Counted from the first letter of the stretch, positions 1 through 64,000 are shown. The stretch is DNA of 64,000 nucleotides from a virus (IMGVR_UViG_3300031576_000025:18219-82218), one strand, 5' to 3'. The notes: a model not told the origin generated them from the sequence alone. Numbers and translations: made by a program.

Positions 1-2
1 AC

Positions 3-821
3 ATCAAGCGCGTTTCCCTCGTCGAAGTTTCCCTGGTGTCCGTCCCGGCCAACCCCGAAGCCAAGGCCATGGGGTGGTACATAAAGAAGGCCCTGGAAGA
101 GCAGGGCAAGCAAGAGGAGCAAACCATGGACCCTATCAACCCCACCGCCGCCCCTTCGCCCGCCGTCGCCACAGTCACCCCGGCCGCCGCCGCGCCCGTC
201 CCCACCGTCAAGAACGACACCCCGGCCGCGCCCGCCGCGGCACCGGCCGCCGCGCCCGCCGCCGCCACGACCCCGGCCCCGCTGTCCAAGGACATGCACG
301 GCCACATGCAGGCGGCGCTGGACGCGCTGGCCGCGATTTCCGTGAAGGGGGACGCCGACATCAAGGCCCTTGCCGCCGTCGCCATGGACAACATCATGGC
401 CGCCCAGGCCGCCATGGACAAGTCCCACAGCGCCGCGCCGCCCGCCGCCGCCCCTGCCGCGCCGGTGGTGGCGAAGGCCGCCGAACCGGCCCCTGCCGTC
501 CCGCCAGCCGCCGCGCCCCAGGCGGTCCCAGCCCCGGCCCCCGCGCCCGCCGCGCCGGTCCCGGCCGCGGAAGCGCCGCTGTCCAAGTCGGACGTGCAGA
601 AGTTGGTGGACGCCGCCGTGTCCGCCGCGACCGCCCAGCTGGAAGCCCGCATCCCCACCCTTCGCAAGGGCGTCGTGCCCGGTGCCCCCGCGGCCGACCC
701 GGCGGCCGCCGTTCCGCCCGCGGCCGGGTCGGACGTTTTGAAGGCGTACGAGAAGCTGCCGCCGGGCGAGAAGCTGCGCACGCTCATCGCCCTACAGCAT
801 TTGCAGGACGGCGTGGCCTAG
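3..821 (+). CDS. Prohead maturation protease, C-terminal part, fused to Ala/Pro-rich scaffold region (partial)
   Basis: The reading frame is open from the left window edge, so the protease catalytic part lies outside. The first residues (IKRVSLVEVSLVSVPANPEA) match the closing segment of HK97-type prohead proteases, which cut scaffold and capsid N-termini during head maturation. After this comes a long Ala/Pro-rich, probably disordered stretch interrupted by helical segments, which fits a scaffold or delta domain. The gene sits just before the major capsid protein, the usual order. Seen: conserved tail of the protease and composition. Known: protease-scaffold fusions occur in siphoviruses. 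An internal start at 126 may give a separate scaffold protein. Confidence 0.8.
   Translation: MKRVSLVEVSLVSVPANPEAKAMGWYIKKALEEQGKQEEQTMDPINPTAAPSPAVATVTPAAAAPVPTVKNDTPAAPAAAPAAAPAAATTPAPLSKDMHGHMQAALDALAAISVKGDADIKALAAVAMDNIMAAQAAMDKSHSAAPPAAAPAAPVVAKAAEPAPAVPPAAAPQAVPAPAPAPAAPVPAAEAPLSKSDVQKLVDAAVSAATAQLEARIPTLRKGVVPGAPAADPAAAVPPAAGSDVLKAYEKLPPGEKLRTLIALQHLQDGVA
126..821 (+). CDS. Candidate nested scaffold protein, in-frame internal start
   Basis: An ATG at 126 is preceded by AGAGGAG about seven bases upstream, one of the best Shine-Dalgarno matches in the window. It lies in the same frame as the protease and would give a 231-residue protein made only of the Ala/Pro-rich scaffold part. This copies the known layout of lambda C/Nu3, where scaffold is made from an internal start of the protease gene. 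The site and spacing are seen directly; actual use of the start is inferred. Confidence 0.5.
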   Translation: MDPINPTAAPSPAVATVTPAAAAPVPTVKNDTPAAPAAAPAAAPAAATTPAPLSKDMHGHMQAALDALAAISVKGDADIKALAAVAMDNIMAAQAAMDKSHSAAPPAAAPAAPVVAKAAEPAPAVPPAAAPQAVPAPAPAPAAPVPAAEAPLSKSDVQKLVDAAVSAATAQLEARIPTLRKGVVPGAPAADPAAAVPPAAGSDVLKAYEKLPPGEKLRTLIALQHLQDGVA

Positions 822-867
822 GTCCGCGGAAAGCGGCCAGCCAAGACGCATAAGGAGAACAACCGAA

Positions 868-1791
868 ATGAAGAACGACCTCGAAGAGCTCAAGAAGGCC
901 CTGGACACGGCCGCGGCCGGGTCCGCCCTCAACCAGCCCGCCATCGACAAGGTGCTGGCGGAAATCATCGAGCGGAACAACCCGCTGCGCATGAACTTCC
1001 CCCGCAAGCCCGGCAGCGGCAGCGCGTCCATCCACAACCAGCGCACCGCGCGCACGGACACCGGCGAGGACGGGGCCAAGTTCGTCAACGACACCGAGGA
1101 GCCGACCGAGTCCCGGGGCGTCTACGGCCAGGCGTCTTTCGCCTACAAGACCATCCTGCGCCGCGGCAAGGTCACCCGCAAGCTGCAAGCCCAGGGCAAG
1201 TCCCTGCTGGACATCGAGGCCGAAGAAATCGAGAACGCGCTTCAGGACGTGCGCGACATCGAGGAGCAGAACCTCATCGTGGGCGACAGCGCCGCGAACG
1301 CAAAGCAGTTCGACGGCCTGCGCAAGCTGGTCCCGGCCGGGCAGCAGAAGGCCGCGGGCACGAACGGCGGCGCGCTGTCGCTGAAGCTGCTGGACGAAAC
1401 CATCGACCTGGTCATCGGGAACCCTTCGATGATTATCATGTCCAAGGCCATGTCGCGCGACCTGAACGCGCTGCTTCAGGCGCAGCAGCGGTTCCAGGAG
1501 ACGGCGGAAGTCAACGGCGGGTTCCGGGTCCCGACCTACCAGGGCATCCCCATCTTCAAGACCATCTGGCAGCCCACCAACGAGGTGCAGGGCACGTCCA
1601 GCGTCACCCAGTCGCTCTACGTCCTCGAAACCGGCCCCGACCTGTTCACGTCGGTGCTGACGGAGCTGACGATGGAACGGCTGGCGAAGAAGTCCAGCCA
1701 GGGCGCGGAATTCGACATCTTCGAGGACCTGTCTTTGGTCCTGAAGAACCCGTTGAAGGCCGCGCGCCTCAAGGGCCTGACGCTCGCGTAA
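868..1791 (+). CDS. Major capsid protein, HK97 fold
   Basis: This 307-residue protein follows the protease/scaffold gene and is the expected main shell subunit. The size suits an HK97-fold capsid protein. The N-terminal helix (KNDLEELKKAL) resembles a delta/N-arm; residues near 80-110 (SFAYKTILRRGKVTRKL) fit the E-loop/spine area; the C-terminal half contains the typical stretch NPSMIIMSKAMSRDLNALLQ followed by GIPIFKT, a pattern common in the A domain of these proteins. An AAGGAGAA ribosome site precedes the ATG. Identification rests on synteny and motif resemblance, not on alignment. Confidence 0.85.
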   Translation: MKNDLEELKKALDTAAAGSALNQPAIDKVLAEIIERNNPLRMNFPRKPGSGSASIHNQRTARTDTGEDGAKFVNDTEEPTESRGVYGQASFAYKTILRRGKVTRKLQAQGKSLLDIEAEEIENALQDVRDIEEQNLIVGDSAANAKQFDGLRKLVPAGQQKAAGTNGGALSLKLLDETIDLVIGNPSMIIMSKAMSRDLNALLQAQQRFQETAEVNGGFRVPTYQGIPIFKTIWQPTNEVQGTSSVTQSLYVLETGPDLFTSVLTELTMERLAKKSSQGAEFDIFEDLSLVLKNPLKAARLKGLTLA

Positions 1792-1797
1792 GCGCCC

Positions 1798-2094
1798 ATG
1801 CCTGAACCTACGGGGCCGTTCTACCTGCGCAAGAAGCACCCGCCGTTCGGTACGCCCGCCTCCCCGTTGTGGGAGTTCGCGTACGACGAGCGGGTGAAGG
1901 TGGAGGGGGGACTGGCACGGTGCCAGTCCCCCGCCACCCGCGACCGGCTGGTGCGGATGGGGTACGAAGTGGTGGGGCCGGAAGCGCCGCCGCCCGCGGG
2001 CAAGATGTACGCCCCGGACTGGTGGGGCAAGCCCGCGGAAAAGCCCGCGGGTCCAGGCACGCCGCCGAAGCCGCCTACCCCGCCCGCGCCTTAA
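1798..2094 (+). CDS. Small proline-rich protein downstream of capsid
   Basis: This 98-residue protein follows the capsid gene with a 6-base gap. The first 65 residues look folded (WEFAYDERVKVEGG, RDRLVRMGYEVVG); the C-terminus is a Pro-rich tail. The segment around residues 35-60 reads like a short domain placing a value-dependent residue turn, seen in some head or tail accessory proteins, but I do not recognise the family. Position suggests a capsid-associated or decoration protein; this is inference only. Confidence 0.6.
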   Translation: MPEPTGPFYLRKKHPPFGTPASPLWEFAYDERVKVEGGLARCQSPATRDRLVRMGYEVVGPEAPPPAGKMYAPDWWGKPAEKPAGPGTPPKPPTPPAP

Positions 2095-2133
2095 GGCGTC
2101 CCCAAGGGGGCGCACGACGGATAGGGGGTAAAG

Positions 2134-2556
2134 GTGGGCCAGTTTCCGCTTCCGCACCCGCCCACGTTCCGGGTGTCGGAATCCAGCCCGGGGCAGGTCA
2201 AGCTGGACTGGGGGGACTACCCACCGGCCGTGAAGGCCGGGCACAGCCTGAAAGGGTACCGCCTGTACCGCAGCCCCACCAAGGACGAGGTGGGGGTGCG
2301 GTTGGCGGACGAGGCGGTGCTGGGCCAGTCCACCTTCCAGTTCATAGACACCACCCCCGGGGCCGGTGCCACGCAGCATTACCTGCTGGTGGCCGTGGAG
2401 GACTGGGGGCACGGTGCCCAACCTTTCGGGGAATCCCCCTACGGGTCCCAGGACCACACCGGCCTGGGACTTGTGCCGTTCGTACGCCGCGGCATGGGCA
2501 GCCCGCGGCGCGGCTGGGGCGAAGCGGCGGTGGGGCAAGACGGTTTCGGGTTGTAG
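2134..2556 (+). CDS. FN3-like structural protein
   Basis: This 140-residue protein starts at GTG behind GGGGGTAAAG. Residues about 12-105 resemble a single fibronectin type III-like domain: PTFRVSESSPGQVKLDW, then GYRLYRSP and a late YLLVAVEDWG strand. The same GYxxYR motif returns in the next two genes, so the three probably form one surface structure. The C-terminus is basic and rich in Gly. It lies between capsid and connector genes, so a capsid decoration or head-fibre part is plausible. FN3-like modules on virions often help adhesion to cell surfaces. Confidence 0.65.
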   Translation: MGQFPLPHPPTFRVSESSPGQVKLDWGDYPPAVKAGHSLKGYRLYRSPTKDEVGVRLADEAVLGQSTFQFIDTTPGAGATQHYLLVAVEDWGHGAQPFGESPYGSQDHTGLGLVPFVRRGMGSPRRGWGEAAVGQDGFGL

Positions 2557-2566
2557 CGGGGGAAAA

Positions 2567-5509
2567 ATGGCGCGCACCAACACGGCCGGACTGAAGCTCG
2601 CAAAGCGCGACGTAGGGGACTTGAACTGGGGCGGGGATTTCAACGAATCCCTGGACGTTCTTGACGCCCACGCCAAGGGCCTGCTGCGCGCCCCCCGGAC
2701 CATTGCCGCCGCGCTTGGCGCTGGCGCTGTCGGCCCCAACCTGTCCGCGTCCACCACCTACACCTACCGCATCACCGCGCTTCTCGACGCCAAGGAATCC
2801 AACGTCAACATTTTCCCGTCCACCACCCAGTCCGCCGTCACCCAGGGCGGCACGGCCGTGCCCGTGGCCCTGGCCTGGGAAGCGACGGAAGGCGCGACCG
2901 GCTACCGGATTTACCGCGCGGTGGGGGCCGGGGCGTACGAGCGAATTAAGGAAATCGGCAGCGGTGCCACCGTGGTGTACACGGATTCCGGCAACGACGC
3001 CCCGCAGACCGGCGTAAACCCGCCTGCGGTCAACGACGCCGCGGCCGTGGTCCTGGGCATTCGCAAGCAGGGCGAGGCGCTGTTCATTCGCGGCGCGCTG
3101 GAAATCATCGCCGGTGCCAACGTCACCCTCACCCAGGACAACGTCAACCGCGCCATCACCATCGCCGCCACCGGCGGCGGCTCCCCCGCCGACGCCAGCA
3201 GCACCGTCAAGGGAATCACCAAGCTGTCCGTGGACCCGGTCAGCCCCACCGAACCCATCGCCGCCGGGACCAACGACAACAGAATCCCAACCCAGGCCGA
3301 GAACGACGCGCTGGCCGGTACCAGCGGTTCGCCGTCCAGCACCAACAAGTACATGACGGACGAGGACCCGCGCAACACGAACTCGCGCACCCCGACAGCG
3401 CACGCGCTGGGCGGCGCGGCCCACAGCACTGACACCTTCGCCAACCTGTCCGCAAAGGTTTCGGACGCCACCCTGGTACACAGCTTGCAGGTCATCCTGC
3501 AAACCCTTGCCGACGCCAAAGGTGACATCATCGCCGCGTCCGCCGCGGACACCTGGGGCCGCCTGGCCGTTGGTGTCAACGGCCATGTGTTGCAGGCGGA
3601 TAGCACGCAGGCGTTGGGCGTGAAGTGGGCCGTTGCCCCCGTCACCGCGCACGCCATTGGCGGTGCCGAGCACACCGCTTCAACATTCGCAACGTTGGCC
3701 GCCCTGGTCAATGACGCCACCCTGGTTCACGCCGCGCAGGTCATTCTTCAGACCCTTGCCGACGCGAAAGGCGACCTCATTGCCGCCACCGGCTCAGACG
3801 CCTGGGCGCGCCTGGCAGTCGGCGCGGACGGGCAGGTGTTGCAGGCGGACAGCACGCAGGCGTTGGGCGTGAAGTGGGCCACCGTAGCCGGTGGCGGCGG
3901 CTACGCCACGCAGGTGGTGGCCGCGCCAACTGGCGTGGCGGCCACAGACACCGCCGCCATAAACGCCGCCATAGCGGCGCTGCCCGCGGGCGGCGGCATG
4001 GTGGCGCTGCGCGAGGGCGTGTACGTGGTCAACGCCAGCATCGTGCTGCCCGCTGGCAAGCCAATTGCGCTGGTGGGCCAGGGCAAGGCGTCCATTATCC
4101 GCAGCACCGCCTCCAATATCAACATCGTGGACGGCCCAGCGTCCGGCGGCGTCCTGTCCCGGTCACTTATCGCCAACCTTTCCATCGAGTCCCCGTCCAG
4201 CGGCACCAGCACCGGCTTAAAACTGGCCCCCGCCGGTGGCGTCACCTGGTCCGATATCACCGTTTCCAACGTCCGCTTCCACAACCTCGACATCGGCATC
4301 ATGGTGCAGGCCCAGGCGGACGGAACGGTGCAGGACCTTTACGTGCTGGGCTGCACGTTCACCAGCATGAACGACGCTATCAAGATGGACAGCGGGACGC
4401 TCAACAACCAGCTGCGCACCTACTGCCGCGGCAACACCGTGCTGGGCGGGCGGGTCCGGCTGTCCGGGGTGGACACCAAATTCCAGGCCAATTATCTTGA
4501 GCCCGGACTGGCCGCTGGCAGCCCCGTGCTGTTCGTGTCGCAGTCCGTGTCCCCGGAAAACGCACGGCTGTGCATCGAGGGCAACACAATAAAAAGTGGC
4601 GAAGGCATCCTCATCAGCGGCAACACGCCGGACGCGCTCATCGCCAACAACAACATCGTGCCGGACGGCGCGGCCACCAACGCCGTCAACGTCACCGCCG
4701 CGCTGTCCAACAGCCTCGTGTCTGGCAACCGCTTCACCAAGCCGTTCACGCTGGCCCTGAACGCGGGCACGACAGGCAACATAATCACCGGCAACAGCGG
4801 CACGGTGACGGACAACAGCGGCCAATCGAACATCATCAGCCGGGACCCGGTGGACAAAACCATCGTGAACGCCAAGGGCGACCTCATTGCAGGCACCGCG
4901 GACAACGCGGTGAGCCGCCTTGGGGTGGGCACCAACGGGCAGGTGTTGACGGCCGACAGCGCGCAGGCCACGGGCATGAAGTGGGACACGCCGCAGGCTT
5001 CCCCATGGGTCAAGCTGGCGGACCAAACGCCCAGCAGCACCAGCGCGTTCCCGCAGGTGTCAGGCCTCAGCTGGACCACGGCCAAGGTATACAAGCTGTT
5101 CATCCACGTCAACAACAACACCGGCGGCGGGGGAAACGTCCTGCTTGTGGCTAACGCCGACGGGGCAGCGAATTACAGCTACCAAAAGTTCAGCGTGGAT
5201 GGCGCGACGGTGGCCGGGTCCAGGGTGCAGTCAACCTCGCCTGTGGTGGCGGAAATCCCAGCGGACACCAGCGTTGGTATCGAAATAACGGTTGTGCCAC
5301 TGTACAATGGCAGCACCAACAACCCGGGCGCATATATCGCCTACGCCCGCGTGTTCGTGTCTGACCGCGGCTTTCCGGCCACGCCAAAGATGCTCAAGTA
5401 CGTGACCTCGTACTACCTTCACGGTGGCGACCTGACCAGCTTGCAGGTCCAGGCGTCAGCTGGAATTTTCGTCACCGGAAGCAAGGCGCTGCTGTTGCGG
5501 TTGGCGTAA
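2567..5509 (+). CDS. Fibre/spike protein: FN3-like, tandem repeats, right-handed beta-helix
   Basis: This 980-residue protein starts at ATG 2567 behind GCGGGGGAAAA; the frame is open further upstream but that part overlaps the previous gene. Residues about 45-150 resemble an FN3-like domain (GYRIYRAVGAG). A region near 265-450 carries two tandem copies of a roughly 80-residue module ending in GVNGHVLQADSTQALGVKWA or close variants, and a third half-copy follows the helix. Residues about 450-760 look like a pectate-lyase-type beta-helix (AINAAIAALPAGGGMVALRE, then GQGKASIIRS and many Asn ladders). Such helices are typical of phage spikes that bind or cut polysaccharides. Position beside the capsid gene is unusual for a tail fibre. 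Confidence 0.75.
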   Translation: MARTNTAGLKLAKRDVGDLNWGGDFNESLDVLDAHAKGLLRAPRTIAAALGAGAVGPNLSASTTYTYRITALLDAKESNVNIFPSTTQSAVTQGGTAVPVALAWEATEGATGYRIYRAVGAGAYERIKEIGSGATVVYTDSGNDAPQTGVNPPAVNDAAAVVLGIRKQGEALFIRGALEIIAGANVTLTQDNVNRAITIAATGGGSPADASSTVKGITKLSVDPVSPTEPIAAGTNDNRIPTQAENDALAGTSGSPSSTNKYMTDEDPRNTNSRTPTAHALGGAAHSTDTFANLSAKVSDATLVHSLQVILQTLADAKGDIIAASAADTWGRLAVGVNGHVLQADSTQALGVKWAVAPVTAHAIGGAEHTASTFATLAALVNDATLVHAAQVILQTLADAKGDLIAATGSDAWARLAVGADGQVLQADSTQALGVKWATVAGGGGYATQVVAAPTGVAATDTAAINAAIAALPAGGGMVALREGVYVVNASIVLPAGKPIALVGQGKASIIRSTASNINIVDGPASGGVLSRSLIANLSIESPSSGTSTGLKLAPAGGVTWSDITVSNVRFHNLDIGIMVQAQADGTVQDLYVLGCTFTSMNDAIKMDSGTLNNQLRTYCRGNTVLGGRVRLSGVDTKFQANYLEPGLAAGSPVLFVSQSVSPENARLCIEGNTIKSGEGILISGNTPDALIANNNIVPDGAATNAVNVTAALSNSLVSGNRFTKPFTLALNAGTTGNIITGNSGTVTDNSGQSNIISRDPVDKTIVNAKGDLIAGTADNAVSRLGVGTNGQVLTADSAQATGMKWDTPQASPWVKLADQTPSSTSAFPQVSGLSWTTAKVYKLFIHVNNNTGGGGNVLLVANADGAANYSYQKFSVDGATVAGSRVQSTSPVVAEIPADTSVGIEITVVPLYNGSTNNPGAYIAYARVFVSDRGFPATPKMLKYVTSYYLHGGDLTSLQVQASAGIFVTGSKALLLRLA
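3399..3880 (+). repeat. Tandem direct repeat of about 245 bp within the fibre gene
   Basis: Two in-frame copies of an about 245-base unit lie at 3399-3631 and 3647-3880. Their last 45 bases (3587-3631 and 3836-3880) differ at a single position. They encode the module AHALGGAAH ... QALGVKWA. Near-identity at DNA level suggests recent duplication or gene conversion within the fibre. Confidence 0.8.
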
Positions 5510-5522
5510 GGGGGAAGGCGAC

Positions 5523-6854
5523 ATGGCAACGATTGAAAGCCAGCTATCAGAGCAGGTAGTCGGGGCCCTGGCCGCTGACGCCCTGGCCCCAGCGCCACCC
5601 GTCCTGGGCCTTATCCAGGCGGACAGCGTGGTGGACGGCCCGAACCCCAAGGGGCGCACGCGCGTGACGCTGAACTGGACCGCGCCGACGCGCAACGAGG
5701 CGCTGGGCGGGGAAATGTTCAGGCTGCTGGACGAAAGCCCCGACCTGGCTGCCGGGACCAACGGGGCCAGCCACGAAACAGAATTTGACCCCGTGGTGGC
5801 GGCCACGTACCAGGTCTACGAGCGGACGGCGACGGACAGCGTTGGCGCCACGCTGACGGCCAGCACGCTGCACGGCGAACGCAAGGCGTTCGTGCAGACC
5901 CCGGTTCCCGCGGCCATTGTGACGGGGGCGTGGGTTGTCGTTGAGGACACGGTGAACGCGAAGGAGGAATACGCGAAGCTGAAGGCGGTCAACACGGGCA
6001 CCGGCGAGCTGACCTTCGAGGACGGGCTTTTCTTCACGCATTCCACCGGCGCGGCCGTCAAGCAGGTGACGCTGACGGTCAAGACCGAGGCGACCCACTA
6101 CAACATCGCCCTGTCCACCGGCGTCCTGACAGAACTGACCAGCGGCTTCACCGCCAGCAACAAAATCGTCATCCGCTATCAGACGACCTTGCAAGACCTG
6201 ACCAAGTACGAGCTGTACAGGGTGCCAGGCAACGCCCCAGTGACGAACCCGACGCGCGCAAACGTCCTTGCCGCGTCCGGCCTGGTCACCGTGGACAACA
6301 ACATCAGCGGGGCTTCCACCAGCAAGCAAGACGCCCTGCCCGTCCAGGCCGACGCTGGCAAGGACTTCACGTACTACCTTTTTGCCGCGGACAGCCAGGG
6401 CAACCCGTCCAGCCTGTCGCACGAAACCATGACGCTGAACAACCACCTGGTTTTCGTGGAGTTCATGCCGTCGGTGCCCACGTCCATGGCCGTGCAGACC
6501 AGCACCAACAAAGTGGTGGTGTCGTGGGCCGCGGCCACCGACCCCAACCCCAACGGCTACAACATCTACCGAACCGTGGGCGCGGTGTTCAACCCGGCCA
6601 CGGCCGTCAAGCTGAACAGCCTGCTGATTCCGAAGGGCAGCGGCACCATTTCGTTTGACGACAGCGCCATGAACGTGACCAACCGCGTGTCCGCGGCCAC
6701 CGCCCCGTTCCCGTTGGACGGGCAGACGTTCAGCTACAAGGTGGAGACTGAGGACACGGTGACGTTTTGGGGCGACGGGACCAGCAACGTGCCTTCCTTG
6801 GACATCACCGCCAGCAAGACCGCTGGCGTTGGGGACGGCACGGGGGGCCGCTAG
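5523..6854 (+). CDS. FN3-repeat structural protein
   Basis: This 443-residue protein follows the fibre gene by 13 bases with an AAGGCGACATG start. It contains at least two FN3-like repeats in the second half, shown by YELYRVPGN near residue 220 and YNIYRTVG near residue 343, each preceded by a strand such as KVVVSWAAAT. The N-terminal part (about 35-200) also looks all-beta, with a VTLNWTAP strand. It shares the YxxYR signature with the two preceding genes, so the three are likely parts of one host-contact or decoration apparatus. No catalytic motif is visible. Confidence 0.7.
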   Translation: MATIESQLSEQVVGALAADALAPAPPVLGLIQADSVVDGPNPKGRTRVTLNWTAPTRNEALGGEMFRLLDESPDLAAGTNGASHETEFDPVVAATYQVYERTATDSVGATLTASTLHGERKAFVQTPVPAAIVTGAWVVVEDTVNAKEEYAKLKAVNTGTGELTFEDGLFFTHSTGAAVKQVTLTVKTEATHYNIALSTGVLTELTSGFTASNKIVIRYQTTLQDLTKYELYRVPGNAPVTNPTRANVLAASGLVTVDNNISGASTSKQDALPVQADAGKDFTYYLFAADSQGNPSSLSHETMTLNNHLVFVEFMPSVPTSMAVQTSTNKVVVSWAAATDPNPNGYNIYRTVGAVFNPATAVKLNSLLIPKGSGTISFDDSAMNVTNRVSAATAPFPLDGQTFSYKVETEDTVTFWGDGTSNVPSLDITASKTAGVGDGTGGR

Positions 6855-6871
6855 ACGCAAAGGGGGCAGGA

Positions 6872-7222
6872 ATGGACGCCGGGAACGAAGGGCAGGCCGC
6901 CGTAGCGCAGAAGCCGGGGACCGACAGCACGCCGCCGACCGCAACCGTGGTGGGTGGCAACCGCTACACGCGGCCTTTGTCGCGGGCCGAAGTCAAGCGG
7001 GCCCGCTACCTGACCAACCTGCGCGCCCAGCACAACGCCTTCAAGGAATCGCTGGCCCACGCCCAGCATTTCTTCACCGTCACCGAGCTGCCCGCAGAAA
7101 ACCGGGCCGAAATCCAGGCGGCTCACGACCGCGCCATTTCCGCCATCGAATCCATCATCGCTGCCAAGCTGGCCGAATACGACAAGCGCGCTGGCACCGC
7201 CGCGCCGGGGGCGTCCGCCTAA
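6872..7222 (+). CDS. Hypothetical protein with helical C-terminus
   Basis: A 116-residue protein starting at ATG 6872 behind AGGGGGCAGG. The N-terminal 35 residues are low-complexity; residues about 38-105 are predicted helical and charged (SRAEVKRARYLTNLRAQ, AIESIIAAKLAEYDKR). It overlaps the next gene by one base (TAATG). Position just before the head-tail connectors suggests a small head-completion or neck part, but I do not recognise the family. Confidence 0.6.
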   Translation: MDAGNEGQAAVAQKPGTDSTPPTATVVGGNRYTRPLSRAEVKRARYLTNLRAQHNAFKESLAHAQHFFTVTELPAENRAEIQAAHDRAISAIESIIAAKLAEYDKRAGTAAPGASA

Positions 7223-7830
7223 TGGCCCACCTGGTCAGCCAGCTTTCCACCGGCCCAACCGTCACCCTACTGCCGCTGGTCTACACCACGGCCATGCTGG
7301 TGTCGGAAGCCACGGACGGGGAAATTCTGGAAGCCGACGTGATGCCGGAATGGATACAGGCGGCGCGCGACGAAGTGGACCGGCGCAGCGGGCTGTCCTT
7401 CCACCTTGAGGAATTCACGGACCAGCTGGACGGTGGCGGCCTGGACACGCTTTTTGTGCGGAAGTTCCCGGTGCTTGAGGTAAACGAAATAAAGATTGAC
7501 GGCGTGGTGTTCGACGCGCTGCCGCTGACCAGGACGGTTTTCAACCCCCGCACCGGGGCGCTGCGGCGCAAGGACCTTGAGGTGTGGCAGGACGGATTGC
7601 AGAACATCACGGTGCGCTACCACGCGGGCAGCCTTATTATACCCCCCCTGGTCACCCGCATTGCCACCCTGCTTGTGGTCAAGACCGCCCTGAACGCGAA
7701 GCACGGCGCGGACGTGGACAGCACCCGCGTTGGGAACTTCAGCGAGTCCAGGTCATACGCCAAGCTGAACGACGAATTGGACCGGGCGTGGTCGGCGCTG
7801 GGGACGCGGCGGGAGTTGCATTTCGCATGA
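7222..7830 (+). CDS. Head-tail connector protein (gp6-like)
   Basis: This 202-residue protein begins at ATG 7222, overlapping the previous stop by one base. The mid part (ADVMPEWIQAARDEVDRRSG ... EFTDQLDG ... FPVLEVNEIKIDG) follows the usual pattern of the HK97 gp6-like adaptor family: a helix with a paired Asp/Arg, a beta section with V..I.IDG, then a C-terminal helix pair. Such rings sit under the portal and close the head. The following genes encode head closure, gp10-like and tail terminator candidates in the standard order. Confidence 0.7.
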   Translation: MAHLVSQLSTGPTVTLLPLVYTTAMLVSEATDGEILEADVMPEWIQAARDEVDRRSGLSFHLEEFTDQLDGGGLDTLFVRKFPVLEVNEIKIDGVVFDALPLTRTVFNPRTGALRRKDLEVWQDGLQNITVRYHAGSLIIPPLVTRIATLLVVKTALNAKHGADVDSTRVGNFSESRSYAKLNDELDRAWSALGTRRELHFA

Positions 7831-8183
7831 GCCATGACCTTGCCGCGCGTCTGCTGAACGCCAGGGTGACGGTGAAGGCGGTCCAGCACACCAACGTGGG
7901 GACCGGGACGCTGCGCCCGACCTACAAGCACGTGTCTGTGGCCACCGACGTTCCAGCGCGCTTCGACCCAATCAACGTGTCCGAACAACGCGGCGTCATG
8001 GGCAACGTGCCAAAGGGTTCCTTCCGCCTGTTCCTGAACGTGCCGGTGCCGCCAGCCACGTGGACGCTGGACGAGAACTACCAGGTGGTGCGGCAATCGG
8101 ACAGCAAGGTGTTCCACGTGTCCGAAGTGCTGGACTTCAACGGCCACCACCTGGAAGCGGTGGTGCAGGAGGTGAAGGCGTGA
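7827..8183 (+). CDS. Head closure / head-tail joining protein
   Basis: A 118-residue, mostly beta protein that overlaps the preceding stop codon (ATGA). Size, position between the gp6-like adaptor and the gp10-like protein, and the small beta-barrel-like pattern (ARVTVKAVQH, DVPARFDP, YQVVRQSDSKVFHVSEV) fit the head-closure (stopper) family. These proteins form the ring between adaptor and tail. The call is based mainly on synteny. Confidence 0.6.
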   Translation: MSHDLAARLLNARVTVKAVQHTNVGTGTLRPTYKHVSVATDVPARFDPINVSEQRGVMGNVPKGSFRLFLNVPVPPATWTLDENYQVVRQSDSKVFHVSEVLDFNGHHLEAVVQEVKA

Positions 8184-8707
8184 TTGTCGTTCACGTCCGC
8201 GGCTTCGACACCGTGAACGCCCAGTACGCTGGCATGGGCAAGCGCCTGCTGCTGGCCGTCGTGCGCGGCGTGACGGACGCCGCCATTGAATTTTGGTCCA
8301 CGGCGAAGCAGCACGCCCCGGTGTTCCGCGGCCTGCTGCGGGAATCGCTGCTGTTCAACGTGTCCGTGTCAGAACGCGGGGTGATTGGCAAGGTCGGCAG
8401 CGGGCTGGTCTATGCCAGCGTTCTGGAATCCGGCCACGGCCCCGCGGGCAGCACGCAATGGTTCCCCAACCTGGACGAAATCAGGGTGTGGGCGCGCCGC
8501 AAGCTAGGCACCGACCGCTGGACCGGGAAGGGCGGCAAGACCGGGGACCTGGCGTACCTGGTCGCGCGCGCCATGTCGCGCACGCCGCGGACGGCGCGGG
8601 TGCAGCCCTACATGGCCCCGGCATTCGCCAACGGCAAGGCCCGCCTGACGCTGCATATTTCCGACCGCCTTGCCGCGTTCGTCCGGGCAGAAGGGGGGAC
8701 CGCCTAA
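8180..8707 (+). CDS. HK97 gp10-like neck/tail protein
   Basis: A 175-residue protein starting at GTG 8180, overlapping the previous stop. It contains features of the HK97 gp10 family: an N-terminal VRGFDTVNAQYAGM helix, a central APVFRGLLRESL segment (typically P..TG.L..S), VYASVLESGHG as the core Y....E.G motif, and a C-terminal QPYMAPAF before a helix. The family acts at the head-tail joint. The Y..xLExGH signature is directly visible. Confidence 0.8.
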   Translation: MIVVHVRGFDTVNAQYAGMGKRLLLAVVRGVTDAAIEFWSTAKQHAPVFRGLLRESLLFNVSVSERGVIGKVGSGLVYASVLESGHGPAGSTQWFPNLDEIRVWARRKLGTDRWTGKGGKTGDLAYLVARAMSRTPRTARVQPYMAPAFANGKARLTLHISDRLAAFVRAEGGTA

Positions 8708-9199
8708 ATGCCCGCCCCGCGCCTGCACGAAAACACCATTGCGGACAAGATTGTTGACCTCATCAAAACCAACCTCGCCGCCACCATGAACCTGAAGGTC
8801 TGTTCCGTCGGCGCGCTGGAGCTTTTCCCAGGGCTGCCGAACCTGGCCGACAGCCTGCCAGCGGTCATGGTCCAGCCGGACCCCAACACGTCCCTGCGGC
8901 GAATCACCACTGCCGAAACGTACGAAATAACTTATAATTTCCGAATCGTTTTTGTGCGCGGCTTCGGGGACGACGAAGAACCCGTGGCGCTGAAGGTGGC
9001 GGATACGCAGAAGATTGCGGAACTGCTGATTGACAACGTGGACCTTGGCGGCTTGACGCTGACGGGCGGCTGCGTGAGCAGGACGCTGGTGGCGTCAATC
9101 GAATGGCGACCGCCAGAGGACCTGCTGGTGGCGCAGCTGAACGCGCGGGCGACGGCTACGGCGATTTCTTTTGTCGTTATGACGGTGGCACGGAAGTAG
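8708..9199 (+). CDS. Tail terminator/completion protein candidate
   Basis: A 163-residue protein whose ATG directly abuts the previous stop. It has an N-terminal helix (ENTIADKIVDLIKTNLA) followed by a beta region with PAVMVQPDPNT and a YNFRIVFVRG strand, resembling tail terminators that cap the tail tube and join it to the head. It sits directly before the tail tube gene, as expected. Confidence 0.65.
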   Translation: MPAPRLHENTIADKIVDLIKTNLAATMNLKVCSVGALELFPGLPNLADSLPAVMVQPDPNTSLRRITTAETYEITYNFRIVFVRGFGDDEEPVALKVADTQKIAELLIDNVDLGGLTLTGGCVSRTLVASIEWRPPEDLLVAQLNARATATAISFVVMTVARK

Positions 9200-9209
9200 G
9201 GGGCCTACA

Positions 9210-10175
9210 ATGGCATTTCACACCATAGAAGCAAAGGTGTTCGGGTTCAAGGCGGAAGCCGCGCGCGGCGTGTCCGAAGCGGCCCCGGACAAGTTCTTGG
9301 CGACGGGGGCCGACGCCAACCTGGACGCCAACCACGTTCCGATTGAGGACAACAAAATCCGCGGCAGCAAGCTGCGGTTCGAGTCCCAGCCCGGCGTGAA
9401 GGGCGTCATCGGAAGCGTGCCCGACGTTCACGTGGAAGCCATGACCATCGGCCCCCTTCTGAAGGGCGTCCTGGGCAGCGTCGTTTCCACCCAGCCCGAC
9501 AACATCGGCGCGCCCACCGTCTGGCAGCACGTCGTCACCCGCAGCGACAACCCGCAGCTGCCGTCCAGCACGTTCTTCATGGACCGCGGCCTGGGCAAGA
9601 AGCGGTACCCCCTGGGCATCTGGAAAAAACTCAGCTTCGCTGGCCCGACCGAGGGCCCGGTCACGGTGTCGGCGGACGTGCTGGCGCAGAAGGAAGAAGT
9701 GGCACCGACGATTGCCCCGAGCTTCGACAGCCCCAAGCCGTTCCTGTTCCACCAAACGGACTTCAAGGTGAACGGGGTAGCCGACCTGGACGTGCGCTCC
9801 TGGGCCCTGGACATCGACAACAACGCTTCCTTCCTTCGCACCTTCAACCAATCCCAGGACCCCCGGGACATCGTTTCCAGGGGCAAGTTCAACATCGAAG
9901 GCAGCTTCGAGGTGTACTTCACGACCGAAGCGAACCGCGCCGCCTTCCTGGCGAACACGGCCGCGGCGCTGCAAATCGTCCTGACCGGGGCGACTATCAC
10001 CGGGGCCCACAAGTTCAAGCTGACCCTGGACATCCCCGGGGCCCGCTACCTGGAATACCCCTACGCGAACCTGGACGAACTGCTGGGCGCGGAAGTGAAG
10101 TTCCGGGCCGAACGGGACGCCGTGGCGGGCTACGAGTTGCAGGCCACGCTGGTCAACACCCTGGCCGCCATCTAA
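9210..10175 (+). CDS. Major tail tube protein
   Basis: A 321-residue protein, somewhat longer than minimal tube proteins. Repeating beta segments with acidic turns, the position after the tail terminator and before chaperone and tape measure, and a strong coding signal support a tail tube role. Motifs such as GSVPDVHVEAMTIGPLLKG and FNIEGSFEVYF are of the type seen in long siphovirus tube proteins. The extra length may hold a surface domain. The stop overlaps the next start (TAATG). Confidence 0.75.
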   Translation: MAFHTIEAKVFGFKAEAARGVSEAAPDKFLATGADANLDANHVPIEDNKIRGSKLRFESQPGVKGVIGSVPDVHVEAMTIGPLLKGVLGSVVSTQPDNIGAPTVWQHVVTRSDNPQLPSSTFFMDRGLGKKRYPLGIWKKLSFAGPTEGPVTVSADVLAQKEEVAPTIAPSFDSPKPFLFHQTDFKVNGVADLDVRSWALDIDNNASFLRTFNQSQDPRDIVSRGKFNIEGSFEVYFTTEANRAAFLANTAAALQIVLTGATITGAHKFKLTLDIPGARYLEYPYANLDELLGAEVKFRAERDAVAGYELQATLVNTLAAI

Positions 10176-10657
10176 TGGAGGGCAAGGGGACTGCGGCGGT
10201 TGTGGACAAGGACGCGGCGGCTGCGCCGCCGGACGCGGAAGCGCCCGGCGCGCCGCCAGCGGACGCCACTGACGCCCCGCAGCCGGAAGCGGTAAAGCCG
10301 GTCCTTGCCGACGCCGCGGCGCTGAAGGCCAGGCTGGCCACGGCCGTGCAGCTTGTGGTCGGGGGGGCGCTGTACCGGGTGCGCCCGGTGTCCATGCTGC
10401 TGTTCGTGCAGGACCCCACCGCCATGTGGCAGGCGGCGCGCAAGGACAAGGCGCTGCTGGACCGGATGATAAAGGACGCCATGGCGAACCCGTCCATGGA
10501 CCAGCTGCGCCGGGTGCTGGTGTCGGGCATGGTCCACCCGCGGGTGGTGGCGGCGGAATCGCAGGAAACGCCAGGCAGCATTTGGGTGGACACGCTTTTG
10601 ACGGACTACACCCTGGCAACGGAGTTGTACCTTGGGATAGCCAGGCAGTCCATTTAA
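10175..10657 (+). CDS. Tail assembly chaperone candidate
   Basis: A 160-residue protein between tube and tape measure, the standard location for tail assembly chaperones. The first 40 residues are Ala/Pro-rich; residues 55-160 are helical (MWQAARKDKALLDRMIKDAM, DQLRRVLVSGMVHPRV). Chaperones usually come as two overlapping products joined by a ribosomal frameshift; no second frame and no slippery heptamer before the stop are visible here, so a single-product version is likely. Confidence 0.55.
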   Translation: MEGKGTAAVVDKDAAAAPPDAEAPGAPPADATDAPQPEAVKPVLADAAALKARLATAVQLVVGGALYRVRPVSMLLFVQDPTAMWQAARKDKALLDRMIKDAMANPSMDQLRRVLVSGMVHPRVVAAESQETPGSIWVDTLLTDYTLATELYLGIARQSI

Positions 10658-10669
10658 CAGGGGGGCCGT

Positions 10670-12703
10670 GTGGCCGGTATCGAGATTGAATTCGGGGTAG
10701 TTGACGCGGCCAGCCCCGTAATACAGCGCCTCAGCAAAGAACTTCTAGAGGCCGCGAAGTCCAGCGGACGATTTGCTTCTGATGTTGCCGCCGCCAGCGG
10801 GAAGGCCGACGAGGCCCTGTCACGCATACCGTCAAAAGCTAAGGCGGCCGGTTCTAGCATGGGCGCTCTGGCGCAGGCCGGGGCTTCCCTTAAATCAGAA
10901 ATAGCCGGGTTAGCTTCCGTGGCGGCTGTGACCGCGTTCTTCAAGGGCAGCGTGGAAGCGATTGCCGAAGAGGAACGCGCGCTGTTCCGTCTGACGCAAG
11001 CCCTGCGCCTGAACGGCGAAGCCAGCACCGCCAACATCACCAACCTAAAAGCATTTGCATCAGGATTGCAGGCCACCACCGGCGTGGCAGACGAACAGGT
11101 GATTGGCCTGCTGGCGCTGGCGCGGACCTACAGCACCAGCGTGGAAGGTGCGAAGCGGCTCGCTGAAGTTTCTATTGACCTTGCCGCGGCAATGGGGACG
11201 GAGCCGGTTGATGCACTGCGCAGCCTGGCTGGTGCGCAAGCAGGCATGGTGCGCGAGCTTGCCAAGCTGAACCCGGAAATAAAAAACCTGACAACCGAAC
11301 AGCTAAAAGCCGGGTTCGCCACTGAATTGGTGGCGCAGAAAGTGCAAGGCACGGCCGTTGCGCTGCACCAAACCTTCAGCGGCGCACTGGCGGACGCGAA
11401 GAATCAGCTTGGTGAATTCCAAGAAGAAATCGGGGCCGGTTTAATCCCCGCGCTTCAGCCTTTGATTGCGAACCTGCGGAAGGTGTGGGAAACATTCAGG
11501 CTGCTGGGCACGTTCATAGCCGCATTCGGTGCCCAGCTCGTCGCTGACGTTGAACTTCATTTCACGCAGGCACAGGCGATAATCAAGGGCACGGTTGAAT
11601 TCATCGCCCTAACAGTGCGCGGTAAATTCGACGAGGCAACAGCAGCGGCCCAGCAGGCCATGTCTGGAATGTCGAATGCCACGCGCGAACACGCGGACAA
11701 GACCGTTGTGATTTGGTCCGAGTTCGCCTCTGACGTGGCTGGCATCCAGGAAAAGTCCGCGGCAGCACAAGTTTCAGCTGCCGAAAGCACGGCACAGAAG
11801 GTTAATTTTATTGACGAGAAGATGCTGGAAAAGTTCAAAAAGAATAGGGAGGAAAGAGAACGGTCCATGCAATCTGCTAGTGACAGGGTTGCCGCCCTTG
11901 AAATAGAAGCATTGCAATTGTCCGGTCAGGGTCTTGAAGCAGAAAAATTGCGGATACAGACAGAAAAGGAAGAACGTCTAAAGGCGTTGAATGAAATCGC
12001 GGCAGTAACCCCGCAAATAGAGGCCAAGATTAACGAGGCGCGCGTTCTGACCATGCAAAACGCCGCCCTAGCAGAACAAGCTGCTTTGGAGCAATTCGAC
12101 GTAAGCGGTAAAGCAATCACCGCGCTTGGCGAGCAGGTGACCGGAAGCATAACAAGCGCATTCGGTGATGCATTCGCGGACATGATTTTTGAAGGCAAGG
12201 ACCTTGAACAAAGTTTATCAAATTCGTTTCGGCAGATTGCGAAGCGGGCCGTTGCGTCACTTATTGAAATCGCCATCCAAGCGGCCATAACGCAAGCAAT
12301 AGTAGCTGCTGTCGGCGGCGGGGCTGGGGCCGGGGCTGGTGGCGGCGGCGGCGGCGGCGGTTTCATAAGCAAAATCATCGGCGGCCTACAGACCGGCGGC
12401 ATCGTGGACAGGCCCACAGTCGCCCGCCTTGCGGAAGCAGGCGAACCCGAAGTGGTTGCGCCCGTGTCGCGCCTTATGACCATGATAAAGGGGGCCGTCG
12501 GGGGCGGCGGCGTAGGCGGCGGTGTTGCCGTCACGGTCCACCAGCAAAACAATTTCACTTCGCCGCAGGGGTTCAGCGACGAGCAGGTGGCCCAGGTCAT
12601 GCGCCGAATCGCGGCGTTCACGCGAAACGGTGCTGCCGAAGGCGGGGAATTGGTCAAGTCCATCCTTGCCCGCCAGGGCAAGGTGGAAGGGCAATCCGTG
12701 TGA
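10670..12703 (+). CDS. Tape measure protein
   Basis: A 677-residue, mostly helical protein starting at GTG behind CAGGGGGGCC. The start (IEIEFGVVDAASPVIQRLSK) is typical of tape measure proteins, followed by long Ala-rich helices and a C-terminal hydrophobic stretch (ASLIEIAIQAAITQAIVAAV) and Gly-rich run. At about 0.15 nm per residue the tail would be about 100 nm. The gene is visibly less GC-rich than its neighbours, with more A/T third positions, suggesting recent exchange with another phage. It overlaps the next gene by four bases. Confidence 0.85.
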   Translation: MAGIEIEFGVVDAASPVIQRLSKELLEAAKSSGRFASDVAAASGKADEALSRIPSKAKAAGSSMGALAQAGASLKSEIAGLASVAAVTAFFKGSVEAIAEEERALFRLTQALRLNGEASTANITNLKAFASGLQATTGVADEQVIGLLALARTYSTSVEGAKRLAEVSIDLAAAMGTEPVDALRSLAGAQAGMVRELAKLNPEIKNLTTEQLKAGFATELVAQKVQGTAVALHQTFSGALADAKNQLGEFQEEIGAGLIPALQPLIANLRKVWETFRLLGTFIAAFGAQLVADVELHFTQAQAIIKGTVEFIALTVRGKFDEATAAAQQAMSGMSNATREHADKTVVIWSEFASDVAGIQEKSAAAQVSAAESTAQKVNFIDEKMLEKFKKNREERERSMQSASDRVAALEIEALQLSGQGLEAEKLRIQTEKEERLKALNEIAAVTPQIEAKINEARVLTMQNAALAEQAALEQFDVSGKAITALGEQVTGSITSAFGDAFADMIFEGKDLEQSLSNSFRQIAKRAVASLIEIAIQAAITQAIVAAVGGGAGAGAGGGGGGGGFISKIIGGLQTGGIVDRPTVARLAEAGEPEVVAPVSRLMTMIKGAVGGGGVGGGVAVTVHQQNNFTSPQGFSDEQVAQVMRRIAAFTRNGAAEGGELVKSILARQGKVEGQSV

Positions 12704-15462
12704 TTCCAGTTTCCGCCGGGTACCTGGCCGCGCAGGCGTCAAACGAATTCAAGGGCGCGCGCCGCATCACGCTATACCGCCGCAATTGGTCCGGCAGCGG
12801 TTGGGAAGGCGTGGGCATTGATATAACCAATGAAGTCATGTCCCCGCAGCGGTTGTCCGACAAGCTGGACACGGAAAAGCTGAACGAGTTTAAAATCGGG
12901 AACCTGGCGGTTTCGGTTGACAACAAGGACGGCCTGTGGGTCCAGGGCAGCACGCGGTTTCCAAACGGGACCTTCCTGCTTTTTAGGTCCAAGGTGGTTG
13001 TGGAATTGGGCATGGTTGTTGGCGGGGTGCCAGAGATTTTTCCGCGCTTCACCGGAATAATTGAGGACATGCCTGGTGGGGGGTCTACGCCCACCGTTAA
13101 CCTGGACATTCGCAGCACCATGCAGATGCTCGAATCGGCGGATGCCGACAAAGCGGCGCTGACCGTTCTGGCTGAAAATCTTGGGACCGGCGATGGTGTG
13201 GCGGCTGAATTCTTAACTGACAACAGCGGGGTTGCCGAATTCAGAAACCTGGTTGTGGGCGGCAACCCGTTGCGGCCGGGGCAGCGGTGGAGCCAGGGAC
13301 AGCTTGACGACCCAAACCTGCCAGGCAAAGTTTCATTCGCAAGCGAACCTGAAATTGGGGAATCCGTCTTGGCGGATTACCTGCGGTGGAAGCGGGACAA
13401 GCGCATAGAGGACGCGGTTGCTGACCTGGTGGCCGTGGTGGCGGACATGGGCGTGGACACCATACAGGCGGTGACTTTCACGCCGCCGCCCGTGCGTGAA
13501 ATAGTCCACACCACCCAGGGCGACTTCATTGCCTACACGCAGAAGCGCACGCGCGTGCAGGCAGAGGCAGCGCCACCGCTTGGTGACGGGGTTATCACGC
13601 TGGACCCACTGGACACCAAGGCAGAATGGGACGCGCGCATCAATAGCAGCGGCGTCAACAACGGCAACCGCGTGCCAAACGGGCTGCACCCATTGTGGCG
13701 GCTGCAATACGAGGCCACGCACCTGCCAGAGGAAGAATATCACGCGGTAGAAGGTGTGCCGCTTCCATTTACAAGGTGGCAGGAAACGGTGTCGCTTGGT
13801 TCCACCCGCAGCGTGTCCAACAGCATCCTGACGTTCCACCATGCACCGGGTTTTGACAGTTTAATACACGGATTACTCAGCGGTGGCCCCGACGGAAACT
13901 ACTTCAGCATCAGGGCCCGTATTGCCAGTAATGGTGGTAGCGCAATCTTGCATTACGCCGGATATTTTGGCAGCGGGCCACAAAAGGGGGCCACAATCCG
14001 CGTTACTGCCGGGCAAGTGGCACTGGAGTCCAGCATGGTGCAGACATTTGCCCTGGACACCGGCCAGTTCCACACCTATGAAGTATTCGTGGACACCGTT
14101 GCTGCGCAGGCTCGCCTAAAAGTTGATGGCGTGCAGGTGTTGTCCCAAGTCCTTGGGACCAGCAATCCCAACAATTTAGGCATCAGCACGGTTGACCTAT
14201 TGTTGCAAGACGCTGCTGGCTCCAGCACCTACGAGATTGATTTCATGCGGTTCAACAATGTGGAACCGCAGCCGCCGCTGCTGGATGCCACATTCGTGAC
14301 GGACTATGACCCCCACCTTGGCGGCCTGACCAGCTTCTCGCTTATCACCACCCTTGGCCCATTTTTCGCCGTATTCCAAGGAGGGGCAAACAGCCCGGAG
14401 TTTTTTTGGTCCAGCAGCAACGACGGTATAAACTTCGGCCCGGAAACAGCCATCCCGCTTGGCGGAAACGTCGGGGCCTGGACCGGAGCTGATTTTGTGC
14501 GCAAGGTGCGCCTGCGCGTCAAGTTCAGGGAAGGTGCGGACCCGGTGCCGGGTGCCATGACGCAGCTGTGGCTGCCAGGTATTGCCCACCTGAAAATTGA
14601 CGGCGGTACTGGCGTACAATCCTGGGACACGTGGACGCAGAAGGTGACGCCAAACAACGGGGCGGTCCAGGTGTTCACCGCTGGACACCACAACCTGACC
14701 AACACCGACAGCTTCTATGCGGCGCTTGGCGTAGGGGGCGCGATTCAGTCAGACAACGACCAATTTCTCGCCGGATTCGGGATGCCAACGCACGTGAACT
14801 TCATCGTGCTTCTGAACACCGCAGGGTTGATTCTGCCGCAGCTGCGCGAGGGGATAATCAACCTGACGACCAACCAAATCCTGCTGACCCTTGCGAACTA
14901 CGGCCGCGGGTCAAAGGTGCTGGCCGTGTTGCGCGAAATCACAGGAATCACCGACCGCGTTATTGGCGTGAATGGAAACGGGTCCTTCTTCTTTAAGGCC
15001 CGCACCGTGCCGGGCAGCCCGTCCAAGGTTCTGGACGACAGCAACGTATTGGAGCCACTGGCGTTTAGTCCCGGTTGGGAAGGCGTGTTCAATATCGTCC
15101 GCGCGACCTTCGGAAATTTCCGCGCGGTGGCGGACGCAGCCAGCGTGGGGGAGGGCAGCCCCACGTCAGAAAATCAGTTCGGGGACCGGCCGCTAGACTT
15201 GCCAGGCACCAGCTTGCTGTTCCAGAAGGACGTGGACCTAGCCACGGCGCTGGTCAAGAAGGCGCGCGAGCGCCTGCGGCTGCCCAAGCGGCGGCTGACC
15301 GTGCGCGTGCGGTGGATGCCAGAGGTGGAACTTCTGGACAGGGTGACCTACAATGTGGTAAAGCCGCGGCAAATCGGCCCGGCCAACCTGGACGCCATTG
15401 TGGCTGGGGCGACCCAGGACCCGGAAGGCTGGACAACGGAACTGGACCTACTGGAGATTTAA
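12700..15462 (+). CDS. Tail-tip / baseplate protein with lectin-like insertion
   Basis: A 920-residue protein starting at GTG 12700, overlapping the tape measure stop. The N-terminal 170 residues (ITLYRRNW, VDNKDGLWVQGSTRF, FPRFTGIIEDM) and the C-terminal 130 residues (RLTVRVRWMPEVELLDRVTY) look like halves of a tail hub protein. Between them, about residues 360-525, is a concanavalin/LamG-like beta region (GFDSLIHGLLSG, YFSIRARIASNGG, ARLKVDGVQVLSQ). Such insertions usually bind sugars. This is likely the distal tail or hub protein, with a role in attachment; composition is also somewhat AT-richer than average. Confidence 0.65.
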   Translation: MIPVSAGYLAAQASNEFKGARRITLYRRNWSGSGWEGVGIDITNEVMSPQRLSDKLDTEKLNEFKIGNLAVSVDNKDGLWVQGSTRFPNGTFLLFRSKVVVELGMVVGGVPEIFPRFTGIIEDMPGGGSTPTVNLDIRSTMQMLESADADKAALTVLAENLGTGDGVAAEFLTDNSGVAEFRNLVVGGNPLRPGQRWSQGQLDDPNLPGKVSFASEPEIGESVLADYLRWKRDKRIEDAVADLVAVVADMGVDTIQAVTFTPPPVREIVHTTQGDFIAYTQKRTRVQAEAAPPLGDGVITLDPLDTKAEWDARINSSGVNNGNRVPNGLHPLWRLQYEATHLPEEEYHAVEGVPLPFTRWQETVSLGSTRSVSNSILTFHHAPGFDSLIHGLLSGGPDGNYFSIRARIASNGGSAILHYAGYFGSGPQKGATIRVTAGQVALESSMVQTFALDTGQFHTYEVFVDTVAAQARLKVDGVQVLSQVLGTSNPNNLGISTVDLLLQDAAGSSTYEIDFMRFNNVEPQPPLLDATFVTDYDPHLGGLTSFSLITTLGPFFAVFQGGANSPEFFWSSSNDGINFGPETAIPLGGNVGAWTGADFVRKVRLRVKFREGADPVPGAMTQLWLPGIAHLKIDGGTGVQSWDTWTQKVTPNNGAVQVFTAGHHNLTNTDSFYAALGVGGAIQSDNDQFLAGFGMPTHVNFIVLLNTAGLILPQLREGIINLTTNQILLTLANYGRGSKVLAVLREITGITDRVIGVNGNGSFFFKARTVPGSPSKVLDDSNVLEPLAFSPGWEGVFNIVRATFGNFRAVADAASVGEGSPTSENQFGDRPLDLPGTSLLFQKDVDLATALVKKARERLRLPKRRLTVRVRWMPEVELLDRVTYNVVKPRQIGPANLDAIVAGATQDPEGWTTELDLLEI

Positions 15463-15463
15463 G

Positions 15464-17878
15464 GTGGCGCTAAAACAAATCCTAGACACCCCGGCAGCCT
15501 TCGCCGCCAACGTCGGCCAGTCCGGCATGGACCTTTCCGCCGTGCCCATAAAGCTGGTCACGGTCTTTACGCAGGTCCAGATTGACGACTTCGAGGACGC
15601 GGTGCTGGACCCGAAGTGGCTGCGCAACGGCCAGCCGAGCAACTTCATCAGCTACCTGACCAACATAGACCAGGGCAGCGGGTCCTTCAACACCAGCAGC
15701 TTCCGCAAGGCGCAGACGTTCCAGACCGTGTCCAACACAAGCATTCGGCGCGCGTCCATGATTCTTTCCGCCAGCAACCCCGGCGCGCCACCGGGGAACC
15801 TGATTTGCGAAATCCAGACGACGACTGGCGCGCCAGGCAGTGAAATCCCGTCGGGCACGATTCTGGCTTCCAGCAACCCCGTCCCAGCCAGCAGCGTCCC
15901 CAACATAGGGCTTCCACCTTTCACGTTTTTCACCCATTTTGAATTCCCGACGCCGCCCGCGCTGACGGCCGGGACCAAATACGCCATCGTCCTGCGCCAG
16001 ACCGCCATCGGCGTGGACGGAATTTCAATCTACGGCGAAAAATCTTCCAGCGCAAACTACGCCGACGGGCGCGCGCTGTTCTACACCGAATCAACGTCCA
16101 CGTGGAACGTGGCCCTAAGTTTCTTCCCGTTCATTTATGACTGGTATTTCCGCCTGTGGGAACCGGACGCGGCCACGTTCCCAATTGAAACCGGCGGCGC
16201 GCTGCGGTTCGACTACACCAGCGCCACCGTCCCCATTCGCTTGGAAACCCAGTACAACGACAGCCCGCGCGATAGCTACGAGCTGGAAACGCGGTTCATT
16301 TGGAACCGCCTTGCAGCGTCCGGCGCTGCCGGTCTGAAGTTCAGCGTGGCGCTTCTGCAAGGCACAATCGCCCCGCTGCCGCTGTCCGAAGCCGACAAGG
16401 ACGCCAAGCTGCTGCTGGAAATCCAGCTGCGCGGAAACCCCACCAGCGACGATTTCAGCATCCTGCCCATAATCGTGGACGCCAGCGGCAACAAGCGGGC
16501 CTACCCACCGTCCCCGGCGAACTGGAACGGGACGCCAGCGGACCCGGGCCATTTCCTGACCCCGTTCGGGGCCGCGTCCGGGGTCCCTATCACCGTGAAG
16601 GTGTCGCGTCAGGCGGACGGCGGGGTGATTGTCAAGGCGTGGAAGAACGACGACGAATCAGGCCAGACCATTTTCCTGACCACGGCCAGCCCGCCGGTGC
16701 GCACCAACCTGACCGGCCTGGTCCACCTGAACATCGGCAACAGCCCCGACGTGTTCAGCAGCCGGTACGATTTCAGCTACTTTAAGCTGTCCGGCCCGAC
16801 GGTGGAACCGCCGTCCGGGTTCGTCACGTTCCGGCGGCAGTTCGGTTCCCCCACCAAGGTGCAGTCCTTCAATTTCACCAGGACCTTGCCGGTGGTTGGC
16901 GACGTAATAAACGTGCGCACCAGGACCGGGGACACGCTGGCCGCGCTGCTGGCCGCGACCTTCAGCGCGCCGCACCCGACCACGACGGTTGGCAGCGTCG
17001 AAAGCGCCACGCCCTATCTGTCCCCCACCAAGTACATCGAATATCAGCTTGAATTCGTCCACGCCAGCCCCGGCCCCCTGCTGACCGGCTTCGACATCAC
17101 CATGGCGGACGCCGCGGTTGTCGAAGATTCACCGACGATTTTTAGCCTGGACGCCAACGGGCCGGGCACCAGTTCTATCACCACGACCGAAGGCGAAACG
17201 AACACGGCGAACACCAACAAGCTGAAGGACAACGACCCTGCCACCCAGTACGCCAGCACCAACGCCACCGACGGAACGGAAGTGGGAATCACCGTGTCCA
17301 TTACCCCTTCCATTCAGCCGGTCAACTGCGTGCTGCTGCGCAACACCAACCTGAAGGGCGTCAGGGTGGAATGCCCGCCTGGGTCCACGGTCTTTGAGGG
17401 CGACTTGACGGCGGACGACGAACTGGTTACGTTCCCGCTGGTCAGCAGCCCGGGCGGCGTCAAGGTGGTGGGGAAGTCCACCAAGACGCCGAACCAAACC
17501 AAGCGCATCGGGGAAATCTATATCGGCGTGGTTCAGCTGGCGCTGCCCGGGTTCGACGAATACGCGCCCAACCGGCTGATTCGCCAGGGCGGCAGCTATG
17601 AAGCCCTGGGCGGCAAGCTGATAACCTTCAACGGGGTGAAAAAGTACGGCAGCACGTGGACGATTTCGCGCATCCCCGAAGGCACCCTGGCTGACCTGTT
17701 GACCATTTTTGAGGGGCAGCGCCAAGTGACGTTCTGGCCGGAACCCGGGGCGAAGCCGCGGGAGTTGTTTGACGTGGCGTGGGCGGTGGAAGAGATGCCG
17801 CACCCCTACAGCGAATTGGTCAAGACGGACGGCCACACAGTTGAAGGGGCCATGACGGAACTAGAAGGGCGCGTGTAA
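15464..17878 (+). CDS. Large tail-tip protein with lectin/discoidin-like domains
   Basis: An 804-residue all-beta protein starting at GTG 15464 after AAG. Residues about 75-235 contain a repeated jelly-roll-like segment with RKAQTFQTVSNTSIRRAS and TAGTKYAIVLRQT, the pattern of choice-of-anchor-type or DUF4082-like carbohydrate-binding modules. Residues about 240-450 resemble a LamG-like domain. Residues about 580-690 (LKDNDPATQYASTNATDGTE) resemble a discoidin/F5-8C domain. It directly follows the hub candidate and ends the tail operon. Probable role: tail-tip structure and receptor binding. Confidence 0.6.
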   Translation: MALKQILDTPAAFAANVGQSGMDLSAVPIKLVTVFTQVQIDDFEDAVLDPKWLRNGQPSNFISYLTNIDQGSGSFNTSSFRKAQTFQTVSNTSIRRASMILSASNPGAPPGNLICEIQTTTGAPGSEIPSGTILASSNPVPASSVPNIGLPPFTFFTHFEFPTPPALTAGTKYAIVLRQTAIGVDGISIYGEKSSSANYADGRALFYTESTSTWNVALSFFPFIYDWYFRLWEPDAATFPIETGGALRFDYTSATVPIRLETQYNDSPRDSYELETRFIWNRLAASGAAGLKFSVALLQGTIAPLPLSEADKDAKLLLEIQLRGNPTSDDFSILPIIVDASGNKRAYPPSPANWNGTPADPGHFLTPFGAASGVPITVKVSRQADGGVIVKAWKNDDESGQTIFLTTASPPVRTNLTGLVHLNIGNSPDVFSSRYDFSYFKLSGPTVEPPSGFVTFRRQFGSPTKVQSFNFTRTLPVVGDVINVRTRTGDTLAALLAATFSAPHPTTTVGSVESATPYLSPTKYIEYQLEFVHASPGPLLTGFDITMADAAVVEDSPTIFSLDANGPGTSSITTTEGETNTANTNKLKDNDPATQYASTNATDGTEVGITVSITPSIQPVNCVLLRNTNLKGVRVECPPGSTVFEGDLTADDELVTFPLVSSPGGVKVVGKSTKTPNQTKRIGEIYIGVVQLALPGFDEYAPNRLIRQGGSYEALGGKLITFNGVKKYGSTWTISRIPEGTLADLLTIFEGQRQVTFWPEPGAKPRELFDVAWAVEEMPHPYSELVKTDGHTVEGAMTELEGRV

Positions 17879-17907
17879 CAGTTTAAAATTGGGTGCCGCC
17901 AGCATGG

Positions 17908-17913
17908 TAGAAT
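17908..17913 (+). promoter_or_regulatory. Weak promoter -10 candidate before the repeat-protein gene
   Basis: TAGAAT lies seven bases before a GTG at 17921 and 22 bases before the preferred ATG at 17936. No good -35 box is present (TTTAAA is 20 bases upstream). It could give the long repeat gene its own transcript. Confidence 0.3.
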
Positions 17914-17935
17914 CGCCAACGTGAGGACCAACCCT

Positions 17936-20900
17936 ATGAAAAAGCCCGCCGCCGTCGCCGTCGTCGCCGGTATCCTGCTTGCCGCGTTCGGCAGCCTGTG
18001 GCCGCTACGCGCCGAGGACGAATTGGCGCGCCGTGACGGCAACCGCACGCCGGTCATGCTGGGGGTGGTGGAAGGGACTGGGGAAATCCGCATGATTCGC
18101 ACGACGCCGGACGGCGCGGTTATCATGTCCCCCGCTTCCGGCAGCCCTTCCCAGGCCGTGAACCAGGGCACGGCCGGGGCGCAGGAATGGCCGGTTAAGA
18201 CCAAGAAGGGGACCAGCAGCATGGACGTTTCCGGGTCCACCGTTGGCGTCAGCGGGTCCACCGTCACCGTTCAAACCGACCCCGCCCACCCCATCAACGT
18301 CAACGTCGTTGCCGGGACCATAAACGCTGGCGTGTCCGGCTCCACCATCATCGTGACCGGCAGCACGGTCAACGTCGTCAACGTCGTTTCCGCGCCCCTG
18401 CACGTCAACGTCGTGTCCGGGTCCATCAGCGCCGGGGTTTCCGGTTCCACGGTCCACGTCAAGAACGAGAACGGCGGGACGCTGGCCGTTTCTGCCAACA
18501 ACCTGGACGTTCGGGACCTGTCCTTTGCCACCGACAAGGCCGACGTGACCGGCAGCGCCGTGCAGGTTTCCAACGCCGGTGGCGTGGCGGCCGTCAACGT
18601 GCAGGACGGCGGCAACGTGCTGTCCGTGGACGACGCCGGGGGAAGCCTGACCGTGGACGGGACCGTGGCCGCCACCCAGTCCGGTGCTTGGACGGTCACG
18701 GCCAATGCCGGGACCGGCACCCAGGCCACCGACCCCGTGGACCGGGCCGCCCGCGCGCTTGGCCGGGCCTTCCTGCGGGACCCCACCAACACCTTCAACA
18801 TGGGCAGCGCCGCCGCGCCCGTGCGCGTGGACACGGTGGGCGTCACCACGGCCCCCGTCAGCGTGGACAGCCTGCCCCTGCCCGCCGGGGCGGCGACCGA
18901 AAGCACCCTTTCCACCATCAACGGCAAGCTGCCCGCCAGCGTGGCTGCCGACAGGACCGCCGCCGGGGCCCCGTCCGCCTCCCGCCTGTCGGACGGTGCC
19001 GCGTTCTACAAGGCCACCACGCCGTCCGACGTGCAGCCTATCAGCGCCACCGCGCTGCCCCTGCCCGCCGGGGCCGCCACGTCCGCGAACCAGGCCACTT
19101 CCAACGGCAGCCTTTCCTCCATAGACGGCAAGCTGCCCGCCACCGTCGCCGCCGACCGCGCCACGGCTGGCGCGCCCAGCGCCGCGCGGCTGTCCGACGG
19201 CACGGCCTTCTACAAGGCGACGACCCCAAGCGACACCCAGCCCATCAGCGCAGCGGCCCTGCCGCTGCCCGCGGGCGCGGCCACCGAAACCACCGCCGCC
19301 ACCATCGCCGGGGACACCACCAGCCTGGACGCCAAGGTGCCCAGCCAGGGCCAGGCCACCATGGCCGCGTCCCTGCCCGTGGCAATCGCCAGCGACCAGT
19401 CCGCCCTTCCTGTCACCCAATCCGGTGCCTGGGCCGTCACCGCGAACGCGGGCACGGGCAAGTTCAACACCACCGGGTCAACGGTCAACGTGACGAACCA
19501 GGAGGGGACCAGCCTGGCGGTGAACGACGCGGGCGGGGCCTTGACCGTGGACGCCGTGAACCTGGACACCAGGGACCTGACATTTGCCGCCGACAAGGTG
19601 GATGCCAGCGGGTCCACCTTGGGGGCCAACAACGGCGTGGATATCGGCAACGTCACCGTGGACAACACCGGCGGTGCCGGGGCCGTGAACGTCCAAGACG
19701 GGGGCAACAGCCTGACGGTGGACGACGGCGGAAGCAGCCTGACCGTGGACGGCACCGTGACGGCCAACGCGGGTACCGGCAAGTTCAATACGACCGGCAG
19801 CACCGTCAACGTGGCCAATCAGGAAGGCACCAGCTTGGCCGTGAACGACAACGGGGCCAGCCTGACGGTGGACGCCAGCAACCTAGACGTGCGCGACCTG
19901 TCCAGCAGCCAGGACAGCATCAGCGCCGTGCAGTCCGGCGCTTGGACCGTCACCAGCCACCAGGGCACCGCCGCGGCGCAATCGGGGCGCTGGCCCATGT
20001 TCCTGTCGGATGGGACCAACGAGCGCGGGACGGACACGCTGCCGCTTCGGGTGGACCCCACTGGCACCACGACCCAGCCTGTTTCCGGCACTGTCACGTC
20101 CAACGCCGGGACCGGCACCTTCAACGTGCAGGCGACCGCGGCCAGCCCGGCCGCCGCGCGCTTGTCGGACGGGGCGGCCTTCTACAAGGCCACCACGCCC
20201 GCTGACACCCAGCCCATCAGCGCCGCCGCCCTACCCCTTCCGTCTGGCGCGGCGACGGCGGCCAACCAATCCACCGCCAACGGAAGCCTGGCGTCCATTG
20301 ACGGCAAGCTGCCTGCGGCCCTTACGGGGTCCGGCAACCTGAAGGTGTCCCTTGCGGAATCCACGGCCGTGCAGGCCGTGTCCCAGTCCGGCGCATGGAC
20401 CGTGACCGCGAACGCTGGCACCGGGAAGTTCGACACGACCGGCAGCACCGTGTCTATCCACGGCTCAACCATCCAGGTCCGCAACGCCTTCGGGGAATCC
20501 CTGAATGTGGGCGACGGTTCCGGCCCGCTGACCGTGGACGGGACCGTGGCCGCCACGCAGTCCGGCAGCTGGTCCGCCGCCGTCAACAACGCCGCGGGCG
20601 CGTCCGCGGTGAACGTGCAGGACGGGGGAAACAGCCTGACCGTTGACGCGGCCGACCTTGACGTGCGCGACCTCACCAACGCTTCCGACAGCGTCACCTC
20701 CCACCAGGGCGGCGCTTGGACGGTCACGGCCAACGCGGGCACCGGGAAGTTCAACACCACCGGGTCCACCGTGAACATCGCCAACCAGGAGGGCACATCG
20801 TTGGCGGTCAACGACAACGGCGGCAGCCTCACCGTGGACGCTTCCAACCTGGACGTGCGCGACCTTTCCAGCGCCCAGGACACCGTGGGCAGCGTCCAGT

Positions 20901-22903
20901 CCGGGGCTTGGGCCGTGTCCGTCAACAACGCGGCCGGGGCTTCCGCCGTCAACGTCCAAGACGGCGGCAACAGCCTGACCATTGACGACGGCGGCGGCTC
21001 TATCACCGTGGACGGAACCCTGACCGCCACCGTTTCAGGCAGCACCATCGTGGTCCGCAACGGCATCGGGTCCGACGCGGTGAACGTGCAAGACGGCGGC
21101 AACAGCATCACCGTGGACGCCGCAAACCTAGACGTGCGCGACCTGGTATTTTCCACGGACAAAGTGGACGCCAGCGGGTCCACCCTGGGGGCCAACAGCG
21201 GGGTGGATATCGGGGACGTGACCATCAACAACGCGGCCGGTGCCGCTTCGGTCAATGTCCAAGACGGTGGCAACAGCCTGACGGTGGACGCTGCCGACCT
21301 TGACATCCGCAACCTTTCCAGCGCCCAGGACAGCGTGGCTGCCACCCAGTCCGGGGCGTGGGCCACGTCGGTCAACAACGCCGCTGGCGCTTCGGCCGTA
21401 AACGTGCAGGACGGCGGGAACAGCTTGACGGTGGACGCTGCGGACTTTGACGTGCGGGACCTTTCGAGCGCGCAGGACACGGTGGGGTCCGTGCAATCCG
21501 GTGCCTGGACCGTGACGGCCAACGCCGGGACGGGCAAGTTCAACACCACGGGAAGCACCGTGAATGTGGCGAACCAGGAAGGCACGAGCCTTGCCGTGAA
21601 CGACAACGGCGGCAGCTTGACCGTGGACGGCGCGGTGACCGCCAACGCAGGCAGCGGGACCTTCGCCGTGGACAACGCCGCTGGCGCGTCCGTTTCTGTG
21701 GACGACAACGCGGGCAGCCTGACCACGGACACGCCGCAGCTTCCCGCCTCCCTCACCGGGTCCGGCAACCTGAAGGTTTCCTTGGCCGAATCCAGCGCGG
21801 TGCAGGCGGTGTCCCAGTCCGGCACCTGGAACGTGGGGCTGTCCGCCGGGTCCAACAACGTGGGCACGGTGTCCGGCAGCACTATCGTGGTCCGAAACGG
21901 CATCGGCGTGGACGCGGTCAACGTGCAGGACGGCGGCAACAGCCTCACCGTGGACGGCACCGTGACCGGAAACCAGGGCACGGCCGCAGCCCAGTCCGGC
22001 CGGTGGCCTATGTTCCTTTCCGACGGGACCAGCGAACGCGGGACCGCCAGCAACCCACTACGCACCGACCCCACCGGGACCACGCCGCAGCCTGCAAGCC
22101 AGTCCGGCACCTGGGTGCTTGGTTCCAACAGCGGGGTGGATATCGGGGACGTGACCGTGAACAACGGCAGCGGTGCCGGTGCGGTCAACATCCAAGACGG
22201 CGGCAACAGCGTCACGGTGGACGCCGTGGACCTTGACGTTCGGGACCTGGCCTTTGGCAGCGACAGCGTGACCGCGCACCAAGGCGGCGCGTGGTCCGTG
22301 TCGTTGGCTGGCGGCAGCGCCAGCATCGGCAACGTGTCCGGTTCCACTATCGTGGTCCGCAACGGCACCGGCGCTGACGCCGTGAACATTCAGGACGGCG
22401 GCAACAGCCTGACGGTGGACGCCACCAACCTGGACGTTCGGGATTTCGCCTTCGCCACCGACAGGGTGGACACCAGCGGCAGCACGCTGGGCGCGAACAG
22501 CGGCGTGGACATTGGCGACGTGACCGTGAACAACGCCGGTGGCGCGTCCGCGGTCAATATCCAAGACGGCGGGAACAGCCTGACCGTGGACACCGCCGGT
22601 GGCGCGCTGTCCGTGGAAGGCCAGGGCTATACCGCCCCGGCTATCGGGACGTTCACCGTCACCACCAGCGCGTCGGCAATCTTCATTGCCAACGCCAGCG
22701 CGGTTGGGCGTGAAGTCTGCAACGAAGGTGGGGCGCAAATCCGAATCGGCACGGCCGCCACCCTGACCACGGCCGTGGGCCGCCTGCTGGACCCTGGGGC
22801 CTGCTACGTGCTGGACAGCCTGCACCGCTACTTCCGCGGCGCGCTGTCCGCCATCGCCGTGACGGGCACGGCCAAGGTGACGACCACGGAGCTGACGCCG
22901 TAA
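17936..22903 (+). CDS. Giant repetitive exported protein (1,655 aa)
   Basis: The ATG at 17936 has GAGGA eight bases upstream; an in-frame GTG at 17921 is the alternative. The N-terminus is a classic signal peptide (MKKPAAVAVVAGILLAAFG, cut near LRA). The rest is built of dozens of imperfect 20-45 residue modules: VNVQDGGNSLTVD, NLDVRDLSSAQD, VQSGAWTVTANAGTGKFNT, TGSTVNVANQEGTSLAV. The pattern predicts a long beta-solenoid. The last about 90 residues are a distinct cap (FTVTTSASAIFIANASAVG ... GACYVLDSLHRYFRG). Related repeats occur in phage fibre-like proteins, but a signal peptide is not expected on a virion protein. Function unknown; adhesin or fibre exported during assembly or lysogeny are both possible. 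Confidence 0.7.
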   Translation: MKKPAAVAVVAGILLAAFGSLWPLRAEDELARRDGNRTPVMLGVVEGTGEIRMIRTTPDGAVIMSPASGSPSQAVNQGTAGAQEWPVKTKKGTSSMDVSGSTVGVSGSTVTVQTDPAHPINVNVVAGTINAGVSGSTIIVTGSTVNVVNVVSAPLHVNVVSGSISAGVSGSTVHVKNENGGTLAVSANNLDVRDLSFATDKADVTGSAVQVSNAGGVAAVNVQDGGNVLSVDDAGGSLTVDGTVAATQSGAWTVTANAGTGTQATDPVDRAARALGRAFLRDPTNTFNMGSAAAPVRVDTVGVTTAPVSVDSLPLPAGAATESTLSTINGKLPASVAADRTAAGAPSASRLSDGAAFYKATTPSDVQPISATALPLPAGAATSANQATSNGSLSSIDGKLPATVAADRATAGAPSAARLSDGTAFYKATTPSDTQPISAAALPLPAGAATETTAATIAGDTTSLDAKVPSQGQATMAASLPVAIASDQSALPVTQSGAWAVTANAGTGKFNTTGSTVNVTNQEGTSLAVNDAGGALTVDAVNLDTRDLTFAADKVDASGSTLGANNGVDIGNVTVDNTGGAGAVNVQDGGNSLTVDDGGSSLTVDGTVTANAGTGKFNTTGSTVNVANQEGTSLAVNDNGASLTVDASNLDVRDLSSSQDSISAVQSGAWTVTSHQGTAAAQSGRWPMFLSDGTNERGTDTLPLRVDPTGTTTQPVSGTVTSNAGTGTFNVQATAASPAAARLSDGAAFYKATTPADTQPISAAALPLPSGAATAANQSTANGSLASIDGKLPAALTGSGNLKVSLAESTAVQAVSQSGAWTVTANAGTGKFDTTGSTVSIHGSTIQVRNAFGESLNVGDGSGPLTVDGTVAATQSGSWSAAVNNAAGASAVNVQDGGNSLTVDAADLDVRDLTNASDSVTSHQGGAWTVTANAGTGKFNTTGSTVNIANQEGTSLAVNDNGGSLTVDASNLDVRDLSSAQDTVGSVQSGAWAVSVNNAAGASAVNVQDGGNSLTIDDGGGSITVDGTLTATVSGSTIVVRNGIGSDAVNVQDGGNSITVDAANLDVRDLVFSTDKVDASGSTLGANSGVDIGDVTINNAAGAASVNVQDGGNSLTVDAADLDIRNLSSAQDSVAATQSGAWATSVNNAAGASAVNVQDGGNSLTVDAADFDVRDLSSAQDTVGSVQSGAWTVTANAGTGKFNTTGSTVNVANQEGTSLAVNDNGGSLTVDGAVTANAGSGTFAVDNAAGASVSVDDNAGSLTTDTPQLPASLTGSGNLKVSLAESSAVQAVSQSGTWNVGLSAGSNNVGTVSGSTIVVRNGIGVDAVNVQDGGNSLTVDGTVTGNQGTAAAQSGRWPMFLSDGTSERGTASNPLRTDPTGTTPQPASQSGTWVLGSNSGVDIGDVTVNNGSGAGAVNIQDGGNSVTVDAVDLDVRDLAFGSDSVTAHQGGAWSVSLAGGSASIGNVSGSTIVVRNGTGADAVNIQDGGNSLTVDATNLDVRDFAFATDRVDTSGSTLGANSGVDIGDVTVNNAGGASAVNIQDGGNSLTVDTAGGALSVEGQGYTAPAIGTFTVTTSASAIFIANASAVGREVCNEGGAQIRIGTAATLTTAVGRLLDPGACYVLDSLHRYFRGALSAIAVTGTAKVTTTELTP
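18201..22620 (+). repeat. Degenerate coding repeat array
   Basis: The whole central part of the giant protein gene consists of recurring DNA blocks, for example those coding for VNVQDGGNSLTVD (at least ten times) and DVRDL (about ten times). Copies differ mainly at third codon positions, so the array is old enough to have diverged but still homologous enough for recombination to change its length. Confidence 0.8.
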
Positions 22904-22926
22904 CGGGCGCTGATATGGGGGACACT

Positions 22927-23457
22927 ATGCGGCGTTACTTCATGCTGGCAGTCCTGGCCCTGACGTGCGCGGGGCAGGCGTGGGCGCTTGGCGGGCGCGC
23001 CAATCCTACGGACCTTGCGGACACGGCCTACAAGGCGGTGTCCGAGGCCGTCACCAACAGCAACACCCTACAGGATGACAATGACCTGGTGGTGAACTTG
23101 GTGGCGTACAGCACCTACACGGTGGAAGGGCTCATCCTGTCAACCGCCGCGGCGGCGCAGCCCGATTTGAAAATATCCTTTGCCGTCCCGGCCGGGTCCA
23201 CCATGTCCATCGCATACTTTGGGCCAGCCACCAATGACGGCACATTCCGCGGGGCCGTTCTCGTTGACAGCGGTGTTGCATCGGCAGAAATCCCGGCCAC
23301 TGGCGGCTTCACCAGCGCGATGAATATCACCGGAACGGTGGTGACTGGGGCCAACAACGGGACCCTTACGCTGCGTTGGGCCCAGCAGACCGCTGACCTA
23401 AGCAGCACGTTCGTGCATGGCGGCAGCTACCTGCGGGTGGCGCGGAGGTTCCCTTGA
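22927..23457 (+). CDS. Small exported protein
   Basis: The ATG at 22927 has GGGGGA four bases upstream, better than the in-frame ATG at 22915. Residues 1-19 form a signal peptide (MRRYFMLAVLALTCAGQAWA, cut after AWA). The mature 155 residues are beta-rich, with no cysteines and with a pattern similar to compact virion or surface beta-sandwich domains. The family is not recognised. It follows the giant exported protein, so the two may work together at the cell surface. Confidence 0.6.
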   Translation: MRRYFMLAVLALTCAGQAWALGGRANPTDLADTAYKAVSEAVTNSNTLQDDNDLVVNLVAYSTYTVEGLILSTAAAAQPDLKISFAVPAGSTMSIAYFGPATNDGTFRGAVLVDSGVASAEIPATGGFTSAMNITGTVVTGANNGTLTLRWAQQTADLSSTFVHGGSYLRVARRFP

Positions 23458-23626
23458 AGAACAACCTACTGGCTGGGGCATTGCTGGTGTTGCTGGGGAC
23501 CAGCCTGGCGCTGGCGTGGACGGGCAGGCCCTCTACCTGCGCGCCCCGGACGGGCATTGCGTGACCCCGGCGGTGGACAACCTGAACGTGGTCACGTGGG
23601 GAACCGCGACCTGCCCGGAACCGTAG
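23454..23626 (+). pseudogene. Small exported peptide gene, apparently frameshifted
   Basis: A TTG start at 23454 overlaps the previous stop and encodes a signal peptide (KNNLLAGALLVLLGTSLALAW) that stops after 36 codons. The -1 frame from about 23515 continues as DGQALYLRAPDGHCVTPAV ... CPEP up to a TAG at 23626, with protein-like composition. Joining the two frames near 23516 gives a sensible 57-residue exported protein with two cysteines. This may be a genuine frameshift, a mutation or a sequencing error; the short 36-codon product could also be real. Confidence 0.4.
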
Positions 23627-23661
23627 GCGCATAGCCGTAAGACGCACAAAAGGGGGGGGCA

Positions 23662-23976
23662 ATGTCGCCAGAGGACCGCGCGCTGTTTCAGGAACTACGC
23701 CATGGGCTTGCAAACCTAGCACCGCTGCCGGGCATGGTGGCGCACCTGGACACCCGCCTAAACGGGGTTGACGCCACGCTGCGCGGCGTGCAAATCGCCG
23801 TGGCGGCCAAAGACGCCGAGCACGCCACGAAGCTGGACCAGCACGCCGGGGCCATTAAGACCTTGGGGGACCGCGTTCGGGAACACGTTGGCCAGCACTG
23901 GACCTGGCTGCTTGCCACCGTCGGCCTGGTTGCGGCAATCATGGCCGCTGCGAAAATGCTTTCGGGGAAACCTTGA
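23662..23976 (+). CDS. XhlA-like membrane protein, holin candidate
   Basis: A 104-residue protein with a helical, probably coiled-coil N-terminal part (MVAHLDTRLNGVDATLRG) and one C-terminal transmembrane helix at about 80-99 (WTWLLATVGLVAAIMAAAKM). This layout matches haemolysin XhlA-type proteins and some holins or holin partners. It is two genes upstream of the endolysin. A G9 run precedes the start (GGGGGGGGGCA ATG). Confidence 0.6.
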   Translation: MSPEDRALFQELRHGLANLAPLPGMVAHLDTRLNGVDATLRGVQIAVAAKDAEHATKLDQHAGAIKTLGDRVREHVGQHWTWLLATVGLVAAIMAAAKMLSGKP

Positions 23977-24003
23977 AGTTCAGCGCGCCGTCGGCGGTGT
24001 CCC

Positions 24004-24318
24004 GTGGCCGCTAACGGGAACGGGCACAGCGACGGCAAGGTGACGGTGGCCGTTGCCGCCGTGGTGCTGCGTGGCAAGCGCCCGGCGCGGCTGGCGCAAT
24101 GGCTGAAGATTTACGACCGCGAGGAGGACAGGTTTTTCTGTGTCCGCCCCGATTTCTTGGTGGTGCAAAAGGGCGACCTGGCCGCCCAGCTACACGCGCA
24201 GGTGGACGAATTCGTGGCGGGCATGGAAGCTGGCGGCCTTGCGTACATAGGCAGCCTGTCCTACGAATCCGAAGGTGACAAGACGGCCCCGCGGAAGCCG
24301 GGGGAAGAAAGCACGTGA
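24004..24318 (+). CDS. Hypothetical protein in lysis region
   Basis: A 104-residue soluble protein starting at GTG, four-base overlap with the endolysin gene. It contains a beta/alpha pattern (VTVAVAAVVLRGKRPARLAQ, FFCVRPDFLVVQKGD) without cysteine pairs or membrane segments. Family not recognised. Tight coupling to the endolysin suggests co-expression during lysis. Confidence 0.55.
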   Translation: MAANGNGHSDGKVTVAVAAVVLRGKRPARLAQWLKIYDREEDRFFCVRPDFLVVQKGDLAAQLHAQVDEFVAGMEAGGLAYIGSLSYESEGDKTAPRKPGEEST

Positions 24319-24839
24319 CGGACTTCAATCTGTCCAAGCATTTAAAGTTCTACGAATTGACGACGACGGTGCGCGCTGGATTGCTGGCTGCGAACCGCGA
24401 AGGCGGCCTGCTGGTGGTGCCCAAGCTGTCGCTTCTGTGCGTCACCCTGCTGGAACCGTTGCGCCCCGTCGTCAACGCGCCGGTGTCAGTTTCAAACGGC
24501 TACCGCAGCGACGTGCTGAACCGGGCGGTTGGTGGCAGCCAGACCAGCCAGCACTGCAAGGGCGAAGCTGCCGACTGGGTGCCGGGCGACCTGCGGCGGG
24601 ACAGGGCGGCCATGTGGTCCAGGTACCAGCTGTGCGCGAACTGGCTGCGGTCCAGCGGGTCCATGTTCGGCCAGTTTATTTTCGAGGAAAAGTCAGACGA
24701 CAAGGGGCCGTACTTTTGGTTCCACCTGTCCCTTGGGTTCCCGTTCAGGCCGCTGGTGAAATGCGGGGAACTTATGACGTACAATCAGCGGGACAGCTAC
24801 AGGCTGCTGGAACGCATGGCGTTTCCGGGGTGGGCGTGA
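24315..24839 (+). CDS. Endolysin: M15-family D-Ala-D-Ala peptidase-like
   Basis: A 174-residue peptidoglycan peptidase candidate. It has the M15A layout: FNLSKHLKFYEL at the start, LLEPLRPVVNAPVSVSNGYR, then SQHCKGEAADW with the zinc ligands His80 and Asp87, and WFHLSL with His137 as third ligand. Members cut the peptide stem or cross-bridge of peptidoglycan. There is no signal peptide, so it needs a holin; the XhlA-like and small membrane proteins nearby are candidates. The length is typical for a single-domain phage M15 endolysin. Confidence 0.85.
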   Translation: MTDFNLSKHLKFYELTTTVRAGLLAANREGGLLVVPKLSLLCVTLLEPLRPVVNAPVSVSNGYRSDVLNRAVGGSQTSQHCKGEAADWVPGDLRRDRAAMWSRYQLCANWLRSSGSMFGQFIFEEKSDDKGPYFWFHLSLGFPFRPLVKCGELMTYNQRDSYRLLERMAFPGWA

Positions 24840-24988
24840 GCTTGTGGGCGAAGGCGTGGGGGCTGTTGTCCGGCAAGGGCTTCCATGTGACGCTGCTGCG
24901 CTTTCGTTTCGGCGGCCCGCCGCGCGACCAGCGGCCGGACGCCGTGAAGGGCAGGAACAAGGGCGGAAAGGGGGGGACGAAACGATGA
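24836..24988 (+). CDS. Very small basic protein
   Basis: A 50-residue protein starting at GTG 24836 that overlaps both neighbours by four bases (GTGA and ATGA), which supports real translation. The first half is amphipathic with Trp and Phe (SLWAKAWGLLSGKGFHVTLL); the second half is strongly basic (KGRNKGGKGGTKR). It lies between endolysin and a membrane protein, so it may be a lysis accessory peptide; this is inferred from position. Confidence 0.55.
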   Translation: MSLWAKAWGLLSGKGFHVTLLRFRFGGPPRDQRPDAVKGRNKGGKGGTKR

Positions 24989-25647
24989 ACTTGTGCATGG
25001 GCTTGGGGCTGGTGCTGGTGGCGTTCGCTGGGCTGGTGACCGGCGGAGGGTGGGCGGTGCTGGCCGCCACGCTGCTGTTGACCTTGGCGGCGCTGAACGG
25101 CCGCCGTGTCGCTTTCCCGTGGCTGGACCAGCGGCGCGTGCTGTCGTTGGCGTCCGTGACCGTGGCGCTGCTGGCGGCCTTGGCCGGTCCTGCGCTCGCC
25201 TGGTCCCCGCGGGACTACCACGTGGGCCTGCCGCTGGTCTTGCGCACGGACGCCGTGGGCGCGCGCGACCTGCAACGCGGGCAGTGGTTGTCCGGCGTCG
25301 GGGTGGACATGCTGTGGCTGCACCGCGAGGACGAAAAGCAGCCGATTTTCTACCTGTCCGGGCAGCACCTTTACAACGCCAGCGAGCAGGGTAAGGGCAG
25401 CCTGGGCGCGGCCTTCGGGGTCAACACCGGGAAGGCCGGGGAAGTGGTGCAGCGCGGCGCGGAACTGCTGCTGCCCGACCAGGCCCACCGCCTGAAGTGG
25501 CTCACCGCGCTTTCCAACTGGGTGTCCGTCGAAGCGTCCGGCGGGTACCGGGTGTTCGGCACTCCGCAAGGCCAAAGCCCGTGGGTCTACGCCGTGGGCG
25601 GCAAGGTCCGCATCCCCCTGGAACGCCTGTGGGGCGCGGCCTACTGA
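24985..25647 (+). CDS. Membrane/exported protein with beta-rich C-terminal domain
   Basis: A 220-residue protein with two hydrophobic segments near 5-36 and 52-72; the second ends in a signal-peptidase-like LAGPALAW. The C-terminal 145 residues are beta-rich (HVGLPLVLRTD, GVGVDMLWLHRED, YVYAVGGKVRIPLERLWG) and resemble a small barrel, possibly ending in an outer-membrane-like strand. Family not recognised. It lies in the lysis region, so an envelope-disrupting or superinfection-blocking role is possible. Confidence 0.55.
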   Translation: MNLCMGLGLVLVAFAGLVTGGGWAVLAATLLLTLAALNGRRVAFPWLDQRRVLSLASVTVALLAALAGPALAWSPRDYHVGLPLVLRTDAVGARDLQRGQWLSGVGVDMLWLHREDEKQPIFYLSGQHLYNASEQGKGSLGAAFGVNTGKAGEVVQRGAELLLPDQAHRLKWLTALSNWVSVEASGGYRVFGTPQGQSPWVYAVGGKVRIPLERLWGAAY

Positions 25648-25648
25648 C

Positions 25649-25870
25649 ATGGGCCTTGTCCCCGACCATATCAGCGTAGGCGCTGACGCGGCCACGCTGA
25701 CGGCCGCGCAAGGGCTGGTCACGCGCCTGTGTGGCAGCCTGGACGGGCTGCGTGACGCTGGCCTGAAGCTGGCGGACACCTTCAAGCAGGGCCGCCTGTG
25801 CATCACCGTGGACTGGGACGCCGCCAAGCGGACCCAGCCCGGCAACCCGGCCGCGCCGGGAACGACTTAG
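25649..25870 (+). CDS. Hypothetical 73-aa protein
   Basis: A 73-residue protein starting one base after the previous stop. It is helical in the middle (LTAAQGLVTRLCGSLDGLRD) and ends in a low-complexity tail. It belongs to the lysis operon. No family recognised. Confidence 0.5.
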   Translation: MGLVPDHISVGADAATLTAAQGLVTRLCGSLDGLRDAGLKLADTFKQGRLCITVDWDAAKRTQPGNPAAPGTT

Positions 25871-25880
25871 GGGGGGGCGC

Positions 25881-26120
25881 ATGAACATCAAGGAATTCCT
25901 GGAGTCCAAGAAGGCAAAGGGCTTCATTCTTGGCCTGCTTGGCCTGGGCCTGGCGCATTACGGCGGGTTCAGCCAGGAAGAACAGAAGAACATCCTCTAC
26001 CTCGCCGGGCTTTACCTGGGGTCCCAGGGCGTTGCGGACATGGGGAAGGAAAAGGCCAAGGTGGAAGCCGCAGCCGCCGCGCCGCAGCCCGGTGCGTCAG
26101 GCGCGCCCGGCGACGTGTAG
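25881..26120 (+). CDS. Small two-segment membrane protein, holin-like
   Basis: A 79-residue protein with hydrophobic segments at about 14-28 (FILGLLGLGLAHYGG) and 38-53 (ILYLAGLYLGSQGV), then a charged Ala/Pro-rich tail. The pattern MNIKEFLESKKAKGF ... GVADMGKEKAK is common in small phage membrane proteins near lysins. It may act as holin or as a holin partner. A strong GGGGGGGCGC ribosome site precedes the start. Confidence 0.6.
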   Translation: MNIKEFLESKKAKGFILGLLGLGLAHYGGFSQEEQKNILYLAGLYLGSQGVADMGKEKAKVEAAAAAPQPGASGAPGDV

Positions 26121-26123
26121 GAC

Positions 26124-26140
26124 CCCGGCCACTGGCCGGG
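26124..26140. other. GC-rich hairpin after the small membrane protein
   Basis: CCCGGC and GCCGGG pair around a five-base loop directly after the stop. There is no T-run, so it is more likely an mRNA structure or a weak terminator than a standard one. Confidence 0.35.
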
Positions 26141-26164
26141 CAGTCACAACAACTGGGGGACGCC

Positions 26165-26323
26165 ATGAAGAAAGCCAGGCGCACGACGCACCGCAGCAGC
26201 AGCGGCAAGAAGCTGCTGGCCAAGCGGGACAAGTCCGGCAAGTTCAGGGACATCCAGACCTGGAAAGGCAGCAGCAGCCGGGACCAGCGCAAGAAGCACA
26301 CCAAGTCCGACCGGGCGCGGTAG
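26165..26323 (+). CDS. Very small Lys/Arg/Ser-rich protein
   Basis: A 52-residue strongly basic protein starting at ATG 26165 behind CTGGGGGACGCC. It contains KKARRTTHRSSSGKKLLAKR and a central FRDIQTWKGSSS. Similar small basic proteins are found in many phages in this position; some are compared with ribosomal-protein-like or nucleic-acid-binding peptides. It is the last rightward gene before the integrase. Confidence 0.55.
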   Translation: MKKARRTTHRSSSGKKLLAKRDKSGKFRDIQTWKGSSSRDQRKKHTKSDRAR

Positions 26324-26345
26324 TCGCTGCAAGACGTGCGCGCGT

Positions 26346-26366
26346 CCCGCCCGGTCAACGGGCGGG
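26346..26366. terminator. Convergent-region hairpin, terminator candidate
   Basis: A perfect eight-base-pair stem (CCCGCCCG / CGGGCGGG) with a five-base loop lies between the rightward structural/lysis genes and the leftward integrase. No T-run follows. As a palindrome it could stop transcription from both sides. Confidence 0.4.
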
Positions 26367-26478
26367 GCCCGCAGTGGGCCCCCGCACCCGAAACACCCTC
26401 CAGGCCCTGGGTGCCGGGGTCCACTGCGGGCAGCGGCCCTGCCTGCGGATTCCTCGCCGCAGACGGGGTGCTGCCCGC
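26367..26478. other. Candidate phage attachment site (attP) region
   Basis: This gene-free stretch by the integrase 3' end is rich in inverted repeats. CTGCGG and CCGCAG flank an eight-base centre (26443-26462), the usual layout of a tyrosine recombinase core. Around it are two longer pairs: 11 bases at 26367-26377 with 26421-26431, and nine bases at 26426-26434 with 26470-26478. Location and symmetry fit attP with arm sites, but GC-rich terminator structures are an alternative. Confidence 0.4.
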
Positions 26479-26484
26479 AACCCG

Positions 26485-27363
26485 CTAGGCCCGGAAGCCC
26501 GGGTGCGCAGCGGCGCAGGCCGCCGCCAGGTGGGTGACGGAAACCCTGGTGTAACGCTGGGTGGTGGTGATGCTGGCGTGGCCCAGGTAGCCCTGAATCG
26601 TCCGAATGTCGGCCCCGCCTTCCAGCATGTGGGTGGCGGCGCTGTGGCGCAGCTGGTGCGGGTGGACCGGCGCGGACAGCCCGGCGCGCTGCGCAAGCTG
26701 GCGCAGCACCCACCACACCGCCGCCCGGTCCAGGGGCTTGCCCCTGGGCGACAGCATGAGGGCTTCGGCGGCCGGGTAGCGCGCGGCCCGCGCGGCCATG
26801 TAGGCCCGCAGGGCGGCCACGGCACGCGGCCCGACCGGCAGCAGGCGTTCCTTCCCACCCTTCCCCTTGACCAGCACCGTGCTGTGGTCCAGGTCCACGT
26901 TCACCACCAGCAGGCCGCAAAGTTCTGACGCCCGCAGCCCGGCCACGTAAAGGACCAGCAGCAGGGCCTTGTTCCGCAGTTCAATGAAGCGGGTCCCAAA
27001 GGACTGGCCCAGCAGGCGGTCCATGTCCGACTGGTCCAGGGACTTGGGCAGGGGCAGCTTCGGCTGCTGCACGGACAAGCCCACCGTTGGGTCAACAGCG
27101 GCCAGGCCGCGGGCCAGCAGCCAGCGGTGGTACCCGGTGGCCACGGCGACGTCCAGGGCGACCGTGGCCGGGGCCTTCCCAGCCGCCTGGCGCACGGTCA
27201 GGTAGCCCACCACGTCCGAGTGGGCGGCCGTTTCGGCGGCCTTCCCATGGGCCGCCAGGTGGGCCTGGTAGGCCGTCAGCGCCCTGCTGTAGGTGTCCAG
27301 GGTGGCCGGGGAACGCCCGCCCGCCTTCAGGTCCGCCAGGTACGCCGCCAGGTGCCCGTTCAT
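26485..27363 (-). CDS. int: Tyrosine recombinase, phage integrase (XerC/D-like)
   Basis: A 292-residue protein read leftward. The N-terminal domain (NGHLAAYLADLKAGGRSPAT) is a SAM-like core-binding domain. The catalytic domain shows the full set of residues: Arg in VAGLRASELCGL, Lys in KGKGGKERLLP, HQLRH, His in YLGHASIT and the Tyr in TQRYT. It cuts and rejoins DNA at att sites, allowing integration and excision. The ATG at 27363 has GGGGGGCGGG upstream and overlaps the preceding gene's stop by four bases. Its close likeness to XerC/D may mean use of a simple dif-like core. Confidence 0.9.
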   Translation of the reverse strand: MNGHLAAYLADLKAGGRSPATLDTYSRALTAYQAHLAAHGKAAETAAHSDVVGYLTVRQAAGKAPATVALDVAVATGYHRWLLARGLAAVDPTVGLSVQQPKLPLPKSLDQSDMDRLLGQSFGTRFIELRNKALLLVLYVAGLRASELCGLLVVNVDLDHSTVLVKGKGGKERLLPVGPRAVAALRAYMAARAARYPAAEALMLSPRGKPLDRAAVWWVLRQLAQRAGLSAPVHPHQLRHSAATHMLEGGADIRTIQGYLGHASITTTQRYTRVSVTHLAAACAAAHPGFRA

Positions 27364-27545
27364 GCCCGCCCCCCGTGCAGCTGCGCAGCCGCCGCGTCCA
27401 CGCACGCCAGGTCAGCCGCGGCAATGGACAGGGCGCGCGCGGGGTCCTTGGCCATGTCCACATGATACTGCCCGCGCAGGTAGCCGTCCAGGGCCAGCTG
27501 CGCGGTGGTGTACGACTGCCTGGCCAGCCTGGTCCGCCGGGTCAC
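27360..27545 (-). CDS. Small protein coupled to integrase
   Basis: A 61-residue protein starting at GTG 27545 that overlaps both neighbours by four bases. It is mostly helical (RTRLARQSYTTAQLALDGYL, ARALSIAAADLACVDAAAAQL). The position directly before the integrase and translational coupling suggest an excisionase-like or regulatory role, but no winged-helix pattern is evident. Confidence 0.55.
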   Translation of the reverse strand: MTRRTRLARQSYTTAQLALDGYLRGQYHVDMAKDPARALSIAAADLACVDAAAAQLHGGRA

Positions 27546-28048
27546 GGCAGCACCGTCCATTCGCGGGTGCGCACCACGAACAACTGCGCCCGGCCCTTCG
27601 GCTTGGTCTGCCGGATTTCCGCCGTCACGTTCCATTCGGGCATGGCGTCCTGAAGCGCGAACGCCCGGGCCTTCACCCAGTCCCCCGCCTTCAGCGCCGC
27701 CGACGCCGAACTGCTGCCGGTGACGGCCTGGGTGGCAATGACCTGGCTGCCGTTGCGCAGCGTCACGGTGTAGGTGGACATGCCAGCCACCAGTTCGCGG
27801 ATTTTGGAAGCCATGGCCTCGATGGCCCCCGGGCTGCTGTCGCGGACGTGCGACCAGTCGCCGCCCATTTCTAAGGCCGCCGACAGGGTAAGCGGGCCGA
27901 AGCCGTCGCCCAAGGAGTAAACTTCCCAGTGCTGCGCCGTCGTCAGGGTCTTGCGGTTGTCGCCGTTGAAGTGCAGGTGGGACACCACCAGGTCCCAGTT
28001 CTTGTTCGCCGCTTCCAGAAGTTCCGACATCTTCGCTGCGCTGCCCAT
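27542..28048 (-). CDS. Unknown 168-aa protein in the integration/immunity region
   Basis: The first gene of the leftward operon, directly behind the operator-bearing leftward promoter at 28092-28119. ATG 28048 is preceded by GGGGGGCGAAA. The N-terminal half has a helical start and a WEVYSLGDGFGPLTLSAALE segment; the middle contains GDWSHVRD and a helix; the C-terminal half is beta-rich (YTVTLRNGSQVIATQAV, FVVRTREWTVLP). I do not recognise the family and see no helix-turn-helix. Its location is where an immunity or lysogeny gene would be expected. Confidence 0.6.
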   Translation of the reverse strand: MGSAAKMSELLEAANKNWDLVVSHLHFNGDNRKTLTTAQHWEVYSLGDGFGPLTLSAALEMGGDWSHVRDSSPGAIEAMASKIRELVAGMSTYTVTLRNGSQVIATQAVTGSSSASAALKAGDWVKARAFALQDAMPEWNVTAEIRQTKPKGRAQLFVVRTREWTVLP

Positions 28049-28091
28049 TTTCGCCCCCCGGCCGGGCCTTGCCCGGCTTGCCTACACCTTC

Positions 28092-28119
28092 AGTATAGCC
28101 TGTTACTGGTAATTGTCAA
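28092..28119 (-). promoter_or_regulatory. Leftward promoter with spacer operator (copy 1)
   Basis: Reading leftward: TTGACA, a 16-base spacer carrying TTACCAGTAA, then TATACT, with GGGTC directly upstream of the -35 box. Identical over the core to the rightward copy at 28475. It drives the 27542-27360-integrase operon. Confidence 0.8.
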
Positions 28120-28188
28120 GACCCAAAAAGGTCCTATGCCGTCCCCGACGGCCCCCGGGCCACGCGGCCCAGGGGCGGGGACCGGCGG

Positions 28189-28356
28189 CTACCCGCCCCC
28201 CCCTTCCTCCACTTCGGCCCCCGCTTCCAGGCGCGGCTTTTCGTCCGTCGTCGCCCGCATCAGCGCCGACTCAAGCAGCGCGGCGTCAATCTTCAGGTAC
28301 GCCGCCAGCGCAACCAGCACCGCCTTGCCTTCCGCTTCCAGCTTCATCTTGTCCAC
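28189..28356 (-). CDS. Very small acidic leftward protein
   Basis: A 55-residue protein starting at GTG 28356 behind GGGGGTCGGAAA; an ATG three codons in is the alternative. It is helical at the start (DKMKLEAEGKAVLVALAAYL), then acidic, and ends in EVEEGGGG. It follows the second leftward operator-bearing promoter (28403-28431) at about 45 bases, so a transcript is well supported. The position between promoters makes it a candidate small regulator, but no DNA-binding motif is visible. Confidence 0.6.
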   Translation of the reverse strand: MDKMKLEAEGKAVLVALAAYLKIDAALLESALMRATTDEKPRLEAGAEVEEGGGG

Positions 28357-28402
28357 TTTCCGACCCCCTGGCCCGACCTTGCCGGGCCTGCCCTACATGG
28401 AA

Positions 28403-28431
28403 AGTATAGACGGATTACTAGCCATTGTCAA
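28403..28431 (-). promoter_or_regulatory. Leftward promoter with spacer operator (copy 2)
   Basis: Reading leftward: GGGTC, TTGACA, a 17-base spacer with GGCTAGTAA, then TATACT. Its -35 box lies only 44 bases from that of the divergent rightward copy, so the two may be controlled together. Confidence 0.8.
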
Positions 28432-28474
28432 GACCCAGGCCGCCGGTCCATAGGACCTACGCAGAAATTGGGCC

Positions 28475-28502
28475 TTGACAATTACCAGTAACAGGCTATA
28501 CT
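28475..28502 (+). promoter_or_regulatory. Rightward promoter with spacer operator (copy 3)
   Basis: GGGCC, TTGACA, a 16-base spacer with TTACCAGTAA, TATACT. An ATG occurs six bases after the -10 box, so a leaderless start is possible. It opens the right arm of early genes. Confidence 0.85.
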
Positions 28503-28553
28503 TCGGGTATGGAAGCGAACGCCGCGGGCAAGGCCAGCGGAAAGGGGGCGAAC

Positions 28554-29819
28554 ATGGACGACGCGAAGAAGCTGGAAACGCTGGGCGAGATGTCGCACAG
28601 CGCGTGGTCGGGCCGCGGCACGTTGCAGCAGTTGGTGGACGAGCTGAAGCGGCAGGCGGCCAGCAAGGTGGATTTCGTGGCCGACACGCGCAGCCTGCGC
28701 GTGGACGCCGTGGCCGCGGTCCCCGCGGTGACGGAGGGCAAGAAGGTTGTCACGGTCGGGAAGCCCGGCAGCCTGCGCTTGGCCCCCGCGGACCTGCGCA
28801 CGGGCGAATGGCTGCCGAAGGCGGGCCTGGGCATCCGGCCCAACGCCTTGGAGCAGCTGGGCCAGGCGCAGAACCCCGGAATCCCCGGCGGCTTCCTAAA
28901 GGACCTGGCGGGACTTCGCCCGGCCCGCGCCGCCGACCTCCTGAACGGGCTCATGGCCGACGGCCCCAGCCGCCGGTTCATCCGCTGCCTGGACGGCAGC
29001 GTGCGCGCCGCCATGTCCGACCGCTACCGCGTGCTGGACAGCCTGGACATCGCCTTTCCCACCCTGGAAGCGGCGCGTTCCGTGGGCGCGGAGGTGCTGG
29101 AAGCCAACCTGTCGGAAACCCACATGCGCCTGAAGCTCATCTGCCGCAACGTGTGGGACGCCGTAGAAATGCGCCGCCAGCAGGGCGGCAGCTGGTACGC
29201 GGGCGGCCTGGGGAACCAGGACTACCTGCGCCACGTGTCCGCCAGGTCCGAGGGCGACCTGCCCGGCGGGCCCGGCACGGTGTACCCCGTCGTCACGGTG
29301 TCCAACAGCGAAACCGGAAACGGCGGCTTCAACGTCCGCATCGGCATCATGATGGGCATTTGCTTCAACCTGGCCACCGTCGAGGACGTGGTGGCGCGGG
29401 TCCACCTGGGCGAACGCCTGGACACCGGCATCTTCAGCGCGCAGACCATGGGCCTGGAGTCCAAGGTCATCCTCGCCAAGGCCCGGGACGCGGTGGTGGC
29501 GGCCTTCAACAAGGACGCCTTCGGCCGCATCGTGGCCGCGGCCCGCAAGGCGCAGGGGGACGCGGTGCAGGCCCCCACGGCGGCGGTGCAGAACGTGGTC
29601 AAGGCGGCCGGGCTGTCCGACAACGCCAAGGACGCCATCCTGGAGCACTTCCTGCGGGATTACGACCAGTCCCGCTTCGGGCTCGCCCAGGCCGTGTCCC
29701 GCCACGCGCAGGACACGCAGGACCCGAACACCGCGGACACGCTGGAGTCCCTGGCCGGGGACCTGCTGCGCGGCGGCAACAAGTATGCGCACGCCGCGCT
29801 GAACGCGGCGGCCAAGTAG
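28554..29819 (+). CDS. DUF932 phage/plasmid-like protein
   Basis: A 421-residue protein (434 if the leaderless ATG 28509 is used; ATG 28554 has AAAGGGGGCGAAC upstream). The middle is typical of DUF932: IRCLDGSVRAAMSDRYRVLD near 175-195, then a beta-rich core with TVSNSETGNGGFNVRIG. The family is widespread in phages, plasmids and ICEs; its biochemical role is not established. It is the first gene of the rightward operon behind a strong promoter, so it is probably made in large amounts early after infection. A GC-rich hairpin follows the stop. Confidence 0.8.
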   Translation: MDDAKKLETLGEMSHSAWSGRGTLQQLVDELKRQAASKVDFVADTRSLRVDAVAAVPAVTEGKKVVTVGKPGSLRLAPADLRTGEWLPKAGLGIRPNALEQLGQAQNPGIPGGFLKDLAGLRPARAADLLNGLMADGPSRRFIRCLDGSVRAAMSDRYRVLDSLDIAFPTLEAARSVGAEVLEANLSETHMRLKLICRNVWDAVEMRRQQGGSWYAGGLGNQDYLRHVSARSEGDLPGGPGTVYPVVTVSNSETGNGGFNVRIGIMMGICFNLATVEDVVARVHLGERLDTGIFSAQTMGLESKVILAKARDAVVAAFNKDAFGRIVAAARKAQGDAVQAPTAAVQNVVKAAGLSDNAKDAILEHFLRDYDQSRFGLAQAVSRHAQDTQDPNTADTLESLAGDLLRGGNKYAHAALNAAAK

Positions 29820-29830
29820 CCGGGCTGGCG

Positions 29831-29856
29831 GCGGGGCCCCTAGAACGGGGCCCCGC
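29831..29856. terminator. Strong hairpin after the DUF932 gene
   Basis: A perfect ten-base stem (GCGGGGCCCC / GGGGCCCCGC) with a six-base loop lies 11 bases after the stop and is flanked by a further short complementary pair. There is no T-run. It may weaken transcription into downstream genes or protect the upstream mRNA. Confidence 0.45.
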
Positions 29857-29919
29857 CTGCACAGCCGGACGCCTGCGACGGGGGGCGGGCGTCCAGCCGG
29901 GCAGGCCCAGGGGGACGAC

Positions 29920-30138
29920 ATGGCGCTCAAGGCGGGTGACGTGGTGCGCAGGGCGGCGCGGGCAGGGGACACCCTGGTGCCGTTGCTGGTGTACGGGCTG
30001 GTGGCGGACGACAGCGGCAGGCTGCGCGCGGAGTTGTTTATTCGCCTGCCGGGAGGCGCGCCCGGGTCCTGGGCCGGGTGCCTGTCGCTGCGCAGACTTC
30101 GGCCCTGGGACACCGCGAAGGACGGGCCGCTGGCATGA
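29920..30138 (+). CDS. Hypothetical 72-aa protein
   Basis: A small beta-rich protein (LKAGDVVRRAARAGDTLVPL, GRLRAELFIRLPG) about 100 bases after the DUF932 gene. It overlaps the next start by four bases. Family not recognised. Confidence 0.5.
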   Translation: MALKAGDVVRRAARAGDTLVPLLVYGLVADDSGRLRAELFIRLPGGAPGSWAGCLSLRRLRPWDTAKDGPLA

Positions 30139-30518
30139 AGCCGCGCACCAGGACATACGGGCCCGGGTGGGACGGGACCAGCAGAACCGAGCATTACGTC
30201 TGGCTGGACCGGGCCGGTCAGTCAACAACCTGGTCCGGCACGCGCTGGGCCATGATTCCTTTGCAGGTACGCCGCGCGCTGGTCCCGGTGCTGCCTATCC
30301 CTAATACGAACCACGGAAAGCGGCTTGTCAAGGTGGTGCTGACCGTGACCGAAGCGCGCGAGCTGCTGGGCGTTGCTGGCAATGGCTACATGGACGGGGA
30401 TTACTACCAGTTGAACAACGAAGGCCACCCGCCGACGGCAGAACAGAAGGCCGCGAACGAAGTATACAGCAGGGCGGAATCCAAGCTGCGCGCGGCCACC
30501 AACGGGACGGCACCATGA
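30135..30518 (+). CDS. Hypothetical 127-aa protein
   Basis: Starts at ATG 30135, overlapping the previous stop. It has an aromatic-rich N-terminus (YGPGWDGTSRTEHYVWLDRA) and a helical C-terminus. No cysteines or known motif. Four-base overlap with the YkgJ-like gene. Confidence 0.55.
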   Translation: MKPRTRTYGPGWDGTSRTEHYVWLDRAGQSTTWSGTRWAMIPLQVRRALVPVLPIPNTNHGKRLVKVVLTVTEARELLGVAGNGYMDGDYYQLNNEGHPPTAEQKAANEVYSRAESKLRAATNGTAP

Positions 30519-30919
30519 GCGCAGCCACGGACGCGCTGGACCGCCTGTACAGCAAGCTGCCGCGGCTGGACTGCCAGGGCAAGTGTCAACAGTCCTGCGG
30601 CCCCATTGCCATGGGCCAGGCCGAACTCGCGCGGCTGACCAAGCGGCTGGGCTACGTGCCGCGGTGGCCGGGCGTGGTGGCGGCCGTGACGCTGGCGGTG
30701 CTGGGGGCGGAAAAGGCCCTGACCTGCCCACTGCTGGATAAGGGCACCGGGCGCTGCACCGTGTACGCCATCCGGCCCATGCTGTGCCGCCTATGGGGCC
30801 TGGTGCGCGCCATGGCGTGCCCATGGGGGTGCGTGCCTACGCGCTGGCTGACGGACGACGAGGCCACGGCGCTGCTGGGCGCGGCCAGGCGGGTGGTGCC
30901 GGACGGGGGCGGGGCGTGA
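30515..30919 (+). CDS. YkgJ-family cysteine-cluster protein
   Basis: A 134-residue protein with the arrangement of YkgJ-type metal-binding proteins: CQGKCQQSCG near residue 20, LTCPLLDKGTGRCTVYAIRP near 70-90, MLCRLWG and ACPWGC. These eight or so Cys bind zinc or an iron-sulphur cluster. The family's role is unclear; some members are linked to modification of proteins or peptides. It is unusual but not unknown in phages. Confidence 0.8.
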   Translation: MSAATDALDRLYSKLPRLDCQGKCQQSCGPIAMGQAELARLTKRLGYVPRWPGVVAAVTLAVLGAEKALTCPLLDKGTGRCTVYAIRPMLCRLWGLVRAMACPWGCVPTRWLTDDEATALLGAARRVVPDGGGA

Positions 30920-31050
30920 CCGCCAAGCCCGAGGTGTCCTGGCTGGCCAGGCTGGTGTGCTGGTGGCGCGGGTGCAGCCGCTACTTTATCGAGCAGCCGG
31001 ACCCTGACCACTGGTGGGTCAGGTGCAGGCGGTGTGGGCGGGTAAGCTGA
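30916..31050 (+). CDS. Small Trp/Cys-rich protein
   Basis: A 44-residue protein starting at GTG 30916, overlapping neighbours on both sides. It has WLARLVCWWRGC and WVRCRRCGRVS, a pair of CxxC-like motifs that may bind zinc. Function unknown. Confidence 0.45.
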   Translation: MTAKPEVSWLARLVCWWRGCSRYFIEQPDPDHWWVRCRRCGRVS

Positions 31051-31247
31051 TGGGGAAACGGCAGCGGCGGCGGCTGAGCGCGAACAGGCTGCGGCGCGGC
31101 CGGGAAGCCGTGCTGGCAGCCATGCGCGCGCCTGAACCACCGGCGGCGGTGAAGCCGGACTGTACGCTGTGCGGCAAGCCAATGGACAGGCGGGGTGAAC
31201 TTCCGTGGCACCGGCCGTGCGGGTTGGAAAACGGGGTGGAATTTTAG
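31050..31247 (+). CDS. Small basic zinc-ribbon-like protein
   Basis: A 65-residue protein with a basic N-terminus (GKRQRRRLSANRLRRGREA) and CTLCGKPMDRRGELPWHRPC, a CxxC-n-HxxC zinc motif. Likely nucleic-acid-binding; partner unknown. Starts in the stop of the preceding gene (TGATG). Confidence 0.55.
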   Translation: MGKRQRRRLSANRLRRGREAVLAAMRAPEPPAAVKPDCTLCGKPMDRRGELPWHRPCGLENGVEF

Positions 31248-31255
31248 GGGGGCGC

Positions 31256-32134
31256 GTGGCAAAGGAACACTTCAAGGATTGGGACCCCAGCGACGGTTCG
31301 CAGGACCGTCTGGAAAAGGTGCTGGACGTGCTGGCCCAGTACGCGGGCATGGACCTGCGCATTACGCTGCGCCAGCTTTTCTACCAGCTGGTATCCAAAA
31401 ACTTCATCGCCAACAAGCAGCGCGAATACAAGAACCTTGGCGAGCTGCTGTCGCGGGCGCGGCTGGCCGGGTTGGTGGACTGGGGGGCCATCGAGGACCG
31501 CATCCGGCAGCCGGACAAGCACGCCGAATGGGCCGACATCCCCGACCTGGTGGAATCTGCCGTGTCGTCCTTCCGCCTGCCGCGCTGGTCTGACCAGGAA
31601 TGCTGCGTGGAACTGTGGTGCGAAAAGGACGCGCTGACCAGCGTGCTGGAACCTATCACGAACGCGCTGCACGTCACCTTGATGGTGAACCGCGGCTACA
31701 GCAGCCAATCGGCCATGTACGAAGCGGCGCAGCGGTGGGCGCGCTCCGCGGACGACGGCAAGAAAAACATCCTGCTGTACCTGGGGGACTTCGACCCGTC
31801 CGGGCAGGACATGGTGCGCGACGTGCGCGACCGTCTGGCCATGTTCGGGCAGGAAGTGGACGTGCGCAAGCTGGCGCTGAACCCCGACCAGGTGGCGCGT
31901 TACGGGCTGCCGCCCAATCCGGCCAAGCTGACGGACAGCCGCGCCGCAGGATTCGTTGCGAAGCACGGCGGCAGCAGCTACGAGGTGGACGCGCTGCCGC
32001 CGGATGTGCTGGCGCAACTGGTGCGCGGGGCAATCGAGGACACCATGGACATGAAGCTGTACGCCGCCTGGCGGGCCCAGGAAAAGGTGCTGAAGGCCAA
32101 GCTGGTGGCGGTGGCGAAGGCTACGAAGTGGTGA
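31256..32134 (+). CDS. Spo11/TopoVI-A-like TOPRIM protein (Mini-A-like)
   Basis: A 292-residue protein starting at GTG behind GGGGGGCGC. It contains a possible 5Y-CAP-like motif LRQLFYQLVS with Tyr43, and a TOPRIM domain with Glu123 in ELWCEKDAL and Asp178/Asp180 in YLGDFDPSG. NRGYSSQSAMYE lies between. Spo11/TopoVI-A proteins use a Tyr and a TOPRIM Mg site to cut DNA; short orphan versions called Mini-A are known from phages and plasmids, mostly untested. It is near recombination and replication genes. No ATPase B-subunit is encoded beside it. Confidence 0.75.
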   Translation: MAKEHFKDWDPSDGSQDRLEKVLDVLAQYAGMDLRITLRQLFYQLVSKNFIANKQREYKNLGELLSRARLAGLVDWGAIEDRIRQPDKHAEWADIPDLVESAVSSFRLPRWSDQECCVELWCEKDALTSVLEPITNALHVTLMVNRGYSSQSAMYEAAQRWARSADDGKKNILLYLGDFDPSGQDMVRDVRDRLAMFGQEVDVRKLALNPDQVARYGLPPNPAKLTDSRAAGFVAKHGGSSYEVDALPPDVLAQLVRGAIEDTMDMKLYAAWRAQEKVLKAKLVAVAKATKW

Positions 32135-32322
32135 CCGACGACGGCGGCGCGCAGCCGCCACGCCAGCGGCGGCACAGCTGGCGCTACGCTAGGGTGTGGG
32201 ACTCCCGCTATGGCTGCCACCGCTTGACGTGGCAGGCCACCTGCCGCGCGTGCGGACTGACCATGTGGCGCAAGCATTTGCAGGGCCGTGGGCCGGGCGA
32301 GCCATGCCCCGGGTGGGTCTAA
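32131..32322 (+). CDS. Small basic protein
   Basis: A 63-residue protein starting at GTG 32131, four-base overlap with the TOPRIM gene. Contains CHRLTWQATCRACGLTMW and is Arg-rich. One CxxC pair with a further Cys suggests a zinc ribbon. It ends the operon before a new promoter at 32353. Confidence 0.5.
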   Translation: MTDDGGAQPPRQRRHSWRYARVWDSRYGCHRLTWQATCRACGLTMWRKHLQGRGPGEPCPGWV

Positions 32323-32352
32323 AGACCCGGGCCGCATGGGTCCTTGTGGGCC

Positions 32353-32380
32353 TTGCGCTTTACTGGTAGAAGGCTAAACT
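32353..32380 (+). promoter_or_regulatory. Promoter with spacer operator variant (copy 6)
   Basis: GGGCC, TTGCGC, a 16-base spacer with TTTACTGGTAG, TAAACT. It is the most diverged promoter of the set but keeps GGGYC and the near-palindromic centre. A short GGGTC-TAAA-GACCC hairpin (32315-32328) lies upstream and may end the preceding operon. Confidence 0.6.
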
Positions 32381-32421
32381 GTGGGTGTGTGGCGGGCAAG
32401 GTCCGCCGGGGGGAAGCTGGA

Positions 32422-32643
32422 ATGGACGCTATTGGCGCGGTGTTCGACGTGGTACGGAAGGACTGGCGCGCGTACTTCGGCGCGCCGGTGCGGTCCATGA
32501 CGCTGCGCGCGGCGGCTTGCGCACGGGAACTGCTGTGCCCCCGGTGCAAGGTGGCCATGTCCGGGCTGACGCACGCCGGGCTGCTGGGCGCGGAATGTCG
32601 CACCTGCCGCAGCGTGTTTATTCAGCCGGTTGGGACGGCCTGA
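32422..32643 (+). CDS. Small zinc-finger protein behind regulated promoter
   Basis: A 73-residue protein starting at ATG 32422 with GGGGGGAAG upstream. The C-terminal half has CPRCKVAMSGL and CRTCRSVF, a four-cysteine zinc ribbon; the N-terminal half is helical. It has its own operator-bearing promoter, so it is a candidate regulator. Function unknown. Confidence 0.6.
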   Translation: MDAIGAVFDVVRKDWRAYFGAPVRSMTLRAAACARELLCPRCKVAMSGLTHAGLLGAECRTCRSVFIQPVGTA

Positions 32644-32650
32644 CGGCGGC

Positions 32651-32678
32651 TTGACTTGGGCTAGTAACCTGCTGTACC
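32651..32678 (+). promoter_or_regulatory. Promoter with spacer operator (copy 7), upstream of HTH gene
   Basis: TTGACT, a 16-base spacer with GGCTAGTAA, TGTACC. The -10 box is weak and the upstream GGGYC is reduced to GGC. If the HTH protein binds YAGTAA sites, this arrangement gives autoregulation. Confidence 0.6.
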
Positions 32679-32718
32679 ATGGGTGCAGCGGGACAACACA
32701 AAGGACGGAGGACTGGCG

Positions 32719-32952
32719 ATGGCAAAGACGGCGAAGCACGAGTACACAACGGCGCAGCGCAAGCGCGGGAAGGAATTTCTGGACTGGCTGAACGGCAAGG
32801 GCTGGACGCAGGATTCCTTCGCCCGCGACACCGGCATAAGCGTGGACACCATCCGCAAGTGGTGCGGCGGCACCGACCCGGACAACATGGCCCGCATCGT
32901 CCTGCGCAACCGCTGCCCCGACTGCCCGCTGCTGGTCCAGAAGGTCGCCTAG
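32719..32952 (+). CDS. Small helix-turn-helix regulator
   Basis: A 77-residue protein starting at ATG 32719 behind GGACGGAGGA; an in-frame GTG at 32683 is less likely. Residues about 21-52 (EFLDWLNGKGWTQDSFARD, then TGISVDTIRKW) form a XRE-like helix-turn-helix. It lies behind one of the seven shared promoters and before a terminator, so it is a single-gene unit. Small HTH proteins of this size act as Cro-like repressors or activators. It is the only clear DNA-binding regulator in the window. The C-terminus includes CPDCPLL, an odd Cys pair for this family. Confidence 0.75.
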   Translation: MAKTAKHEYTTAQRKRGKEFLDWLNGKGWTQDSFARDTGISVDTIRKWCGGTDPDNMARIVLRNRCPDCPLLVQKVA

Positions 32953-32998
32953 ACCAAGGAACCAGTGCCGCAGTCCAGCAGCGCCACCACAGGACCGG

Positions 32999-33038
32999 CG
33001 CGCCCGCGTGACCATAAGCGGGCGCGTACCGTTTTTTT
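32999..33038 (+). terminator. Rho-independent terminator after the HTH gene
   Basis: A nine-base GC stem with a ten-base loop is followed after six bases by seven T's. It is the only textbook intrinsic terminator in the window. It isolates the regulator gene from the recombination/replication operon. Confidence 0.85.
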
Positions 33039-33071
33039 GCCACCCCTGACCAACCAAAGGAGAACCCGACA

Positions 33072-34034
33072 ATGGGCGAAGAACTAGAGACAGCGCCGGA
33101 ACAGCAATTGGAAACGGTGCCCACGGACAAGGCACCCATGACGTTCAACGAGGACCGCATCAACGCGCTGATTCACCTAGCCGAACGCAGCGAAGTGCTG
33201 GGCAAGGCGCTGGACACGCTGCGCGCGTTCGTGCTGAAGCGCGCGCTGCCCGGCGACTGGGTGAAGTTCGCGCAGGAAGGCGGGGACGCCTACCTCGAAA
33301 TGGGCAGCGCCGGGGCCGACCGTATCGCCGCCGTGCTGGGGATTTCCTTCACTGGCTGGTCCAGCGAAAAGGTGCTGGGCAGCGACGACTACGGGGCCAA
33401 GTTCGATTGGTGGTACCGCTGCAACGTCCACTTCCAGGGCCGCACCATCGAAGGCATCGAAGGCCGCTGCGGCAGCCGGGACAAGTTCTTTGGGTTCAGC
33501 CATGGGACCTGGAAAGACCTAAAGGACGTGCGCGAAACGGACATCCGCACGGCCGCCCGCCGCAACGCCATGAAGGAAGGCGTCAAGGTCATGCTGGGCA
33601 TTCGGCGTCTGCCCATGCAGGACGCCATCAAGATGGGCCTGCCCGCGGACGTAATCAAGGGCCACACCTTCGCCAACAAGGCCGACCACGGCGGCACGCA
33701 GGCCGCGGCTGCCGGGGCCGCGGCGGGGTCCGGCGGCGGCAGCGCGGGGACCATGGAAGCCACCGAAGTGGTGGTGGACGTGACGAACAAGACGGGCGGA
33801 ACGCCCACGAAGCCATGGACCAAGTTCTTCATCAGGACCATGGGCGGCACCGTCTACAACACGTTCGATAAGGACTTCGCGCAGGCGGCCAAGGACGTGA
33901 AGGGCACCGGCCAGAAAGTCCTTATCAGCTTCATCGTGAACCAGTACGGCAGCGAGGTCAAGTCGCTGAAGGCCGCGCCGGACAAGCCCGCGGGGGCCCC
34001 GGCCCAGGGCACGCTGCCGGGGACCGAAGCGTGA
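33072..34034 (+). CDS. Rad52-like ssDNA-annealing protein candidate
   Basis: A 320-residue protein behind CAAAGGAGAA. Residues about 30-180 follow a pattern seen in phage Rad52-like proteins: a helix (SEVLGKALDTLRAFVLKRAL), DWVKFAQEGGDAYLEMGSAG, ADRIAAVLGISFTGW, GCGSRDKFFG-like centre, and ETDIRTAARRNAMKEGVKV before LLG-type MLGIRRLP. A Gly/Ala linker (about 215-230) precedes a small beta-rich C-terminal domain. It overlaps by four bases a Cas4-like exonuclease, the normal pairing for phage annealing-nuclease systems. The family assignment rests on pattern resemblance and context. Confidence 0.6.
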   Translation: MGEELETAPEQQLETVPTDKAPMTFNEDRINALIHLAERSEVLGKALDTLRAFVLKRALPGDWVKFAQEGGDAYLEMGSAGADRIAAVLGISFTGWSSEKVLGSDDYGAKFDWWYRCNVHFQGRTIEGIEGRCGSRDKFFGFSHGTWKDLKDVRETDIRTAARRNAMKEGVKVMLGIRRLPMQDAIKMGLPADVIKGHTFANKADHGGTQAAAAGAAAGSGGGSAGTMEATEVVVDVTNKTGGTPTKPWTKFFIRTMGGTVYNTFDKDFAQAAKDVKGTGQKVLISFIVNQYGSEVKSLKAAPDKPAGAPAQGTLPGTEA

Positions 34035-35065
34035 CCGACGCAGCCGCGCAGCCAGGCGCGGCAACAGAAGCCGACCCCGCCACCACGGCGCTTTCCGTGG
34101 TGGCGGCGTTGGCGGCTGAAATCGAAACCAAGCGCAACGCCATGCTGCTGGCGACAATCACCAATCGCCCCAAGCAGAACAGCTGGGCCAGCCAGGTGTC
34201 CGCCTGCAACCGCCAAAACGTCTACAGCATCCTGAACTGGGAGGACCGGAAGCTGCACGACATACGCCTAGCGGCGCGGTTCAAGGCTGGCAACGACCAG
34301 GAAAGGATTATCCTGCGCGAACTGAACGAACTGGGCTTCGACGTTGTGGAAGGGCAGGCCACGCTGCCCACCGACATGACGGCCGCCTACCGGGTGTCCG
34401 GCCGGATTGACGGGAAGCTGCGCTACATGGGGCACCGAATCCCTTTTGAAGTGAAGTCCTGCCACCCGCGGATTTTCGCCAAGCTGGAAAGAATGTCCAA
34501 CGCCGACGCGCTGGCGTTCATTTCCGCAGACCGCTACATATCCTCCCACCTTAAGCAGTTCAGCCTGTACCTGTTCGGGCACAACGAGGAAGCGGGGCTG
34601 CTGCTGTACACGGACTGCATGGGCCATTGGAAGCTGGTCACGGTCACGCTGAACTACGCGCTGGCCGAATCCGTGCTGGACCAGCTGGACCTGGTGAAGC
34701 GGTACGTGGAGGCCAAGGAATTGCCAGACCGGATTCCTTACGACGAGGACCTGTGCGGCGGGTGCAGCTTCCTGCATATTTGCCTGCCGGACGTGGTGCG
34801 CGCGGAAACGCAGCTGGTGGACGACCCGGCCACGGTGGTTGCGCTTGACCGCCGCGCGCAGCTTTCCGCGCCCGCCGACGAATACGAGGAACTGGACAAG
34901 GCGCTGAAGGAAAAATACCGCGGGACGACGCGGAAGATTTTGGGCGGGAAGTGGGTGGTGGAATCCAAGGAAGTGCTGGTGAAGGGCAAGCCGCAGTGGC
35001 GCACGACGTTCAAGGTTCTGGACCAGCAGGAAACGGCGGAAGCCGCGGACGCGCAGCAGGGATAG
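34031..35065 (+). CDS. Cas4-like PD-(D/E)XK exonuclease with Fe-S cluster
   Basis: A 344-residue protein starting at GTG 34031. The nuclease core shows Asp127 in SGRIDGKL and Glu140-x-Lys142 in IPFEVKS. Cys59 (VSACNRQ) and three C-terminal cysteines (Cys242, 245, 251 in CGGCSFLHICLP) are the four ligands for a 4Fe-4S cluster, as in Cas4 and AddB-type nucleases. It likely degrades one DNA strand to create ssDNA for the annealing protein encoded upstream. The tail after residue 260 is variable. Absence of CRISPR elements argues for a phage recombination role. Confidence 0.85.
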   Translation: MTDAAAQPGAATEADPATTALSVVAALAAEIETKRNAMLLATITNRPKQNSWASQVSACNRQNVYSILNWEDRKLHDIRLAARFKAGNDQERIILRELNELGFDVVEGQATLPTDMTAAYRVSGRIDGKLRYMGHRIPFEVKSCHPRIFAKLERMSNADALAFISADRYISSHLKQFSLYLFGHNEEAGLLLYTDCMGHWKLVTVTLNYALAESVLDQLDLVKRYVEAKELPDRIPYDEDLCGGCSFLHICLPDVVRAETQLVDDPATVVALDRRAQLSAPADEYEELDKALKEKYRGTTRKILGGKWVVESKEVLVKGKPQWRTTFKVLDQQETAEAADAQQG

Positions 35066-35104
35066 CCGCGGTCTTTCGGCGGCCTGGCCGCCAGTGGACC
35101 GCGG
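35066..35104. other. Two-step inverted repeat upstream of replication genes
   Basis: Outer arms CCGCGGTC / GACCGCGG and inner arms GGCGGCC / GGCCGCC form a long hairpin with a single-base inner loop. There is no T-run. It lies between the recombination pair and the replication initiator, so either an attenuator or an origin element is possible. Confidence 0.45.
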
Positions 35105-35155
35105 ACGTGCGGTGGCAGCAAGGCTGCCGCCTTGGACGCAGCAACGGAGGAGTTC

Positions 35156-35887
35156 ATGTGGCAAGACAGAATAACCGTGGAAGTCGGGTACCCACGCCAC
35201 CCCAAAACAATCACCCTGATTCAACGTCTTGGAAACGGTGCCGACGCCATACCCGTCCGGCTTTGGTGCTGGGCGGCCGAGTTCAAACCACAGCATGGAA
35301 AGCTGGGGAACCTGGACATGGACCCCAGCGAGGTGGAATCGCTGGTGGATTGGTGGGGGGAACCGGGGGCGTGCTTCAACGCCATGCTGGGGCTGTTCAT
35401 TGACCGCAACGAGGACGGCTTCTACCTGCACGACTGGGGCGGACATCGGGGCCACGTCACGACCTACCACGAGCGCGCGAAGGTGGCGGCCAATACGCGC
35501 TGGGCGCGCCACAAAGCCATGAAGGCAGCCAAAGAAGAACGCGCCGCGGCCGGGCGCAAGGCTTCGCAGCCAGCGATAGACCTAGTGGACCGCCTGGTTG
35601 GGCTCATGCTGAAGAACGACCCCAATGCGCGCGTGCCTGGCAAACCGGCGGCATGGCAGCAGGATGCCGAAAAGCTGCTGACGACGGACGGCCGCGGCGC
35701 GAAGGAAGCAACCGCGGTTCTGGAATGGTGCCAGCGGTCAACCTTCTGGCGCAGCAATATCCTCAGCATGGGCAAGTTCCGCGCCAAGTATTCGCAGCTA
35801 TTGCTGCGGATGCAGGACGAGGGGAAGGAATCGGTAAATGGTCCCGTTGGGTCAGCAGCCCCGGTGGCGGGCAAGTATGCCAAGTGA
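35156..35887 (+). CDS. Replication initiator/helicase-loader partner candidate
   Basis: A 243-residue protein starting at ATG 35156 behind GGAGGAG. The N-terminal 110 residues (ITVEVGYPRHPKTITLIQRL, AIPVRLWCWAAEFKP, LGLFIDRNEDGFYLHDW) match the winged-helix start of many phage replisome organisers. A charged helical linker follows, then a helical C-terminal domain (AIDLVDRLVGLMLKN ... FWRSNILSMGKFRAKY). It precedes a DnaC-like loader with an 11-base overlap, as in lambda O/P-type modules. It probably recognises the origin. Confidence 0.65.
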   Translation: MWQDRITVEVGYPRHPKTITLIQRLGNGADAIPVRLWCWAAEFKPQHGKLGNLDMDPSEVESLVDWWGEPGACFNAMLGLFIDRNEDGFYLHDWGGHRGHVTTYHERAKVAANTRWARHKAMKAAKEERAAAGRKASQPAIDLVDRLVGLMLKNDPNARVPGKPAAWQQDAEKLLTTDGRGAKEATAVLEWCQRSTFWRSNILSMGKFRAKYSQLLLRMQDEGKESVNGPVGSAAPVAGKYAK

Positions 35888-36608
35888 AACCGGGGACCTG
35901 AAGGCCGCTGGGGACTGCCTCCCGGAAGATGCGCTGACGGCGCAGCCGGACGCGGTGGCGGTGGAATGCGGAGCGTGCGGCTACCCGTTGCGGGTCGGCG
36001 TGTGCGAAAAGTGCGCCGAAGATAAGGACAAGGAACTGGCCGCGCAGCGGCAGCACATGGCCGACCTTGGCGGGCAACGTCCGTACAATTCCTTCACGCT
36101 GGACAAGTACCTGGTGACGGCGACGAACCGCGCGGTGGTTGACGCGCTGCGCGCCTTCGACCCGGCCAAGGACAACTTCTACCTGCTTGGCCCGACCGGC
36201 ACAGGGAAGTCCCACCTGGCCGTTGCCGTCGCCCGCCTGTTCTGGCCAAAGCTGCGCCCGCTGGTGCGCAAGCCCACCGAAGTGACCCGCGAAGCGCGGC
36301 CGAACGGGCGGCCGGGGACCAGCACCGAAGCCGACACGATAGGCAAGTATGCGCGCTGCCGCGTGCTGGTGCTGGACGACCTGGGCGTGGAACGGGACAG
36401 CCAATTCACCCACCAGGTCTTTTACGAAATCATCGAGGGCCGCTGCCTTGCCGAACGAAACGGCCTAATCCTGACCAGCAACCTGGGCCTAAACGACCTG
36501 GCCAAGAAGCTGGGCGACGACCGCATAACGTCCCGATTGAACGGGCTGTGCAAGCTGCTGGACCTGACCGGGGAACCGGACAGGCGCGCGGCGTGGCAGG
36601 CGACGTGA
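35877..36608 (+). CDS. DnaC-like helicase loader ATPase
   Basis: A 243-residue AAA+ protein starting at ATG 35877. A four-cysteine zinc motif (Cys31, 34, 43, 46) precedes the ATPase: Walker A GPTGTGKS at 105-112, Walker B VLVLDDLG at 163-170, sensor 1 LILTSN at 197-202 and a RITSRL arginine-finger area near 216-221. Such loaders place the replicative helicase at the origin. The N-terminus carries PEDALTAQPDAV, which is also found near the start of the methyltransferase at 37936. A four-base overlap joins it to the next gene. Confidence 0.85.
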   Translation: MPSETGDLKAAGDCLPEDALTAQPDAVAVECGACGYPLRVGVCEKCAEDKDKELAAQRQHMADLGGQRPYNSFTLDKYLVTATNRAVVDALRAFDPAKDNFYLLGPTGTGKSHLAVAVARLFWPKLRPLVRKPTEVTREARPNGRPGTSTEADTIGKYARCRVLVLDDLGVERDSQFTHQVFYEIIEGRCLAERNGLILTSNLGLNDLAKKLGDDRITSRLNGLCKLLDLTGEPDRRAAWQAT

Positions 36609-36805
36609 ATGCGGTTGCCAGCTGGATAAATCGGGACGGCAGCATGACCGTGCTGTGCATCGGCTGCGGGTTGACCGCCAAGGTTCTGAAACCAGTGCTT
36701 GACGCCATGCCGGACCAGGCCGCGCCGTTCGGGCCTGGGGAATTTGACCACGCTTGCAGGGCTGTGCTGCCAGGTTCCGGGCGGCCTGGGGGCAGCAATG
36801 GGTGA
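36605..36805 (+). CDS. Hypothetical 66-aa protein
   Basis: A small protein starting at GTG 36605 overlapping the loader stop. It contains SMTVLCIGCGLTAKVLKP with a CxxC pair and one more Cys. It is coupled to both neighbours. Function unknown. Confidence 0.45.
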   Translation: MNAVASWINRDGSMTVLCIGCGLTAKVLKPVLDAMPDQAAPFGPGEFDHACRAVLPGSGRPGGSNG

Positions 36806-37946
36806 CCAATCCAGCATCGAATGGACGGACGCAAGCTGGATGCCGGTGCGCGGCTGCGTGCGCGTAAGCCCTGGGTGCGTGAACTGCTATGCCGAACGCA
36901 TGGCCGCCACGCGGCTGGCGCACACCGACGCCTACCGGGGGCTGGCGGCCATGACCAAGGACGGTCCACGGTGGACCGGGGAAGTGCGCCTGTCCCCGGG
37001 GGAACTGGACCAGCCTATCAGGTGGACGCGCCCGCGCAAGATTTTCGTTTGCAGCATGGCAGACCTTTTCCACAAGGACGTGCCGGACGATTACCTGGAC
37101 AAAGTCTTTGCGGCGGCGGCCTTGGCCCCCCAGCACGTGTTCCAAATCTTGACCAAGCGGGCCGAACGCCTGCCGGAATACTTCAACGCGGAAGGCCGCC
37201 GGGGCGCGGTGTGCAGCGACGGCGTGGCCGCGCTGGGCTATGACGGCGAAGCACAGGAAGCCGCCTACGCCAACGTGGAAGCCGGGGGCGGGTGGCCGCC
37301 GCAGAACGTGTGGGTTGGGGTGTCGGCGGAGGACCAGGACAACGCGGTGCGACGGATTGCCCTGCTGACGCAGACCAAGGCCCAGGTGCGCTGGGTGTCC
37401 GCAGAACCGCTGCTGGGCCCGGTGGACCTGTCGCCGTGGCTGTGGGGCCCCAAGACACTTGGGCTTGGCGGCGTGCCGCGCAGCGGCCTTCTGCACTGGG
37501 TAGTGGCTGGCGGGGAATCCGGGCCCGGGTCACGACCCATGCACCCGGCCTGGGCGAAGCTGCTGCGCGACCAATGCCAGGACGCTGGGGTGGCCTATTT
37601 CTTCAAGCAGTGGGGGGCCTGGACGCCGGAGGTTCCGAACGGCGCGCCCTACACGTCCCTGGCGCTGTTCAATCAGAATGAGAACGGGGACAAGCCCATC
37701 CTGATAAAGAACCTGGAAGCGGACAGGCGGGCTGACTGGACCGAAGGACAGGCGGACGACACGCTTATGTTCCACGCGAACAAGAAGGCCACCGGCCGTG
37801 TGCTGGAAGGACGGACCTGGGACGAATACCCGGCCATGAAGTGCATTCACTGCGCACAGCCAGCGCAGCCAGGGACGACGCTGTGCGGCCCGGCCTGCTT
37901 GTCGCAATGGCAGGCCGACCGGCGGGAGGCGGCGCGTGCTGACTAG
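36798..37946 (+). CDS. Phage Gp37/Gp68 (DUF5131) family protein
   Basis: A 382-residue protein. The start SSIEWTDASWMPVRGC, followed by VSPGCVNCYAERMA, is diagnostic of the Gp37/Gp68 family; other family features are KIFVCSMADLFH, WVGVSAEDQ, VRWVSAEPLLGPVDL and WVVAGGESGPGSRPM. The CxxC pair lies where radical-SAM-like proteins have cluster ligands, but the family's reaction is not known. The C-terminus adds CIHCAQPAQPGTTLCGPAC, a small zinc motif. It precedes a DNA methyltransferase. Confidence 0.9.
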   Translation: MGDQSSIEWTDASWMPVRGCVRVSPGCVNCYAERMAATRLAHTDAYRGLAAMTKDGPRWTGEVRLSPGELDQPIRWTRPRKIFVCSMADLFHKDVPDDYLDKVFAAAALAPQHVFQILTKRAERLPEYFNAEGRRGAVCSDGVAALGYDGEAQEAAYANVEAGGGWPPQNVWVGVSAEDQDNAVRRIALLTQTKAQVRWVSAEPLLGPVDLSPWLWGPKTLGLGGVPRSGLLHWVVAGGESGPGSRPMHPAWAKLLRDQCQDAGVAYFFKQWGAWTPEVPNGAPYTSLALFNQNENGDKPILIKNLEADRRADWTEGQADDTLMFHANKKATGRVLEGRTWDEYPAMKCIHCAQPAQPGTTLCGPACLSQWQADRREAARAD

Positions 37947-38946
37947 CGGCCACGACGGCCAGGGTGCCATGCCTGAAGATGCGCTGGCAGCGCAGCCTGA
38001 CGCCGTGCCTGGACCGGCCAGCGCGGACGGCCAGAACGTGGACCTGTTCGGTGAACCAATAGACGACTTCAAGAGCGCGAAGGAACGATACGGCACCTGG
38101 CCGGTGACGGTGTGGGATTGCGACCTATCGGACCCGACCGTGCGCAAGATGAAGGACGCCATTGGGGACATTTGCAGCAGCCGCGCCGGGACCGGCAAGC
38201 TGGGCTACCAGTCCAAGTCCCGCGGCAGCGCGCGCGCCGGGTGCCTGCGCGAAGCGACGGACGACGCCAGCGTGTACGGCGGGAAAATAACGGAATCAAT
38301 CTTCAACCCGGCCGTGGCCGCCTGGATTCTGAACCTGTATGCGCCGCGCACCAAGGACGCCATCTGCTATGACCCGTTCGCCGGGGGCGGCACCAGGGCA
38401 ATCATGGCCGCCAAGCACGGCATGAAGTACATGGGCGTTGAAATCCGCCAGGCCGAAGTTGACGCGGTGGAACAGCGGTGCAAGGCGCTCGGGGTGGACA
38501 AGCAGGTGGGAATCATTTGCGGCGACAGCCGCACTGCCACCAAGGACCTTGAAGGCGGCTTCGCTGATTTCCTGCTGACCTGCCCGCCCTATTACGACCT
38601 GGAAACGTACGACGGCGGCCCCAACGATTTGAGCATGGCCCACACCTATGCCGAATTCGTGGCTGGTCTGAAGGACGTGGTGGAAGAATCCGCGCGCGTG
38701 CTGCGGCCAGGGGCGTTTAGCTGCTGGGTGGTTGGGCTGCACCGCAATGACGCCGGGGAAATCCTAGCCATGCACCACGACCTTGCGCGGCTGCACCAGG
38801 AAGCCGGATTCAGGTTCAAGGAAGAAGTGATTTTGCACCAGCGCAACAACGGGGCCATTCAGCGGGTGGGCCAGTTTGAAAAAGGGGACAAGCGGTTGGT
38901 GCGCATTCACGAATACCTGCTGGTGTTCGTGCGGGGGATTGAATGA
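37936..38946 (+). CDS. DNA methyltransferase (N6-adenine/N4-cytosine type)
   Basis: A 336-residue protein starting at GTG. The SAM-binding motif DPFAGGGT is at 146-153 and the catalytic tetrad at 216-219 reads CPPY in LLTCPPYYDLE. The usual first residue is Asp, Asn or Ser, so Cys is a deviation. The order, SAM motif before PPY with about 65 residues between, fits amino-methyltransferases. No restriction enzyme is encoded nearby, so it is probably an orphan enzyme modifying phage DNA against host defence. The N-terminal PEDALAAQPDAV recalls the loader's N-terminus. Confidence 0.85.
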   Translation: MLTSGHDGQGAMPEDALAAQPDAVPGPASADGQNVDLFGEPIDDFKSAKERYGTWPVTVWDCDLSDPTVRKMKDAIGDICSSRAGTGKLGYQSKSRGSARAGCLREATDDASVYGGKITESIFNPAVAAWILNLYAPRTKDAICYDPFAGGGTRAIMAAKHGMKYMGVEIRQAEVDAVEQRCKALGVDKQVGIICGDSRTATKDLEGGFADFLLTCPPYYDLETYDGGPNDLSMAHTYAEFVAGLKDVVEESARVLRPGAFSCWVVGLHRNDAGEILAMHHDLARLHQEAGFRFKEEVILHQRNNGAIQRVGQFEKGDKRLVRIHEYLLVFVRGIE

Positions 38947-39356
38947 CCAAGACTATCAAGGCCCTGTCGCTTAAGCAGCCGTGGCTGAACTGGGTGCGCG
39001 ACGGACGCAAGACGATTGAAACGCGCACGTGGACTACCAAGCACCGCGGGCCGCTGCTGCTGGTTGCGTCCAAGTCCGTTGACAACGAAGCGGCGCTGCT
39101 TGACGACGTGACCGCGGACCACGTGTATGTCACCGGCAAGTCTATCTGCCTGGTGGAACTGCTGGACGTTCGGCCAATGACCGAAGCGGACGTGGCCGCA
39201 GCCATGTGCCCGTGCAGCCCCGGCCGGTTCGCCTGGGTGCTTGGCCTGGTGCAGCCGATTGTCCCTGTGCCAGTGCGCGGCCAGCTGAACATATTTGACG
39301 TGCCGCTGACCGCTGACGTGGCAGCTATCATTGCGAACTGGGAGGACGGGAAGTGA
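38943..39356 (+). CDS. ASCH-domain protein
   Basis: A 137-residue protein with the ASCH pattern: IKALSLKQPWLNWVRDGRKT, IETRTWTTKHRGPLLLVASK and a late FAWVLGLVQPI strand. ASCH domains are PUA-related folds that bind RNA or modified nucleosides; some hydrolyse modified nucleosides. It directly follows a methyltransferase, so a role in handling modified bases is possible but not shown. Confidence 0.85.
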   Translation: MTKTIKALSLKQPWLNWVRDGRKTIETRTWTTKHRGPLLLVASKSVDNEAALLDDVTADHVYVTGKSICLVELLDVRPMTEADVAAAMCPCSPGRFAWVLGLVQPIVPVPVRGQLNIFDVPLTADVAAIIANWEDGK

Positions 39357-39700
39357 GCCAGAACCAGGCTGACGGTCGGACGCTGCCGCTTGCTGTCGAA
39401 TACAACCCGCTGCGGGACGTGCTGATGGTGGACGGGGTGAAGTACGCTGGCACGCTGTTCCGCATGATTTCCAGCGGTCGGCTTTGGCGCGCCATGCGAA
39501 TAATCGAACGGACGGAAGATGGGCAAGTCGTCATGCAGGACGTGCAGACGATTGCGGACGGCGTTGTGGACGCGGCAGAAAACCTATTAAAGGAAGCCAG
39601 CGCGCTTCAGTCGGACGGTGCCGCGCCGCCGTTGCTGGCAGCGGCCATGGCCAACCTGCGGGCTGCTGCCGCGCGGCTTGGCGGGGCTGGTGGCACATGA
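39353..39700 (+). CDS. Hypothetical 115-aa protein
   Basis: A GTG-started protein, coupled to both neighbours by four-base overlaps. The N-terminal half is beta (LAVEYNPLRDVLMVDGVKYA); the C-terminal half is a long helix (ADGVVDAAENLLKEASAL). No family recognised. Confidence 0.5.
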   Translation: MSQNQADGRTLPLAVEYNPLRDVLMVDGVKYAGTLFRMISSGRLWRAMRIIERTEDGQVVMQDVQTIADGVVDAAENLLKEASALQSDGAAPPLLAAAMANLRAAAARLGGAGGT

Positions 39701-40050
39701 GTAGGACGTTGACAGTGACGGTGAAAACCCCACAGGGTCCGAAGCACATAGGCACTTTCGGTGACGCCGTGCTGCGCAAGCGTGTGGCTAAATCCAAGCA
39801 CTTCCTTTGGAAGCTGCGCGCATGGGGCATGGACGCCACCGCGCTGCGCGTGCTGTCTGAACGCGGCTGCGCGACGGTGGAATATCTGGAAACGGAAAGC
39901 AAGACGGTGTACACCAGCACCATGACCGACTGGCAGGACAAGGGGCAGCGCGCCGATTTCGGGCACGGGCCGCAGGTGTTCCTGCCGCTTATGTATTGGA
40001 CCAGCAGGCAGTTGGACCAGGCGCAGCTGGAACTTTTCAAGGGGGCGTGA
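39697..40050 (+). CDS. Hypothetical 117-aa protein
   Basis: Starts at ATG 39697 with a four-base overlap. Contains SRTLTVTVKTPQGPKHIGTF, a basic helix (LRKRVAKSKHFLWKLRAWG) and a beta end. No cysteine pair or recognised motif. Confidence 0.5.
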   Translation: MSRTLTVTVKTPQGPKHIGTFGDAVLRKRVAKSKHFLWKLRAWGMDATALRVLSERGCATVEYLETESKTVYTSTMTDWQDKGQRADFGHGPQVFLPLMYWTSRQLDQAQLELFKGA

Positions 40051-40526
40051 TGAAGGAATTAACGACGACCGGGAAGCTGCGCGCGGCACGCAAAGCCATT
40101 GCGTACCACCTGGCGAATTCCGAAGCCATGCGTTCGGAAATCGCCCGGCTGACGCAGGTTGTGGCGCAGTACGAACTTTCCCTGAAGGTCGCCACGGAAA
40201 GAATGGTTGACGTGGAAAAATCCAATCAGCGTTTCATGGCAGAAACGCAGGCCGCCGGTGTCGTCGCCGCAGCCGCGCGCCATGAATCCGACCTGCAACG
40301 CCGCGCAAAAAACCACGTGGAAATGTTGCTGCGGGAAGAACGGCAGAAGTCAACGCGCTACCAGCTTATGCTGGCGTGCAAGGACTTGGCGTTGGAAAAG
40401 GGGCAGGCCGCCATCCTGGTGGCCGTGACCAACGAGAACGGCTTAGACGGTGCCGACGGGGAACGGGTGGCGGTGCTTATGGACGCTGCGCTGCACGCAG
40501 AAGTTCGCCTGTCGGAAGGGAAGTAG
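40050..40526 (+). CDS. Coiled-coil protein
   Basis: A 158-residue protein made almost entirely of helix with heptad-like leucines (EIARLTQVVAQYELSLKVAT ... LQRRAKNHVEMLLREERQK). It is the last gene before the next operator-bearing promoter. A structural or scaffolding role is likely; partner unknown. Confidence 0.55.
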   Translation: MKELTTTGKLRAARKAIAYHLANSEAMRSEIARLTQVVAQYELSLKVATERMVDVEKSNQRFMAETQAAGVVAAAARHESDLQRRAKNHVEMLLREERQKSTRYQLMLACKDLALEKGQAAILVAVTNENGLDGADGERVAVLMDAALHAEVRLSEGK

Positions 40527-40551
40527 GTCTACCGACCCAACGTCCTGGGCC

Positions 40552-40580
40552 TTGACAGTTACCAGTAATACGCTTATACT
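40552..40580 (+). promoter_or_regulatory. Promoter with spacer operator (copy 4)
   Basis: GGGCC, TTGACA, a 17-base spacer with TTACCAGTAA, TATACT. It drives the operon beginning at 40617. The match to consensus boxes is perfect. Confidence 0.85.
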
Positions 40581-40616
40581 CCTAGTACAGCCGCGTCAAG
40601 GACCGGCGGGGGAAAA

Positions 40617-40946
40617 ATGGACAAGACGACCAGGCAGGGGGGACTGAAGGTGGTGCGGACGACCGCCAGAGGTCCCGTGTACGAGCTTTTCAAGGTGGTG
40701 TCCGACTTCGGCAGCCACGGCCTGCGCGGGCACAAGGACGCCGGGACCTTCTACCCGGCTGGCGATATGTTCGCCTTCCACACGCAGGACGCCGCCGCGC
40801 AGCGCATGGCTGACCTGCGCGCCAACAAGGACGGCGGCCTGGACACCGGCCTGCTGCCCGCCTTGGCCAGCGCCAGCGGCGCGGCCCTTGCCGACAGCCT
40901 CCGCGTCATCAGCATATTCGACGGGCCCGGCCTGGGTGGCTTCTAG
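40617..40946 (+). CDS. Hypothetical 109-aa protein, first gene of operon
   Basis: ATG 40617 with GCGGGGGAAAA upstream and a perfect promoter 37 bases away. Contains GPVYELFKVVSDFGSHGLRG and a helix (HTQDAAAQRMADLRANKDG). Family not recognised; strong expression is expected from the promoter. Confidence 0.6.
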   Translation: MDKTTRQGGLKVVRTTARGPVYELFKVVSDFGSHGLRGHKDAGTFYPAGDMFAFHTQDAAAQRMADLRANKDGGLDTGLLPALASASGAALADSLRVISIFDGPGLGGF

Positions 40947-41167
40947 TGGCCGCCGCGGGCTTCGACGAGCCGGGCTTCCTGACCAGCGGACGGGCCTACC
41001 TTAACGGCCTGCTGGCGACCCACGCGCGGCCATTGCGGCCGGGCGAGGGCCTGGGCGGGCCGTGCTGCCAGCTGGCTGCCGCCGAGTACCTGCTGCCTGA
41101 CGGCACCAAGGCGTGCCGGGCCTGCGCCAAGCTGCGGCTGCCTGCGCTGCTGGGGGTGGCGACATGA
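40946..41167 (+). CDS. Hypothetical 73-aa protein
   Basis: GTG start overlapping the previous stop by one base. Has GGPCCQLAAAEYLLPDGTKA and CRACAKLRLP, a possible zinc-binding pair. Function unknown. Confidence 0.5.
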   Translation: MAAAGFDEPGFLTSGRAYLNGLLATHARPLRPGEGLGGPCCQLAAAEYLLPDGTKACRACAKLRLPALLGVAT

Positions 41168-41598
41168 CGCGCAAGCGCGGGGCGTTGGCCGCGCAGCTGG
41201 CGGCGGCTTCCGTGGCCAAGCTGGACCGTCGGGGCCTGGTGTCCCGGCTGGCGTCCAGCCCTTACCGGGTGTGGGCGGCCTACTACGAGCTGCACTTCGC
41301 GGACAAAACCCTGTACCTGCACGTGCTGGTGGGCGCGCGGACCCACCGGGCCGCGTGCATGGCCTTCCTGTCCCAGCCGGTGCGCAAGCTGGGGCCTGTG
41401 ACGGTCCAGCCCAAGGGGGTGCTTCCCAAGCCCGTGGCGCACCGGGACACCCGGGCCATGCTCATGGAGGTGGGCGGTGGGCTAGACCTGGGCACGGACG
41501 TGCTGCGCAAGCTGGCGGCGGACTTTGACCCGGACCATACGGACTTCGGTGGGCCGGTGGACGGCGCGCGGACCAACGGCCCGCGCAGGGGGGCGTGA
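41164..41598 (+). CDS. Hypothetical 144-aa protein
   Basis: ATG 41164, four-base overlap. A basic N-terminus, then a beta-alpha-beta pattern (RVWAAYYELHFADKTLYLHV, KLGPVTVQPKGVLPKPV). No known motif. Same operon as 40617. Confidence 0.5.
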   Translation: MTRKRGALAAQLAAASVAKLDRRGLVSRLASSPYRVWAAYYELHFADKTLYLHVLVGARTHRAACMAFLSQPVRKLGPVTVQPKGVLPKPVAHRDTRAMLMEVGGGLDLGTDVLRKLAADFDPDHTDFGGPVDGARTNGPRRGA

Positions 41599-41600
41599 AC

Positions 41601-41768
41601 ATGGCGAGCACTGGCGAGGTAAAGGAAAAGGCGGCGCAGGGGACGGTGGACATGCGGTACTACAAGGCGGACGTGCGGGCGGCCATCGCCAAGCGTGGGG
41701 CCTTCACGGACACCTTCAGCATGGGCGGCCTGCGCTGGACGGTGAAGGCCGAGCTGGCGGGGTCCTGA
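41601..41768 (+). CDS. Very small 55-aa protein
   Basis: ATG 41601 behind CAGGGGGGCGTGAAC. Contains VDMRYYKADVRAAIAKRGAF and GGLRWTVKAEL, an alpha-beta pattern. Placed between coupled genes with close spacing, so probably real. Function unknown. Confidence 0.5.
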   Translation: MASTGEVKEKAAQGTVDMRYYKADVRAAIAKRGAFTDTFSMGGLRWTVKAELAGS

Positions 41769-41769
41769 A

Positions 41770-42270
41770 ATGGCAACGACACGGGCGGCGAAGGTGGCGG
41801 CGCAGTACCAGGGCGGGCTTTCGGACTGGGTGGCCAATGACCCGGGATTCATAGCCTACGCGGCGCGGGGGGCGGCCCCGGTCATGGGCTACGTGGGGCA
41901 CCGCTGCCGCCGGAACTGGCTGGACGCCATCGTGGAGGAAGAGCTGCGACGGGCGGGCTGCACGGTGCCCGAAATCGTCGCGTGGCTGACCAGCACCGAC
42001 GGGCGGCACACGGGCGACAGCCTGGAGGACTGCAAGGCCGCGGAAAGGATAGAAACGCGCCGCCTGGTGCGCCGCGGCTTCGGCAACATGAAGGACCGCC
42101 TTCAGGCGTGGGCCCACCCCAGCCACGGCGGCATGTGGTCGGACACCGTGCGCCTGCTGCACCAGCTGTTCCCATGGAAGTACGACACCACGGGGCGGGT
42201 CCGGCCAGAATACGGGGGCACCGGAACGCCCCTGAAGGCCGCCGCGGACTGGGGCATCCGCCATGCGTGA
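41770..42270 (+). CDS. Hypothetical 166-aa protein
   Basis: Helix-rich protein with RRNWLDAIVEEELRRAGCTV and TVRLLHQLFPWKYDTTG. No cysteine pair or known motif. Overlaps the SprT-like gene by eight bases. Confidence 0.5.
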   Translation: MATTRAAKVAAQYQGGLSDWVANDPGFIAYAARGAAPVMGYVGHRCRRNWLDAIVEEELRRAGCTVPEIVAWLTSTDGRHTGDSLEDCKAAERIETRRLVRRGFGNMKDRLQAWAHPSHGGMWSDTVRLLHQLFPWKYDTTGRVRPEYGGTGTPLKAAADWGIRHA

Positions 42271-42976
42271 ATCCATAAACGCCTGGGAAGAACGAACCTT
42301 CCCGAAGCACTACGCGCTGCTGGTGCCGCCCCACCTGCGGGTGGCGCTGACGCACGCCTTGGGGCGGGCCCTGGGGGTGCCCGTCTACAACGTGGAACTG
42401 ACCCTGCGCCGCAACGGCTGCGGCAAGTGCTTCCCGCGCGCGCGCCATATCCTGCTGCCCATCCCCAAATGCACCGTGTCCGTGGGCGTGATAACGCACG
42501 AACTGGCCCACCAGTACGCCTACGAGCACGGTTACGACGGGCACCACGGGCAGCCCTGGCGGTCGGCCATGTGCAGGCTGGCGGCCTTCACCAAGCCGGA
42601 CGTGCCGGGCAACCCGCTGGAAAAGGCGTGGGCGGAAGCCACCGCGCAGGTCCAGCAGACCGCCGTTGCGCAGGTGGCCAGGGCGCAGAAGGTGTCAGCG
42701 CGGTTGCAGCGGGAAGCCGAACGCGCCGCGGCGACGAAGGCCGCGCGGTCCACGGCCGAAAACAGATTGGCCCAGGTCCGCGCGCGGATAAAGCGCCTGG
42801 AAACCAAGGTGCGCGGCCTGCAAACCAGGCTGAAGTCGGCGCGGCGCAGCGAAGCTGCCTTGGCGCGCGTCGTGGCTGCGCGGGTGCTGCGGGCCACGGC
42901 CCCAAGCGCGTCCGAAATCGCAGCGGCAGAAGCGCGCCTGGCGTCCGACACGGGAACGTACGGCGGGGGGACATAA
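42263..42976 (+). CDS. SprT-like zinc metalloprotease domain with coiled coil
   Basis: A 237-residue protein. The N-terminal domain has HELAHQYAYEHG with the HExxH site at 79-83 and GHHGQPW with a third His near 94-95, as in SprT/Spartan-type proteases; CGKCFPRARH lies before it. A long coiled coil (about 130-210) and an Ala-rich tail follow. Spartan enzymes cut proteins crosslinked to DNA; phage versions are known but untested. The absence of a full zinc ribbon after the HExxH suggests a short variant. Confidence 0.75.
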   Translation: MRESINAWEERTFPKHYALLVPPHLRVALTHALGRALGVPVYNVELTLRRNGCGKCFPRARHILLPIPKCTVSVGVITHELAHQYAYEHGYDGHHGQPWRSAMCRLAAFTKPDVPGNPLEKAWAEATAQVQQTAVAQVARAQKVSARLQREAERAAATKAARSTAENRLAQVRARIKRLETKVRGLQTRLKSARRSEAALARVVAARVLRATAPSASEIAAAEARLASDTGTYGGGT

Positions 42977-43443
42977 TGGAAACCATGCGGCGCGTCAGGA
43001 AATTGCTGCGGCCGGAAACCGGGGGCGGTGTGCTGCTGTACCTGGAATGCGGGCACACGCTGGCTTCCAACACGCACGGGGCCATGCCCGCGCTGGAAAT
43101 CTTCGCGCTGTCGTTGTCCTGCGCGACCTGCGGAAGCCAAGACGCCAGCTGGGAACGGGGGCGCTTGGACGGGGTGGCGCTGGCGCGCAGCCACGCGGAC
43201 GTGCGCACGCGCGAAGCGGCCAAGGAAATCATCCGCGGCGCGCACAAAACCCTGTTCCCCAAGGAAGGGCTGGGGGTGACCAGGAAGCGGTGGACCAAGG
43301 GCATGTACTTCGGCTACTGGCGCACCATGGTCAACGAAAACGGGGTGGCGGACGTGCCGTACCAGGGGGACCAGGACTTTGTGCCGGTGGGCGCGGACGG
43401 CGTGCGGCGCGCGCGGGCCGCGGGCCAGGGGCCGCTGGCATGA
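42976..43443 (+). CDS. Hypothetical 155-aa protein with CxxC motif
   Basis: ATG 42976 within the previous stop (TAATG). Has LYLECGHTLASNTHGAMPAL and LSCATCGSQDASW: Cys-His then CxxC, a possible zinc site. The C-terminal part has AREAAKEI-type helices and aromatic WTKGMYFGYWRT. Function unknown. Confidence 0.5.
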   Translation: METMRRVRKLLRPETGGGVLLYLECGHTLASNTHGAMPALEIFALSLSCATCGSQDASWERGRLDGVALARSHADVRTREAAKEIIRGAHKTLFPKEGLGVTRKRWTKGMYFGYWRTMVNENGVADVPYQGDQDFVPVGADGVRRARAAGQGPLA

Positions 43444-43781
43444 GCTGGCCGCGTGAGCCGTGGCGCATGGGCTACAGGGACGGGTCCGGCAAGAATGTCC
43501 TGACGGCCAAGGTGGGCCGCAAGCGCACTGGCCTGCTGGTGGCGTGGTCAGGAAAGGGCTGCGGCTGCTGCGCGGGCGACACGAAGCCGATAGAACAGGC
43601 TGCGCTGGAGCGCGCTGCTTCATGCGTCAACGCCTGTGCTGGTCTGGCGGACCCGTGCGCCACCATGAACCAGGCCCGGCACGCGCTGCTGCTGACCAGG
43701 GCACGTGTCAAGCTGGCCTTGGACCCGGTGCTGGCAGAGGCCGTGTACAAGGCGTTGGGTGTGCTGGGGGTGAGCCCGTGA
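43440..43781 (+). CDS. Cys-rich hypothetical 113-aa protein
   Basis: ATG 43440, overlap of four. Contains GKGCGCCAGDTKPIEQAALE and SCVNACAGLADPC, six cysteines in two groups. Probably metal-binding or disulphide-bonded. Function unknown. Confidence 0.5.
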   Translation: MSWPREPWRMGYRDGSGKNVLTAKVGRKRTGLLVAWSGKGCGCCAGDTKPIEQAALERAASCVNACAGLADPCATMNQARHALLLTRARVKLALDPVLAEAVYKALGVLGVSP

Positions 43782-44470
43782 AGCTGTACCACGGGACGGC
43801 CGCGGCGAACCTGGGGGCTGTTCGCGCCCGCGGCCTGGTGCCCCGTGGACGGTTCAACAAGCGCAGCAATTGGGAACACACCGCGCGCAGCCGCGCCGGG
43901 CACGTCTACCTGACCACGGCCTATCCGCTTTACTTTGCCCTGTGCGCCAGCGGTGACGAAAACGCGCTGGTGGTGGAAGTGGACACCGACAGGCTGGACC
44001 CGCGGCGGATGTACCCGGACGAGGATTTCTTGGCGCACGTTCTGGCGCAGCAGGCTGTGGCCAGCAAGGCGCTGCACCGGCCGGTCCTAAATAAGCTGAC
44101 GCAGACGGTCAACCTGGAAGCCAACCGCGACCTGTGGGGAAAATCGCTTGAGCTGCTGGGGACGTGCAGCTACTTCGGCCATGTGCCGCCAGCGGCAATC
44201 ACGCGCTACGCCACCGTGGACGTAATGGCGCGCCCCAGCCTGGCCATGCTGTGCGTGGACCCCACTATCACGCTGGCAAACTACCGCTTCTGTGGCTGGA
44301 AGTACCGGCAGCTGGTGGCCTGGATTTTTGGGGACGCGCCGGACCTGCCGGGCGCGGTCCCGCCGGAACACATGGCGCAGCTTGGCGAACTGCCGGGCAT
44401 GGCCGAAGCCGCTGCGGCCCTGGCTGCGGAATCCGTGGACCGCCGCGGCGTGGCGGTGCTTCTGCCGTGA
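43778..44470 (+). CDS. ADP-ribosyltransferase-like protein
   Basis: A 230-residue protein starting at GTG 43778. The N-terminus KLYHGTAAANLGAVRARGLV, then NWEHTARSRAGHVYLTTAYP and VVEVDTDRLDPRRMYPDEDF, matches the ART-fold pattern: H-G-T, then Y(L)T, then a late acidic residue. Phage ARTs modify host RNA polymerase, ribosomes or defence proteins, and some remove or add ADP-ribose on RNA; the substrate here is unknown. Tpt1-like 2'-phosphotransferases share the fold and are the main alternative. Confidence 0.6.
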   Translation: MKLYHGTAAANLGAVRARGLVPRGRFNKRSNWEHTARSRAGHVYLTTAYPLYFALCASGDENALVVEVDTDRLDPRRMYPDEDFLAHVLAQQAVASKALHRPVLNKLTQTVNLEANRDLWGKSLELLGTCSYFGHVPPAAITRYATVDVMARPSLAMLCVDPTITLANYRFCGWKYRQLVAWIFGDAPDLPGAVPPEHMAQLGELPGMAEAAAALAAESVDRRGVAVLLP

Positions 44471-44505
44471 TAATTTAGGCCCGGCAAGACCGGGCGGGGG
44501 GACGT

Positions 44506-44886
44506 ATGGACAACGTAAAGACGGGCCAGCAAACGCTGGGCAGGGCGCTGGCCAAGGTGCGCGCCGCCGGGCTTAAGGCTGGCCTTGACGCCGACAAGCT
44601 GAACGCTGCGCTGCTGGCCGCCACCAACAGCAGGGCCCTGCCCACGCTGAAGCGCCTGCCTTCTGAAGTGGCCATGCGCGCCTGCGCGCTGCTGCCCAAT
44701 GCCGGTGACGCGGCCATCCTGGTGCGCCTGAAGAACGGCGGGGTCCGGGTCTACACCAAGGCCAGCCACCGCACCCTGGTGGAATCCGGGCGGCGCGCGG
44801 GCAAGGCGCTCGGCGGCAATCGCAACGCGGCCGGGAAGGGCCCCACGGAAACGGCTGGGCATATCCCCGCCAGTGGCGCGGCATGA
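44506..44886 (+). CDS. Hypothetical 126-aa protein preceding AAA+ ATPase
   Basis: ATG behind GGCGGGGGGACGT. It is helical and Ala-rich (TLGRALAKVRAAGLKAGLDA) with a beta hairpin (AAILVRLKNGGVRVYTKA). Four-base overlap with the ATPase suggests they are made together. Confidence 0.5.
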   Translation: MDNVKTGQQTLGRALAKVRAAGLKAGLDADKLNAALLAATNSRALPTLKRLPSEVAMRACALLPNAGDAAILVRLKNGGVRVYTKASHRTLVESGRRAGKALGGNRNAAGKGPTETAGHIPASGAA

Positions 44887-46589
44887 ACATTAACCTGCAC
44901 CCTGCGACAATCAAGCTGCTGAAGGGCAAGGGCATCAAGCAAATCGAAAGGCACCTGGATTTCCACAACGACGACGTGCTGGAATTCGACCTGGACAAGC
45001 TGACGGCCAAGGAACTTTCGGCGGTGAAGGACGCCCTTGGAAAGACGGCGGCCGGGCCGGACAGCACCGAACAGCGCAGCGCCGTCCGGTCCATTGGAAT
45101 CATCGCCGCCGTGGCCGACGCCGACAACGCGCCGGGGGACAAGAAGGTTGCCAAGCTGGAACTGCTGGCGACCCTGCTGCGGTCCTATATCAGGACAGCC
45201 AATGGCTACCGGGTCTACAAGAAGGCCGACGACGACGACGCTTTCTTTTTGCCGCATATCGTCACCAAGGTGACCTACCACCCCCCGGAACGCAGCCGCA
45301 GCGGCGACACGTCGCCAGCCCACGTGTTAATGCAATTGGCCCACTACAGAAATGGGTCCGTCTGCAAAGACACCCACGCCTTCTATTCCCACCACACGCG
45401 CCAAAAAACGGTTGCGCAGATTTTCCACGCCGCCGGTTACGTCCTGGCTAACGACGACCTGGACAAGACCTATGAAAACGACCTGAAGCTGTTTCGGGAA
45501 ACCGAGCACCTGGTCGGTGTCCAGTTCTTGGCGGCCGGTATCGCCAGCACAGGGCGGCACCGCTGGGACCAGTTCAGTCTGCTGGTAGACGGCCAGCGGT
45601 CGCGCGCAGTGGTTGAAGAACGCACCGACGACAACGGGAAAAAGACCAAGGAAGCGGCCGTGGTGGACATGGCGTGGTGGAACAACGCCAAGGGCGTGCG
45701 CGACGAGGACGACCTGGACGACGACCTGGACGACGCGGGGACGACTGACGACGACGGGGTGCCGCCGCTGCACCCCTACGTCTACTGCTTCCTGCTTGCC
45801 AGGCACGAAACCGCCGACGTTCACGTGCGCAACATGAACCGCTACGTGTACGACAAGAAAATGGGCGACAAGCTGGTGCTGCCGCAGGAAACCAAGCAGC
45901 TTGTAGAACTGCTGCTGGAGGACAGCGCCGCAAAATTTCAGGACATAATCAGAGGCAAGGCCGGTGGTTCAATAATCCTTTGCACCGGGGCCCCGGGCAC
46001 CGGCAAGACGCTGACGGCGGAAGTCTACGCCGAAGTAATGGAACGGCCGTTGTACGTGGTCCAATCGTCGCAGCTTGGGACCGAACCCGAAGGGCTGGAA
46101 AAGCACCTGCGCGACGTGCTGGACCGCGCGACCAGGTGGGGGGCTATCCTGCTGATTGACGAAGCGGACGTTTACATTCACGAACGCGGCGCGGACGTGA
46201 ACCAAAACGCAATCGTCGGGGTTTTCCTTCGCGTGCTGGAATACTACAAGGGCATCCTGTTCCTAACCACCAACCGCGAATGCATCGTGGACGACGCCAT
46301 AGAATCGCGCTGCACCGCGCAGGTGGCCTACGGCGTGCCGTCCGTGCCCGACCAGGTGCGGATATGGAAGCTGCTGCGCGACCTATCGAAGGTGGCGGTG
46401 TCGGACGCCACGATAGAACAGGTGGCGAAGGCGAACCCGCGGCTGTCGGGGCGCGACGTGAAGAACCTGCTGAAGCTGGCGCAGCTGGTGTCCCTGCGCC
46501 GTGGCAAGCCGGTGGACGCCAAGACGATAGAACACGTAATGAAGTTCAAGCCGACACGGACGGCCGGTGGGCCGGGGGGCCAGGAATGA
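44883..46589 (+). CDS. AAA+ ATPase with long N-terminal domain
   Basis: A 568-residue protein. The first 270 residues form an unknown domain followed by a very acidic linker (274-291). The AAA+ core has Walker A GAPGTGKT at 369-376, Walker B ILLIDEAD at 422-429, sensor 1 LTTNR at 461-465 and ESR arginine finger at 474-476, then a lid with LSGRDVKNLLKLA. It resembles classical FtsH/proteasome/BCS1-like AAA ATPases that unfold proteins or remodel complexes. The next gene overlaps by four bases and may be a partner or substrate. Confidence 0.85.
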   Translation: MNINLHPATIKLLKGKGIKQIERHLDFHNDDVLEFDLDKLTAKELSAVKDALGKTAAGPDSTEQRSAVRSIGIIAAVADADNAPGDKKVAKLELLATLLRSYIRTANGYRVYKKADDDDAFFLPHIVTKVTYHPPERSRSGDTSPAHVLMQLAHYRNGSVCKDTHAFYSHHTRQKTVAQIFHAAGYVLANDDLDKTYENDLKLFRETEHLVGVQFLAAGIASTGRHRWDQFSLLVDGQRSRAVVEERTDDNGKKTKEAAVVDMAWWNNAKGVRDEDDLDDDLDDAGTTDDDGVPPLHPYVYCFLLARHETADVHVRNMNRYVYDKKMGDKLVLPQETKQLVELLLEDSAAKFQDIIRGKAGGSIILCTGAPGTGKTLTAEVYAEVMERPLYVVQSSQLGTEPEGLEKHLRDVLDRATRWGAILLIDEADVYIHERGADVNQNAIVGVFLRVLEYYKGILFLTTNRECIVDDAIESRCTAQVAYGVPSVPDQVRIWKLLRDLSKVAVSDATIEQVAKANPRLSGRDVKNLLKLAQLVSLRRGKPVDAKTIEHVMKFKPTRTAGGPGGQE

Positions 46590-47155
46590 AACTGCGCGCG
46601 GTCATAGAAATTCCGTTGCTGCCGAACGTGTGGCAACCAAAGGGCAGCAGCCGGGACCTGAAACAGGACCGGCGCGAGCTTGAGGGCAAGCTGCCAGTTG
46701 GCGTGCTGGTCAAGTCGGTGCAGCACGTGACCGACAAGACCGACATGCGCGCAGCCTTCAAGCGGCTGCTGTCGTGGCACACCGAAAGCACGCCGCTGCC
46801 GTTTTTGCCAAAGCACCGGCGCGCGTCCGGGGCCATGGCCGGTGACGAAAAGGCCCCGTTCGTGTCCGAAACATTCCTGTACCCGCTGCTGGGCAAGGAC
46901 GACGCGCGCACGCTGCTGTACAAGCTGCGTGAAGTCATGCGGGTGGCCGGGGTGGACATGGACGACCTGGAGCGCGAGGTGGTGGCGGAACAGCGGGTGG
47001 CACTGGAAGCGGCGGCCAAGCTGTCGGCCGTCCAAGAAGGGCGGCGCAAGTTCTGGCACCAGTACGCGAAGGGCAAGGGCTGGGACGCGGACGAACTGAC
47101 CAGCGCACAATCGCGGGAAATCAGGGTGGCGCGCCGCGCCGCGGGTATCCCGTGA
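46586..47155 (+). CDS. Hypothetical 189-aa protein, partner of AAA+ ATPase
   Basis: ATG 46586, overlap of four with the ATPase gene. It has a beta start (KLRAVIEIPLLPNVWQPKGS), a central LPVGVLVKSVQHVTDKTDMR and a long helical C-terminus with basic residues. Coupling suggests a working partner of the ATPase. No family recognised. Confidence 0.5.
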   Translation: MKLRAVIEIPLLPNVWQPKGSSRDLKQDRRELEGKLPVGVLVKSVQHVTDKTDMRAAFKRLLSWHTESTPLPFLPKHRRASGAMAGDEKAPFVSETFLYPLLGKDDARTLLYKLREVMRVAGVDMDDLEREVVAEQRVALEAAAKLSAVQEGRRKFWHQYAKGKGWDADELTSAQSREIRVARRAAGIP

Positions 47156-47547
47156 CGGTGGGCGCGCTGGTGGCTGCGGCCAAAGCCGCGGTGGACCAGT
47201 ACGCGATGGTGGGCCTGACCGGCCGCCCGGCCTTCAACGTAAATCTGTACCGGGCGTGCAAGGGCAGACGCGCGCGGATAGCGCCCGGCCTGGTCGGCAC
47301 CGTCCTATCGTGGGGCGACGGCAGCAAGGCCGTGCCCACGCTGGTGTCCATGGACGCCAAGGCCGTGCTGTCCTGGCACGGCCGCCTGGAAAAGACCGCG
47401 GGCCTGCGGCGGGCGGCTGGGCAGCACGTGTGGGACAAGGTGGGCGACGGCACGCACGAGTGCCGGACGTGCGGCGCTGAAGCAGCGGGCTACTTTCCAG
47501 AGGACACGGTGCCGGGGCCATGCCCCGGTCCACAGGGGGACAGATGA
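47152..47547 (+). CDS. Hypothetical 131-aa protein
   Basis: GTG-type short gene with GRPAFNVNLYRACKGRRARI and a CRTCGAEAAG pair late in the sequence. Coupled on both sides. Possible zinc-binding protein; function unknown. Confidence 0.5.
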   Translation: MTVGALVAAAKAAVDQYAMVGLTGRPAFNVNLYRACKGRRARIAPGLVGTVLSWGDGSKAVPTLVSMDAKAVLSWHGRLEKTAGLRRAAGQHVWDKVGDGTHECRTCGAEAAGYFPEDTVPGPCPGPQGDR

Positions 47548-48005
47548 AAAACGAGCCAGGCAAAACCTATCTCTGCCCGTGCTGCTGGGCGGCGCACAAG
47601 GCGGGCGGCTGGTACATGAGCTCGGACTACGTGCAGGTGCCGGACGTGGCGGACTGTACGCTGCACCCGGACCTGTCCAGCTGGCGCGTGGTGCGGACCC
47701 TGAAAAGCATCCGCCACTGGTCCATGCAGCCGGGCGAGTACCGGCACCCAAATTTCCAAGGGGTGCGGCTGGTGCTGGAAGGCGGCCACGTCCACCGGCG
47801 GACGGCCGAGGCTATTCTGTTCGATTACGAAAAGCCCTACCTGGACCTGCTGGTGGCCGAAGGCTACCTGGACGCGCACGACGGCACGCCGCGCACCTTG
47901 ACGGTGACGGAAAAGGGCGAGCTGCGGGTCCATGCTGCGCTACAGGAAGCCATGGAAAAGGAGCAGGCGAAGCTGGCAGCCAAGCGGGCAGGGGGCGCAG
48001 CGTGA
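47544..48005 (+). CDS. Hypothetical 153-aa protein
   Basis: ATG 47544. N-terminal CPCCWAAHKAGGWYM gives a CxxC pair; the C-terminal half is helical and charged, with PRTLTVTEKGELRVHAALQ resembling a winged-helix wing and final helix. It might be a small DNA-binding regulator. Overlaps the next gene. Confidence 0.5.
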   Translation: MKNEPGKTYLCPCCWAAHKAGGWYMSSDYVQVPDVADCTLHPDLSSWRVVRTLKSIRHWSMQPGEYRHPNFQGVRLVLEGGHVHRRTAEAILFDYEKPYLDLLVAEGYLDAHDGTPRTLTVTEKGELRVHAALQEAMEKEQAKLAAKRAGGAA

Positions 48006-48184
48006 TGGCCTTCATGCCGCTGCGGTGCTGGGCCCTGCTGGTGCTGGTGGCCCTGGTCACGTCAAAGGCCATGAACGACCAGCCGAACAGGGCCAAGTGC
48101 TTTGCCTCCGCCGTCCTTGGGTTTTACGGCCTAGGGTTCCCAGCCCTTCTGTTCGTATTCGTGGACATGGGCTTGCTGCCGTGA
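48005..48184 (+). CDS. Small membrane protein
   Basis: A 59-residue protein (or 60 from GTG 48002) with hydrophobic segments at about 7-20 and 34-55 (FYGLGFPALLFVFVDMG). It overlaps the previous stop. Two-helix membrane protein of unknown role. Confidence 0.5.
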   Translation: MAFMPLRCWALLVLVALVTSKAMNDQPNRAKCFASAVLGFYGLGFPALLFVFVDMGLLP

Positions 48185-48363
48185 AGCTGCACCGCCGCCG
48201 CTGCACGACCTGTGGCCAGCACCAGCTGCGCGTCCTGCACGCGCGGCTATGCGACAAGCGCATCATGCGGACGCGGCCCACGCGGCTGGGGGCCGTCCTG
48301 ACCTGGGGCCCGTGCCGCGGCAAGCTCATGTCCCTGCCCGCGCTGCACAAGGGGGACCTGTGA
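48181..48363 (+). CDS. Small basic Cys protein
   Basis: A 60-residue GTG-started protein with RRRCTTCGQHQLRVLHARLC and a further Cys. CxxC with two later Cys suggests a zinc ribbon. Coupled to both neighbours. Confidence 0.45.
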   Translation: MKLHRRRCTTCGQHQLRVLHARLCDKRIMRTRPTRLGAVLTWGPCRGKLMSLPALHKGDL

Positions 48364-48656
48364 AACGGGGCACGCCGCCGGAATGGCACCAGTTCAACAG
48401 GGCGCTTGGCAACGGCCAGGAACGCCCGCCAATCAACAAGGCCGTGCTGGTCTACGTCGCCAGCATGCAGCCAGGGCTTCCAGAAGCCATAGCCGTGGGC
48501 TACCGCAAGGACGCGGCCGGGGACGCGGGGTACCCGTATTTCGTGGTGCCTGGACACGGCGGCGAAGTCATGGCGTGGTGCGACTGCCTGCCGGTTAATG
48601 ATATTCCACAGCTTTGGGCTGGGGCCAGAAAGATTGCTGTGCAAGGGGGAACGTAA
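48360..48656 (+). CDS. Hypothetical 98-aa protein
   Basis: GTG 48360. Has NKAVLVYVASMQPGLPEAIA and YFVVPGHGGEVMAWCDCLP, a pattern that recalls DUF551-like phage proteins ending in a W.xxLP motif. Function unknown. Confidence 0.5.
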   Translation: MKRGTPPEWHQFNRALGNGQERPPINKAVLVYVASMQPGLPEAIAVGYRKDAAGDAGYPYFVVPGHGGEVMAWCDCLPVNDIPQLWAGARKIAVQGGT

Positions 48657-48907
48657 TGGCGAAATTCAGCGTGGTGGTTGAAGTTTGTGTGAGGTTCCAG
48701 CGCACCCTGGTGGTGCAGGCCAAGGACGCGCAGGCCGCCTGCGGACGTGCCGTGTTCGCGGCCATGAAGCTGGGCCCGCACGAACGCCGGGGTGTGGTGC
48801 TGGCCCCGGGCTGGTGCGGGTTCACCCCGAATGGGAATGACTACATGGTGGTAGACGCGCAGGCCGCCGACAACGACACGCCAGTGACGCTGCGGGTCAA
48901 GCGGTGA
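48656..48907 (+). CDS. Hypothetical 83-aa protein
   Basis: ATG 48656 behind AAGGGGGAACGTA. Beta-alpha-beta pattern (KFSVVVEVCVRFQRTLVVQA, DAQAACGRAVFAAMK). No known motif. Confidence 0.5.
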   Translation: MAKFSVVVEVCVRFQRTLVVQAKDAQAACGRAVFAAMKLGPHERRGVVLAPGWCGFTPNGNDYMVVDAQAADNDTPVTLRVKR

Positions 48908-49227
48908 CCCCGGCGCAGCTTGCCGTTGCGGAATCGGCCTGCCAGGTCCACCGGCCTCCGGTGGCGGACTGCGTGGCGTGCGCGCTGGCCGCTGCGCTGC
49001 GCGCCCAGGCCGGGCTGGCCGCGCAGCTGGCGAATGAGCTGCGGGCGCACGTAAAACTGGGCCCGTACCACATTTGCGACCTTGGCCCAGCCAGGCCGCC
49101 GGTGCGTAGTGGGCAGTTCAATCCCGTCCCCATAACCTACATCATCAATTGCCCTGGGTGTGCGCGGCACGCAAAGGACACCAAGGCTATGGCGGCCTGG
49201 GACGAATCAAGGCCGCTGGCTGGGTAG
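48904..49227 (+). CDS. Hypothetical 107-aa protein
   Basis: GTG 48904. An Ala-rich helix (VACALAAALRAQAGLAAQLA) and CPGCARHAKDTKAMAAWDE at the end. Resembles Lar-like restriction-alleviation helpers in its closing CPxC...A...W motif, a weak resemblance only. Last gene before a new promoter. Confidence 0.5.
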   Translation: MTPAQLAVAESACQVHRPPVADCVACALAAALRAQAGLAAQLANELRAHVKLGPYHICDLGPARPPVRSGQFNPVPITYIINCPGCARHAKDTKAMAAWDESRPLAG

Positions 49228-49252
49228 GCCAAATGGCCCACATGCCTGGGTC

Positions 49253-49281
49253 TTGCAAGCGGCTAGTAAAACGCTTATACT
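49253..49281 (+). promoter_or_regulatory. Promoter with spacer operator (copy 5)
   Basis: GGGTC, TTGCAA, a 17-base spacer with GGCTAGTAA, TATACT. It starts the operon at 49322. Its last eight bases before and in the -10 match the copy at 40552 (ACGCTTATACTCC type). Confidence 0.8.
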
Positions 49282-49321
49282 CCAGATATCGCTGGGGCAA
49301 GGCCCCGGCCTGGGGGCGGGA

Positions 49322-49720
49322 ATGACACCTTTGGAAAAGCTGGCCATAGACTTGGCGAACGCCGACGCCGCGCACCGGCAACGCCTGCACGTGCTGGGCT
49401 GGCGGGAATGGGCCATGAACGCCGTGGCCGTCGTCGCCATCCTGTGCGCGCTGCTGCTGCCAATTCTGCTGTCCGGCTGCGCGGGTTCGCGGCCGACGCC
49501 GCGGCGCACGTCAATGCCGATTCAGCACAACCCGGAGGACGGCGGCAAGGTCATGTGGCTGGGCAGCCCCGTGGTGACGAAGGCGGACCCGTTCTATGGG
49601 GACGCGGGCTATCGCAAGGGCATCGAGATAGGGCTGCGCGACGACGGCCAGGTGGTGTGGCGGTACACCGTGTACGCCAAGGCGCAGAAGCAGGACGCGG
49701 GGGCCAGCCGTGGCCGGTAA
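49322..49720 (+). CDS. Membrane-anchored or lipoprotein-like protein
   Basis: A 132-residue protein starting at ATG 49322 behind GGGGGCGGGA. A transmembrane or signal segment at about 31-52 ends in LLSGCAGS, a lipobox-like sequence with Cys53, but the segment is unusually far from the N-terminus. The C-terminal domain is beta-rich (GIEIGLRDDGQVVWRYTVYA). It might be an o-spanin-like or surface protein; a superinfection-exclusion role is also possible because it is the first gene of an early promoter. Confidence 0.55.
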   Translation: MTPLEKLAIDLANADAAHRQRLHVLGWREWAMNAVAVVAILCALLLPILLSGCAGSRPTPRRTSMPIQHNPEDGGKVMWLGSPVVTKADPFYGDAGYRKGIEIGLRDDGQVVWRYTVYAKAQKQDAGASRGR

Positions 49721-50057
49721 CCGCGCGACGCTTGCGCTGCTGCGCCGGGTGGCGGATTCCTACGGCAGCAAGCTGCACGGGGCACCGCGCGCCCCGCGGC
49801 TTTCTGCAATGGCCGACTTCATCAACGCCAACATGCCGGGGTACACCGCGCGCATGGAAAAGTGGTGGGGCAGCTTCGACCGCCCGGCAGGGCAACTGCG
49901 CATTGAAGGCAAGATGCGCGAATGCCTGGAACTGGTTGTGCGCAAGGGCGGCGAGAAGGTGAAGAAGCACAACCCGCTGGAAGCGTACCGGGCCAACTGG
50001 GAAGTAGCCCAGTGGATTGTGGAAGCCATGGACGCGGCGCGAAAGGCCGCGGCATGA
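49710..50057 (+). CDS. Hypothetical 115-aa helical protein
   Basis: GTG 49710. Helical throughout (RATLALLRRVADSYGSKLH, RIEGKMRECLELVVRKGGEK). Overlaps both neighbours. No family recognised. Confidence 0.5.
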   Translation: MAGNRATLALLRRVADSYGSKLHGAPRAPRLSAMADFINANMPGYTARMEKWWGSFDRPAGQLRIEGKMRECLELVVRKGGEKVKKHNPLEAYRANWEVAQWIVEAMDAARKAAA

Positions 50058-50473
50058 AGCTGGTCATTGACGTGTCGCCGGAAAACGAAAGCACCAGCGC
50101 GCCGTGGTGGGTGATTGTGGACCCGGTGCTGCTGACCGAGCTGGACATATGCCGGTCAGCCGACATGGTGACCGGGCCTTTCTTCAGCCGCGCAGCAGCG
50201 CAGGCGCACCTGGACGACACCAGCTACAACTTTTCAAAGCGCGCCGTCGTATACTGCAAATCTGGCTACCAGTCGGCAGCCTACAAGGTCGCGTACGAAG
50301 CCGCGGAGAAGGCGGAAGCCGCCGGGCAGGCAACGGACTTCAACAATAGGTATTGCGGGGCGGCGTTCAAGCGCGCGGACCTTGGCGGCGTGGATAGCAA
50401 CTGCGGCCGGGACAAGGGGCACGACGGGGAACATTCCTGGCACCACGATTCCGCACGGCGCGGTGGGGCGTGA
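50054..50473 (+). CDS. Hypothetical 139-aa protein
   Basis: ATG 50054. N-terminal beta (KLVIDVSPENESTSAPWWVI), middle helix and a C-terminal DSNCGRDKGHDGEHSWHH with CGR..GH.G.H pattern, seen at the ends of many small actinophage-type proteins that bind metal. Function unknown. Confidence 0.5.
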   Translation: MKLVIDVSPENESTSAPWWVIVDPVLLTELDICRSADMVTGPFFSRAAAQAHLDDTSYNFSKRAVVYCKSGYQSAAYKVAYEAAEKAEAAGQATDFNNRYCGAAFKRADLGGVDSNCGRDKGHDGEHSWHHDSARRGGA

Positions 50474-50475
50474 CC

Positions 50476-50607
50476 GTGGCCAACAAACGACAAGAAAAAA
50501 AGAACCGCAGGCCGGTGCGTTTTATCATGCCGCGCTGGCTGGTGCGTCACATGAACGGAATGCCGAAATGGGAACGCGCAGCTTCCCGCAGGGCTGCGGC
50601 ACAATGA
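50476..50607 (+). CDS. Very small basic protein
   Basis: A 43-residue protein from GTG 50476 (GTG 50470 is an in-frame alternative that overlaps the preceding stop). Sequence is Lys/Arg-rich (NKRQEKKNRRPVRFIMPRWL). It overlaps the next ATG by four bases. Role unknown, possibly nucleic-acid-binding. Confidence 0.45.
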   Translation: MANKRQEKKNRRPVRFIMPRWLVRHMNGMPKWERAASRRAAAQ

Positions 50608-51059
50608 CCGGCCAGAAAATAAACGTCACAGTGGTTGACGACGCTTGCAATTACACGGTGCCGAAGGAATGCGTGCTGCCGTTCGCGGTATGGCGGGCCC
50701 TGGGAACGCGGCTGTTCGGACCCGACATGGGGAAATGGCGTTGGAAGTGTCCGCGGTGCAGCGCGGTGTCCACGCCGGACGGTTGGATTGCGGTCGGGCG
50801 CAGCCCCGCGGAAGCGTATCGCGCCCCCACCGAATGCCTGAAACGCGCAGGGTCCATGGCCCGTATGCGGCGACCAATGACGGACGAAGAATGCGACTGG
50901 TGCAGCTGGGGCCTGTTCGCTGGGCCGTGGTTCGTTGTACACCAGGACGCTGTGGCGGTAGAAGGGAAGGTGGCGCGCGGAAATTGCACGCCCTGCTTCC
51001 CGTTCGACGGCGTGACCGCTGCCGATTTATCCGCAGTGCTTGCGGCGGTCCAGACATGA
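50604..51059 (+). CDS. Hypothetical Cys-rich 151-aa protein
   Basis: ATG 50604. Contains CPRCSAVSTPDGW, CDWCSWGLF and NCTPCFPFDG: three Cys pairs suggesting metal binding. Middle resembles SPAEAYRAPTECL. Function unknown. Confidence 0.5.
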   Translation: MTGQKINVTVVDDACNYTVPKECVLPFAVWRALGTRLFGPDMGKWRWKCPRCSAVSTPDGWIAVGRSPAEAYRAPTECLKRAGSMARMRRPMTDEECDWCSWGLFAGPWFVVHQDAVAVEGKVARGNCTPCFPFDGVTAADLSAVLAAVQT

Positions 51060-51232
51060 CCCAGGCCGCCGCCAAGCCCCAAAGGACAGCCTGCGAATTT
51101 TGCGGGTCCCGCGACCGCCTTGTGCATTTCGTCCGCGGATTCGGCGGCAAGACCGACAGCTTGACCGCGGCGTGCCGGGACCAGGCGGCCTGCGAAGCCG
51201 ACACGCTGCGGTTGTCCAAGGCGGCTGGGTGA
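51056..51232 (+). CDS. Small zinc-ribbon-like 58-aa protein
   Basis: ATG 51056. CEFCGSRDRLVHFVRGFGG then ACRDQAAC: a CxxC plus C.....C zinc site. Coupled to both neighbours by four-base overlaps. Confidence 0.5.
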   Translation: MTQAAAKPQRTACEFCGSRDRLVHFVRGFGGKTDSLTAACRDQAACEADTLRLSKAAG

Positions 51233-51447
51233 ACCGCACCATGCAGTCCCACCGCACGCATAACGGCTGGCACTTCTATGCCGGTGAAAAACTGGAACGC
51301 CACGCCTGGGCAAAGACGTTCTGCCAGGCTTTCAAGACGGTTGCCGGTCAGGTGAAAGTCCGCCTGGTTCCCGTCAATTGGTTTGCGCCGTTCAAGGACG
51401 AAGCCGCGCGCCTGAAGCACGCCAAGGCTGCCGGGCGGAAGCCATGA
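51229..51447 (+). CDS. Hypothetical 72-aa protein
   Basis: GTG 51229 (ATG 51241 possible). Basic protein with HNGWHFYAGEKLERHAWAKT and VKVRLVPVNWFAPF. No known motif. Confidence 0.45.
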   Translation: MNRTMQSHRTHNGWHFYAGEKLERHAWAKTFCQAFKTVAGQVKVRLVPVNWFAPFKDEAARLKHAKAAGRKP

Positions 51448-51578
51448 CCGAACGAATGATTGCCGTAGTGGCCATGTCCCTGGCAATCGCGTTCCTGGCT
51501 GGGGTTAAGTTTGGGCTCGCCATTGGGGTAATTCTGGCCAAGGTCACAGCCAAAAATAATCCAGGCGGGAAGCAATGA
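51444..51578 (+). CDS. Single-span 44-aa membrane peptide
   Basis: ATG 51444. Residues 5-32 are hydrophobic (MIAVVAMSLAIAFLAGVKFG), followed by a Lys/Asn-rich tail. Four-base overlaps on both sides. Small membrane peptide of unknown role. Confidence 0.5.
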   Translation: MTERMIAVVAMSLAIAFLAGVKFGLAIGVILAKVTAKNNPGGKQ

Positions 51579-51718
51579 AATGTGACGGCCTGCTGCGGCT
51601 GCGCGTGCTGCGCTATGACGGGAAAACCGTGTGGGCTTCTTTCGACGACAGCGGCGACCTTGTGCGAAAGCAGAAGCGGCGCGCGCCCGTCAAAAACGGG
51701 GAAAAACGTGATAGGTAA
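51575..51718 (+). CDS. Very small 47-aa protein
   Basis: ATG 51575 overlapping the previous stop; its end overlaps the next GTG by 11 bases. Contains LLRLRVLRYDGKTVWASFDD, a beta-hairpin pattern, and a basic tail. Function unknown. Confidence 0.45.
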   Translation: MKCDGLLRLRVLRYDGKTVWASFDDSGDLVRKQKRRAPVKNGEKRDR

Positions 51719-52175
51719 GCTGCACGCAGCGATTCGGGCGAACCACGAAATAGGCAAAGAACTGCGTGGACTGTTGTTCTTTGAATTCCGCACGGTGACC
51801 GGGCACGCCCACGGTGAACCACGCTGGATAGACGCCTTCCATATTGGGGACGTTCCCAGCACCGGGTTCGTGCGGACGGCGTACGAGGTGAAGGTCACGC
51901 GCGCGGACTTCTTGCGCGAAATCAATGACCCGCTGAAGCGCCGGGCCGCCATGCGGATTTCCAACCGCTTCTTTTTCGTGACGCCGCCAGGGGTTGCAAA
52001 GCCAGAAGAAATACCGCTTGGGTGCGGGCTGCTTGAAGTCCACGAAGACGGCAGGCGGGATTTCGTGGTGGACGCGCCTTTCCGCGATTCGCTGCGGCCG
52101 TCGTGGGCGCTGTTCGTCGCGTTCGCGCGCGGCGTCGGGAAGCTGCCGAATGTCGCAGAAGGGCAGGGGGATTGA
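51708..52175 (+). CDS. MmcB/DUF1052-like PD-(D/E)XK nuclease-fold protein
   Basis: A 155-residue protein from GTG 51708. The core AYEVKVTRADFLREINDPLK, then FFFVTPPGVAKPEEIPLGCG, matches nuclease-fold proteins with a E-x-K centre such as MmcB-like DNA repair proteins; an Asp in RWIDAFHIG would be the metal-binding acidic residue. Likely acts on DNA, in repair or against host DNA. Start choice is by coupling to the small gene upstream. Confidence 0.65.
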   Translation: MIGKLHAAIRANHEIGKELRGLLFFEFRTVTGHAHGEPRWIDAFHIGDVPSTGFVRTAYEVKVTRADFLREINDPLKRRAAMRISNRFFFVTPPGVAKPEEIPLGCGLLEVHEDGRRDFVVDAPFRDSLRPSWALFVAFARGVGKLPNVAEGQGD

Positions 52176-52177
52176 CC

Positions 52178-52684
52178 ATGCAGGAAAAAATTGACGTGCA
52201 GCGGTGCAGGGCGGCTATGCTGGTTCTGAGCGTGGAAGGTTCGCCGGTCGGCCCGGTGCGCCAGCTGGCCATAGAGGACACTATAAGGGCAATCCAAATG
52301 GACGCCGAGCTGGCGCTGCGCAACAATTATACCGGCGTGAAAAATTACGCCGAATTCGGGGACCAACGCGATGACCACGCCTATGGAATGGGGCCCCGGC
52401 TGGGCACCACCGCTTTCAAAATCGGACGACGCCCGGAAGGCCAGGGCTGCAACGGACTGGGTGCTGACGCCGTTTATCTTCTGGAATGCGTGCGCGACTT
52501 CGGGGCGAAGCCGGACCCGCGCAGCCCGGACGAAAAGAACAAGAACATGAACCTGTGCGACGTGCTGCGGGAATACGAACTGTTGGCGCACCTGACCGCC
52601 AAGCTGGCCGACATGCTGACCGGGGCCAAGGTGGAAACGCACGCGCCGCTGCCGAAGCAGTCTGCGGGGGACTCCGCGGAATGA
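52178..52684 (+). CDS. Hypothetical 168-aa protein
   Basis: ATG 52178 behind CAGGGGGATTGACC. Helical at both ends (VRQLAIEDTIRAIQMDAELA, LREYELLAHLTAKLADML); Gly-rich centre. No known motif. Overlaps the next gene. Confidence 0.5.
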   Translation: MQEKIDVQRCRAAMLVLSVEGSPVGPVRQLAIEDTIRAIQMDAELALRNNYTGVKNYAEFGDQRDDHAYGMGPRLGTTAFKIGRRPEGQGCNGLGADAVYLLECVRDFGAKPDPRSPDEKNKNMNLCDVLREYELLAHLTAKLADMLTGAKVETHAPLPKQSAGDSAE

Positions 52685-53004
52685 GCCGCTTTGAAATCCG
52701 GCACAAGGACAAGGGCCTGGCGTTCGGGAACGACAACGCCATGGGGGAATTCCTGCAAATTTGGGACTTGAAAAAGGGCACTGACCCCGACGACGACTGC
52801 ATACTGGTGGACGAGGACAACATGACGGGGTTCACGCGGGAAAAGCTGCTGGCCCACCTGGAACAGCACGGGTTCACGCTGGCGGAACTGGAAGCCGAAA
52901 AGCTGGGCGGCAAGGACTTGCAGGACCTGGTGGACGTGGGCAGGCTGATTCGGCGCGCGCCGCTGAAGCAGGGCGACGGAAAGGGGGGCGGGCATGGACG
53001 GTGA
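52681..53004 (+). CDS. Hypothetical 107-aa protein
   Basis: ATG 52681. Pattern FEIRHKDKGLAFGNDNAMGE, then DDDCILVDEDNMTGFTREKL and a helical end; acidic turns could bind a metal. No known family. Confidence 0.5.
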   Translation: MSRFEIRHKDKGLAFGNDNAMGEFLQIWDLKKGTDPDDDCILVDEDNMTGFTREKLLAHLEQHGFTLAELEAEKLGGKDLQDLVDVGRLIRRAPLKQGDGKGGGHGR

Positions 53005-53608
53005 CGAAGCGCAGGACCCGGGCACGGACCCATTCGCGCTGGTGTACCGGGACCAGGAAGCCGTGACCGCGCCGCCGGTGGTGCCGGAATCGCGGGTGGG
53101 GTTCGCAAGCTGGTACGACCCCAAGACGCGCCAGAAGGAACTGGACAACGAGGACGCCATTATGCGCATGGTCCGCGCCTGGGACGCCAAGGAAGCCGTG
53201 CCGGTGTCCGTCCAGCTGTCCATGGACAACGGCTACAGGTGCTTTATCAACCCGCACCCGGCCGCCACGGACCAGCAGAAGCACGCGCTGCTGGCCTGGC
53301 TGGTCAGGAACAGCGGCAAGCGGTTTTACAGCTTCTTCCGCAGCGACGAGCAGCGGGTGGCGTGGTGGAATGCGAACCACGCCAAGGACGCGCCGAATGA
53401 CAACGAAGAATTCCTGTTCGACGGCCGGGCGCTGAAGGCGCTGCTGTTTCTTGAACACGCCCCGAAGCCACCCGGCTGCACAATCGTGACGGAAACCAAG
53501 ACCGTGCAGGTGCGCACGCTGAAGTGCAGCGGCGGCAACCCGGGAAGCCCCGCGGGCGTGGCCGCGCCGGAAACGGCGGTGGCCACGGTGGGCCAGGTGC
53601 CGCTGTGA
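52994..53608 (+). CDS. Hypothetical 204-aa protein
   Basis: ATG 52994, overlapping the previous gene by 11 bases. Contains SVQLSMDNGYRCFINPHPAA, helical and aromatic segments (RFYSFFRSDEQRVAWWN) and a low-complexity tail. Function unknown. Confidence 0.5.
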   Translation: MDGDEAQDPGTDPFALVYRDQEAVTAPPVVPESRVGFASWYDPKTRQKELDNEDAIMRMVRAWDAKEAVPVSVQLSMDNGYRCFINPHPAATDQQKHALLAWLVRNSGKRFYSFFRSDEQRVAWWNANHAKDAPNDNEEFLFDGRALKALLFLEHAPKPPGCTIVTETKTVQVRTLKCSGGNPGSPAGVAAPETAVATVGQVPL

Positions 53609-53988
53609 CCAGCCCCGAGGAGCGCAGGGCGCGCGTGCAGCTGTGCCGAGTCCAGGCCCTACTGCGGCGCGCGCAGGCGCAGGCCAAGCGCGCCGGGGTC
53701 ATGGCGGTCAAGTCCAAGGCCACTGGCGACAGCGCCAACAACCTGCTGGCGGGCCTGCTAGTCACGCTGCTTGGTGGCAAGTCTGTTGGGCGGGCCGCGG
53801 CGCAGCTGGCGGCTGCGGCCAGGCACTACACGGCCAAGTGCGCGGCGGAGGATGACATTGTGCTGGGACCTAGCACGGACGAGGCGGTGGCGGCAACGCG
53901 CAAACTGCTGGACGTTGCCGCCACGCGGTTGCGCATGGCGGCGCTGAACTACGCCGCGGCGCTTGACGGGGTGGCGGGGCATGGATAA
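53605..53988 (+). CDS. Ala-rich helical 127-aa protein
   Basis: GTG 53605. Long helices (VQALLRRAQAQAKRAGVMAV, AAAQLAAAARHYTAKCAAED). One hydrophobic stretch (NLLAGLLVTLLGG) may touch membrane. Function unknown. Confidence 0.45.
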   Translation: MTSPEERRARVQLCRVQALLRRAQAQAKRAGVMAVKSKATGDSANNLLAGLLVTLLGGKSVGRAAAQLAAAARHYTAKCAAEDDIVLGPSTDEAVAATRKLLDVAATRLRMAALNYAAALDGVAGHG

Positions 53989-54304
53989 GCCGAACTGCTA
54001 CACGTGCAAGTGGCGGGCCAACCTGCCGGGGGACGCGCACAGCCAATGCGTCCACCCGGAAACCGGCGGGCCGCGGGACCAATTCGATGCGCTGGTGTCG
54101 CTGTTGTCCGGGTCACAGGTGGGACCGCTGGAAAAGCTGGGCATAAAGCTGGACGCGCACGGGTTCCGCAATGGCTGGGCCTACTGGCCCGCCAATTTTG
54201 ACCCTGTGTGGCTCTTGGCGTGCAACGGCCACACGCCAAAGGACGTGCCGGTTCCTGCTGCCGAATCGCAGCCGGGGGGAAGCGGTGGACACGGCGCAGC
54301 GTGA
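53981..54304 (+). CDS. Cys-containing 107-aa protein
   Basis: ATG 53981. N-terminal CYTCKWRANLPGDAHSQC followed by HPETGGP resembles small phage zinc or iron-binding proteins with C..CK......H..C. A later WYWPANFDPVWL-type aromatic part follows. Function unknown. Confidence 0.5.
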   Translation: MDKPNCYTCKWRANLPGDAHSQCVHPETGGPRDQFDALVSLLSGSQVGPLEKLGIKLDAHGFRNGWAYWPANFDPVWLLACNGHTPKDVPVPAAESQPGGSGGHGAA

Positions 54305-54515
54305 CGCAGCGGCGGTAGTGCTGCGCTGCCTTTGGACGCAGCACGCCTGGGTCTGTGAAGGTGGTAGGCCATGCCCGTGTGGCGGCCTTGACCACAGCCA
54401 AACGGTCTTTAGGTGCAGCGCGTGCCGAACATGGGACTACGGATATCCGGGTGGACCGACTGACGGCGAATGCGCGGACGCCGACGACTTGCGCGCTGCT
54501 GGTGGGCGGCAATGA
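54285..54515 (+). CDS. Small Cys-rich 76-aa protein
   Basis: GTG 54285 behind GGGGGGAAGC, overlapping the previous gene by 20 bases. Contains CEGGRPCPCGGLDHS and FRCSACRTWDYG: five cysteines forming a likely zinc site. Function unknown. Confidence 0.45.
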   Translation: MDTAQRDAAAVVLRCLWTQHAWVCEGGRPCPCGGLDHSQTVFRCSACRTWDYGYPGGPTDGECADADDLRAAGGRQ

Positions 54516-54670
54516 CTGCTGTGCGGTGCAGCCATTGCCTGCGCTACACGCGGCACCGGCGCTGGTGTCCAAGAAGCGGCCCGTCCAGGCTGCGCGCGGT
54601 GCGTCAGCAGGTGGCCAAAGACAGGGCGCAGACGCGCAAGGCGGGGAACGAAAGAAAGGGGGAACGGTGA
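54512..54670 (+). CDS. Very small basic 52-aa protein
   Basis: ATG 54512 overlapping neighbours by four bases. Starts VRCSHCLRYTRHRRWC and ends in a Lys/Arg-rich helix. Likely zinc-binding and nucleic-acid-binding; partner unknown. Confidence 0.45.
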   Translation: MTAVRCSHCLRYTRHRRWCPRSGPSRLRAVRQQVAKDRAQTRKAGNERKGER

Positions 54671-55224
54671 GCCTATACAATGCGCTGTTCGGGGTCAATA
54701 CGCTGGCCCCGCTGCTGCTGAACGTGCTGGGGCTGGTCACGAAGCCGGACGCGCACGCCGCGGCGCGCGGCCTGGTCTACGTCGGCCGGTTCCGCGACTG
54801 CTACCTGGGTCCAGAAGGAAAAACCATCACCCTGTACACCCGCAACGGCGGCGGGAACAGGAATTGTTGGGACCTGGAAGGCTGCAAGGACGGCGCGCAC
54901 GACACGTCCTGCCTGGTGGCCGTCAACGCCGCGCTGGCCGCGCACCCGAAGTACATTTCGGACGCGGACGACGATTTTGACTGCACCTATGCGTCCTTCA
55001 CCTTCGGCGTGCCGGACGCGGTGGCGGACCTGCTGCACAGCCTGGCGCAGGGCGAATCCAAGGGACAGCCACAGGGGGCCGCCAAGTTCAGGGACCTTAT
55101 GGCGCGAATGGAAAAGGCCGACCAAGCCGACCCGGTGGTGAAGCGCGCGCTGGAAGTCATGGGGCCGGTGCTGAAGAAAATCAACGACACGCTGGAAGGC
55201 GGCGGCGGAACGGTGGTGGTTTGA
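54667..55224 (+). CDS. Hypothetical 185-aa protein
   Basis: GTG 54667. Has a hydrophobic N-terminus (LAPLLLNVLGLVTKP), then YLGPEGKTITLYTRNGGGNR, NCWDLEGCKDG and DDDFDCTYASFTFGVP, then helices. Pattern ITLYTRNGGGNR is shared by several phage proteins of unknown role. Function unknown. Confidence 0.5.
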   Translation: MSLYNALFGVNTLAPLLLNVLGLVTKPDAHAAARGLVYVGRFRDCYLGPEGKTITLYTRNGGGNRNCWDLEGCKDGAHDTSCLVAVNAALAAHPKYISDADDDFDCTYASFTFGVPDAVADLLHSLAQGESKGQPQGAAKFRDLMARMEKADQADPVVKRALEVMGPVLKKINDTLEGGGGTVVV

Positions 55225-55234
55225 AGGGGGGACG

Positions 55235-55441
55235 GTGGGAAACACTGAGGACTACGTGCAGGTGCGTGTGCAGCGGGACGTTGACGGGCGCGGCACGCTC
55301 GAGGCGGCGCAGGTGGTGTGCGCGCGCGAGCTGGGGGACAGCGTGCCGGGCGTAGGCGGGCTGCTGGAGGCAATTTACGAGAAGCTGTCCAAGGACCTGG
55401 ACGTGGCCGCGCGCCAACCGGCGCGGGCGCGGACGCCGTGA
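55235..55441 (+). CDS. Hypothetical 68-aa protein
   Basis: GTG 55235 behind GAAGGGGGGACG. Alpha-beta pattern (DYVQVRVQRDVDGRGTLEAA). Coupled to the next gene. Function unknown. Confidence 0.45.
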   Translation: MGNTEDYVQVRVQRDVDGRGTLEAAQVVCARELGDSVPGVGGLLEAIYEKLSKDLDVAARQPARARTP

Positions 55442-56022
55442 CCGCCAAGGCGGTACCACAGCGCAAGGGCTGCGGACACCCGGACGACGCCTGCCGGTAC
55501 GTGCTTTGGCACGCGCGGGCTGAAACGCGGGACAAGGCCGGGCAGCGGCAGACCCGCTGCCCGCGGTGCAAGCTGTGGCGGTGGCCGTCCAAATGGACGG
55601 GGGCGCTACAGGACCGCATGGAACGCGCGGCGGACGCTGCGGCCAAGCGGGAATCGCGGTCCTGGGCCGCCAGCTTCGCCAAGCACGGTAGACCGCCGCA
55701 GCTGACGGTGGCGCGGACGCAGCGCAAAGAACGCCATGCCGCCGCTGTGCCGTGCGCGGCCAACCAAAAATTCCTAATCCTGTCCAACCACCGGCCGAAC
55801 GGGAACCCCGACATGACGCTGTGGTGGCGTCCCAAAGGCGCTGGTTACACGGTGTTTTTGGACGAAGCCGGGCGCTATACAAAGGAAGCGGCGCTGCAAA
55901 TCGTGCGCGGTTCAAGGACTGACAACAGCATCGTGTCCGAAGCCGTGGCCATGAAGCGTTCGCGCGCCATGGTGCGGCTTGAGGACCTTCCGAATTACCT
56001 GCGGTGGGCCAGGACGGCATAG
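55438..56022 (+). CDS. Hypothetical 194-aa protein with zinc motif
   Basis: GTG 55438. N-terminal KGCGHPDDACRYVLWHAR and RCPRCKLWRWPSKW give two Cys pairs; the C-terminal half contains MTLWWRPKGAGYTVFLDEAG and a helix. Function unknown. Confidence 0.5.
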   Translation: MTAKAVPQRKGCGHPDDACRYVLWHARAETRDKAGQRQTRCPRCKLWRWPSKWTGALQDRMERAADAAAKRESRSWAASFAKHGRPPQLTVARTQRKERHAAAVPCAANQKFLILSNHRPNGNPDMTLWWRPKGAGYTVFLDEAGRYTKEAALQIVRGSRTDNSIVSEAVAMKRSRAMVRLEDLPNYLRWARTA

Positions 56023-56025
56023 GCC

Positions 56026-56457
56026 ATGAAGCACAGGTGGGAATGGTGGCAGGAACGCAGGGCCGGAACGCACCCGCTGGCGCTTATGAAGCGGTGCCTG
56101 ACGTGCGGGGTCACTGGCCGCAAGTCCAGCCTGGAATGGGTCAAGCCATGCCCGGGCGTGCCGCACACGCAGGCGTGCCTGCACGACATGGGCCACCTGC
56201 ACCACGGCCCGCCGTGCGCCTGCGCCCCTGTCCATTTCCACCTGGCGGCCGGTGTCTACGCCTGCGGCACCATGTCCCCGCCGGTGCTGCCCAACGTATA
56301 CGACTGGGACAGCGTGACGTGCGGGCCGTGCCTAAAAGTACGCGGCGGGTTTCCTAGCTGCCTTGGCGGAACGTGCGGGTGGGTGGGCGCTAACGGTGGC
56401 GGCTGGCACAGCCATACGCCAGCGGGAATCGTCTTTACTAAGGAGCGCGTGGAATGA
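56026..56457 (+). CDS. Cys/His-rich 143-aa protein
   Basis: ATG 56026. Contains CLTCGVTGRKSSLEW, a His-rich CLHDMGHLHHGPPCACAP stretch and CGPCLKVRGGFPSCLGGTC. Probably binds several metal ions. Function unknown. Confidence 0.5.
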   Translation: MKHRWEWWQERRAGTHPLALMKRCLTCGVTGRKSSLEWVKPCPGVPHTQACLHDMGHLHHGPPCACAPVHFHLAAGVYACGTMSPPVLPNVYDWDSVTCGPCLKVRGGFPSCLGGTCGWVGANGGGWHSHTPAGIVFTKERVE

Positions 56458-56684
56458 CCAGCCAGGTGCAGCTGGTCCACCGGGACCCGTGCGGCCAGGC
56501 GACCTTCACGCCCAAGCCGCCGGGCTGGTGGCGGCATTGCGGCTGCCCGTCCGGGTGGCCGCGCTACAACACGGACCTGCGCCGGGACGCGGGCTGCGCG
56601 CCGTGCGGCGCGTGCGGCAGCTACGCGCATGGCGTGCCGGGGCCGTGGTGCCCGGCAGGGGGACGCGGTGGACCTGACGCCTGA
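56454..56684 (+). CDS. Cys-rich 76-aa protein
   Basis: ATG 56454. CGCPSGWPRYNTDLRRDAGC and CGACGSYAHGVPGPWC: eight cysteines in a small protein. Likely metal-binding. Function unknown. Confidence 0.45.
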   Translation: MTSQVQLVHRDPCGQATFTPKPPGWWRHCGCPSGWPRYNTDLRRDAGCAPCGACGSYAHGVPGPWCPAGGRGGPDA

Positions 56685-56871
56685 AATAAAAGCGTGGATT
56701 GACGCCAAGACCTACGGGGACCTGCTGCACGGCTGGCGTTTTACCCCGTCCGGGGACAAAATCTTTCAGGGCCCCAGCGGGGACTACTGGGCGGCGCGCA
56801 TGAAGCTGCTGCGGGACCAGGGCGCGGACCACGTGGGCGCGTCCAAGCGGCTTGGGTGGGGGAATCCATGA
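56668..56871 (+). CDS. Hypothetical 67-aa protein
   Basis: GTG 56668 behind AGGGGGACGC, overlapping the previous gene by 17 bases. Pattern DLTPEIKAWIDAKTYGDLLH and GDYWAARMKLLRDQ; looks like a short folded helper. Function unknown. Confidence 0.45.
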   Translation: MDLTPEIKAWIDAKTYGDLLHGWRFTPSGDKIFQGPSGDYWAARMKLLRDQGADHVGASKRLGWGNP

Positions 56872-57398
56872 ATTACGATGGTTTGCCGGTTCATAAGCGG
56901 GTCAAGAACGTAAGGACCGGCAGCAGCATACAAGGTTCGCTTGAAAAAGATTTGCTCGCTGTCATAGACGGCGCAGAAGCGGCCTTGGTAAGGATTTGGG
57001 CGCTGTCCAAGTGCAGGTGCCGCAAGGAATCTGACGTTGGGGAAGCGTTGACCTGCTACCACAAAATTGCCGCGCATGCCCACGGGGAATTGGAAAGGGC
57101 GCTGGGGCTGGCGTTCGCTGAATCAGAGCGCAGGAAATATGCCATGTGTAATTGCGGGGTGTGCAGGCAGAACCAAAGCCCGAAGCTGGTATGCTGGACC
57201 CACCGAATTTGTCACAGGCCGCACGGCAGCAGGGGCCGCATGGACAACCGCTGGCGGCGCTGCCCGGTGTGCCGCGAGCCCATGTTCGCTATCAGCGGCA
57301 AGGCCCGCATTCCACCAAAACGCAACGTGGCCGCGTGGCGCAGCTTGCAGCAATGGTACGGGCAGCTGAAGGTGGACGCCTGGCAGGCGGGGGGGTGA
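56868..57398 (+). CDS. Hypothetical 176-aa protein with Cys pairs
   Basis: ATG 56868, ATGA overlap. Helical N-terminal half (LEKDLLAVIDGAEAALVRIW); C-terminal half has CNCGVCRQNQ, CWTHRIC and CPVCREPMF, a zinc-rich region. Codon use is a little less GC-rich at the start. Function unknown. Confidence 0.5.
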   Translation: MNYDGLPVHKRVKNVRTGSSIQGSLEKDLLAVIDGAEAALVRIWALSKCRCRKESDVGEALTCYHKIAAHAHGELERALGLAFAESERRKYAMCNCGVCRQNQSPKLVCWTHRICHRPHGSRGRMDNRWRRCPVCREPMFAISGKARIPPKRNVAAWRSLQQWYGQLKVDAWQAGG

Positions 57399-57400
57399 AC

Positions 57401-57610
57401 ATGGCGGACCCAAAGGTGGGGCAGCTGGTGGGCTACAAGTCCGTGCTGACGGACCAGGAATTCAGCCACGTGGCGAAAGTGGACGGGGCATACCCGCATG
57501 GCATATCATCCTGCCGCAAGCCGCTGGTGACGCTGGAAGGCAAGGCTGGCGTGGTCCTGTGGGCGCATTGCACGGTGCTGGACGGGTTGGTGGACGGGCC
57601 GCAGCCATGA
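57401..57610 (+). CDS. Hypothetical 69-aa protein
   Basis: ATG 57401 behind GGGGGGTGAAC. Beta pattern (KVGQLVGYKSVLTDQEFSHV, KAGVVLWAHCTVLDG). Function unknown. Confidence 0.45.
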   Translation: MADPKVGQLVGYKSVLTDQEFSHVAKVDGAYPHGISSCRKPLVTLEGKAGVVLWAHCTVLDGLVDGPQP

Positions 57611-57882
57611 TGGTGCTGAAATGCAAAGTATGCGGCAAGCGATACCGCCATGTGGACATGTTCCGGTGTCGGCGTGGCGAGCGGCACAGGTTCGTATTTG
57701 TCGCCACAATCCACAAGTGCGGCTGCCCGCATAACTGCAAATACGACGGCGCGCGCCTGCGCCTGGACCCGGTGTGGCACACATGCCCAACCCGCAGCTG
57801 CCAATGGGAACATGGGGTGGCGGGCTGCACGCTGCACAAGGCACAGCTGCCTGGACAGGCAGAAAGTGGAAAGCTACCATGA
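57607..57882 (+). CDS. Zinc-finger-like 91-aa protein
   Basis: ATG 57607. CKVCGKRYRHVDMFRCRRGE with further HKCGCPHNC and CPTRSCQWEH: several Cys/His pairs. Probably a multi-zinc protein; role unknown. Confidence 0.5.
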   Translation: MMVLKCKVCGKRYRHVDMFRCRRGERHRFVFVATIHKCGCPHNCKYDGARLRLDPVWHTCPTRSCQWEHGVAGCTLHKAQLPGQAESGKLP

Positions 57883-58280
57883 ACAACGTGCTGCGCAGCC
57901 AAGAAGAACGCAACGACGTTGACGCGCTGGTGCTGGTCCTTTGCACCGGGGAACGCGCCGAAGAATGCCCCTGCTGGGGCTGCGCCTTTATCGGGGACCT
58001 GCGCCAAGAATACGGCCGCAACGGACTGCACCGCCTGCGCGCCGCCTTCGACGGGCAGGCCCGCGCCACGACGCTGCGGATTGTTGACCGTGTGCGGGCG
58101 GCCATGGACGACAGCGTGGGCCAGGCCGACAGCGCGGGGGGCAACATAGCCCTGACGCGCGATGAGGTACGCACGCTGCGCGCGTGGTCCAAGTGGCTGG
58201 AGGCTTGGGTGGCGGGCAACAAGGGCGACCCGGACGCGGTGATGCGGGGTCCGCACGCCGAAGGCTACGGCGGGCAGTAG
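57879..58280 (+). CDS. Hypothetical 133-aa protein
   Basis: ATG 57879. ALVLVLCTGERAEECPCWGC then long helices (LRQEYGRNGLHRLRAAFDG). Cys triad may bind a metal. Last gene before a separate promoter. Confidence 0.5.
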   Translation: MNNVLRSQEERNDVDALVLVLCTGERAEECPCWGCAFIGDLRQEYGRNGLHRLRAAFDGQARATTLRIVDRVRAAMDDSVGQADSAGGNIALTRDEVRTLRAWSKWLEAWVAGNKGDPDAVMRGPHAEGYGGQ

Positions 58281-58289
58281 TGATATAAT
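58281..58289 (+). promoter_or_regulatory. Extended -10 promoter with leaderless GTG
   Basis: TGA followed by TATAAT is an extended -10 (TGN-TATAAT), with no clear -35 box. The GTG of the RusA-like gene lies eight bases after it, about where transcription would start. Confidence 0.6.
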
Positions 58290-58297
58290 GCCGTCCT

Positions 58298-59140
58298 GTG
58301 TTCAGACCAGGAAATAACACAACCATCATCTGCCAGATGTGCAACGCCCCAACGCCATGGCGTGCGCACAGTCAAATATACTGCCCGCCCTGTTCTGAAA
58401 AACGAAACAAGGCGCGGGGCAAGGCGTGGGCGGTGGCCAACCCAACCCAGCGGACACCTGCGGACGTGGTAAAAGAGCAGGCGCGGCGGGACCTGCGCAA
58501 AAAGATTGGTGCTGCGACCAGCAAAGAAAATAGGGCAGACCTAACCTGGACACGGGCCGGTGACCCAACGCCGGATTACCTGGTGCGTGTATGGGTCCCA
58601 TGGACAACGGCGCTGCTGAAGAATCACTCATGGTCCTTATCACGCGGCATGGGACATGTTTTCCTACGACGGGAAACTAGGCAAATGCAGGACACATTGT
58701 ATTGGGCAATAAAGGCCCAGCCGGTCCATTTCTTTCATAATAAGGTGTGGGTGGATATCTTCGCGGAAAAGCCTGACCAGCGCAGCGGTGACGCAATCAA
58801 CCTCCTGGACCGCGTGGCCGATTCTATCAAGCGCGCCATCGGCGTTGACGACAGGTGGTACAGCGTCCGCCGCATAGACTGGTCCATCGTCAAAGAAAAT
58901 CCGCGCATCTATATCGGCATGGGGCAAGTGGATAGGTGGGACGGCCAGGTGTGCAGCCATTGTGGGCGCATTCTTTCCATTGATAATTTTCAGCGCAGCC
59001 GCGGCACAAAACTGGGCGTTGGCCGGTCCTGCAAGGACTGTTCCAGCGTGATTGATAAGCTGCGCCGTGACACAAAGCGTGCGACCCAGCAACATGGTCC
59101 TGCCGACTTGCCGCCCGACGTGGAACCGGCCGCACCGTAG
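58298..59140 (+). CDS. RusA-like Holliday junction resolvase candidate with zinc motifs
   Basis: A 280-residue protein starting at GTG 58298, right behind an extended -10 box. N-terminal CQMCNAPTPWRAHSQIYCPPC is a zinc ribbon. Residues about 155-210 follow the RusA pattern: KPDQRSGDAINLLDRVADSI, then GVDDRWYSVRRIDW and IYIGM. A second zinc motif (CSHCGRILSIDNFQRSRG ... GRSCKDC) follows, like those in HNH-type phage nucleases. RusA enzymes resolve branched DNA. The gene is visibly less GC-rich than its neighbours, has its own promoter and is likely a recent arrival. Confidence 0.6.
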   Translation: MFRPGNNTTIICQMCNAPTPWRAHSQIYCPPCSEKRNKARGKAWAVANPTQRTPADVVKEQARRDLRKKIGAATSKENRADLTWTRAGDPTPDYLVRVWVPWTTALLKNHSWSLSRGMGHVFLRRETRQMQDTLYWAIKAQPVHFFHNKVWVDIFAEKPDQRSGDAINLLDRVADSIKRAIGVDDRWYSVRRIDWSIVKENPRIYIGMGQVDRWDGQVCSHCGRILSIDNFQRSRGTKLGVGRSCKDCSSVIDKLRRDTKRATQQHGPADLPPDVEPAAP

Positions 59141-59179
59141 CCGCGGCAGTCCAACAGCGTGCATTAACAGTTTAACCTG

Positions 59180-59208
59180 TTGCAATAAACACCGCTGCGT
59201 GGTATTAT
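59180..59208 (+). promoter_or_regulatory. Promoter without operator, leaderless GTG
   Basis: TTGCAA, a 17-base spacer and TATTAT. The spacer lacks the YAGTAA element. The GTG at 59215 lies six bases after the -10, at the expected transcription start. The surrounding 70 bases are AT-richer than the rest of the window. Confidence 0.6.
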
Positions 59209-59214
59209 CGCCGC

Positions 59215-59577
59215 GTGGCAGAACCGTCGCGGCGCAGGCGCAAACATGAACGCCCGTATATTCGGCCAGTCGCTTTTTCGCAGCAAGTCCTTGCCCGCAA
59301 GTCCGCCAAATCCCACCTGCGCTGCGGCTGCTGCCACGGCCTGAACAAGGTCATGGGGGCAACTATCGTCTGGCGCGCCTGCCGGTGCGGCAACCCGGAC
59401 ACGCTGCGCTGCTTCGCGTGCTGTCGGTGCCGTGCGCACTGCAAGTGCGGGGTGCCCATGCTGATACCGGGGCGGCGCGTGCCGCCGCCGTGGGCACGTC
59501 CGGGGGATATGGAAAACATGCCGCTGCGGCGGGTGGTGGAAGTCCAGGGGCGCGCGCGCGTACTTTTGCTGGTCTAG
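59215..59577 (+). CDS. Cys-rich 120-aa protein, leaderless candidate
   Basis: GTG 59215. Basic N-terminus (EPSRRRRKHERPYIRPVAF), then LRCGCCHGLNKVMG, CRCGNPDTLRC and CCRCRAHCKCGVPML: about eleven cysteines, probably binding two or more zinc ions. Likely nucleic-acid-binding. It has its own promoter. Confidence 0.55.
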   Translation: MAEPSRRRRKHERPYIRPVAFSQQVLARKSAKSHLRCGCCHGLNKVMGATIVWRACRCGNPDTLRCFACCRCRAHCKCGVPMLIPGRRVPPPWARPGDMENMPLRRVVEVQGRARVLLLV

Positions 59578-59592
59578 GAATCGGGGGGGAAC

Positions 59593-60156
59593 ATGCGGGA
59601 CCAAGAAATTATACAGCGGGACGAGGCGGTGTCGGCGCAGGGCGCGAATCGTCTTATCCGGATGGCGGGGAATTTCGACAAGACCATCGCCGCCTTGCAG
59701 ACCCAGCTACAGCGCGCCAGCCAGGTGGCCATTCAGAACCACCTGAAGCTGGAAGCCATGGCCAGCCTGTTGGTGGACCAGCCGCCGCTTTTCCGCATGT
59801 TCGGCCGCGGCTGGTTCACGCGGCGGCTGACGGCGGCGGATTTGGACGCGCGTTTCTGCAAGCTGGAAGCCGACATGGCGGCCATGACGGCCGCCCGCGC
59901 CAAGGCCGAAGCCGAAGCCGTGGCCGCACAGACGGCCGCCGACGCGGCGCGGCAGGCGCGCGACGAAGCCCCTATGACGACGCCGGACGCCGTGGTGGAC
60001 CAGGGACGCAACGCAATCCTGGGGCCGGACGGCAAGCCGGTGGCCCATGCGTCCGTCAGCGGGGCTGGCGCGGTTTCTGGACGCAAAGGCGTGGTGGCCC
60101 CCCCGGAAGGGGCGGGGCCTGCGGCGGGGGTCGGCGGTGGCGAACCTGGGGCGTGA
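59593..60156 (+). CDS. Helical 187-aa protein
   Basis: ATG behind CGGGGGGGAAC. Residues 1-120 are long helices (DKTIAALQTQLQRASQVAIQ, LEADMAAMTAARAKAEAEAV); the tail is Gly/Ala/Pro-rich. Coiled-coil protein, function unknown. Confidence 0.5.
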   Translation: MRDQEIIQRDEAVSAQGANRLIRMAGNFDKTIAALQTQLQRASQVAIQNHLKLEAMASLLVDQPPLFRMFGRGWFTRRLTAADLDARFCKLEADMAAMTAARAKAEAEAVAAQTAADAARQARDEAPMTTPDAVVDQGRNAILGPDGKPVAHASVSGAGAVSGRKGVVAPPEGAGPAAGVGGGEPGA

Positions 60157-60196
60157 AGCCGGGCCTGGAAATTCAGGGCCGAAGGGGGCCATAATC

Positions 60197-60397
60197 GTGA
60201 AAGGGCTGTACGAACGCCGGACCTGTGGGAAGCTGAAGGGCGGGCGCGGGTGCGGCAAGGGGTTTTGGCCGCAGTACCCCAACCAGCAGGTGTGCGCCGG
60301 GTGCGGTCCTAAGCTGCGGGCCGCCTACCTGCTGCGGTTCCAGAAGCTACACCGCAAGCAAAAGCGGCAGGAATGGACGGGGGACAGGGCAGCATGA
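60197..60397 (+). CDS. Small zinc-binding 66-aa protein
   Basis: GTG 60197 behind GAAGGGGGCC. RRTCGKLKGGRGCGKGFWPQ and CAGCGPKLRAAYLLRF form a CxxC-type ribbon with a basic tail. Probably nucleic-acid-binding. Overlaps the next start. Confidence 0.5.
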   Translation: MKGLYERRTCGKLKGGRGCGKGFWPQYPNQQVCAGCGPKLRAAYLLRFQKLHRKQKRQEWTGDRAA

Positions 60398-60636
60398 TTC
60401 CGAACGTGGGACTGGAAACGATGTTCGCGCTGTTCGGCATGTTCCTTGTCGTCATGGGCCTGGCCGGGTCGCAGCGCGTCAAGGTGGTGTCCATTGAAGT
60501 TGGCCCGCTGCGTGACGGCTGGCGCGTCGTCGCCGTCGTCATTGGCCTGCTGACCATGCTGGGAATCGGCGTGCTGCATATGCACCACGACCACGGGACG
60601 CACGAAGAACATGCGCACCCGGCGGCTGCGAAATGA
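60394..60636 (+). CDS. Two-span membrane protein with His-rich tail
   Basis: An 80-residue protein with hydrophobic segments at about 6-24 and 45-62 and a His-rich end (HMHHDHGTHEEHAHP). The tail could bind a metal or sense pH. Function unknown. Confidence 0.55.
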   Translation: MIPNVGLETMFALFGMFLVVMGLAGSQRVKVVSIEVGPLRDGWRVVAVVIGLLTMLGIGVLHMHHDHGTHEEHAHPAAAK

Positions 60637-61067
60637 CGGTGCGCACCGCCAAGGTCACCCTGCCAGCCGCCAGGCACGGCCGCGGCGCGCGCCGCGGGAA
60701 GGCCCTGCGCAGCTTCGCGCAATGGCTGGTGTCCGCATACCCCGGCCGCCTCCCGCTGACGTTCACGCTGGTGCCGCACGACGCCGTGCAGTCCATTGAC
60801 GGAAAGGGCGGCTTTGCCGTCTACCTGCCCGCCAAGAACGTGATTTATCAGGCGACCGGCGACCGGCGGCTGGACGCAGACGCCATGGCGCACGTGCTGG
60901 CGCACGAATACAAGCACTACCTGCAACGCTGCGCGCGGACGCCGTACACGCACCGCGGCGTGGCGCGCTGGGCCTGGGCGCGGGTGCGCGAATACAAGGA
61001 CCAAAGGCAGTACGGACGGACGGCGAAGAAAACTTCAAGGCGGCGCACCAGGGGGGTTCTGGCATGA
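60633..61067 (+). CDS. HExxH metalloprotease-like 144-aa protein
   Basis: ATG 60633. LAHEYKHYLQRC contains HEYKH at 91-95, a zincin-type HExxH. A basic N-terminus and basic tail surround it. A third zinc ligand is not obvious. Size and motif recall small SprT/WLM-like proteins. It is the second HExxH protein of the window. Confidence 0.55.
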   Translation: MTVRTAKVTLPAARHGRGARRGKALRSFAQWLVSAYPGRLPLTFTLVPHDAVQSIDGKGGFAVYLPAKNVIYQATGDRRLDADAMAHVLAHEYKHYLQRCARTPYTHRGVARWAWARVREYKDQRQYGRTAKKTSRRRTRGVLA

Positions 61068-61639
61068 AAGGGAAGCAGGCAGCCGCGGTGGACGCTGGCG
61101 CTGGGCCGCTGGACGCGGCCGAAGTGGACATGACGAAGGGCGGGCGGTTCCGCAAGGTCACGGCCACGCTGGCGCTGCAAATGGACCGGCCTTTCAGGGT
61201 CCAGACCAAGGAAGGCGTCATGGTCGGAAAGGCTGGGGACTGGTTGGCCGAAGGCGCGCACGGCGAACGCTACCCCATTGACGCCGCGATTTTCGCGGAC
61301 ACCTACGTGCCCGCCGCCAGCGGGGCCCCCAACGGGTCGCGGGTCTACGCGGCGCTGGGCTATGAAGTCCAGTTCCAGCACGGGCCGCGGGAAGAAAAGG
61401 GGCGCAACGGGTGCCGGGTGGACGAGCTGCTGCGGCTGTGCATGGTCCGGCTGGACCAGCTGAACGCCGGTGCCGGGGCCTGCCGGGAATTCAGCCTGTC
61501 CCTGACCCACCTGGAAACCGCCCTGTTGTGGCTGCAACGGCGGACCCAGCGCCGGGTGGAACAGGGGGTGTCCGGCACCAACAAGCCGCACACCAACGCC
61601 TACCAGCTGGTGGAAAGCCCCATGGCGGTTTCCACGTGA
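61064..61639 (+). CDS. PGDYG-like domain plus Acb2/Tad1-like hairpin: candidate anti-defence protein
   Basis: A 191-residue protein. Residues about 45-82 (VQTKEGVMVGKAGDWLAEG, then YPIDAAIFADTY) match the PGDYG pattern of phage accessory proteins. Residues about 117-165 form a helical hairpin with REFSLSLTHLETALLWLQRR, very like the LTxLExAxxW core of Acb2/Tad1 hairpin proteins, which soak up cyclic nucleotide or ADPR signals used by CBASS and Thoeris defences. No such domain pair is known to me as tested. Identification rests on the motif. Confidence 0.6.
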   Translation: MKGKQAAAVDAGAGPLDAAEVDMTKGGRFRKVTATLALQMDRPFRVQTKEGVMVGKAGDWLAEGAHGERYPIDAAIFADTYVPAASGAPNGSRVYAALGYEVQFQHGPREEKGRNGCRVDELLRLCMVRLDQLNAGAGACREFSLSLTHLETALLWLQRRTQRRVEQGVSGTNKPHTNAYQLVESPMAVST

Positions 61640-61977
61640 AAACACGCCATGTGGCCGGGCCGGACGACCGGGTGGCGGTTCTGGACGCCCCCGTGGTCCC
61701 CACCGGCGGCGCTGACCAGGCCACGAAGCCGGAAGAAAAGGAATCCATTGACGACCTGTACCGGCGGGCGCGCAAGCCCCCCGCGGAAGGTCCGTGCAAG
61801 GGCTGCGGACAGGACCGGCCGCTGAACCGCCTAATGCTTTGCTTCCGCTGCTGGGTGCTTAAGAACTTGTCCGACTGGGCCAAGCTGGAAGGTAACAGCT
61901 GGTCCGTGGGTCAGCCGCACCCGTCGTGGTGCCACTGCGGGCTGCCGGAACATGCCGGGCAGGGCGGCGGGAACTAG
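61636..61977 (+). CDS. Hypothetical 113-aa protein with zinc motif
   Basis: GTG 61636. The first half is disordered; CKGCGQDRPLNRLMLCFRCW and WCHCGLPEH form Cys pairs. Coupled to the candidate anti-defence gene by a four-base overlap. Function unknown. Confidence 0.5.
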   Translation: MKTRHVAGPDDRVAVLDAPVVPTGGADQATKPEEKESIDDLYRRARKPPAEGPCKGCGQDRPLNRLMLCFRCWVLKNLSDWAKLEGNSWSVGQPHPSWCHCGLPEHAGQGGGN

Positions 61978-61985
61978 GGGGGGTC

Positions 61986-62399
61986 ATGCAATCGCGCAAG
62001 CTGTTTGTGGTGGACCAGGTGACGGACGACAGCACGGGCTGCCACGTCGTCGGGGAACTGGATTACGGAATCTTCGGTGACGCTTACGACTACCTGGCGA
62101 ACGAACCGGACGGCCGGGCGAAACTGTCGGCTTTCCTGAAAGGCTTGGCTGACGCCGCCCTAAACGGCACCGCGCCGTTCAGCAAGGCCGTGGTGGAAAC
62201 GGCCAAGCGGCAGCCTGGCGCGCCGGTGGCAAAGTCCGCGGTTCTGGCCGCCCCGGGGACCCCCCCCGGCGGCGGTGCCCCCGTGGAACCTGGGCGCAAG
62301 GGCGTCCACCCGCTGGCCGCGGCCTTGGTGGCGCTGACCGAATGGCGCAAGCGGCGCGCGCAGACGCCCCCGTTGCCAAAGCCAATGGGGTGGTGGTAG
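61986..62399 (+). CDS. Hypothetical 137-aa protein
   Basis: ATG 61986 behind CTAGGGGGGGTC. N-terminal alpha-beta part (KLFVVDQVTDDSTGCHVVGE), Pro/Ala-rich linker and a final helix. Function unknown. Confidence 0.5.
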   Translation: MQSRKLFVVDQVTDDSTGCHVVGELDYGIFGDAYDYLANEPDGRAKLSAFLKGLADAALNGTAPFSKAVVETAKRQPGAPVAKSAVLAAPGTPPGGGAPVEPGRKGVHPLAAALVALTEWRKRRAQTPPLPKPMGWW

Positions 62400-62710
62400 C
62401 CGTGGCCGTCAACGTGTGGGGGTGGCGGCGCTGGGTGGCCTGGGGCACGCTGACCGTGCTGGTGGGGGCGGCGCTGGCAGGGGCGTGGGGCTGCGCGCCG
62501 CGCAAGGTCGCGCCGGTGACCGGCCTGCCTAGCGCGGCACAGACCGTGGTTAACAGCAGCACGACCTACCGGGTGGACCAGGGGCAGCCCGCGGCGCGCC
62601 CGGCGGCTGCGGTGAAGCCGTGCCCGCTGGACCCTGGGGCCCCGTGCAGCCTGGGCACGCCAGGGTCATGGGACGCCCCGGCGACCCGCGACACGCCGGG
62701 AAAACGGTAG
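62393..62710 (+). CDS. Membrane-anchored proline-rich protein
   Basis: GTG 62393 overlaps the previous stop; GTG 62402 is an alternative. A hydrophobic segment (WVAWGTLTVLVGAALAGAWG) is followed by Cys and a Pro/Ala-rich tail. The Cys position resembles a lipobox but the residues before it (AWG) are poor. Possible lipoprotein or outer spanin; uncertain. Confidence 0.45.
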   Translation: MVAVAVNVWGWRRWVAWGTLTVLVGAALAGAWGCAPRKVAPVTGLPSAAQTVVNSSTTYRVDQGQPAARPAAAVKPCPLDPGAPCSLGTPGSWDAPATRDTPGKR

Positions 62711-62715
62711 GCCGT

Positions 62716-63201
62716 ATGGCGCAGCAAGAAATGGCCAGGTTGCTGGTGGACAAGGACTGCAAGGCGTGCGTGACGGATTGGCTGCGCGGGCCGCAAGCCG
62801 CAGCCGGTCTGGCGGCCGGTGGCGACGTTGCCGGGCTGCTGACGTTCAAGCCGTGCGCGGACCACAAGCGGTTCGCCTGCGGCTGCGTGCTGGAACAGCT
62901 GGACCGCGGCAAGGTGTCCATGACGCCATGCCAGGTGCACGCGGCGGAAATGTTCACCAAGGGCGGCTTCACAATGGACTTCGCGCCCCCGAAGCCCCCG
63001 GTCACCGCCACGCTGGTCAACAACGGCGTGACGCGCCTGGCCGACAGCCTGAAGTGCAAGGGCTGCCACCCGCTGACCGGCGTGGTTCAGGACGCCAAGC
63101 TGGTCCGGCGCGTGGTGGTGGATGGCGCGCCAGCGGGGGAATACCGCTGCCCGCTGGACCATGTTTTCACGGCCGGACCTGTCACGGTGACGCCCACATG
63201 A
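62716..63201 (+). CDS. Cys-rich 161-aa protein
   Basis: ATG 62716. CKACVTDWLRGPQAAAG, PCADHKRFACGCVLEQL and LKCKGCHPLTGV provide several Cys pairs and a His. It probably binds zinc. Function unknown. Confidence 0.5.
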   Translation: MAQQEMARLLVDKDCKACVTDWLRGPQAAAGLAAGGDVAGLLTFKPCADHKRFACGCVLEQLDRGKVSMTPCQVHAAEMFTKGGFTMDFAPPKPPVTATLVNNGVTRLADSLKCKGCHPLTGVVQDAKLVRRVVVDGAPAGEYRCPLDHVFTAGPVTVTPT

Positions 63202-63500
63202 AGCTGGGCAGCTGCCGCGCGTGGGTCCCGACCACGTACTACCGGGACGTTGGCCTGTGCGACTGCAAGCTGGCGATTCAGGATGGCTACTGCGTGCGGC
63301 ACAGGTCGCGCGCCGCCGCCTTGCAGCCCAACGACGTTGCCAGGCTGGTGTGCCGCGGCTGCGGCGCGACAGCGGGCACGCGGGAAGGCGAAGTGGTGGC
63401 GCGCGCGTGTTTTCAGCACGCCTTCGCGCGCTGCGGCGGGAAGGTGGTTTTGGTGGCGGCGCGCTTGCCGGAATCGGTCAAGCGAATGCTGGGGGTGTAA
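63198..63500 (+). CDS. Cys-rich 100-aa protein
   Basis: ATG 63198. LCDCKLAIQDGYCVRH and CRGCGATAGTREG with later Cys. Likely zinc-binding. Coupled to both neighbours. Confidence 0.5.
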   Translation: MKLGSCRAWVPTTYYRDVGLCDCKLAIQDGYCVRHRSRAAALQPNDVARLVCRGCGATAGTREGEVVARACFQHAFARCGGKVVLVAARLPESVKRMLGV

Positions 63501-63688
63501 TGGCGAAGCGGTGCAGGTTTCTTGCTGGTGGTTCCAGCCTGGCGACGGGCAAGCTGTGCGGCGCGCCGGGGCAGCGTGTGCTAGTGACGGTGCTTGAGGG
63601 GTTCCAGGCCAACGGGCCGGTGCTGCGCCCAGCGCAGGCCGCCGTAGCTGTGACGCTGTGCCAGACGCACCAGGGCGTGTTCGGGTGA
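63500..63688 (+). CDS. Hypothetical 62-aa protein
   Basis: ATG 63500 within the previous stop. CRFLAGGSSLATGKLCGAPG and a VTLCQTHQGVF end; three cysteines. Function unknown. Confidence 0.45.
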   Translation: MAKRCRFLAGGSSLATGKLCGAPGQRVLVTVLEGFQANGPVLRPAQAAVAVTLCQTHQGVFG

Positions 63689-63963
63689 CGCCGCCGGTCG
63701 GCGTTTCTTGCCCGGCTTGCCCGGACAGCATGGGGCTGACGGACACGGGGCTGTGCGTGCGCTGCGAAGGAAGCGGCGTGGTTCTGCTGGACGCGGGGCT
63801 GGGGCATGGCGCAATGGTGGCGCAGGCCGCTGTTAACGGCAAGGTTCCAGGTTCGAGTCCTGGTGCCCCAGTCGCGGGCCCGGTCAACAGCAGGGCGTTG
63901 TCCGCGCACGACGGGACGGCGTGGGTGGATTGGCTGGACACCGGGGTGGCGGAGCATGGGTGA
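63685..63963 (+). CDS. Small zinc-finger reading frame that runs through a tRNA gene
   Basis: GTG 63685 overlaps the previous stop. The first 37 residues look like a real zinc finger (CPACPDSMGLTDTGLCVRC then EGSG), similar to DnaJ-type CxxC..CxxCxGxG motifs. The rest is encoded by the tRNA-Asn gene and beyond, and looks less protein-like. The frame stays open to 63963 and overlaps the next ATG, so it may be translated, or the true gene may be cut by the tRNA. Confidence 0.4.
   Translation: MTPPVGVSCPACPDSMGLTDTGLCVRCEGSGVVLLDAGLGHGAMVAQAAVNGKVPGSSPGAPVAGPVNSRALSAHDGTAWVDWLDTGVAEHG
63800..63871 (+). tRNA. tRNA-Asn (anticodon GTT)
   Basis: Full cloverleaf: seven perfect acceptor pairs (TGGGGCA / TGCCCCA), D stem GCGC/GCGC, an anticodon stem with one mismatch, loop CTGTTAA with anticodon GTT at 63832-63834, five-base variable loop, T stem CCAGG/CCTGG with loop TTCGAGT, and discriminator G. 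CCA is not encoded. It reads AAC, a very common codon in the phage structural genes. It lies within a reading frame on the same strand. Confidence 0.9.
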
Positions 63964-64000
63964 CAACGCGGCGGAAGTGGCGCGGGCGGTGGCTGCCGAC
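63956..64000 (+). CDS. Start of a further gene (partial)
   Basis: ATG 63956 overlaps the previous stop by eight bases and opens a frame (GDNAAEVARAVAAD) that runs off the right edge. Nothing can be said about its product. Confidence 0.4.
   Translation, partial: MGDNAAEVARAVAAD

Follow-up and report, generated by a model that had tools for sequence, protein, structure and literature searches.

A promoter family with an operator-like spacer element and a conserved leader hairpin in a poorly sampled temperate-type phage

Introduction

The early promoters PL and PR of phage lambda are overlapped by dyad operators, with three tandem operators at two promoters. The site of phage L5 reads GGTGGMTGTCAAG. 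Cluster A phages, to which L5 belongs, possess 20-30 sites most of which are not promoter-associated (PMC6550527). In cluster K phages, the repeated SAS element precedes the starts of non-structural genes, and about half of the copies have inverted repeats directly upstream: SAS itself is a 13-bp primary sequence, and ESAS is a 17-bp inverted repeat with conserved arms (PMC3203893). The put sites of HK022 and the nut sites of lambdoid phages involve an RNA hairpin in the leader of the early transcript (PMC9378689). Repeated composites of an early promoter and a stem-loop between genes, the PeSL cassettes of T4-like phages, are cited in PMC4503421 and are promoter-terminator composites according to the titles of the original papers.

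In the phage described here, eight dispersed promoters each carry one short site at a fixed place, unlike lambda, although as in lambda operator-like sites, in part dyads, lie in divergent early promoters near the integrase gene and a small gene of Cro/C1-like helix-turn-helix (HTH) type is nearby. A C1-like repressor with a cleavage domain was not identified in this phage. As in L5, one motif is repeated across the genome, an early promoter included (PMC6550527; PMC9283540). However, L5 sites are 13-bp, asymmetric, monomer-bound and mostly off promoters, whereas the motif here is confined to promoters and is partly palindromic; it is not an asymmetric 13-bp site of the L5 type, as half of the sites form palindromes in the spacer and other columns are conserved. 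Like SAS and ESAS, a hairpin element recurs just upstream of start codons, but its arms covary, its CAAGG loop is constant and it usually stands behind a promoter. The 13-bp SAS sequence GGGATAGGAGCCC was not found in the leader sequences or in the promoter-leader alignment. The hairpin is located in early-transcript leaders as are put and nut, but it is a single structure beside the Shine-Dalgarno sequence that also precedes genes inside operons; a known antiterminator gene was not found in this phage. Unlike PeSL as titled, the hairpin follows the promoter, stands beside the start codon and has no T-run.

Results

Genome context

The 64,000-nucleotide window analyzed runs from base 18219 to base 82218 of a virus record that is 82,218 bases long and has a G+C content of 66%. 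The record includes structural genes for terminase, portal, major capsid and tape-measure proteins, as well as genes for a tyrosine integrase, a topoisomerase-like protein, O-like and DnaC-like replication proteins and a DNA methyltransferase. The phage is a poorly sampled, temperate-type tailed phage (siphophage). The proteins tested (terminase, portal, capsid and first-gene products) match known phages only at <60% identity, no DNA match to the regulatory region was found among phage records, and 399 genomes drawn from one phylum, searched without a positive control, contained nothing matching. The integrase gene is leftward, promoters P28431 (-) and P28475 (+) are divergent, and the topoisomerase-like, O-like and DnaC-like genes are rightward, an order that fits a switch.

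The promoter family

Seven promoters had been proposed in the initial annotation and all are present where it had placed them, those at 28092 and 28403 on the minus strand (Table 1). The GGGYC block before the -35 box was confirmed in six of the seven, the exception being GCGGC at 32651; with the eighth copy described below included, the block deviates in one or two copies. The five-base gap between the -35 hexamer and YAGTAA is exact in six copies, with TGGTAG at the same gap in the promoter at 32353, and from CTTGACA to TATACT the core of 28092 (-) does not differ from that of 28475 (+). A position weight matrix built from the seven promoters was run over the whole 82,218-bp record. The seven scored 22-35 bits, the best non-family site scored 15.5 bits and Markov-simulated sequence reached at most 17.5 bits. 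The scan, which the initial annotation had suggested, yielded an eighth promoter and no motif copies scattered away from promoters. Since the eighth copy was absent from matrix construction, it is an out-of-sample confirmation of the family.

When promoters were ranked on the -35 and -10 boxes only, the top five sigma-70 promoters genome-wide (11-12 of 12 positions matched) all proved to carry the spacer element at the same offset, with AGTAA six bases past the -35 hexamer in each. The distance from the -35 box to the element is constant and that from the element to the -10 box is 5 or 6 nt, which places the element with the -35 side. In seven of the eight promoters the predicted start, which lies seven bases past the -10 box, bears a purine-T-purine. 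Inverted repeats within 35 nt upstream of the GGGYC block showed marginal enrichment (p about 0.04) and are not taken as a feature of the family. P28119, P28475 and the eighth promoter have TTGACAATTACCAGTAACAGGCTATA in common; these three copies with a long shared core may be recent duplicates, in which case the eight copies are not fully independent.

Table 1. Positions of promoters, leader hairpins and relevant genes. Bits for promoters refer to the weight matrix and those for hairpins to the covariance model.
Feature	Position	Strand	Sequence	Remarks
P28119 promoter	28092..28124 (core 28124..28092)	-	GGGTC-TTGACA-ATTACCAGTAACAGGC-TATACT	dyad TTACCAGTAA at 28103-28112
P28431 promoter	28403..28436 (core 28436..28403)	-	GGGTC-TTGACA-ATGGCTAGTAATCCGTC-TATACT	half-conserved site TGGCTAGTAA at 28415-28424
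P28475 promoter	28470..28502	+	GGGCC-TTGACA-ATTACCAGTAACAGGC-TATACT	divergent from P28431; dyad TTACCAGTAA at 28482-28491
P32353 promoter	32348..32380	+	GGGCC-TTGCGC-TTTACTGGTAGAAGGC-TAAACT	dyad-like site at 32360-32369
P32651 promoter	32646..32678	+	GCGGC-TTGACT-TGGGCTAGTAACCTGC-TGTACC	precedes the HTH gene as its predicted promoter; leader without CAAGG hairpin
P40552 promoter	40547..40580	+	GGGCC-TTGACA-GTTACCAGTAATACGCT-TATACT	dyad at 40559-40568
P49253 promoter	49248..49281	+	GGGTC-TTGCAA-GCGGCTAGTAAAACGCT-TATACT	half-conserved site GGCTAGTAA at 49260-49269
Eighth promoter	record 2348	+	CTGGCTTGACAATTACCAGTAACAGGCTATAAT	outside the window, near the left end of the record; 25.7 bits
Leader hairpin	28059..28079	-	GCCGGG-CAAGG-CCCGGC	before gene 27542; 28.6 bits, training member
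Leader hairpin	28369..28389	-	GGCCCGG-CAAGG-UCGGGCC	before gene 28189; 26.5 bits, training member
Leader hairpin	28521..28541	+	loop CAAGG, one internal G-A mismatch	then GGGGG and ATGGAC at 28554; 24.0 bits, training member
Leader hairpin	32389..32409	+	GGCGGG-CAAGG-UCCGCC	before gene 32422; 26.2 bits, training member
Leader hairpin	40589..40609	+	loop CAAGG, one bulged C	before gene 40617; 20.7 bits, training member
Leader hairpin	49290..49310	+	GCUGGGG-CAAGG-CCCCGGC	before gene 49322; 23.7 bits, training member
Non-training hairpin	44477..44497	+	GCCCGG-CAAGA-CCGGGC	then GGGGGG and ATGGAC of gene 44506; 20.1 bits
Non-training hairpin	35111..35131	+	GGTGGCAG-CAAGG-CTGCCGCC	24 nt before replication-initiation-like gene 35156; 15.6 bits, weak
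Tyrosine integrase gene	26485..27363	-		last gene of leftward operon; phrog_1, 5e-41
Gene 27542	27542..28048	-		first behind P28119
Gene 28189	28189..28356	-		55 aa, first behind P28431; no recognisable family
Gene 28554	28554..29819	+		first behind P28475; phrog_1362
HTH gene 32719	32719..32952	+		77 aa, Cro/C1-type helix-turn-helix, behind P32651; candidate regulator

The spacer element

The TTACNNGTAA palindrome is present four times in the genome, all within family promoters, against 0.1 copies expected. YAGTAA by itself is not rare (14 copies versus about 8 expected), and the signal consequently is the promoter-linked arrangement. Of the eight sites, four match the TTACNNGTAA dyad perfectly, a fifth reads TTACTGGTAG, and the remaining three keep the right half alone. 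Throughout the 82-kb record the motif is restricted to promoters, with all eight copies at a constant distance from the -35 box.

A single relative with usable synteny, a 36.9-kb viral contig, was found through its capsid protein (72% identical). Its other structural proteins are 32-70% identical and its integrase 45%; additional relatives sought with a two-row alignment among viral contigs were not found. The leftward promoter of the relative, upstream of its integrase gene, reads GGCCTTGCAAT-CTTCGCGAAG-TCCCTATACC, in which CTTCGCGAAG, a perfect palindrome of 10 bp with no second copy in the 36.9 kb, sits at the exact offset of TTACCAGTAA. By simple calculation (4 to the power -5), chance alone would put a perfect palindrome of this length at a given position about once in a thousand times, a figure that applies to one promoter in one relative and to a palindrome spotted after the fact. 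The same seat with different letters fits operators of different immunity groups and poorly fits a polymerase contact. The comparison, with one promoter in one relative as thin support, fits a putative operator whose specificity changes between relatives. The conservation in related phages on which the operator proposal had been made to depend is seen in this relative for the seat in the spacer, with a palindrome at the same offset, but not for the YAGTAA sequence. The initial proposal of coordinated promoters that carry an operator-like spacer site is to this extent borne out, by a motif found only in promoters, at a fixed place, with a different palindrome at that place in the relative. The relative's promoter points toward the integrase gene, as do the leftward family promoters here. 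Neither YAGTAA nor the CAAGG hairpin was found in the relative, the contig of which lacks a rightward early region.

The promoter spacers of 2.9 million viral contigs were searched for CYAGTAA, which gave 59 stretches at this offset (not dereplicated), 115 hits with the motif moved by two bases and 11 for the reversed motif. Conservation across phages of the YAGTAA position was rejected, as hits two bases away outnumber those at the offset. A scan of viral contigs for promoters with exact TTACCAGTAA, and a promoter scan of genome contigs, recovered scattered, lower-GC contigs without the leader hairpin.

The leader hairpin

Conservation does not stop at the transcription start: a hairpin and a G-run ribosome-binding site are part of the unit, which makes it a composite cassette of DNA and RNA, a feature absent from the initial annotation. 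Six of the eight leaders contain an RNA hairpin with an invariant CAAGG loop about 10-20 nt past the predicted start, followed in order by the G-run and the start codon. The stem is 7-8 bp long, and a C-G pair closes the loop, which contains AAG. The stem arms vary among the six hairpins, with standard pairs in 90% of pair cells. Five of seven pairs are changed on both sides, and the covariation score collapses once the arms are slid by one base; it was matched by 1 of 500 shuffles, which is no strict probability as the six hairpins come from one genome and have common ancestry. An unchanged loop on stems that have changed is a sign of selection on the RNA, and the stems here are kept by compensatory change as in functional structured RNA. 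Moreover, a CAAGG hairpin with at least six contiguous pairs is present in four of eight leaders versus 0.1% of random 50-base stretches (p about 1e-10). The case for the hairpin rests on the loop and the covariation because single-sequence folding energies are ordinary for this G+C content (z-scores +0.2 to -2.1). An Rfam search of the window returned only tRNA at gathering score and nothing credible at 27900-28700.

When leaders were folded together with early coding sequence, the hairpin was kept in five of six and the start codon was mostly open; the G-run was largely paired in two leaders, and the hairpin at 28521..28541 folded more weakly. In most leaders, 10-13 bases separate the end of the hairpin from the start codon. 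The adjacent G-run is the Shine-Dalgarno sequence in many genes of this phage, and the start of gene 28554 was re-placed from 28509 to the ATG behind GGGGG. ATGGAC forms the first codons of 5 of 8 hairpin-bearing genes compared to 11 of 115 others (p = 0.0009).

A covariance model trained on the six leader hairpins was used to search for further copies. The hairpin at 44477 lies inside an operon without a family promoter upstream, and its score is close to that of the weakest training member. The copy at 35111, which has a longer stem, is also in an operon with no family promoter, and at its score matches within coding sequence also occur. These promoter-less copies indicate that the hairpin's link to translation starts is no weaker than its link to promoters.

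Candidate regulator

The protein encoded by gene 32719 matches phrog_4779 (1.8e-5) and Pfam HTH_3 (0.0012, below cut-off) weakly, and a structure model of modest confidence looks like small XRE proteins, with E = 0.001 or above for all of its matches. On these predictions, 32719 is a plausible Cro/C1-like candidate regulator with its own family promoter. A regulator other than 32719 is possible because genes 27542 and 28189 are without a recognisable family; the 27542 protein also had no phage match, and the confidence of its predicted fold was too low for use. P32651 has the spacer element but no hairpin, as might suit a self-controlled regulator gene.

Discussion

The features described above probably constitute an early regulon of a temperate phage, built from repeated promoter/operator cassettes under one putative DNA-binding regulator with an additional layer of control at the RNA level. 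Each cassette would consist of the GGGYC block, a sigma-70 promoter and a putative operator of ~10 bp (TTACCAGTAA, or a version with one conserved half) at a set distance from the -35 box inside the spacer, to which the CAAGG-loop hairpin, a G-run Shine-Dalgarno sequence and a start codon often within ATGGAC would be added in six of eight cases. From this arrangement we infer that the promoters are repressed, which protein regulates them and what the hairpin does. A phage regulator, most plausibly 32719, would bind the spacer site and block RNA polymerase at all family promoters together, its own promoter included, and sites with a degenerate half would be weaker and permit graded control. The hairpin would act on the mRNA, most likely in translation initiation or in protection of the 5' end, and some protein or RNA would recognize the invariant loop. 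By analogy, the cassette would work like the early-promoter operators of lambda type, with one site per promoter genome-wide, and not as a stoperator network. A more tentative elaboration, possible but doubtful, is a two-layer cassette in which a swappable operator sets immunity and a phage RNA-binding factor acts on the CAAGG loop to co-ordinate translation or stability of the first genes of early operons.

Of the alternatives, antitermination would explain the hairpin alone and could hold alongside an operator in the spacer: the hairpin would be a nut- or put-like site that modifies polymerase soon after its departure from an early promoter, for read-through of terminators in long operons. 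The position of the hairpin near early promoters in both directions, its invariant loop and variable stem, and the location of putL of HK022 just downstream of PL (PMC9378689) are in keeping with this. Nevertheless, put RNAs are ~70 nt with two stem-loops (PMC9378689) compared to the one small hairpin here, and terminator-like sites are not enriched (24 and 18 versus 18.4 and 19.0 expected from shuffled sequence). The copies without a family promoter, 44477 directly before a start codon and the weaker 35111, lower the antitermination reading and raise that of translation or mRNA stability. Antitermination is rather unlikely.

A role of the spacer element as part of the core promoter, read by RNA polymerase with a host sigma or a phage sigma-like factor as a strong-promoter consensus without any repressor, appears slightly less likely again. 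It would account for the presence of the element in all of the best -35/-10 promoters at a fixed distance from the -35 box, and for the excess of CYAGTAA over its reversed form in promoter spacers of unrelated viral contigs (59 versus 11 stretches, not dereplicated). However, the element in those contigs is not bound to this offset, with 115 hits two bases away, a dyad is unexpected for a polymerase contact, and the relative retains the -35 block GGCCTTGCAA and the -10 box, yet has CTTCGCGAAG in place of TTACCAGTAA.

Recent copying of the cassette around the genome, such that the common spacer reflects descent without function, is improbable. The shared core of P28119, P28475 and the eighth promoter, and a likeness that spans GGGYC to ATGGAC, are what duplication would leave, but the other copies have diverged at most non-core positions and retain the GTAA side, and the stems have changed on both sides with the loop constant. 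Retention of the GTAA side and the loop amid divergence points to selection and not recency.

The likeness to L5 stoperators drawn in the initial annotation did not hold, and a repressor network of cluster A type that also halts elongation at many genomic sites is scarcely credible: the strand GGTAATTGTCAAG resembles the L5 site, the L5 operator likewise is in a promoter and loose GGTNATTGTCAAG matches number 10 in the window versus 2.3 in shuffles, partly from counting the promoters themselves, but the resemblance is mostly the -35 box, the invariant columns include C-nn-GTA and not ACC, the site is partly palindromic, and the absence of motif copies away from promoters in 82 kb contradicts this reading.

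The probable regulon of promoter/operator cassettes makes early control legible in a lineage of phages that has hardly any sequenced relatives, and it clearly predicts which DNA sites would set immunity. The relative suggests that the sequence of the operator changes and that its seat in the spacer stays, which would provide a direct way to study the origin of phage immunity groups. Moreover, a loop that stays constant on a stem that changes freely suggests a phage RNA-binding partner, or a translation device, that has yet to be described.

Sequences upstream of the family promoters and related hairpins

Inverted repeats upstream of all eight promoters of the family, most of which carry GGGYC before the −35 hexamer, were only marginally enriched (p about 0.04). 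Three of these promoters are preceded by GTAGGYC-N4/5-GRCC with TAGG located 28 bases before the −35 hexamer, and at two of the three the TAG within GTAGGYC is the stop codon of the upstream reading frame.

The loop and 3′ arm of the CAAGG-loop leader hairpin (CAAGGNCC) have a reverse complement that is close to the promoter block GGGYCTTG, a complementarity that may reflect either chance or a common recognition sequence. The hairpin at gene 47544 is similar and may be distantly related to the leader hairpins. A nested inverted repeat also lies directly upstream of the CAAGG hairpin that precedes the replication-initiation-like gene 35156.

Features associated with the promoter and hairpin families
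Feature	Position	Strand	Remarks
GTAGGYC-N4/5-GRCC	window 40524-40537; 49225-49238; upstream of 28436	minus (28436 copy)	
GGGYCTTG resembling reverse complement of hairpin loop/3′ arm	promoter −35 block and leader hairpin, as at window 40547-40605		
8-bp hairpin	window 47511-47530	+	loop CAT replacing AAG; start of gene 47544
Nested inverted repeat CCGCGGTC...GACCGCGG	window 35069-35110	+	around GGCGGC-CTG-GCCGCC; gap before gene 35156
Eighth family promoter and downstream frame	record 2348-2608	+	−10 is TATAAT

Gene starts and a putative leaderless transcript

In the whole record, runs of at least five G residues were found within 20 bases before 53 of the 123 predicted gene starts, and starts with these runs outnumber those with Shine-Dalgarno sequences of the AGGA/GAGG type. 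The CAAGG hairpin is absent from the leader of the eighth family promoter. A 73-residue frame (MGPVCCACLFRVFFF...) opens there with an ATG located approximately at the predicted transcription start, and therefore the mRNA may be leaderless.
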